Assembly: GCA_009602725.1 (NCBI GenBank)
Contig: WELB01000387.1
Location: 13,350 to 46,371, forward strand
DNA length: 33,022 nucleotides
Direction: 5' to 3'
Source of the DNA: Spirogloea muscicola
Lineage: Eukaryota; Streptophyta; Zygnematophyceae; Spirogloeales; Spirogloeaceae
Shown here in pieces: positions 1 through 33,022 of the stretch (positions are counted from its first letter, which is position 1; every line of letters starts with the position of its first letter). The notes beneath the pieces were generated by a model. That model worked only from the letters and a program-made list of their open reading frames with translations. It ran no database searches and had not been told where the DNA came from. The position numbers and the translations under genes are program-made.

Positions 1-172
<172 letters not shown>

Positions 173-734
173 GATGGCGCGGTGTGTGAAATGAAAGGGT
201 GGCCAATCCAAGCCAATACATTGTTCAGGCAAAAGCTAGGGGCTACATGAAAAGTACCTATGCTTAACATGCTAAAACGAAGCCCTATGCCTATGAAATG
301 CAAGGAAAGCTCGTCAAGCCGAACCAACTGAGGCTTGAGAATCAGAGTCCATTGTCAGGTCAGAGACTAGTTTCTCTGACCTGCGGCTGCTTAACAGGGG
401 ATATTGAGCACCCAGTGGCCACTTGAGTCGCTGAGTGCTTTTTTGCTTTGCTAGCCCTGTCGAGCTTTGTTCATTCATTCCTGGGCTGGCCAGTCACAGC
501 CACCCCCCTCTACTGGAAGAGACTCTCTCAAGGTCTGAAAGGACCAGAAGAATTTGTCATGTAGCTGTTTTCGTGATGACTGCTTCGTGTATTGATTGGT
601 AAATAACAATGAGCCGAGATCAGCACAACGTGAAGCATGCAGCCTGTTTGTCATGTCTTCGTCGGGGGTTGAGCGATTCCAGAAGGGCTGGTAGCCCTCG
701 CCTATGGCTATAATCAGGGGACCTGCTGCTAGCT
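173..734 (+). mobile_element. Decayed retrotransposon 3'-end remnants
   Basis: No gene is supported here. The stretch 375-445 resembles the ORF-end and 3'UTR region of the window's non-LTR family: 'ctgacctgcggctgctta' and 'cacttgagtcgctgagtgc' recur near 1088-1140. A stem-loop GGGCTGGCCAGTCACAGCC sits at 483-501 and is followed by 'ctactggaagag', as in most other copies. The remainder is unassigned. Confidence 0.6.
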
Positions 735-1235
735 GTCGATGGGCGTGCACGGGGCCATTGACAGTCGCTGGCTGGACCTCCTGCCCCCTTTTTTCTATGG
801 GCGAGCAATTTCTTCCTGCAGCGGCTTGCACGGCGGGCCATCAATTGTCGGCAGGGACAGCAAGGTGAGATGCCCAGCTTCAAAGCAGCCAAGTCGCTTG
901 CCTAGATATTCCGCATGCGGCTGTCCTTCTCCTTCCAACATTCCCTGGCTCACGCAGTGCACTTGCGGGCAGGCCGCGCTTTAGCTGCTTCTGAGTCCCG
1001 CCAGGGTGCTTCTTTTCCAGCTGCAAGTACTTTAAGTCTGCTGACTCGGGGTTACCAAGCTACTAGTCTGTCCAACCAGAGACTGATTCCCCTGACCTGC
1101 GGATTATGAGCATCGACTATTCACTTGAGTCGCTGAGTGCTTTAGAGCTTTCCTGGCCCCTCAGTGTGCTCCACTCATATGTTGATTCTCTGGGCTGGCC
1201 GATCACAGCCATCGCCCCCTACTGGAAGAGTCTTT
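735..1235 (+). mobile_element. 5'-truncated non-LTR retrotransposon, C-terminus plus 3'UTR
   Basis: Translation gives, across at least one frameshift, VHGAIDSRWLDLL, then SLAHAVHLRAGRALAA, then LLTRGY, in the same order as the better copy at 16.2-16.9 kb (VHGAFGTNWLDLL, LAFVIHLRAGRALAA, LLTRGY). At about 785-815 a piece resembling the end of the stem-loop module ('tctatgggcgagca') interrupts the ORF, which is the likely cause of the frame break. The 3' stem-loop follows at 1192-1210 with 'actggaagag' after it. It is a dead copy; the 5' part with reverse transcriptase is absent. Confidence 0.75.
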
Positions 1236-1660
1236 CTTTCTTTTGACCTTGTACATTCCTTTCGGGTTCTTTCACAGGGCTCCTCACTCGTAGCTACTGA
1301 GTGGTCCATCATCCACCCGTTCTGACATAGCATTTCCAGGCCCCTCCGTCATTGTGGCCATTCTCATTTGGCCCCTTCGAACCTTTGTCAATTCTTCCGG
1401 GCTGGCTTTTTACAGCCCTTGCCCCCGTTGGGAGACCCACTTCTCTTTCTTCTTTCGGGTTGGCTTCTCCCGTTGGGAGAGCCACTTTCTCACAGGCATT
1501 GCCTTAAATTGGAAAAGCCACTTCTTCCTGGGCAACAGCTCTTCCAATGCACGGCAATGGATGCAAGAGGCCAGCCCACAGAGAGAAGGCGCGCGGTGCG
1601 TATGAAATCAAAAGGGAGGCCAATTCAAGCCTTACAAATGACCTGTTAACTGGGTAATGA
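1236..1660 (+). mobile_element. Further retrotransposon 3'-end copies
   Basis: A degenerate ORF-end motif (ctcactcgtagctactga, TGA at 1298-1300) is followed 99 nt later by a stem-loop at 1399-1417 (GGGCTGG ... ACAGCC) and a reduplicated piece near 1457-1475. Spacing and order match the other copies. No autonomous coding capacity remains. Confidence 0.6.
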
Positions 1661-1936
1661 GCTAGCTAAGGGGGACACTAATATCCCCGAGTGGACCCAC
1701 AGGAATATACAGGGAAGCACGGCCGACTCCTTGCTTGTCTGCTTGCCTGCGGGCCAAGAAGCGCAGACAGATCACACTGTCGCCACTCGGCCCTTCGCTG
1801 GCGTGCCGCTCCTTGCTGTTGTCCTCGCCGGAGTCGAGCAGCGGACTGGAGACGGCCGACTTGCGTGACGATGTTGGAGTGATCCTAAGGCGGCGCCGGC
1901 AGAACGGCGGCGGCGGCACCAAGGACCGGCGGCGGG

Positions 1937-3637
1937 ATGCTACTCAGCAGGCCCCAGCCGCACCTGCACTCGAGGCTACTGCGCCTCCGCGGCTGCAGTG
2001 GTGCTGTGCCGCTGCTGCATGCCAAGGCGCGGTGCCCACGAAGGACCTCCAGCAGCTGCAGCTTTGGCAGCGGCACCTATAGAGGCGCAGACGATGGCGA
2101 AGGCGGCGGTGGCCGCGGTGGCGACGTCCATGCGGGCAAAGTGGGCGCAGCTCCACAGGGGCGGCTGCAGCTCCTGACGCGGTCCGAGGCCGAGACTGGC
2201 GCCCTGGCGGCAGCGCTAGCACGCCGTGTTACAGTCGGCGACGTCCTCTGCCTGCGCGGCGCTGTGGGCACCGGCAAAACCGCATTCTGGTGAGTCCCGT
2301 TGCCTAAAGCCTTCTCGCCAGGGTTAGCAGTGCACATACATGCAGTCTGCGGGTCTGACAATGTCAAGCTGGTGGCCGCGTGGGGCGCGTTGGTTCCGCT
2401 GAGGACAGCCGGCACCTCGTGCAAGCTGTCGCCGGCGACGGCGATGCCATCATCCCGTCCCCCACGTTTTTGCTGCAGAACGTGTACGACACGCACGCTG
2501 GCCCGTGAGTGTGACTTACTTTTTTTTTCATAAGCCCCAGTGTTGATCACAATCGTCCAACCTCAGAATGTTGGTGTTGATGACAATGAACAAGTCATAG
2601 ACCACAGCCCGCCTGAAGCCTTACCTTCAACAGTGCCAGTGTTTGCCAAAGGCCCCACCGTCAGCCTCACCCGATGTCACAGCAGGAAGTGCGGCAGCCC
2701 AGAAGGTCTGCTAGGCAGCTTCATCCAGCGCTCTGAGCCCAACAAGCGGGCCTTCCTTGAAGTCTTGTCAGAAATTCTCCGTGCAGCTGCGGACTTGGGC
2801 ACCTCCGCTGAAACAGCACCTGGAGAGTGGCCGTGGGTCAACTTCACAGCCCTCCAGAGCCAATGGCTCTCCCTGACAGTGGCCCCAGTGCTCGCCATGG
2901 CCCCGGCGTGTGCAGCCCGGTGCACCACTTTGACCTTTACCGCCTGCAGCCTGCCGCCAGCTTCGACCGCCTTGGGCTCCCTGCGTCCTTCATGGAAGGT
3001 AAAAGCTACTAGCCTCAACATTCACAGGCGTCCTGATCCTACCCTGACCAACACACTGACCAGCAATATTAAACACATCCATTGCCACGTGGTTTACCAG
3101 CTCTTTACATTGCGCAAGTCACCTCCGCAGCTGCTAAGTTCTTGCATTGTGAAAATTGGCTGGTCCGACGACCTCTATGGAGAGCCCAGTCAGCTACTCT
3201 GGCATCTCAGCAAGGGCAGCTGTACTGGTGGCTTCTCTGCATGTGCAGCTGTGAGCCTGATCGAATGGCCGGAGCGGCTCGGCAGCCTGCTGCCATGTGA
3301 CCGCCTCGATATAGAGATTGAGGCACTTGACGCCGCACAGCTAGTGGTGGCGGGGCTCAACTCCGCGAGGGTTGGCGGTAGTAGGGGCGAAAGCGAGGAG
3401 GTGGCCAACGAGGACGGTGGCGGCGCTGCCCCCGACTGGCGGCCACGGGTCATCACGCTGGTTGCCCATGGTGCACGGTGGCAGGAAGTGCTGGCAGCGC
3501 TGCGGGTCGAGATCAAGACCCCACAGTCGTCGCCGCCAACACCTCAAAGGCAAGGCGATGCTGTAGCTACGGGCCTCGAAGACGACAGAGACCACCAAGA
3601 GAAGCAACAACACAAGCCAATGGGTTCAGATGGGTAA
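1937..3637 (+). CDS. tsaE: TsaE-like ATPase of tRNA t6A biosynthesis, 4 exons
   Basis: Bacterial-type TsaE works with TsaB and TsaD to make N6-threonylcarbamoyladenosine at tRNA position 37; eukaryotic copies are expected in an organelle. Proposed exons 1937-2289, 2409-2504, 2916-2998 and 3249-3637 join in phase, all GT-AG, giving about 306 residues. Visible in order: Walker A GAVGTGKT (about 108-115), IPSPTF (about 133-138), HHFDLYRL (about 153-160) and LIEWPERL (about 181-188), all hallmark TsaE motifs. The first about 70 residues are rich in Arg, Ser, Leu and Gly, compatible with a transit peptide. At about 210-245 there is a Ser/Glu/Gly-rich insertion before the usual C-terminal strand (RVITLVAHG), and a 35-residue hydrophilic tail follows; most bacterial TsaE are only about 150-170 residues. 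The ATG at 1937 is the first in frame. A GTAAAG after the last Gly codon could be another donor, so the extreme C-terminus is less sure. Confidence 0.88.
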
Positions 3638-3686
3638 AGTGGAGGCCAAACTCGTGCGAGGGCATAGCCCTTCTCGATGCAGCGCA

Positions 3687-6333
3687 CTATGCTGGGAGCT
3701 TGGCAGCCGAGAGAAGCTCGACAAGTGTGGCAAGGCTGAAGCCGTCTGCGGGGCTGTCGCCGATGCAGTCATATACAGCATCCGCCGCGCTGAAATCCTC
3801 GTCTGCAGTGTAGCTGCACAGAACAGGACACCTCAGATGGAGGGCTCAAGTGAGCCTGGCGATGGGTGATGCTTGAATTCTGGACAATTCTCGAGGTATA
3901 GAAACGGGTTCCAGAAGTTGCGGCGCTGACCCGCTCTTGGTGACGATGCAAGTCATGCCCGCGGCCTTGGCCGCTGTTACGCCGATGTGGCTATCCTCAA
4001 CGACAACACACCTGAAACATGACAAGCATGCCCGCTTGGGAACTTAGGATTTAGCACGCCACTGGCGGAAGCCTGCTTTGCATCTGCCCATAAATGAGGT
4101 GGCCTCACGCCTATATGCGGTGCTCATCATGCACAGGTCGGAGTGGCCAAGAGACGTTGCAAAAGCACTGCAGCGCTTATGATAGGAGGTGTGAGCTTTC
4201 TGGGGCAACTCTTAGCAGCTGTTCAGTCCAAGGGGTAGAACTGCATCGAGGTGTGGCACCTGGCCGGGCTCACGCCCAGCGTCTCGGCTGCAAGCTGGTA
4301 GATGGCCTGCGGTGCCTCGGCTACTGGAGCAAGTCAACGGCCTAATTAAGAAGGCCTTTTTGCTACATGTATGATGCAAGCTCACCTGCTTTCAAGTCAA
4401 TCACAAGCAACTAGGTGTCACATAGACAGTCATATATTGCACACTGAGAGCAGGGATGCCCTCACCGGGTCTGGCTTCTTCTTGGGAACCACATCTCCTG
4501 CAAATATCTGGATGGCCTTCGCCCTCTCTGGACCAAGCATCACTCGTACAATGGCGGAGACCTGATGCAAGAGTGACAAATTTTGCACAATCAATATCCG
4601 CGACAGCTCGACTAGGACTCATAAAGCAGGCACTGCTCTCGCCAACAAAGCGCAACAGAGATTACCTAGATATATTACAGTGCTAGTTGTGCCATCTGAA
4701 CCTGCAACTTTATGCTGCTGGGGCGGCTACTTCATGCTTTAGCGGCAGATGTTCTACAAACACTGGGGTATCAAATCAGGGACACACCGCCTTCTCATTG
4801 GACGTGCTGCAGACGGCGACCTTGACTTGGCTGCCAAGGGCCTCATCCACCAGCCTGAGCAAAGCCAATAAGGCGTGGCGTGAGCCAGACTGCACCACCC
4901 CAAAAGTGCATCTTGTTCTTCTTCTTGGATCCTCGCAGCATCTGCATATACCTAAGCCACAAACCTGGAGCCCTTACTATAAAGCCTCAATGTCTGGCCC
5001 ACGATCTTGAGTTTGTAAAGTTGCTGCACCAGGCCAGCACCTGGCAACGCCGGGGCGGAGTGGCAGCGCGCCCGTCTCCACAAGGTTCATAAATAGGCCC
5101 GTCTTAAGCTTGTGCAGCTCCGCGATGAAGGCTTTGCGCTCCTCCTCGCTTTCCGGCGCCTGCTCGGGCCACCCCACCTTGGTGAAGTGTGCCGTCATCC
5201 TGCGGCACAGCACGAAGTTTCCCGGCAGACAGTGTCAGTGGCGGTGGCCACAGGCTCGGCCAACAGGCAGCGGGCTCCTCCAAGTTTGGCGCAAGTGTCG
5301 CAGCTGACATGGCCGGCCAGTTGTTTGCATTCTGCTTAACTGCATCCATGTATCCTTGCCCGACGAGCCGACTCGACCAAGGTAAGGCTTCTGACGCGCT
5401 GCTCTTGCTGACATTCACGCGAGAGTGTGTAAGAGCGGGCGACCGAGCCTCCTCGCGAGAGCTCGATCCGGATTGTGAAAGCCGAGGCTGGGGGCAACTT
5501 GACCAACTGCGCGTTTGCAGCGGCGTCGGCGGTGGTGGCAGTGGCGCTCACTCACCGCTCCTTGCCGCCGCCGATCTTGAGGAGCTCGCCGTAGAGGTCA
5601 ACTTCCCACTCCACGTCCAGTTTTTTCTGCAGCATACAGGGCAGAGCCTCCTACTACTTTGAGTTCATACAACTATGTGATGTATGTATGGCCACTTGAG
5701 CTACAATGGCGGCGCCCCTGGCCGGCAGGAACGCCATGAGAGCAGGGGACGAGAAGCGGCCGTGAGCCTAACCCTAACCCTAAACCCTTAAACCCCTACA
5801 ACCTAAAGCCTAAACCCTAAACCCTAAACCCTGAAGGCCAAACCCTCTCGTGGCTGGAGGGGGCCGCAGCGGCGCCATAGAGCCCTCCGGAGCTGCTTCC
5901 TCCGCACCTCCCGGAAGGCGTCGTTGAAGGAGATGCGGTGGCCGTCGCGCTCAGTGTCCACCAGCACGCCGTCGCAGTCGAAGAGGAGGGCCTCGGGCAG
6001 CGCCGCGCCCTCAGAGCCGCCGCCGCCGGCGCCACTGCACGCCACTCGGCGAGCCGCCGCCGCCGCTGCCGGCGACCGCCGGATGAGCTTGCTGTTTCGA
6101 GCGGGAGCAGCTTCGAGGACGCCGCCGCCAATGCCGCCGCAGCCGTTGCCGCCACTTGGCCGTCGGCGGCACAGGCCGCGCCGGGGCTCGGCCTCGGCGC
6201 GGCTGCCGAGAGGCGCGGCGGCGGAGATGGCGGCGGCAGCGGCGGGTGGCCAGGCCAGCGAGGCGGCCATGGCGGCCATGGGGGGCGAAGCACCTGAAGC
6301 AGCCAAATTTACAGCAGCCGGGCTGAGAACCAT
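3687..6333 (-). CDS. CbbY-like HAD phosphatase, probably plastid, 8 exons
   Basis: Plant and red-type CbbY enzymes dephosphorylate xylulose-1,5-bisphosphate, an inhibitor of Rubisco, in the chloroplast stroma. Proposed exons, 5' to 3': 6333-5908, 5626-5556, 5199-5041, 4854-4788, 4561-4466, 4306-4260, 4011-3931, 3813-3687. All joins keep phase and use GT-AG, giving 357 residues. HAD motif I is LLFDCDGVLVDTE with Asp119 and Asp121 expected as nucleophile and acid/base; motif II is VCSTSNEKA (about 233-241); the motif III lysines lie in VVPKKKPDP (about 265-273); motif IV is VVVEDSHIGV (Glu294, Asp295). DLYGELLKIGGGKERM and KVGWPEQAP are strongly CbbY-like. About 110 Ala/Pro/Gly/Arg-rich residues precede motif I and fit a transit peptide. 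Intron 1 carries a telomere-like tract. Its stop lies 49 bp from the stop of the convergent TsaE-like gene. Substrate is inferred from family only. Confidence 0.92.
5767..5833 (-). repeat. Interstitial telomere-like tract (CCCTAAA)n in CbbY-like intron 1
   Basis: Imperfect CCTAA, CCCTAAA and CCCTTAAA units run here, ending in three exact CCCTAAA units. It lies wholly inside the proposed intron 5627-5907, so TTTAGGG reads on the coding strand of the gene. Confidence 0.93.
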
Positions 6334-7740
6334 AGAATTTCAGAACCCTTTTTTGCTGCCATCTGGCCCTTTCAGACCTTGTGACCTTGTGCTGACTCGT
6401 GGGTACTAGAGTCCCCTCTTTCAGTTGTATTTAATTTCTTGGTTGGTAAATTCCCGCTTTAATACCTTATCCCCTCTTTAATTCGTACTTCTTACACAGA
6501 GAAGGCGCGCGGTGCGCTTAGAATAGAAGAAGTGGCTCTCCCATTGGGGGCAAGGGCTGTGAGAAGCCAGCCCGAAAAGTGAAAGGGAGGCCAATGTGAG
6601 CCCACAAGCCCACAGCATACTGGCTTGCTTTGGCCTCTCTCAGCCCGCGCCTTCTCTGCTGTTACCATCTGGCCATTGCGCCATCCGGCCCTTCCAGACC
6701 TTGTCCATTCCTTTGGGCTGGCCTCTCACAGCCACCAGTCAACTTGGAAGCGCTGTTCTCATGCCAAAGAGAGAAAGACGCTTCCAGGAAGTGTACGCAG
6801 GCCTTCCTCGGTCCGTCCTTCTGGGCTTGGCCTCTATTCACACACTCTCGCCCCCCCAGCCCCCACACTATCACTATCAAAGCGAGGCTCTGTTGAGCTC
6901 AGATCGGCAGCCGCCGCTCGGCCAGGTGCGGCTTTCTCGACCGGCTCAACCAGTGTCCCAGGCATCCGTATCAAACACCTCCTTGACTTGCCAACGTATT
7001 GCAGCAAGGTGTGCTTTCTTCTTTGCTTCTTGCTGCACATTGAGCTCCGCTTTCACGTTGCGAGCTCATCTGCCCTCATGTGGATTCAAGGTCAAGGCCT
7101 CTTGCAAGTGGGTCCAGGTACTTTGACTGACTGCATGCAGCTCTGGCTGTTGCCAGGGCAACAGGCTAAATGAAGTTCAGCTGCTGGGGGAGGGCCCCAG
7201 TACCATCTTTGCACCCCCAGTACCATCCCTCCCATGACATGCACGTCCTGGCCATGTGATTTTCTACTGGGAGCATGGGTGCCATGGCAGCTCACGGCCA
7301 GCGCATGTCATAGATGGGGTAGAAGGCCTGGTGAGGACGTCAAGGCAAAGCTCTTAAGCAATCAAGGAGGACAAGAAGGATGCTTGATCAGAGAATCCCT
7401 TGCTGAAAGTCTTTCTGCGTAGAGATTTGGCTAAATTGGGGCCGTGTGTTGTGACAACGAAGAGGAAGCCAGCAGACGTCCAATAATGCCAAGTAATGGG
7501 GAAGATTGTGCAAGTATTTAGTATGTGAACTACAATATGCGAAGAGCATCCGATGGCGTACCGGCAGGTCGAGGGTCGCAAAGGTGGAGAATGAGGATGG
7601 CAAGACGAGGACGCCACGCAGTTGATCCAGAGCTGCTTGCTTTCTGGCGGCTTAGGAACCACGGTTGAGGGCGCGCAGCACTGACTGGCAAGGTGAGGCG
7701 TGGTGCTGGAAGCGCCACTGGCTTTCCCCCCTTGCACTTT
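6334..7740. other. Intergenic stretch with retrotransposon 3'-end fragments
   Basis: Contains an ORF-end motif (ctgactcgtgggtacta) near 6392, a stem-loop on the minus strand at 6554-6573 and one on the plus strand at 6715-6733 preceded by 'ccttgtccattc'. From about 6830 to 7740 I see no convincing gene or repeat. The long open frames at 6596-7173 run through the stem-loop module and show no protein-like conservation. Confidence 0.5.
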
Positions 7741-7763
7741 CAGGCCCCTTGTCCATTCTTTTA

Positions 7764-7782
7764 GGGCTGGCCTCTCACAGCC
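7764..7782 (+). repeat. Retrotransposon 3' stem-loop
   Basis: GGGCTGGCCTCTCACAGCC preceded by 'ccccttgtccattctttta'. It faces the minus-strand stem-loop at 7824-7842, so two 3' ends of the same family meet head-on here within 60 bp. Confidence 0.75.
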
Positions 7783-7799
7783 CTGGCCCCATATGAAAG

Positions 7800-9756
7800 A
7801 AAGTGCTCGCCCATGGAGAAGAGGGGCTGGCAAAGCCAGCCCAAAAGAATGGACAATGTTCAAAGCCAAAGAAAGAGGTGCCGAAAAAGGACTACACTAC
7901 AAAACACGAGACGATGCAGAGGGAAGCTCAGTACCCGCGAGTGAGCAACATCAAGTCAGAGTAGCTCGCTGCAGGGAAAGAGGCACTCCGCCGAGACCCA
8001 GAGGCAGCGGATATAGCACGGCCTGCTCGCGTGTGGACGACGTAGCAAGGGAGCGTTTTGAACGAGACCGCCAGGCGCATATGAAGACCTGAGCGAGCGA
8101 ACCGGCGGCGTTGAAGCCGGGCAGCGCCCCTGGCAGACCCGGCCGCCGGTCAATGGCCTGACGGGCAAGCCGCTGGACGAGACCCAGCCAGCGGCTGCCA
8201 AAAGGCTCCGTGGACATCGATTGCCAGAGCCGCGGATTCATCACCAACCGCGTGATCCGCGTATTTGCGCTCCTTGCCCCGGGCCGCCAGGCCGACCGCG
8301 TGCCCAGCAGTCGACGACAATCTGGTGGATTGGCGGAGTCGACGCAGTCAATTGTGACCACTTCGGCGATGATGCGGGGACCGCCGCCGGGCGGGATGGC
8401 GACCAGGTCGGCGCGACGGGTATGGAGCTGGCCGTCCGCACCCTGCTGGATGGGCATTTTTGAGGTATTTGCACGGCCGCCTTGTAGCCGGCCTCCATGA
8501 ACACCCCCTGCATGCCATCTCGCAGGAGGTCGTGGGAACCGGTCCTCTCGCCCCCGTGTCGCAACGGAGCATGTGCGCAGCTAGCTCCGCAGGGTCGGCG
8601 TGACGGGCACCGCACTCGCACTGAGTGACGCCCACGAGGCAGGGAGGGAGGAGGCCCAAGAGCCGGTGGACCGCCGTCTGGAAGACCTCATCTGGCATGG
8701 TGAGCGCCGCGTGTAGTGGGAAGAAAGTGCTCGCCCATAGAGAAGAGTGGTTGGCAAAGCCAGCCCAAAAAGAATGGACAATGTCCAAAGCCAAAAGAAT
8801 AGAGGTGTCGATAAACACGCCGCCGACCCAGGGGAGGAGGCTGAGAGGAGCCGTGCGCGCCCGCGAAGGTCAGGCGGAGGGAACAGCTCCACAACCTGGT
8901 CAAAAGCTGCATTCTCGACCAGCGCCGTGTAGCGTGCCTGGGCACGCAGGTCAGGGGTGTGGGCGAGGTGGATGAAAGGGACGGCCTGCTCCGACATGAT
9001 GGGGTGGACCGTCAGGAGCCCGTCGCGGGCAGAGCAGAGGGCAGCCTGGAAGGGCAACTGGCCAATCTCCACTCCAGCTGCCGCCCGCTCCAAGGGCGCG
9101 CTGGCCGTGGACGATGTACCGCTGGCATATGGGGCTTGAACCTGAGCCCAGCCCAGGTAGGCAGCCTCGCAAGCGCGGGCAACTGAGCGGCATCCCAAGC
9201 CGCCATGGCTGACCGGCAGGCTAGCCTGTAGCAGTGCAGCTGGTGAGGTGAGGAACGCGGGGTTCTGAACGAGGGGGGCCGCGGAAGCCAGGATGCCGGA
9301 GTCGAATGCCGCATACGCTGCCTTCACCGCCGATGAGGGAGGGAGGGTGCGGGCCAGGTAGTGTGGCCGCTGCGCAATGCACCGTCGCCAGCTGCATGTC
9401 CTGCAGCGTGTGAAGACGGTCCGCCGGCCGGAGGTGCTCCTGCAGCCGCGCCTGCAGCTGCTCCACTACAAAGGCAGGTGCGCCTAGGGGAACGCCGAGG
9501 AGGGTGAGGCCCCCGGCTGGTGTCTGGCAGCCTAAGGGCAGGCGCAGGTGGGCTGGCAGGCCCTGAGTGGACCAGGCGCTGCACTTGTCCGCCCGAATGT
9601 CCAGGCCGATCGCACTCAGCTGCACTTCGAGGGTGGCAAAGGCTGCCGCGACGTCCTCTGGCTTCCCCACCAGCGTGGTGTCGTCAGCGTATGTCGGCAT
9701 GAGGACTCCAGGGTGAACCGCGACCGTTGCCTGGAGCGCACGTTGGTGTGCTAGCG
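7800..9756 (-). mobile_element. Non-LTR retrotransposon copy: partial reverse transcriptase, finger, endonuclease-like C-terminus, 3'UTR
   Basis: This is the longest copy of the family in the window, 5'-truncated inside reverse transcriptase. Reading the minus strand: VLMPTYADDTTLVG at about 9700 is the RT catalytic box (YADD). A frameshift falls near 9385, after which come YLARTLPPSS and SLPVSHGGLGCRS, typical of the LINE region after the RT palm. A stem-loop module intrudes at about 8715-8810. Then follow a Cys-His finger CECGARHADPAELAAHMLRC (about 8575-8640) and an endonuclease-like segment with HDLLRDGMQGVFMEAGYK, HTRRADLVA and IIAEVVTIDCVD. The C-terminus ends SYSDLMLLTRGY with its stop at 7928-7930, and the 3'UTR stem-loop GGGCTGGC-TTT-GCCAGCCC lies at 7824-7842. 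Several frame breaks show it is dead. The finger plus PD-(D/E)xK-like order recalls R2/NeSL/Dualen-type elements; that family placement is inference. Confidence 0.85.
8241..8621 (-). pseudogene. Endonuclease-like C-terminal domain of the retrotransposon (broken)
   Basis: Detail of the copy above. Between the finger and the ORF end, the protein reads across frame breaks as HDLLRD...EAGYK...HTRRADLVAIPPGGGPRIIAEVV. The other copies read RRSDLVAIPPGGGP..IADVV (28.7 kb) and RRADLVASALGGG..NADMV (16.7 kb). The invariant Asp in (A/S)DLVA and the Glu/Asp alternation in A(E/D)VV are what a PD-(D/E)xK nuclease core would show. No clear catalytic Lys is evident, so activity of the ancestral protein is uncertain. 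Confidence 0.6.
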
Positions 9757-10605
9757 CTTAGTAAAACCCCGCCAGTGGAGCCCCTTGGCGCGCGCCCCTA
9801 ATGAGTGGAAGGATCTCCACCACCCCTGATCCGCCATTGCAGCTCGCATGGCTGACCGTACCCCAGCCTGAAGAAGGGTAGAAGGCTGGGGATATGAAAG
9901 AGCTACTTTCTCCTGATCTGCGATTCCCTGAATCCATCCTGTTCTGGGCTGGCCAGTGATACGGCCATCTGATTATTCTGGTAGACCTTGTTTCTCATGC
10001 AGGCCATGCGGCTACGCGTGGTTGTTTTCGGTTCAGGGATTCAGGATAGAAGGTTCAGAGATCCGGCCCTCCGGAGAGCGAAAGGCCCCCTACTTGCCCC
10101 TTCAGCCGGCTTTCGTTGTCACCTAAGCCCCCCCTACGGACTGACTCGTGGTTACTGAGCGGATCAATCTAGCAGCAGGTGATGTACATCCGTCAATGTG
10201 CATGCCTCTGTACTTGGCCACTCAGGCCCTCCATCAATCAAAACACGCCATTTCCCTATAGCACAAGGCTTCGCGCTGTGTAGCCCTACTCTTTGCACAA
10301 GCTTTGCCTGAACAGTGTATTTGCTCCATTTTGGCCTAACTACCTGCAGCTTTCACACTCATTTGGCCCCTTCGAACCTTTGTCAGTACTTTTCGGGCTG
10401 GCTTTTCACAGCCCTTGCCCCCATTGGAAGAGCACTTCTTTTACACTGGTACCTTAGCCCCCCTTTGCATGTGACTTCGTTCATTATAGCCCCGCTTTTG
10501 CCTGATCTGTGTATGGGCTTAACTGGCCTGCCTCTCACTTCATGCGCACCTCGCGCCCTTCTCCTTCCAAGTACCATGTACGTTTGGACTGGCCTCTGAC
10601 AGCCA
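9757..10605 (+). other. Intergenic stretch with scattered retrotransposon 3' ends
   Basis: A degenerate stem-loop lies at 9946-9966, an ORF-end motif (ctgactcgtggttactga) at 10141-10158, and stem-loops at 10395-10413 (followed by 'cccattggaagagcacttctt') and 10586-10604. No gene is seen. Confidence 0.55.
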
Positions 10606-11460
10606 ATGCCTTACTTCGGAAGAAGCTGTTACTTCCATGGAAGAGCTGTTTCTACAGATTCTGCACATCCACGCGCTTTCACCCCCGTTCAAGCAGAGAC
10701 GCCTCAGGCCGGGCAGACAGGCCAGAATGTTTCCACGAGCTGCCCGTCCCGGGAGGCGGGCAGCCGTCGCGCTCCCGCCGTTAGCGGGGCCGGTCGGGGC
10801 GGACGAGCCAGGGGGGGTGCAGGTTCGACGCCAATCACGAGGTTGGGTTGCCGTACAGGATGTCCGGCCAGCATTCCGCACGCTACACGACAAGCAGATT
10901 GCTTCGCTGCCGCATGGGACCCGCCAGGGGCGGCCGGTTTGTCCGGAATATCCCGCCGACTGTCCGCCCTTTTCGCCGTGGATCTCGGACAGAGGAGCCC
11001 GCGTGCACCACGCGTCGGCAGTCAGCCTTCCGCGCCAAACGCAGGTGCCACGTGGGCGGCTGAGGAAGCGCCCCCAGCGCCGCGGCGTGCCGCACGCGAG
11101 CCCGGAGGTCACTTGTCGGCGTGCGCCCCCGGGCGGCAGCACGTGGCTGTAGCGCGCGTGCGTACGCACGTGAGCGCTATACGACGCGGGAGGGGGACAA
11201 GGGGAAACGGACAAGCGGCGCTGCCGTCAGCTCGGGCGCCGAGTTGGGGGGTACGTGGGCGGCCCCCCCGACGGTGCCCGACGAAGCGGCTCCCCGGCTC
11301 CGGTCCGCCGTCTCCCTTGTGCCCGTTCAGCCGTTCGCTCCGCACGCCACGACGGTGCCCAACCGGTCTCCCCTCTTCTCCGATGATGCCCGACGATGCC
11401 CCCCAGCTCTACTGCGCCGTTTCCTCCGGCCCACAGCTCCTTCCGTGACATGGCCCTAGT
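10606..11460. other. GC-rich block with long but unconvincing ORFs on both strands
   Basis: About 10690-11450 is very GC-rich and CpG-rich. Open frames of 280, 224 and 171 codons overlap on both strands, but their translations are Pro/Arg/Ala/Gly-rich with no recognisable motif, as expected from chance in GC-rich DNA. It could be a CpG-rich regulatory region or the interior of an unknown element. I do not call a gene. Confidence 0.4.
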
Positions 11461-12548
11461 GCACAAAACTTGCCATTACTTAACCCACTCCGCCTAAGAC
11501 ACGTTCTCTTTCAACGAAGCGGTGGCTGTGCCAGCCCACAAGCCCCGATAAAGTCTAGGGGAAGCCCCAACTGGAGACCACGAACCGATGGGCAACACGA
11601 GTGGCTACCAAGACTAGCCAAGTGGGTTCTAAACAACAGCCGTTGTTGAAGAGTGGGTAGCAGCAAGGAAGGAGGTGCACATCCAAGCAAGGCAGTGGCT
11701 GAGCCAGGCGAGTACATAAGGACTGTGGACAGGTTACAGGTGGAAGAGCAGACACGGAAGCACAACCACAGCAAAGTGCTCAGCCAAAACCTCAGCTTGA
11801 CCTTCTTGCTTACATCTCCAGCCGGCCAAGGATGAAGAGAAAAATCGGGATTTTGTGCAAAGTAAGGGTGCCATATTGTCGTGCTATATAGTAACCCCTT
11901 CACATATCTTGTTGCTGACCGAGGCATCCCGAGGATCTCGACAGCTGGGAGCTTCAAGAGCCGACCAAGCTTGCAGTTAGCAATCTCGTGTACTTGTGCC
12001 ATCCGATTTCAAGAATCATCTGATGGCGACCGATGCATTTGCTGGAGCCAAAGATTGCTTTCGATGGCAATGCAATAAGCAGTTTGCCGGCAGGTAAACA
12101 ATTAGAGTAAGCATGGCTAGGGTCTGCAGGAGAGGGCACACACGTTTAGACTATCAGCAGTTGCATGAAAACTCGGGGTAACACAATAAGGGGCAGCTCA
12201 GCCAGTCGCCAAAAAAACCGGCGGTGAACGGACAGGGAGGTTTGCGAGCCGCTGCAGGTGGAGCTGGAGGGAGGGGAAAAGGAAGGAGGGGAAATGCCGC
12301 TGGCCTCCCTTTTCACCTCCTCGAAGCTCTGAGCACCTGCAGCTGCTGCTACCACCACTGCCTCCGCCGGCGCTGCTGTAAACGACCAGGGAAGGAGCTA
12401 CAAGAAAAATCGTGCAACCCAAGCACAGTCACTGCTGCCGCCGTTGTCATTGTCGGCGGTGGAATTTCTGATGATCATTCGTTTGTGGTTGGAGCTGCAG
12501 CAGCCAGGCCGCATGAGGCACCAGCTGATGAGTGGTCCGTCAGGAAGG
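11461..12548. other. Region downstream of the bHLH gene, no gene seen
   Basis: Composition is lower in GC than the flanks. An open frame of 163 codons on the minus strand (12002-11511, ATG start) has no recognisable motif. The part next to 12548 may be the 3'UTR of the bHLH gene. Confidence 0.4.
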
Positions 12549-14776
12549 TCAGGCACCACGACTGCTGCTGCGGCCCCGCTTGGTGGGAGGAGTCTCGTTG
12601 CTGCCGTCGTCACGATCGGCCCCGTTGCCACCATTGCTGGCACCGGTGCGGCGCGCGCAGCGGAGCTGGCTGACGACAGCAGCCGCGATCTTCTGCTCCA
12701 GCTCCTCGTGCCAAGTGCCACTGCCGCTGCCCTCCACCGCAGAGCTGAATATGTGGACGCTGACGCAGTTGGCAGACGACATGCACGAAGCGTGGCGCAC
12801 ATCCAGCGGCGTGCTGTCCAGCGCCGCAAGCACATCCGATAGCAGGCCTCGTCGCCGGGCGCACTGCACACGCAGAAGAACCTGCTCGCTGCACGGCAAC
12901 CACGGCAGCAGCAGGACGGGAATGAGGACCAAGGATTGGATGAAGCTGGATCTCAAACAGTCACGACCACTAATTCAGCGGTGAGAGATGTTTCTCATAC
13001 CACTAGTCAAGAAGTGCTTACAATTTTCAGAGACGATCATGACAACTTGAGACTAGCCAACAGCTGCATTCAGCTCCAATGGATCCGCCTGCTTGTGCCG
13101 CGGACGTGGCGGCAGCAGCAATCACCTGTCAATGAGCCGGACATCAACATGGACGCCCGCTGGGCCCACTGCCTCTTCGTGGGATGAGTTTGGAGTCGGC
13201 GGTGGTGGTGCCGCAGGTGGCACGAGCTTCCCAGTCTTCCCAGCACTGCCAGCGACGCCCGCTGCCTCCGCGTCCTCGACGGCCTCCTTCACTGCCAGCG
13301 GCTGCGGCGTAGAATGGCAGCAGAGGCACCACCGGCAGCTCAGCAAATTGAGGGAAGTAAGAGGTAGAAGGTGGACGAAGGAAGAGGGAGGTGGGAAGTG
13401 GAGGGAGGGAGGAGGAACCTTGATGTCCCTGGCGGCTTCCTCAGCAGTGGCAAGGCGGCGCTCCATGGCCGCGACCTTGCCCTGCAGCGAGTGGATGTAG
13501 TCGATTGCATCTTCCAGCGTAGACGACTTGTTCATCTTCGTGATGTTGGGCACGATGCCGCGCAGCGCCAGGAACTGCGCGTTGAGCCGCTCCCGCCGCC
13601 GCCGCTCTGTCATGAGGTGCGAGAGGGCCGCTGCGGGGGGCGCCGCCGCCGGCGAAGCTGCCGCCGCTGCCCCCAGCGCGCTGCCACTGCCGCCGGCCTT
13701 GGAGAGCTGCTTGCCAGCGGATCGCTTCTTCCCGCTCCGCATCTCGTCTGCACATCGAGCAATCCGCCGTTGCCACAGCAGCTGCCGTAAGCAGCTGACC
13801 GCACTGACAGCAGCCATGGGCGCGGGCCGGCATCGCTAGTAGGGCAGCGGCAGCTCTGCTGCTCACCATCGTCGTCGAGCAGATCATCAGCCTCCGAGTC
13901 GCTGGACAGGAAGAGGCCCCCCTCGGACCGCGACGCCGCAGCCCCCGCAGCTGCACTTGGCGCGGCGCCAGCTGCCGCCGCACTCCAGTCGCGGCTCGGT
14001 GCGCGCTCGAGCGGAAGCTGGGCCGGCGCTGCCGCCGATGGCGACGGGAGCAGCCCACCGAGGCCTGCCGGCGAGGGCCGCACCAGCGTTGAGGCAGCAG
14101 GCGTCAAGAGCCGCAGCCGACAACGACAGCATGGCAGATCTACGGGACTCGTCGGCTTGCCACAAAGTGCTAGCAGCAGGTTGTGGGCGCCCAGCTCAGG
14201 AGGCGGCGAGGAAGGGCGGGAGGAGGAGGCAGAAGATGGGGAGCAGGATGGACTACAGAACGATGTGAAAGAATGCGGCTTCTGATAATCAAAGAGCGGC
14301 TGTGAAAGCCAGCCAGGTGCATCGAGAGGGTGTCCATGACTGTGACGGAGGAGCCACGGGCTAGGCAGACAGGGCGCTCTCAGCACCCCCGTGTCAGCAG
14401 AAGGGAGTCCGATGAGCTGAGGGGATGGACACCACTAAAGAGTGTGGGAGGGAGGGGCGGAGGGCGGCGAGACTGGCAGTTTGTCAGCTCACCTGAGCTC
14501 TGGGTTGTGGGCGCCACGCTGTCGGAGGCCCAGCTCGGGCGCGGCGCCGCAGGCTTGGCCGCCGCCGCCGCCGCCGCCGCCGCCGCGGCGCGTNCCGGCC
14601 AGCCATGGCTGCCGCCGGGGGCGCGCACCGCGGCGCGGGGGCGCCACCGTCAGGGCTGGTGCCGGCCAGCCATGGCTGCCGCCGGGGGCGCGCAGCTCGG
14701 CGGCGAGGTGGGCGGCCAGGGCCGCCGTGGCGGAGCTCGAGGTGGGCGTTGGCGGGAGGGCAGGGCTCCGCTGCAT
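12549..14776 (-). CDS. bHLH transcription factor with C-terminal ACT-like domain, 5 exons
   Basis: Plant-type bHLH proteins bind E-box/G-box DNA as dimers in the nucleus; ACT-like domains add a second dimerisation surface. Proposed exons, 5' to 3': 14776-14493, 14252-13867, 13747-13419, 13301-13126, 12888-12549; all phases agree, giving about 504 residues counting the N at 14594 as one base. The bHLH domain (about 266-315) begins SHLMTERRRRERLN and has the E-box-reading set His267, Glu271 and Arg275; helix 2 is STLEDAIDYIHSLQ. An acidic stretch (SSDSEADDLLDDDD) precedes it. The last exon encodes EQVLLRVQCARRRGLLSDVL and NCVSVHIFS, fitting an ACT-like fold. Exon 1 is Gly/Ala/Pro-rich low complexity and contains the N; that exon and the ATG at 14776 are the least certain part. 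It resembles plant bHLH subgroups with ICE1/DYT1-like domains; no orthologue is assigned. Confidence 0.82.
14298..14314 (-). repeat. Retrotransposon 3' stem-loop inside bHLH intron 1
   Basis: GGCTGGCTTTCACAGCC on the minus strand, inside the proposed intron 14253-14492. A related one is at 14817-14831 just upstream of the proposed start codon. Confidence 0.6.
14562..14700. repeat. GCC array, single N, and a tandem duplication
   Basis: A run of GCC units (about 14559-14588) ends at the N (14594). Directly after it a segment beginning 'ccggccagccatggctgccg' at 14595 is repeated at about 14660, each copy extending about 33 bp. All of this lies within the proposed first exon of the bHLH gene. 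The N and duplication suggest an uncertain assembly join. Confidence 0.8.
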
Positions 14777-14832
14777 GGGGGAAGAGGAAAGAATATACAA
14801 CTGCTGATATAAGAGCGGCTGTAACAGCCAGC

Positions 14833-15610
14833 AGTTCGCAAACAGAGGGTGTTAATGACTTATGTTAGCGGGGGTGGAGGGAGGGGGTGCCTGCGTCACG
14901 CGGGGCCGCGCGCCACGCGTGGAGGGGGGGAGGAGGGAGGGGGGTCACGTGCCCCCGCCGGATCTTGCTGGACGCCGCACGCGCCAAGCGAGCCGCGACA
15001 AGCGCCGGCCCGCGGCCCGCGGTGCGTGCGCCACCTGTTCACCAGCCGACCTCCTTGCCCACGCCGTCAAGTTAGCCGGCGGACGGCGGGCAGCGCGAAG
15101 GGGAACTTCCCCAGCGCCGGGCAGCTGCTGGGAGAGAAGCCCCTCCGCAACAACGGGAGCCGTGCGTCCCGCCGTCTCGTCCCGCCTTCAAATCCCCACC
15201 AGAAAGGCGTCGGCCCGTCGTTTGCACCAATCGTGGAGGTGGCCACGACGTGCCCGCTGCCGCCGGGACTCTGGCCCACGTGTGGCGCAGCGGCGTCACG
15301 TGGAAGTGGCGACAACCAACATTTTAGTGTGGTTCCCGAGGTGGGTCCCGCCTGTCGGGGGGCCGGCCCTCTTGGAGGCGCCGCTGGGTCCGTCGGCTTC
15401 TCTACCAGTGGGGCCCCACCACCTGTCCCCGTCACCTCGGGCCCCGTTGTCGTGGGGCGACAGGGAGGCCCCCCCCTCCCACCCCCTTCCCCACCACGAG
15501 AGGAAACCTGTGAAGTGGACGTTCAAGGCAGCCGAAGAGGAGTGGACAAAGGGAAGCCGACGACGAGCAAAGTCACGCGGGACACGCCGACACCGTCCCT
15601 GCCGTATCTG
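14833..15610. other. GC-rich block without a supported gene
   Basis: Long overlapping open frames exist (282 and 249 codons on plus, 122 on minus) but all are Pro/Arg/Gly-rich without motifs. It may include the promoter side of the bHLH gene, which reads leftward from 14776. I see no promoter motif I would defend. Confidence 0.4.
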
Positions 15611-16118
15611 AATGAGAGGGCCTTTCACAGCCACCGCCCGTCTTGGAAAGGATTCTGCTCCTCTGAAGCGTCGTGCCCGGTATGTTACTACTACTGAGCC
15701 ACTGGCAGCCCGTCATCGGGCCCCCGTGGGCGCTCGCCGTGCTTGGGGCCCACGCACGCCACCTCCGTGCACCCGTTGGCGTGATTCTGGAGTAGCTTCC
15801 CCTCCCTCAGTGCCTGAAAGATTGGCGGTCCACTGCCGCTGCAGACGTGTTTGCGTGTGCGCCCCTCCGCTGGCCGCCACGTTGCACACACGGGCTCCCG
15901 CCTCCCTCTGCAAGCAGCCTCTTCGTTCCCCCAGAGTACGTGCTCTCCAAAGGGGGCAAGGGCTTTGAACAGCCAGCCCGAAAAGAATTGACAAGGTCCG
16001 TAGGGGCCAAAGGCGCTGTCTCAGAGCTTGGCCGGTAGGATGAATCACTTGGTAACTACGAGTAAGGAGCCGCAAAATCAGAAAGACTAGCAGCCGGAAA
16101 AAAAGCGCGGCCAAATTA
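15611..16118 (-). mobile_element. Retrotransposon 3' ends, mainly minus strand
   Basis: A minus-strand copy has a decayed ORF end near 16050 (rc of 'ggtaactacgagtaagga'), followed by the stem-loop region 15960-15979 and 'tgcccccttt'. A plus-strand partial stem-loop (cctttcacagccaccgcccg) is at 15621-15640. The stretch between them, about 15690-15900, is unassigned. Confidence 0.55.
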
Positions 16119-16935
16119 ACCGGTGGCTGGGAGAGGCCAGCCCAAAGGAATGGACAAGGTCAGAAGAAGCCGGATGGTGCAGAAAGCAAGGTGCTAAGGT
16201 ACTGAAGTGTTAAGACCGCAGCAAGGAGACTCTCAGTAACCTCTAGTCAGGAGATGTAAATCAGAATAGCTAGCAGGTGAATAGACGTCGCCCTGACGGA
16301 AGCCGGAGTCCGCAGCCAAAGCGCGGCCTGCGCGCAAGTGAATCACAAAGGCAAGGGACCGCTGCAAGGAGATGGCCAAGTGCATCCGGAAGACTTGATC
16401 GAGGGATCCGGCGATGTTGAAGCCAGGCTGCTCGTTCTGCTGCCCGTGGCGGCGGGCCACTGCACGCTGCGCAAGGGGGTGAAGAAGGTCAAGCCAGTTT
16501 GTCCCAAAAGCTCCGTGTACGTCGACAGCAAGTGGGACGAACTCGTCTCCCACTGGATTGATCCGAGTACTTCCGTTCCTTTACGCCCGCCGCTTGGCGG
16601 ACTGCGTAGCCCGCCTCCTCCGACGAGCGGTTGCCGCTCCTGAAATCAAAGCAGTCGGTCGTGACCATGTCGGCATTGACCCGACGCCCCCCGCCGAGCG
16701 CGCTGGCGACGAGATCGGCGCGCCGTGTGTGGAGGCGTCCATCCGTCCCAGCGGTCAGAGGCCTAATGCTGGAATTCTCCAGCGCCACGGTGTAACCGGC
16801 TTCGACAAATGTTCCGAGGATTGCATTCCGGAGCAGGTCGTGTGTGCCGGTCCACTCCCCTCCCCGTGCACACCTGGGCTGCCAACGAGGCCGCGACTGG
16901 GCTGCGCTCGCCGCACTCACACCCAGAGCACTCAT
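16119..16935 (-). mobile_element. 5'-truncated retrotransposon: endonuclease-like domain, C-terminus, 3'UTR
   Basis: Second-best copy of the family. Minus-strand translation reads HDLLRNAILGTFVEAGYT, LHTRRADLVASALGGG and NADMVTTDCFDF, then after a frame break near 16540 VDVHGAFGTNWLDLLHPL, GFNIAGSLDQVFRMHL, VIHLRAGRALAA and SYSDLHLLTRGY with its stop at 16233-16235. The 3' stem-loop GGGCTGG..CAGCC variant lies at 16125-16143 about 90 nt later. A remnant of the Cys-His finger (CECGERSPVAAS) is visible up to about 16930, where the copy ends. The downstream half (16553-16233) is an intact open frame. Confidence 0.85.
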
Positions 16936-17384
16936 TTTCTATCTCTCTTAAATCATATGATGGGCTGGCCATTCACATCCATAGCTCTCTTTCTACTTTC
17001 TCTCTCTTTTCTCTTTCTCTTTCTTTTTTCAGCATGCTGTCGGCAAGGCGCGAGCATCACGGGAGAAGAGCAGATACGCGGACCACCCTGCCGGTGATGA
17101 ATCTGTTCTGCGGGACATGAACGTCCACGAATGCGTTGGTGGCCACAAATTTTACCTGTTGTTCATTCCTTTGGGCTGGCCTCTCACAGCCATTGCCTTA
17201 CATTGGTAGAGCTGTTTACTGTACAGTTCTCGCCTTTCCGTGCCTTCCGGCCCTCCAGACCTAGTTTTCATTTGGCTGGCCTCTCACAGCCTTTGCCTTA
17301 CATGAAGAGTGCTACTTCTAGGAAAGCTGCTTCTTCTAGAATGGCTTGCCTGGCGTGAAGTCACTCGACCACGGCCAGAAAGGC
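16936..17384 (+). mobile_element. Cluster of retrotransposon 3' stem-loops and CT-rich DNA
   Basis: Stem-loops on the plus strand at 16962-16980, 17173-17191 and 17274-17291; the last two read GGCTGGCCTCTCACAGCC and are each followed by 'ttgccttacat'. A CT-rich tract occupies about 16984-17030. No gene is supported. Confidence 0.65.
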
Positions 17385-17700
17385 GAGCAGCCCGACTTCA
17401 ATGCTGCTGAATCGCTCGCTCAGGTGTTGGGCATGCGCCTGTCAGTCTGGCTCCGGCGAATTCAGGCTTCTGCAGAGCACTTGCGGGCAGGCCGCACTTC
17501 GGCTGCTGCTTCTAGGTACTGCCCAGGTGGTTTTATACTGGCTGCGACCTACTCTGACTTGCGGCTGGTGAAGGGGGCCTTTGAGCACGCCTTGGTGGTA
17601 GCCACCTGACATAGCTGCGTGCTTCAGCGCTTTCCAGCCTTCGTGACCTTGTCCCACTTTTCTTGGCTGGCCCTCAACAGCTATCGCCCCCTTATCGAGA
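17385..17700 (+). mobile_element. Retrotransposon C-terminal fragment plus 3' stem-loop
   Basis: Translation contains FNAAESLAQVLGMRLS, EHLRAGRTSAA and TYSDLRLVK, matching the C-terminus of the 16.2 kb copy (GFNIAGSLDQVFRMHL, HLRAGRALAA, SYSDLHLLTRGY). The LTRGY end is mutated. A stem-loop (ttggctggccctcaacagc) follows at 17665-17682, then 'cgcccccttat'. Confidence 0.75.
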
Positions 17701-18400
17701 GCTTCCTCTCCTTTTCCTGTCGCCTTCGTCCCTTGTCCATGTTTGGTTGGGGCTCGCCTTTCACAGCCATCGCACAATTCTGAAAGTAGAAATTATTTTC
17801 TTCAAGGCGTCGCCCAACCCTCTAATGAAGCTCAGACTGTCCCTTCATACCTCATCCTTTCTCTTTTGCCCGGCTTTCGGTAGCTTACTAGGCCTCACTG
17901 AGTGGCCATCCTTATGGTCGCTTCCTTTCTGAGTAGCATACGCTTTCCAACTCCTGCTCGGACCTGCCTTTCACAGCCAGCGAACCCCTCTGGGAAGAAC
18001 TTCCTTTGGACCTTATTCACTCTTTGTGGGCTGGCTTTTCACAGCCCTTGCCCGTTTCGCAAGAGCTGCATCTTTGACATTTGCGTCATGGTGAGTGCAA
18101 AAGTCATGCCCATGAAAGCTGACGGCCTACGTACATGGTGGGTTGACGTGGTGGTCACCTTGCCAGGTGGGGGCCCATGCAGTTTCGCGGGTGTGGTCAC
18201 CACTAATTCCTTTGGCCCCTGCAAACTCTCTGGCCCCTTCGAAGTTTGTTCGTTGTTCTTCTTGGGCTGGCCACTCACAGCCATCGCCCTCTACTGAAAG
18301 TGTCCTTCTCTATACCACTCCAACCTGGTGTTCTCAGCTTTAAAGTCCAGGACACGCAGCCAGTACCGCCAGAGCAAGGAGGCAAAGTAAGCAGATCTAC
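17701..18400 (+). mobile_element. Tandem/nested retrotransposon 3' ends
   Basis: Stem-loops or decayed stem-loops at 17750-17767, 17960-17978, 18028-18046 and 18264-18282, each in plus orientation and mostly followed by a CGCCC or TGCCC stretch. The repeated same-orientation spacing suggests that new short copies inserted next to or within older ones. Confidence 0.6.
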
Positions 18401-18960
18401 GGTGGAGGATGCCCCTCGCCATCGTCGTCCACGAGTCTTTAGGGCTCGGTGACTCGACCTACTGCACCCCCTTGCGCGGCATTCGTTGTCCCGCCGGTAG
18501 CAAGGGAAGCAGGGTGATTTTAAGGCCGCAGGCTCTCTGGCCCTGGTGTATCGCATGCGGCTCTCCTCCTGGAGCTATCTTAGGCTCGCACCTTGGATCC
18601 GCGTGCGGGCCATGCCCTAGGGGCCCTCCGATTATCGGCAGGACTCCTACCCCAATGCTAATCTCGACTTGCGGCTGCTCACCAGTGGTACTGAGCGGCC
18701 ATCCTTGGCGATTCCACCTTCTCCTGCGTGCTACTTACTTTCCTGTCTCTACCGGACCTTCTCATCCTTTTGTGGGCTGGCCCTTTGGGTCCTCGCCGAT
18801 TTGCAGAGGCTACTTCTTTCTTTTGGGCTCCACTTTCACAGCCATCGCCCCCCTTGGAACAGCTTCCTCCCTATCAACTTGTTCATTCTTCTGTGGGCTG
18901 GTCATTCACAGGCCTCACCCCCTCCTGAAAAAGCTTACTGCTTCTTACCATTGGGCTTCA
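18401..18960 (+). mobile_element. Decayed retrotransposon C-terminus and 3' ends
   Basis: From 18409, PLAIVVHESLG corresponds to PLAVDVHGAFG of the 16.5 kb copy, and the frame then breaks several times. 'tcgacttgcggctgctcac' and 'agtggtactga' (TGA at 18692-18694) mark the ORF end. Stem-loop variants follow at about 18774, 18825-18843 and 18894-18913. The tail near 18940-19165 includes a CT-rich stretch (about 19085-19150). Confidence 0.65.
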
Positions 18961-19194
18961 CTTTGTGTAGCCTCATGCACTATCATTTGTGTATTGGCTT
19001 GATCTGGCCTCCCTTCAAATGGAAGCGCACCGCGCGCCTTCTCTGTCATGACATTCCGACGACGCCCGCCTCCTCACCCCCCCACCCATCCCCTCACTCT
19101 TTCCCTTCCTCCCTCCCTCCCACTCTCTATCTCTATCTCTCTCTCACACTCAGGGTGAAGAAGGCCTAAAGGGCCGAACGGCGCTTAAACCACA

Positions 19195-19310
19195 GAAGGA
19201 AAAGTGACACAGTGACTGTGAGAGGCCAGACCAAATGGAAGGACAAGGTCTGAAAAGGGCCGGATGGCGCAGAAAGCAGGATACTAGTCGCTAAGACGTC
19301 AGCCGAAAAC
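19195..19310 (-). mobile_element. Retrotransposon 3' end, minus strand
   Basis: Reverse complement shows a decayed ORF end (rc of 'atactagtcgctaag', about 19282-19296), then 'gaccttgtcc' and a stem-loop variant GGTCTGGCCTCTCACAGTC near 19213-19231. It is the same order as in the other copies. Confidence 0.6.
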
Positions 19311-19624
19311 CACAAAGCTTCACAAAGTGTCCCCCTCACGGTGCTCGCCTGCGCGCGCACGAGCTTGTGCACCTGTCGAGGCGCCCCCCGGAGCTGACCG
19401 GCTCGCCCGCCCACGCGCGGGGCCACGCAGCCCCTCATGCAGGGGCGGGCGGAGGGAGATGGGCGCCCACATGGGGCCGAGGGCCGTCCGGGCGCCGGCT
19501 GTCGCGCCCTCGGCCGCCATCAGCCCCCGTGTTGCTGGGCAAGAGGGAGTGGCCGAGCTGAGATGGTCTGACGAGAGAAGAGCGCGCCCGCGCGGTCTGA
19601 CGAGGGAGAGGAGGAGAGAGGAGA

Positions 19625-19884
<260 letters not shown>

Positions 19885-20034
19885 GTGAGGAGGAAAAGGG
19901 GGGGCGGGGAGGGGGGGCGGGGATCGGGCCGGCGCATCCGCCGCTGAGCATGGCCTCGGTGATAACTCCTCCCCTCCTTACTTTCAGCGGCAGCATCCTT
20001 CGGCGCAACCTGAGCCGGACCCCACCAGCCGCAC

Positions 20035-20883
20035 ATGGCGGCGGCAGCCTGCGTGCCGCCGGCGCCGTACGCCGCCACCGCCCTCGGCTGCGGCTGCAGC
20101 CAAGTCTGGTGCGCGGCGAGGAGGCCCTGCGCCCTCAGCTTCTTCGTGCAGCCGGAGGAGAGCTGTGGCAACAGCGAGGTCGCGGACTGCGCAGCACGAT
20201 GCTGCAACAACGAGTGTGCCGCTCAAGAGGGCGTGGCGAGCGGCGGCGATGACGACGAGCCGGCCGTCTGCAGCCGCAGCCGCGCTGAAGGGCCGCCATC
20301 GCCTGGCACAGCCTCGTCCACGGGCCGGCTGCCGGGCAGAACTTGGCTGGCCGGCAGCGAACAGCGCTGGGAGGACGATGGCGGCGGTGGCTGCAGCAGC
20401 GGCGGCGGCGGCAGCGGCAGCAGCGAGGGAGGGGACGAGGAGCACGACAGCCTCGACGGCTTCTTCGCAGCGGCAGAGGACAGCCGCGGCGCCAGAAAGG
20501 AGCAAGTCTGGCGCAGCGTGCGCGAGCTGCGGGAGCTGGTGCCGGGCGCTGCGCACGTGCGCGGCCTCGGCGCTGTGCTCGAGCATGTCATCGCATACAT
20601 GCAGGCGCTGGAGGCCCGTACGCTTGCCATGCGCCGCCTCGCCGTGCACCATCGCCACTGCCGTCGTGCCACCGCCGCCGCACTCAAGTTGCGCAGCTAT
20701 CAGGTGACGCTCATCGCTTCACTCTCAAGCAGGGCCGCCGGCGGTGCCGGCGGTGGCTGTCACATGGAGCTCCGGCTGACGTTTGGTGCAGCCTTCACTG
20801 CGGCAGGGCCCCCACCCTTACGGGCACCCGGCGATGGCGGCGGCGACGGCAGCAGCAATGGCCGTGGCAGCGGGGGCAGTTGA
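20035..20883 (+). CDS. Putative HLH protein lacking a basic region
   Basis: A 282-residue open frame with an ATG at 20035. Residues about 156-197 (KEQVWRSVRELRELVPG, then VLEHVIAYMQALEART) have the helix-loop-helix pattern of hydrophobic positions and the 'LR.LVPG' and 'VLE..I.YMQALE' features seen in plant HLH proteins of the SAC51-like type. There is no basic ERxRR element before helix 1, so if real it would dimerise without normal DNA contact. The N-terminal half is rich in Cys, Ala, Gly and Ser with an acidic DDGGGG / EGGDEEHDS linker. A GTGACG after codon SYQ (20704) could be a splice donor; an open stretch at 20939-21196 (SLPNKLMGSQDRDMLCR...) might then be a later exon. Function is inferred from one weak motif. 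Confidence 0.5.
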   Translation: MAAAACVPPAPYAATALGCGCSQVWCAARRPCALSFFVQPEESCGNSEVADCAARCCNNECAAQEGVASGGDDDEPAVCSRSRAEGPPSPGTASSTGRLPGRTWLAGSEQRWEDDGGGGCSSGGGGSGSSEGGDEEHDSLDGFFAAAEDSRGARKEQVWRSVRELRELVPGAAHVRGLGAVLEHVIAYMQALEARTLAMRRLAVHHRHCRRATAAALKLRSYQVTLIASLSSRAAGGAGGGCHMELRLTFGAAFTAAGPPPLRAPGDGGGDGSSNGRGSGGS

Positions 20884-22190
20884 GATCGGCGGCCTCGGCC
20901 TCACCCCACCTCTTATAACGGGTCTCTGCCGTCGCTGATATGGCGATCACCATGAAGCAACTTTTGCTGATGACACGGCGGCTACTTCCGAGGCTACCTG
21001 CGCAGCTTTGTACAGTCTACCCAACAAGCTCATGGGGTCGCAAGACCGTGACATGCTCTGCCGCATCCAGAATATGGATGCGACACCTTCTGAGCTCAAT
21101 CTTGTGGCACTGGACAGCCAAGCGGCCTTCTGGCTCTGCCAGCACTTTGCCCGCCATAGCAACCTGCACAAATCACCGAACCCTAGGCCTTCTTAGTGCC
21201 CGAAGCCCGCCCCAGCATGCAGACTGGCAGCAAGGAGCACTTCAATTAGCTTGTGCACCTCCAACGTGCCAAGCACTACAGTAGCAGCATATAAGTGCAC
21301 ATACACTGTACACTTCGTAATTCAAGGTGGGATCACAGCTGGTGAACATGCGCGAGCAAGAGCTTCCTGGCATTAAGGCCATGAACAGACCTTCACCACC
21401 TTCAGCATAGCCACATTTGTGTATAGCCATGTTTGGGCACCAGCACGCACCATGCTGTCAGTGGAATGCTCCCACTTAGCTTGCATGGACAATGGTCGTG
21501 GGGGGAAGAGGAAATGCACATATTGCATTCACCACTTATTGAGCTGACAATCCTCAGAGCTCTCTGGTCGCCTCTCTTTGACACAAAGATCACATGCCCA
21601 GATTGAAAGTGTGGCCAGGCCATGGCCCCCGTGTCTCTATGCATTCGCTTGCTGTTGTTGTGCAAGAACTCACAAGCTGACAGATGTAATACGAGCTAGA
21701 GGAAAAACGCTAACATTTGGCCCCCTAGCTGTAGTCTTCCTGAAAGAACAAGTATCCCCCTTCCCCACCGACAGTAGTAAAATCCTCAGTGCCCGCAAAC
21801 ATTGGCTTCTCCCTTAGAGCTGGGCGGGCAGCTGCGCAAACCTGCTTTGCCTAGCCGAGCAGGAGGCTAGGCCCGCAATGGCGGTGATTTAGACGACGAG
21901 CTCTTTGCATGGCACATCGTAAGGCATGCGATGAGGCTTTCTTGTTACGGGTCAGCCTTCTAGACTGCCCAACTCCTTCATCCCCCCTTTGCACCTTCTT
22001 CCTCATCCCATTTGCTTCCAGACCTAGCTCTGGCGCAATATCAGCCCAAATCTGGCGGGGCGCTTTGGTACATTGCTCATTGGACGTTGACGTGCGACCG
22101 TATGCAGATATGCTGCACAATTGAGGAGCAAGTGAAATCTTTTTGTCGTCCCTGTAAGGGGCTGGCCTGGGGTGAGATGAATAGCATAAG
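20884..22190. other. Intergenic region, possible extra exon of the upstream gene
   Basis: The open stretch 20939-21196 encodes a non-repetitive, protein-like sequence (LYSLPNKLMG, MDATPSELNLVALDSQAAFW) ending in a stop, and could be an exon of the 20.0 kb gene. From 21200 to 22190 I find no gene, RNA or repeat I can support. Confidence 0.35.
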
Positions 22191-24171
22191 TCAGACATTA
22201 TTCACTTCCTTGTGCCCTCTAGCCGCCAGCTTCGCAGCAGACCGCAAGAGCCGTGCTGCGAGCATGGCGCCGCCAAAGCCGTTGTCAATATTCACAACTG
22301 CCACTCCCGGCGCGCACGAGTTGAGTGCCGCCAGCAGCGGCGCAATGCCGCCAAACGCCGCCCCGTAGCCAATGCTGTCGCCACAGGGAAACGAGCGAGC
22401 AGCCGGTCACGGCGAGCGCCAGTGTGTGGCGCTCATAATCTGGGGAATAATCAAGGGTTGAAATTGGTATAGGGAGGAGAAAGGGGAGCAACGGAGGGGC
22501 TCCGACACCACGAGCACCAGGGGCAGCTCGAGCTACTGGACTTCACCTTGTCGGCACAGCAATGACGGGTGCGTCAACGAGGCCAGCCACGACACTGGGA
22601 AGCGCGCCGTCCATGCCCGCCACCACGATGACCACGTCGGCCGTGCGAATGACTGGTAGCTGCATGCTCAGGCCGCATCTTGTGGCCCCACTAAGAAGCA
22701 GGATGCAATGTGCAGTAAGCAATGTGAACATTACAATTATTGAATAGCAAGCTGTAGAAGCAGGTAGAAGAGAGGACGGACCTCAGACAGAAGGCGGTGG
22801 AGACCTGCAACACCAACGTCCGTGAGCTGCCACACAGCACAGCCCATTACCTGCGCCGTCACCCTCGCCTCCTGCACAACAAGCGCCTTGGCTTGACATG
22901 ACATGAAGTGACTTTCACGCCCCGAAGTGAAAAGCATCTGATCGAAGCCTAATCATCATCTAACACACAATTGTGGCCTGAGCAGTGGGCCAGGACGATC
23001 ACCTCGGCAACTGCGAAGTCTGATGTCCCAGCCGACAAGATGGCCACGGAGCCAGGCAGGGTGCCCACGCTAGCCTCGTATGCATCGCCACTGCGCAGGA
23101 CCAGCGTGCGGCTAGCCTCATTGTAGGCTGCTGCCGGGAGCCGCTCTTGGACCTGCAAGGAGTGGCTGCCAGAGTCAGGGCCGGGACTGCTTGTGCATGT
23201 GCTCGTCCACAGCATCAATAGCTTTGGCAGGAGGTGGACAGGCGGCAACCTCGGCCGCAATGCTGGGCGTGATGCGGGTGGCCAGCACAGCCTCCTGGCC
23301 ATTGGCCGCCATGCCAGCCATGATACGCGCCACCTGCTCCGCTGTCTTGCCTGGGCCCCACACGACCTGCGCAGCCTCGTGGTCAGCCCGCTGCTGCCGC
23401 ATGCGATCGCCTCCTCTGATGCAGCGGCCACATAGTCTTATATGCAGGCGGCAAATTTGGTCTGAGCATGCAACCCATGACCTTGAAGGTCCAAGTGAGT
23501 AGCTTAACAACAGAAGCCTGATCAATCTGAAAAGTCGTCGAAGTCATAACATAGACTCACCTCAGGGAAGCCGGTCCTCACTCTCCGCTCAGTGTCCACG
23601 CGCGCGAAATCGTCCACCAGGAGCTGCGGGTGCCGCCAGCACGGTCATGCCCGTCTCGCTCAACGCCGCTGCGGCAGGGGCAGAGCGGGGAGCGATCCAC
23701 GGGCACGAGGGCGCAAGAGGAGCACTGAGATGGCCTGTATGCTGAACATAGTCAAGCCACTTGCAAACCGACACTTTGATTGTCCTACTGCGCTCATTGC
23801 GGGCTGTGCTCAGGCTTTTAGTCGGATCCAGGATCTGAAGTAATCAAGGTTAGGGTTTAGGGGTTAGGGGTTAGGGGTTAGGGGTCATGGCTTCCAAGCT
23901 TTCTAAGTCATGTTGTCAGACGGCTTAGGATGTGTACTACAGATATTAGATCCTGTGTCAAAGTGCGGGTGCCAATGCCAGGGCCGCTGCAGCTCTGCCG
24001 CCATGGTCGCACGTTGGAAGCATGCACGGACAGCGCAGAGCTGCAGACCTGGCCGGGCAGAGTGGCTGCCGCATCACTGCCTGCAGGCCCTCGCAGCTGC
24101 AGCAGCTCCGCTGCGTCTGCCGCTTGGAGCTGGCCTTGAGCCACCGCCACCAGAATCTCCGCAGTGGACAT
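22191..24171 (-). CDS. larB: LarB/CpmA-family protein (AIR-carboxylase-like), 7 exons
   Basis: Bacterial LarB carboxylates and hydrolyses nicotinic acid adenine dinucleotide to start the nickel-pincer cofactor of lactate racemase; cyanobacterial CpmA is a relative named for circadian phase. Proposed exons, 5' to 3': 24171-24049, 23623-23561, 23366-23211, 23152-23003, 22871-22782, 22659-22547, 22374-22191; phases all agree, giving 292 residues against about 250 for bacterial LarB. Hallmarks in order: [38 protein letters not shown] joined to [83 protein letters not shown] and [17 protein letters not shown]. The frame stays open upstream of the ATG at 24171, so an N-terminal extension (to about 24651) is possible. 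The 58-bp intron 23153-23210 is unusually short and is the weakest join. No LarC or LarE partner is in the window. Confidence 0.9.
23848..23887 (+). repeat. Interstitial telomere-like tract in LarB-like intron 1
   Basis: GGTTAGGGTTTAGGGG followed by three GTTAGGG/GGTTAGGGG units. It lies inside the proposed intron 23624-24048. Confidence 0.92.
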
Positions 24172-25540
24172 CGCCGTTGGCGGAGGCTTGCCACCAGATT
24201 GCCGCAGGCCGGGCCTCACTGCCGCCTCCGCCTTTGCCACAGCTGCCATGCTGTGCAGCGGCCTCGGTCTGGGCTGTCGCAGCGTTGGGCCTGCCATTGA
24301 TGAGCCCGTCCTCCAAGGGCGGTCGCCATTGACGGCATCCCTAGCCGACAGGCAACACCCACAAGCTGCTTTCCCTGCAGCTGCCTGCACCGCCTGCACA
24401 GTCGTTGCTAGCGCGGCCTCCATGTTGCAGTCCGCCGCCGGCGGCAGCAGCCTGGAGGGCTCCCGCGTGAGCTCCCCGTGAGCCAAGGCCTGCCGCTCAC
24501 TGCCGATAGCCGCAGCAGTGGCCACCGGTGGGTGCTGTCCTGCGGCTCTGCAACAGCAACCCCGGCTTCCGCGGGAGCGCGCGACAGCACCGCTGCAACA
24601 CGACGGCCAGTAATGGTGGTTCTCTCGGCGTCGAGCAGTGGCTCTGGTCACTTGCTAGTGCTGTCGAAGTTCAGGAATTGGCAGAGGGGCTGAGGTCATG
24701 TGGGAGGCAGGGCTTACGGACTTCTTATGTGGACCTTGTCGCATTATAGATATGGAGGTGGCAGATTTCAGGGGTTCAGGGGTTCACCCAGAAGGAAGCT
24801 CTTCCCATGTAAGGTAGTGGCTGTGAAAGGCCAGCCCAAACGCCAGCCAAGAACCATGAACACGAACACCCAAGTAGCCTCTACTTCTACCTTCCAAAAT
24901 TTCAACAGACAGAGCTAGCATAGGTTGGGGGTCTGTAGGCTGCCCAGTCTCCAGCTCGATCTCCGCCTACCAGCAGACCTGCTGCTTCTGACTTTGTTAG
25001 CAGTAGCAGCCCACGGTTGTGATATGCTTACATCTGTACTCAGCATGACCACTCAGATGACCCCGTTCACAAGCCACAAGAGAGCATGTTCTCCTTGAAA
25101 GCAATGGGAATCCTCTGTGGGGAATCCTCTGTCAGCACCAGGAACCATCATGAGCCGGTTTTGCATCGACGCCGCTCTATCACCTCCCACTTGAAATCTG
25201 ACAAGGGCAAAAGCTTCACGCCCTCTACTCTTGAGAAGCCAAGGGACTTCAACTTTTTAGATGATGGAGTTGGTTGGTCAGGGCATGTTGGAGGTCATAC
25301 GGGGTGCACTGAAGCAGGCCAAACAGCTGCCAACGTTGGAGATGCCGCGCTCGCAACCCCTCTTCACACCAGGCCGATGCAAGACGTTCCTCAGATAGCT
25401 ACGTGTGCAGCCACCTTTGCATCCTTGTTAATAACGACACGAACAAGCCACCGCTGGGATATCGCATTACACACTTCTCCACCAACTCGTGAAGCTGTGA
25501 CAACAGCCTCCGCCTCATGCACCAGCTCCTAGTGGTCCAC
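24172..25540. other. Upstream region of the LarB-like gene with one retrotransposon 3' stem-loop
   Basis: 24172-24651 stays open on the minus strand in the LarB frame and may be extra N-terminal coding sequence or 5'UTR. A minus-strand stem-loop (rc GGGCTGGCCTTTCACAGCC) is at 24819-24837. At 25107-25131 'gggaatcctctgt' is directly repeated. An open frame 25086-25532 (148 codons) has no recognisable motif. Confidence 0.4.
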
Positions 25541-26269
25541 CGCCAAGTCCTGTGCCTGTGAATGACAACTCGCTGCTCCCCTCATCCAGTGCCCCCCTCT
25601 CCTTGTCGCCCTCCCTACCTTGCTGCCTCCACCCCCCTTCACACTCCCCTCCAAAGTCACCTCGTCCACTTGCACTCCTGCTTCGCTCTCTGTACCTCGC
25701 ACTCTGCTCCTCCAGTCTTCCTACCCTCCCACCCCGATTCCATTCTCTGTTACTATGCTTCCTGACAAAGGCCCAAACACATTGGTGCAGAAGGTTTGCA
25801 CCAATGTGTACAAAGTACAAAGATACCCAATGACGAGTTGCAAAAGTTGGCGGGCGCCCCAACCAAGCAAGCCCACACTTGCAGCTCAGGGCTGCCAGCT
25901 TAGCTACCAACTTGTTGTCATTGGAGAAGTCTGACCAGCACCTCCAGTGACGCCGCAGCGTGCCACAGCGAGAGTGAGAGCACCATGGCTGCCAGATCTA
26001 CCGACTGACAGTATTCATACACATGGACATGGCTGCCACGACCATGCGGCAACAGTGTGACATACAAGCAACCTCTGCGGGCTTGGCACCGCAATTTGCG
26101 GTTGCTCGCCCACCATCAATCTTGCACGTCAGATGGACATGTTGCGGGCACAGCCGTCACTGACAATCACAGCCGTTGGCGATTCATGCTACTCGTGCCA
26201 TGTCGCAGCCCAGTCTGCGAGGCAGTGGAGCCGTTTGGGTTCCGCGCCCTTGCAGGAAGCCAGGCGCAC
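25541..26269. other. Region downstream of the 26.3-27.6 kb gene, with a perfect hairpin
   Basis: CT-rich sequence at about 25580-25740 and a hairpin at 25777-25809 (listed separately). 25910-26269 is adjacent to the stop codon of the minus-strand gene and may be its 3'UTR. No gene is supported. Confidence 0.4.
25777..25809. repeat. Perfect 13-bp inverted repeat (hairpin)
   Basis: ACACATTGGTGCA (25777-25789) and its exact reverse complement (25797-25809) are separated by 7 nt. No T tract follows and no gene ends nearby, so its role is unknown. Confidence 0.85.
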
Positions 26270-27600
26270 CTACATGCCGCCAAGGGCTGCCCGCCACGGC
26301 CAGTGGCCGTGGAAGGCCGGCGGCGGCAGCATTGGCGGCTGCTCGGCGGCAGTAGCACGGCGGAACGCGGCATAGTGCACTTCGCTGTACTGGTGCTCAC
26401 AGCCCATATACTCCATGCCAACATACTGCGGGTCGTCCTCCCACTCGCGCCGCCATCCTTGCGGCTTTCCCTCCGGTGCGGCAGCCTCCTCACCGCTGCT
26501 GCTGCGACGCACATGCGCAACAACCGTACTGCCATCATGATCAGGACCGATACAGTTGCCCTGGCAAGGGCTGCTGCCAGCACTTGGTAAGTCGGGGCTC
26601 ACCTCCACTGTCGAACAGGCGGAGCCCGCTTGCGTAAAGGGCTGCCATTAGCGCTGGCCAGCCGCAGGACCCCCACCCTGCCGCCGCCATCGCTGCCGCC
26701 GCCGCCGTCGCTGCCGCCGCCGCCGTCGCTGCCGCTGCCGCCGTCGCCGCCCCTGGCCAGCGGGGGACACTCGTCCTCGACACCGAGCGCGTCAGTCTCC
26801 TCCTCGCACACCAGCAGCTCCCGGCCAGCATTGGGGCTGTCGCCATCGTCACTCGCCACGGCAGCAGCTAGGGGCCTCCGGCAGAAGAGCGTCGATAGGG
26901 ACAGCCGCGAGCTCGTGACTGTCTCAACTTCGGTACTGGCGGGGAGAGCATGCATGGCCATGGGCACGCCGGGGGAGGCCCAACCGTCACCACAGCCGTC
27001 CTTGGTGGTGGCAGTGGCTGCCAGCGTGGCGGGGAACGTCAGCGCGTCGTCAGTCATCGGCATCCACTGCGAGAGCGACAGCGTCCGCACGACGCCCGGC
27101 CGGGCCGCCGGCACTGCCGACGTCGCAGGACGCACTGCCTCGCCCTCATCATCGCCGGCATCACTGTCTACGACAGTGTCTGAAGACGTTGTTGTGGCGC
27201 AGGGGCCCGCAGCGGCCTCCGCAGCTGGCGGCTGAGAGCGCAACAGGTCGTCGGGAGCCATGCCGGCGTCGGCGGCTGCCGCAGAATGCCAGCGGTGGTG
27301 ATGGCCCCTCGTCGGGGCTGCGGCTGGAGACGAGGTCTGCCCGTCGGTGGCCGCCGCCGCTGCCGCCAGCGCCGCCTCCGTCTCCGGCCAGCTGCTGGTG
27401 ATGCTGCGACGCGCCACAGCGGCCGACAGTGTCGTCAGCAAGCGTGCCCTGTCGCTGAGCAAGCACCGGCAGGCATGGCTGCTGGCGTGAGTCCTCATGG
27501 GCCCCGCGGCAAACCTGCTGAGCAGGGCGCGCCGCGTCGACGACCGCGTCCGGCGACCGCCGCCGGCGGCGGCGGCGGGGGGCGGCGCGGGAGCCGCCAT
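26270..27600 (-). CDS. Unrecognised two-exon protein-coding gene
   Basis: Proposed exons 27600-26603 and 26528-26270 join in phase across a 74-bp GT-AG intron and give 418 residues. I do not recognise the protein. The first exon starts MAAPAPPP and is Ala/Ser/Thr/Arg-rich with low complexity. It has an acidic patch (SDTVVDSDAGDDEGEA), a Ser/Thr-rich middle (VVRTLSLSQWMPMTDD), EEETDALGVEDECPPL and three SDGGGG-type units encoded by a short tandem DNA repeat (about 26690-26750). The second exon looks more protein-like: STVVAHVRRSSSGEE, REWEDDPQYVGMEYMGCEHQYSEVHYAAF and a Pro/His/Trp-rich end. No signal peptide or membrane segment is evident. The composition fits a disordered regulatory protein, but this is only an impression. 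The acceptor at 26529-26530 was chosen because a nearer one would leave a 29-bp intron. Confidence 0.55.
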
Positions 27601-27644
27601 AGCGGGGGGGGGGCCGCGCGCAGGAGGCACGGAGCGGCCCAAGC

Positions 27645-27784
27645 GAAGTACCGGATGTGCTTGGCCGCCTCGTTGCCGAGGTCTATGGCCTCCCTGCGTG
27701 CCGGCAGAGCCCTCGCTGCTGCCTATGGCTCTGGCCAGGGGACCCACTTCCAGGAGCCCAGCTTCTCTGACCTGAGGCTGCTTN
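27645..27784 (+). mobile_element. Retrotransposon C-terminal fragment ending at an N
   Basis: Translation YRMCLAASLPRSMASLRAGR followed by ALAAAYGSGQG and SFSDLRLL matches the C-terminus of the family (VFRMHLAISLQRSLAF, LRAGRALAA, SYSDLHLL). The match stops at the N at 27784, next to a GCC array (about 27800-27832). It sits 45 bp upstream of, and opposite to, the proposed start codon of the 26.3-27.6 kb gene. Confidence 0.8.
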
Positions 27785-28150
27785 GCCGGAGAGGACGCCA
27801 TCGCCGCCGCCGCCGCCGCCGCCGCCGCGGCCGCCGCGAGCGGGGCTGCCGCAAGGACAGGGGCTAGGGGGCAGAGTGACGAGACAAACTTCCGCTCGGG
27901 CGACAATCATGCCGCCCTCCCTCCCTCCACCCTCCCTCCCTCCTCCCCCGATTTTGGCGGGAGGGCGCGCCTTCGCGCCAAAACTGGGCCCTCCAATCGG
28001 CGGCCGGGCGCGCGTCGCGCCACCTCCCACCTTCTCGGAAGACGGCGCCCGCCGCGGCACGGAGGCCGCGCGGGAAACCTGCTCTTCCAGAGAAGTGATA
28101 TCTCCACAGCCTGCTGACGTCTTGGAAGGGGCACTCCCAGTCTTGGAGAC
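27785..28150. other. GC-rich stretch with GCC array, no gene seen
   Basis: GCC units at about 27800-27832, then CCTCCCT-rich DNA (27910-27950) and GC-rich sequence. The single N at 27784 makes continuity with the retrotransposon fragment on its left doubtful. Confidence 0.5.
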
Positions 28151-28398
28151 TAGTATCCTGCTTTTTTACGTGGGTCACGGCGGAGTGCCTCTTTCCTGGC
28201 AGGGAGCTACTCAGACCTGATGTTGCTCACTCGTGGGTACTGAGCTTTCCTCTGCATCGTTTCTATGTTCTGCAGTGTTTTGTAGTGTAGTCCTTTTTCC
28301 GGCTCCTTTTTCTTTGGGTTTGGACATTGTCCATTCTTTTTTGGGCTGGCTTTGCCAGCCCCTCGTCTCTATGGGCGCGCACTTTCTTCTTTTACGTG
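28151..28398 (+). mobile_element. Retrotransposon ORF end and complete 3'UTR
   Basis: SYSDLMLLTRGY-like coding (in the stretch 'ctactcagacctgatgttgc' onward) ends at TGA 28241-28243. About 100 nt later comes the stem-loop GGGCTGGC-TTT-GCCAGCCC (28343-28361), then 'ctctatgggcgcgcactttc' and 'ttcttttacg'. It is the best plus-strand example of the 3' end and closely matches the minus-strand copy at 7.8-7.93 kb. Confidence 0.8.
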
Positions 28399-28555
28399 GG
28401 TACTGGGCTTCCCTCTGCATCGTCTACGTGTTTCGTAGTGTTTTGTGGCGTAGTCCTTTTTCCGGCTCCTCTTTCTTTGGCTTTGGACGTTGTCCACTTC
28501 TTTGGACTGGCTTTGCCAGCCCTTCTTCTCTATGGGCGAGCACTTCTTCTTTTAC
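28399..28555 (+). repeat. Second, tandem copy of the 3'UTR module
   Basis: Starting 'cgtgggtactgggcttcc' (about 28398), the module of about 155 bp repeats the preceding one with about 85-90% identity by eye, including the stem-loop at 28504-28522 and 'ctctatgggcgagcacttct'. It is fused directly to the endonuclease-like ORF of the next copy. Confidence 0.8.
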
Positions 28556-29145
28556 GCCATCCCGGCTCCGCTGCGTGCACGGGGGCGAGCGGACCGGTAC
28601 ACATGACCTCCTGCGCGACGCCATGCAGGGTGTGTTCCTGGAGGCCGGCTACAAGGTGGCAGTGGAAAATTCGACAGTTATGCCCATCCAGCGGGGCGCC
28701 GACGGACTGCTTCACACCCGACGCTCTGACCTAGTTGCCATCCCGCCCGGTGGAGGTCCACATATCATCGCAGATGTGGTGACTGCAGATTGCGTCGACA
28801 CTGCCAACCCCGTGAAATCGGCGACGCTCGCCGGGCACGCGGTCGCTGTGGCGGCTCGGAGTTAGGAGCGCAAGTATGCTGACCACCCTCTAGGCGATGA
28901 CTTCGCGGCCCTGGCCATTGACGTTCACGGGGCCTTCGGCAGCGGCTGCTTGGATCTCCTCCAGCGGCTTGTCCGGCAGGCCATCGAGCCGCGGACGTTA
29001 CACTCCCTGCAAATGCACTGCATGAGGCTGGGGATGTTGGAAGGAGATGAAGAGCCGCATGCGGAACACCTGGGCAAGCGACCGGGCAGCATTGAAGCAG
29101 GGCAGCTCATCTCGCTGTCCGAACGACGATCTATAATCCACTCCG
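28556..29145 (+). mobile_element. Retrotransposon endonuclease-like fragment with internal inversion
   Basis: Plus-strand coding from about 28573: GERTGTHDLLRDAMQGVFLE, AGYKVAVENS, LHTRRSDLVAIPPGGG, IIADVVTADCVDTANP, a stop at 28863, then FAALAIDVHGAFGSGCLDLL and QRLVRQAIEPR. From about 28995 to 29140 the sequence instead matches the next part of the element (FNAARSLAQVFRMRL, SFQH) on the opposite strand. The downstream segment is therefore inverted in place. No 3'UTR follows. Confidence 0.8.
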
Positions 29146-30165
29146 AGTGTAAGCCAACACACGATCCGCTAGAAGGTGCAAGCAAAAGCTAGCTGCCAAA
29201 ATGAAGAGGACCGCAGCGAATGATACAGTGAATACTGCAGTTTTTGCTCACACACGAGCTGGGGCTGAAAGCTTGCCTGCTCACCACTCAGTGGCTGCCA
29301 CCAAGCAGCAGCAAGGTGGGTGAAAAGGTCAAGCTCTCCCAGCCATGCTTCTTGCTAGAGTTGTGGATGGCAACAATCAAGGGATGAGTACGTCTGCAGC
29401 AGGCCTGTCCAAACTCTACAAATGTAGCAGGCGGGTTTGCCTCCACCCCCTTGAGACTGAGGCTTGGCAAGCTTAAGAAAGGCTTGGCCAGGCCTAGACA
29501 TGGGCTGAGAAAGGCTGCGGCGCAGGCATGGGGAGACAGCTGGTATAGCTTGCTTGACTAGCTCCTGCTTCAGCAGGCTATGAGCAGTGAGCAGCAACCG
29601 CCCAACGCACCCAGCTTGTTGACTGGCCACTTCCAAAGCATAACAAAGGAGGCCCCTCTCAAGGAGGCAGTAATGGCAGTCAGAGGTCAATCAATGGTGA
29701 CTGAAACTCAGCCGTGAGCCAGCCAGCAGAAGTGGCAGGAGGTGCTTGTCCTTGCAGGACTTTGTTGAATGTTCAGATGTCTGGAGCCCTCACACCAACC
29801 TGTCCAGCACCTCTGCCACAGGCCAAGGTTGCATCCACAATTCATTGCTCAGAAAGAGCACTTTAGTAAATTGTGGTCGTCATGAAGGAGGTATGCGTAG
29901 GCTGCAGTCAATCCACTGCATGAAAGTGGCGCTGAGTTGGTGCGACACACTTGCCCTATATCTGCCGACATTCTTAGTCATCACCTTGCCCCTCACCCCC
30001 CATCATCATCCCCAGCATTACCCCAGGTGATGATTCACATCTCAGCCAGACCTAGGCATCAGAATCATTGGCAGCCTACTTCATATCAGGCAAGGTGAGT
30101 GGCAGCCTGAGTCATGTCCGCATCAGCTGGCTAGCTTTGGAAGTCCACATGGGAGGGAAATTGCA
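29146..30165. other. Intergenic region downstream of SWC2, no gene seen
   Basis: Open frames up to 111 codons (29355-29690 minus) carry no recognisable motif. GC is lower than in exons. It may contain the SWC2 3'UTR. Confidence 0.4.
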
Positions 30166-33022
30166 TCAATTCGGGTTCACGGCTGTCACAACAGCAGGGC
30201 CATGCCGAATGGACGGAATCTGGCTAGACGAAGCTGGTGTGAGCTTGGCAGGCAGGAGCTGAGCCTCATGGAGTTGCGGGAGCAAGGGAGTGGAGCACTC
30301 CAGCAACGGCGGCGTCGGGGAGGGAGAGGGGCTGGACGAGGGAGGTGGCGATGAGGCGGACAGTGAGGATGGGGACAGGGCCACGGCAGGTCCCTCTGCT
30401 GGCAGCACTGGCTGTGAAGGTGGTGCGCCGCGGGACAACGATCCCACATTGGCGAGCTTCCGCCGCACCTTCTTGCTCGTCCCACTCCGCTTCTTCTGCG
30501 GCATGTCGGAGCCCTCCCGCCGCAGCGCCGCACCCTTGGCGGCTCTGCAAGGCCGCGTCAAGGGGAGTGAGTTGTAGTCTCCATGGAGAGAGAGCGCCTG
30601 CATTTGTGAGGCCAAGCTTTTCTCCAATTCTATAAGGACCATCTCAACCATGTGGCTAAGATAATGCTCAAAGCCACACATCATACCTCCCTCTCAGCAC
30701 CTTGAAGGCATCAGTGGTTGCATACGGCAAGCTGGTCTTAGGATCCCGGTACCTGCAGCAAGCGCGCTCAGCTGCCTCTTGGTGGCAGCCCGTGCAAGCC
30801 GGCAGAAGCTGTCGCAGATCTTGGAGCGCCTAATGGCTTTGAGCTCCTCACAACACTCCAACTTTGAGGTAAAAGAGGAACTGGTCTCAGGGCCTTCACA
30901 AAGAGGCCTCACCTTGCTGGAAGGCCCGTGACAAAGCACAGCGCCGGAGCAGGAGCTGCAGGGCACAGCCACCAGCTTGTGATTTATGCGCTCTTGAGAG
31001 GCTATGCCCACAAGTGCAAGTCCAAGTGACTGGGTCGAGAAAAGATTGTCCAACATTGTGGGCTGGCAGTTTGCCGAGACCACGAATTTCAGGGTTTGGG
31101 TTGAGTGCATCAGCCCTGCACTTTCTTGTCCCACCTTTGGGCACCTTTGACCGGAGCGCCTCCGGGAGCTGAGCAGTCCGTGTAAACTCAATTGTGTTGC
31201 GGCCTGGCAAGCTCGTTGTGCAGGCATGTTACGGTGCTCCTGAGGCTAAGGAGTGAGGGAGTGCAAAGAGTGGCCCTGTTGGCAAGCGGATCTCCAAAGC
31301 GTGCAGCGCAGAAGGATACCTTCTCGGGAGACAAAGCGGATGAGGGGCCCCATGTAGGCGGCCTTCTGCACCACTGCTTTGCGCTTCACCTCCTCTTCCC
31401 GCGCCAGCATTGCCTCCAGGGACTGCAGATTGAGGATCTCTGTCATGACAAGCCGCCGGCCCAAAAGGTGGCATGTTGGCCTGGTGTCAGGGTAGATTTC
31501 TTTGCAGATGTTGCTGTCGGGCAAGCGGTCGAGGACATACATGTGAAATCGACGTAAAGCCGGAGCGGGGTTGGAGGAAGGAGATAGAGGTAGAGGGAAA
31601 GGGGGAGCAGAGAGGGGGGGGGGATGGCGGGGTTGCTTGGGCACCAGTCTGCGCGGCCTCGATGAGCATCTCCTCTTGTGTGCGTCTGCGCTCCTCCTCT
31701 TTCTTCTTCTTCACCACGACCACCTGCTGACCACTCCAGGCACGGCAACGCATGCGGAGCTTTGGCGTCAGGAGCCTCACAATAGTCATCAGAGCGCAAG
31801 GCCAGGCTTGCTTGCAGACTTCGGACGCAAGACCTCTAGCCTCAAAGCTTAGGAGTCCATATCTCGACCTGATTCCTGGACCCTAGGTCCCTAACCATGG
31901 ACTGCAGATGTCAAGTTGGAAGCCCCATTGCCCCCTCACCTTGGCCGCAGCCTGCTGCTGCTTGGCGCGCTCGGCCTCGCGCTCGATGTCCTTGACGACG
32001 ACAACTGTGCGCGTCGACTTGCGGCGGCCAGCCTCCCCCGGGCTGCTGAGCTCAGCAGCTGGGCTACTGCCGCCGAGAGGCTGGCCCTCCTTGGCCTCGA
32101 GCTGCCGCCGCTTGGCCCGGGTGGGCTGCCGGGTGGCTGGCGGCGGGGCGGCGCCACCTCCGCCGCCGCCGGCCGCTCGGCTGAGGTCCTGCAACGTCGA
32201 GGCCGAGCGTGGAGGAGGCTTCCTCTGTCGAGGCCGCGCCGGCCGTTGCCGCTTCCGCCTGAATCGCCACAAGAGGAGAGCGCCGCAGCCTCCTCCTCAG
32301 CAGGAAATATCAAATTCTCTCTTCTGGGCTGGTCAATCACAGCCATCGCCCTTTACTGGAAGAGTCTTTCATCATGTTGGCACCGCTGCCGGTATGCGTG
32401 GCTTTATGGAATTAAGGCCAGGGTTCGGAAGTAGGCCACTTTAATCACAGGTTTTGGCGCTTCGGAGCGAGAGATACTTAGGGTTTAGGGTTAGGTTTAG
32501 GGGGGCTTTAGCGTTTGGGGTATGCGTTCGGTTTTAAGGAAGTAGGGTTTAGGGTTTCCCAGCGGCCGACAGCGGCAACCGTAGAGGTGAGTCTGCAGCG
32601 CCCCAGCTGACCTGCCTCCGACGCCGTCATCGTCGCTGCCGCCGACGCCCTCGCCCCCGGACGACTCCTGTCACCCCGCGGTACAGCACCCGCCAGGACA
32701 GCTGTCAGCCGCGACTGACGACGGGCGGCCGCCGCTGCGCCAGGCAACGGGCTGCTCGATCAGTCACAGCGGCGGCGGTGGCGACGGCGGCGGTGGCGAT
32801 GGCTGTGGCGGAGGCGGCGGCAATGGCTGCGGCAGCGGCGGCCGCGGCGGCGGCGGCTCACGTCGCTGTCGAAGAAGTCGCTGTCAAACTCGTCCTCCGG
32901 CTCGGCGTCGGGCTCCGCCTCGAAGTCCTCGTCGCCGTCCCGCTGCGCAGCTCCGCCAGCCGGGCGAGCGGCCGGGTGAGGCCACCTGGCGGCGGAGCCA
33001 CGGCGGCGGCGGCGGCGGCGGC
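30166..33022 (-). CDS. SWC2: SWC2/VPS72 (YL1) subunit of the SWR1 chromatin-remodelling complex, 5' end beyond window
   Basis: SWC2/YL1 binds the H2A.Z-H2B dimer and helps SWR1 place H2A.Z in nucleosomes. Proposed exons, 5' to 3': beyond 33022-32862, 32667-32612, 32258-31940, 31723-31645, 31439-31320, 31203-31135, 30955-30913, 30752-30687, 30544-30166; every GT-AG join keeps phase (377 codons with stop after the first partial exon). The first exon is acidic (DGDEDFEAEPDAEPEDEFD, FFDSD), as in the YL1 N-terminus that contacts histones. RRKSTRTVVVVKDIEREAER, TQEEMLIEAAQTEILNLQSL, AREEEVKRKAVVQKAAYMGP and IRFVSREGRNTIEF follow in family order. The YL1_C domain is split over exons: EALRSKVPKAPAPALCFVTG, LPARYRDPKTSLPYATTDAF, KVLRGR. 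The last exon adds a Lys/Arg patch (PQKKRSGTSKKVRRKL) and a Ser/Pro-rich tail that is probably disordered. The 56-bp second exon rests on phase only. Confidence 0.9.
32326..32372 (+). repeat. Retrotransposon 3' stem-loop in SWC2 intron
   Basis: GGGCTGGTCAATCACAGCC followed by 'atcgccctttactggaag'. It lies inside the proposed intron 32259-32611, antisense to SWC2. Confidence 0.75.
32477..32558 (+). repeat. Interstitial telomere-like tract in SWC2 intron
   Basis: CTTAGGGTTTAGGGTTAGG with further TTTAGGG units, a degenerate middle, then GTAGGGTTTAGGGTTT at 32542-32557. It lies inside the proposed intron 32259-32611, about 100 bp from a retrotransposon stem-loop. Confidence 0.92.
32763..32861. 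repeat. GGC-rich low-complexity tract in SWC2 intron
   Basis: GGCGGCGG, GGTGGCGACGG and GGCTGCGGCAG units fill the end of the intron next to exon 1. A similar GGC run closes the window at 33001-33022. Confidence 0.75.

Follow-up and report, generated by a model that had tools for sequence, protein, structure and literature searches.

A recurrent hairpin module at the 3′ ends of a LINE superfamily in Spirogloea muscicola

The hairpin module that recurs throughout the window (the whole 33,022-nt stretch of DNA analysed here) forms the 3′ end of the elements of a LINE superfamily, and many of its copies are short remnants of that end. It is sited just downstream of the end of the open reading frame (ORF) encoding reverse transcriptase (RT), and its copies share a common 3′ terminus. 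The original prediction had read the module as a retrotransposon 3′ end, and this reading is borne out.

The module in the window and the genome

Profile searches gave 26–27 matches to the hairpin module in the window, on both strands. The first HMM found 26 at E≤0.01 (20 plus, 6 minus), and 0 of 20 simulated first-order windows scored as high as the weakest of these; the second-round HMM found 27 at E≤0.05 (19 plus, 8 minus). The profile was derived from 24 modules, 19 of them from the window, so those 19 match by construction. The sequence GGGCTGGC occurs 27 times in the window; 100 dinucleotide shuffles gave 5.6 on average and never more than 12. Eighteen of the 19 sites named in the original prediction were recovered by HMM. 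The remaining one, at 14298 on the minus strand, was missed, yet it is an exact hairpin, GGCTGGCTTTCACAGCC, with a different flank (family E). Taken with the 26–27 HMM matches, it makes the predicted figure of about 30 copies in both orientations fair if weaker ones are counted. The two predicted forms, one with an 8-nt and one with a 3-nt loop, both exist, in different families. The features of the window are as follows.

467..524, plus: family-D 3′ module (HMM), 76 nt after SDLRLLNRGY* at 407
813..1055, plus: LINE C-terminal coding fragment; LTRGYQ at 1058, no stop there
1186–1233, plus: family-D 3′ module (HMM), 134 nt beyond the LTRGYQ end of fragment 813..1055
1385..1438, plus: family-B 3′ module (HMM), 99 nt after SFTGLLTRSY* at 1300
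6534..6578, minus: family-B 3′ module (HMM)
6701..6756, plus: family-G/C 3′ module (HMM)
7749..7801, plus: 3′ module (HMM), tail to tail with LINE 7797–9946
7797..9946, minus: 5′-truncated LINE copy, family A (tblastn of LINE proteins; sequence read), with partial RT (YADD; RVT_1 match weak, E 0.0073, under the Pfam cut-off), C-terminal domain, 3′ UTR, hairpin and CTT-rich tail; ORF end SDLMLLTRGY* at 7928
7803..7856, minus: 3′ module of that LINE (HMM E 2.8e-14), laid out as TTGTCCATTC arm, GGGCTGGC-TTT-GCCAGCCC hairpin, ATGGGCGAGC arm
8721..8815, minus: extreme 5′-truncated family-A copy of ~90 nt (HMM; repeat match 8720–8815 vs 28458–28549), within the C-terminal coding part of LINE 7797–9946
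10381..10436, plus: family-B 3′ module (HMM); copy cut to ~83 nt (10359–10441)
14289..14320, minus: family-E 3′ hairpin GGCTGGCTTTCACAGCC, missed by HMM, 65 nt after SDSLLLTRGC* at 14380
15943..15994, minus: family-B 3′ module (HMM)
16103..16921, minus: LINE C-terminal fragment, family G; ORF end SDLHLLTRGY* at 16233, module 16103–16157 (HMM)
17159..17212 and 17266–17311, plus: family-C 3′ modules (HMM)
18014..18067, plus: B-like 3′ module (HMM)
18256–18303, 18814–18859 and 18879–18935: additional 3′ modules (HMM)
24796..24840, minus: family-C-like 3′ module (HMM)
28171..28551, plus: two truncated family-A 3′ ends in tandem, with modules at 28327–28383 and 28490–28544 (HMM, repeat match); TTTTACG before, between and after both ends; ORF end SDLMLLTRGY* at 28243
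28566..28994, plus: LINE C-terminal coding fragment, endonuclease-like (tblastn, 86% identity to L126 protein)
32315..32367, plus: family-D 3′ module (HMM)

Across the 153-Mb genome the exact hairpin GGCTGGC-N-N{1,7}-CAGCC has 33,678 copies (16,903 + 16,775). The reversed pattern has 72 (37 + 35), a scrambled stem 64 + 57, and the reversed form of the latter 450 + 448.

Position of the hairpin after the reading frame

All 16 readable element ends, drawn from 20 fetched regions, have the hairpin after a long ORF (three with a substitution), and 14 of these ORFs end in L[TS]RGY. The 16 form about five groups and are only partly independent; L081, L087 and L088, which read as N, and L071, whose expected strand lacked an element end, were omitted. 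Of such ORF ends, 127 distinct ones were counted at the loci examined; a hairpin lies within 200 nt in 107 and within 114 nt in 102. The random-segment control had a hairpin in 520 of 4000. The initial count was 130 ORF ends, three of which are in loci taken twice (L069 in L091, L076 in L089). The 20 ends that lack the GGCTG hairpin include those of families F and K, which bear a different one.

In a set of 21 for which the C-terminal protein was the only basis of selection (L115 and 20 of the 153 matches listed), an intact hairpin is found 67–107 nt past the stop in 14; three others have one substitution, one has the hairpin cut, and in three it is interrupted. For 12 more distant RT copies, the ORF end was present in the fetched stretch in five, with a hairpin in four (two altered) and an interrupted one in the fifth. 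A search of the window for LTRGY-stop gave nine places that match 7 or more of the 10 letters of the motif, of which that at 1058 lacks the stop codon. The hairpin had been predicted to follow this motif by 55–130 nt in at least eight cases. It does so at 65–134 nt in seven of the nine; 10158 and 6409 have none at that distance, so the prediction is slightly too high.

When 3′ UTRs were aligned between families, 79 of 92 alignments overlapped the hairpin, the family representatives here and in the F/K comparison being chosen by the analyst. Conservation in the GGCTG families is centred on the hairpin.

Termini, truncation and neighbours of the copies

Copies of families A, B, G and H end at a common 3′ terminus that runs into a CTT-rich tail, across which the identity of aligned copies drops to 30–50%. 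The shared 3′ boundary that the original prediction called for is therefore present. The 5′ ends, measured in family B, are scattered: in 30 copies they lie 36 to several hundred nt upstream, two reach >1000 nt (by one partner each), and some copies are only 40–200 nt long. Truncation to varying points was thus correctly foreseen. The added suggestion that the copies behave like SINEs is not supported in this family: the 5′ ends are continuous, and no discrete short unit having a 5′ end of its own was seen among the 30.

A true SINE origin of the short copies, as non-autonomous elements with transcription of their own that have borrowed a LINE 3′ end, is very unlikely. Such an origin would fit the great number of hairpin ends and the shortest copies, and SINEs of Chlamydomonas share 3′ ends with LINEs, as described in PMC3747384. 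Against it, the family-B 5′ ends have no preferred length, and the sequence upstream of the hairpin is LINE 3′ UTR and coding sequence wherever the copy is long enough. We rejected SINE identity because family B has no discrete 5′ end. A tRNA-like origin of family B, raised by a B-box-like TTCGAACC spotted by eye, was likewise rejected, as longer copies have LINE 3′ UTR upstream.

Target-site duplications had also been proposed as a test. Of the 13 family-B copies (out of 30) with a well-defined 5′ end, two have repeats of 8–10 nt. Random pairings were as good in 212 of 2000, so duplications are not statistically established in this family.

We also considered that the module is itself the target site: LINEs would home to copies of their 3′ ends already in place, and repeated self-insertion would produce the clusters. 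In line with this, 118 of 221 module 3′ ends (53%) adjoin another LINE copy directly, insertions occur within other modules (for example at L014 and L022), and TTTTACG surrounds the tandem copies at 28171–28551. The same-locus controls, however, gave 45–56% at 500 nt (77/172, 94/167) and 27–40% at 1000 nt (33/124, 53/134), and most of the excess is thus local LINE density. Self-targeting, not being above local controls, was rejected, and we regard it as quite improbable. The locus L009 lies inside the window, and the module totals and neighbouring-LINE counts may include a few places twice.

Encoded protein, hairpin structure and proposed mechanism

Five ORFs of 921–1521 aa carry an RT domain (Pfam RVT_1, E 8e-16 to 6e-11). 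The top RVT_1 matches of the genome were left out of the LINE work, as they looked LTR-type by match length in the analyst's judgement. Searched against the PDB, the RT profile matched significantly only chains of the R2 retrotransposon (6e-7, 8e-7, 9e-4), which suggests an R2-like lineage, an assignment by profile match. Zinc-finger-like motifs were spotted by eye at the N-terminus. Four ORFs have invariant C-x-C...H...C and RR-x-DLVA...DVVT motifs at the C-terminus. These motifs point to a putative R2-type endonuclease, with no profile match in the PDB or Pfam. Pfam gave no match to an apurinic-type endonuclease (APE) in the five ORFs, two of which (L091, L126) are partial. L072 and L073 were left out of one protein alignment because its reference contained stops.

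The core stem shows compensatory change at 0 of 5 pairs, and covariation is nil because the core stem is invariant, never varying on both sides. The original prediction held that the structure matters since both forms fold. As stated this is unsupported, given the lack of two-sided change and a non-significant outer-helix arm-swap test between families, in which 39 of 120 permutations did equally well. Substitution rates (per site and copy), counted in copies of four families picked by their flanks, offer weaker support for a structural role: the stem/loop values are 0.016/0.055 in family B, 0.015/0.119 in H and 0.030/0.093 in G. In these three, substitutions are rarer in the stem than in the loop; family A shows no difference (0.029/0.026). 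In family G the spacer before the stem (0.005) is steadier than the stem itself. Folding predicts one two-helix plan shared by three families and not by two others; the outer helix is absent from the prediction for families G and D.

The hairpin may instead be kept only as a sequence motif (a protein-binding word, a terminator or a processing signal) whose folding is incidental. The invariant core stem and the absence of covariation would suit this reading, as would families F and K, which lack the word. We think it unlikely, since the palindromic arms are conserved together while the loop ranges from 3 to 8 nt, loop positions are more variable in three of the four families, and F and K bear another hairpin at a similar place. 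The F/K hairpins looked by eye as if they might be compensatory variants, a reading that was set aside, as MAFFT sets their 3′ arm on the 5′ arm of the others.

We consider it highly probable that the module is the 3′-terminal recognition end of a LINE superfamily with a single long ORF. The LINE RNA would end in the hairpin, with its GGCTG...CAGCC core, followed by a short CTT-rich tail; in some families the core may be closed by an outer helix, for example TTGTCCATT/AATGGGCGA. If R2 and other stringent-type LINEs are a guide, the RT of the element itself would bind this structured end and prime on a nicked CTT/TTT-rich target. It would then copy leftwards, often halting early and leaving short 3′ remnants.

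Families A, B, C, D, E, G and H have the GGCTG/CAGCC hairpin, and F and K a GGCC(A)/(T)GGCC-type hairpin at a similar place. A more speculative extension, less likely than not, is that a small 3′ RNA code is common to at least nine families, all from a single R2-like lineage. Recognition might cross families, in which case RTs would copy each other's ends and produce chimeras, or RT and hairpin might have been changed jointly in F and K.

The R2 group (R2, R4, NeSL/Utopia, HERO, CRE) resembles these LINEs in its single long ORF, zinc-finger-like N-terminal motifs (here seen by eye) and 5′-truncated copies, and apparently also in its RT, the only one with significant PDB matches, and in a C-terminal Cys-His knuckle with an R-x-D...D-V motif. 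Unlike that group, the LINEs described here have no single target site in the copies read and a very high copy number, and their putative endonuclease is recognised by motif, with no profile match. The stringent-type examples UnaL2, ZfL2 and the L1 lineage are members of the L2 and L1 clades and have APE-type endonucleases, whereas the RT here is R2-like and the core stem has no compensatory change. In these LINEs (eel UnaL2, zebrafish ZfL2, the maize/sorghum L1 lineage), as described in PMC3747384 and PMC4176376, a stem-loop precedes a short repeated tail and is conserved between families as the remaining 3′ UTR diverges; the LINEs here are alike in both respects. PMC3747384 also describes LINE/SINE pairs with common 3′ ends in Chlamydomonas (RandI/Dualen and SINEX) and one SINE with a (CTTT)n tail, and PMC4640811 states that Dualen encodes both endonucleases. 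The present elements differ, with no Pfam APE domain in the five ORFs and no SINE found among the 30 family-B copies. Hairpins at the tail have been described in other LINEs, and the present case is a new, unusually numerous example and not a new principle.

The scattered short repeats of the window are one thing, worn LINE 3′ ends. The way in which a LINE RT chooses its RNA has been worked out in few cases. With several related families built on one minimal hairpin, and copied ends numbering in the tens of thousands, this genome preserves a natural record of the mutations that the enzyme tolerates, and this record comes from an apparently R2-like lineage in a photosynthetic eukaryote. If the shared-code reading were true, a single genome, through its >33,000 natural copies of the end, would let the co-evolution of RT and hairpin be read.

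Hairpin abundance and position behind the reverse transcriptase frame

The original prediction of about 30 copies of a 17–20-nt stem-loop within 33 kb was borne out. The string GGGCTGGC occurs 27 times in the window, compared with a mean of 5.6 in shuffled sequence. A module profile gave 26 matches in the window (20 on the plus and 6 on the minus strand) and none in 20 simulated windows; a second-round profile gave 27. The matches include 18 of the 19 sites listed in the prediction, and the remaining one, 14298(-), carries the exact hairpin with a different flank. In the genome searched (153,112,186 bases, 471 contigs), the exact pattern GGCTGGC-N-N{1,7}-CAGCC was found 33,678 times, and 72 times when read backwards. 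A scrambled-stem control was found 121 times, and 898 times when read backwards.

The hairpin is positioned as expected for a retrotransposon 3' end, as had been proposed, and lies just downstream of the reverse transcriptase (RT) ORF in all 16 readable ends. Comparison of the RT fragment of the window with the genome yielded 150 scored relatives, some with frames of >1000 aa. For 20 of these, 1.2 kb surrounding the expected end was retrieved; three read as N and one had no end on the expected strand, leaving the 16 usable ends, which fall into about five groups with several near-identical copies. Fourteen end in L[TS]RGY, with the hairpin 64–100 nt downstream. The other two loci, L076 (ending LTCGY) and L084 (a different end), also have the hairpin close by. 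L076, L079 and L080 each carry one stem substitution.

A second set was chosen on the C-terminal protein alone (20 of the 153 matches listed, plus L115; n=21). The hairpin is intact 67–107 nt past the stop in 14, has one substitution in three (L103, L107, L110) and is cut within in L097. The last three are interrupted (L098, L111, L115), two of them with an antisense element directly behind the stop. L098 and L115 are separate LINE copies, and both have an antisense 3' end of family H (a 3' UTR family, see below) at nearly the same place, right after LTRGY-TGAG. Among more distant RT copies, the ORF end was obtained in only 5 of 12; the hairpin is present in four (L112, L114; altered in L122, L124), and L119 is interrupted. 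Across the retrieved loci, 127 distinct ORF ends match no fewer than 9 of the 10 motif letters; 107 of them are followed by the hairpin or module inside 200 nt, and in 102 the distance is no more than 114 nt (the tally was 110 of 130 before removal of three places counted twice). Of 4000 random 200-nt segments drawn from these loci, 520 carry one.

Families and folding of the 3' UTR

The 3' UTR families were defined by clustering 148 ORF ends that match 8 or more of the 10 letters. Families A, B, C, D, E, G and H all have GGCTG/CAGCC, C and D being based on few ORF ends; F and K have GGCC-type hairpins, GGCC(A)/(T)GGCC. The latter might be the GGCTG hairpin with both arms altered. In the GGCTG families the hairpin is the conserved heart of a 3' UTR that otherwise diverges, since 79 of 92 between-family alignments overlap it (F and K are in few of the 92).

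Family F and family K 3' ends
Window 10190–10360 (+), and loci L011, L017, L020, L023, L033, L035, L086: family F 3' ends, hairpin GGCC-(N4-6)-GGCC
Loci L008, L034, L112: family K 3' end, AAGGCCAGAATTGGCCT..., then ...CCGCGCGCCTTCTC, behind an LTRGY-like stop
Window ~177–251 (-), 1582–1641 (-), 10480–10563 (-), 18983–19151 (+): family-K-like repeats, by eye

Many family F 3' ends finish near AAATACACG. Loci L032, L108, L025 and L002 are apparent chimeras: a 3' end belonging to one family adjoins coding sequence or 3' UTR from a second one, as either nested insertion or template switching could produce.

Covariation of the stem was sought and none was found: in a 24-sequence alignment, no pair of the five-pair core is changed on both sides, and conserved sequence and conserved structure are thus inseparable in the core. 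Substitutions per site were counted in copies gathered by their flanks only, which are non-independent and in which some loop differences are subfamily markers. For stem, loop and the spacer before the stem, respectively, the values are 0.016, 0.055 and 0.037 in family B (59 copies), 0.015, 0.119 and 0.086 in H (37 copies), 0.030, 0.093 and 0.005 in G (36 copies), and 0.029, 0.026 and 0.03 in A (39 copies), where, unlike in the other three, the stem is not lower than the loop.

The flanking strings noted originally, TTGTCCATTC before the hairpin and ATGGGCGA after it, are complementary to each other. The majority sequences of A, H and B share one fold plan: an outer helix, two unpaired stretches of 7–9 nt and the inner hairpin. 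In the outer helix of B, CAAT/ATTG replaces CCAT/ATGG, with a one-base shift. Predicted folding of G and D lacked this plan. An arm-exchange test between families gave no significance, 39 of 120 permutations doing equally well.

3' termini, truncation and genomic setting

Copies of families A, B, G and H share a 3' terminus. Identity is high up to a CTT-rich tail and then falls over ~10 bases to 30–50%, the anchor letters being identical by construction. The short copies had been thought to behave like SINEs. In 30 family-B copies (the window's own included) selected solely by an 83-nt 3' match, the distance between 5' end and hairpin varies between 36 nt and several hundred nt; it exceeds 1000 nt in two copies, each supported by a single partner. 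Because the 5' ends lie at varied points, we rejected the SINE reading for family B in favor of 5' truncation. PMC3747384 describes LINE 3' stem-loops known from monocots and from animals, as well as a LINE/SINE pair of green algae with a common 3' end. No paper on this LINE was found in listings from an open-access library.

Repeats resembling target-site duplications were seen at L030 (TACTGCTGCC) and L038 (TTCCCGCA), and TTTTACG occurs three times around two tandem copies at 28171–28551. In a test on 13 copies with defined ends, 212 of 2000 random pairings did equally well, which is not significant. Another LINE copy follows within 66 nt at 118 of 221 module 3' ends; the corresponding figures for 60-nt controls are 77/172 and 94/167 at a distance of 500 nt, and 33/124 and 53/134 at 1000 nt. 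We do not claim self-targeting.

Among the repeats of the window, 13122–13817 (-) holds a probable host gene, a basic helix-loop-helix frame (Pfam HLH, E 2.5e-13; plant-like by eye). Positions 1–174 are a long GA/GAGT microsatellite, and 19640–19767 hold a second GA tract, behind which come N and a run of T, an assembly gap. The genome is rich in light-harvesting matches (chlorophyll a/b-binding, PF00504; 68, counted exon by exon) and is thus that of a photosynthetic eukaryote. These matches often seem to fall into sets of three contigs, which suggests a triplicated genome; a genome triplication is known for Spirogloea muscicola.

The encoded protein and a proposed mechanism

Loci L089, L090 and L125 have frames of 1410, 1325 and 1521 aa, respectively, with RVT_1 E-values of 2.5e-13, 8e-16 and 1.2e-14. 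One or two zinc-finger-like motifs, called by eye (their Pfam matches in L090 do not reach the Pfam cut-offs), are followed by the RT, a C-x-C...H...C knuckle and RR-x-DLVA...DVVT. The letters of the last two are invariant among the four ORFs compared. We take these C-terminal motifs to be those of the R2-element restriction-like endonuclease and, from them, read the C-terminus as a putative endonuclease of this type; no profile match confirmed it. A profile of RT plus C-terminus significantly matched only R2 retrotransposon proteins (6e-7, 8e-7, 9e-4; next YuiC, 1.9). No Pfam match to an apurinic-type endonuclease was found in the ORFs.

The RT of R2 binds a structured RNA end, which is the basis for an analogy. 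Reading of a structured 3' end by the RT of stringent-type LINEs, covered in PMC4176376 and PMC3747384, is a second source for it. By this analogy, the RT of the Spirogloea LINEs would bind the structured RNA end, and the CTT tail would prime at CTT/TTT-rich targets. Copying would then run toward the 5' end and, judging from the truncated copies, frequently stop early. Taken as a whole, this is the most likely mechanism.
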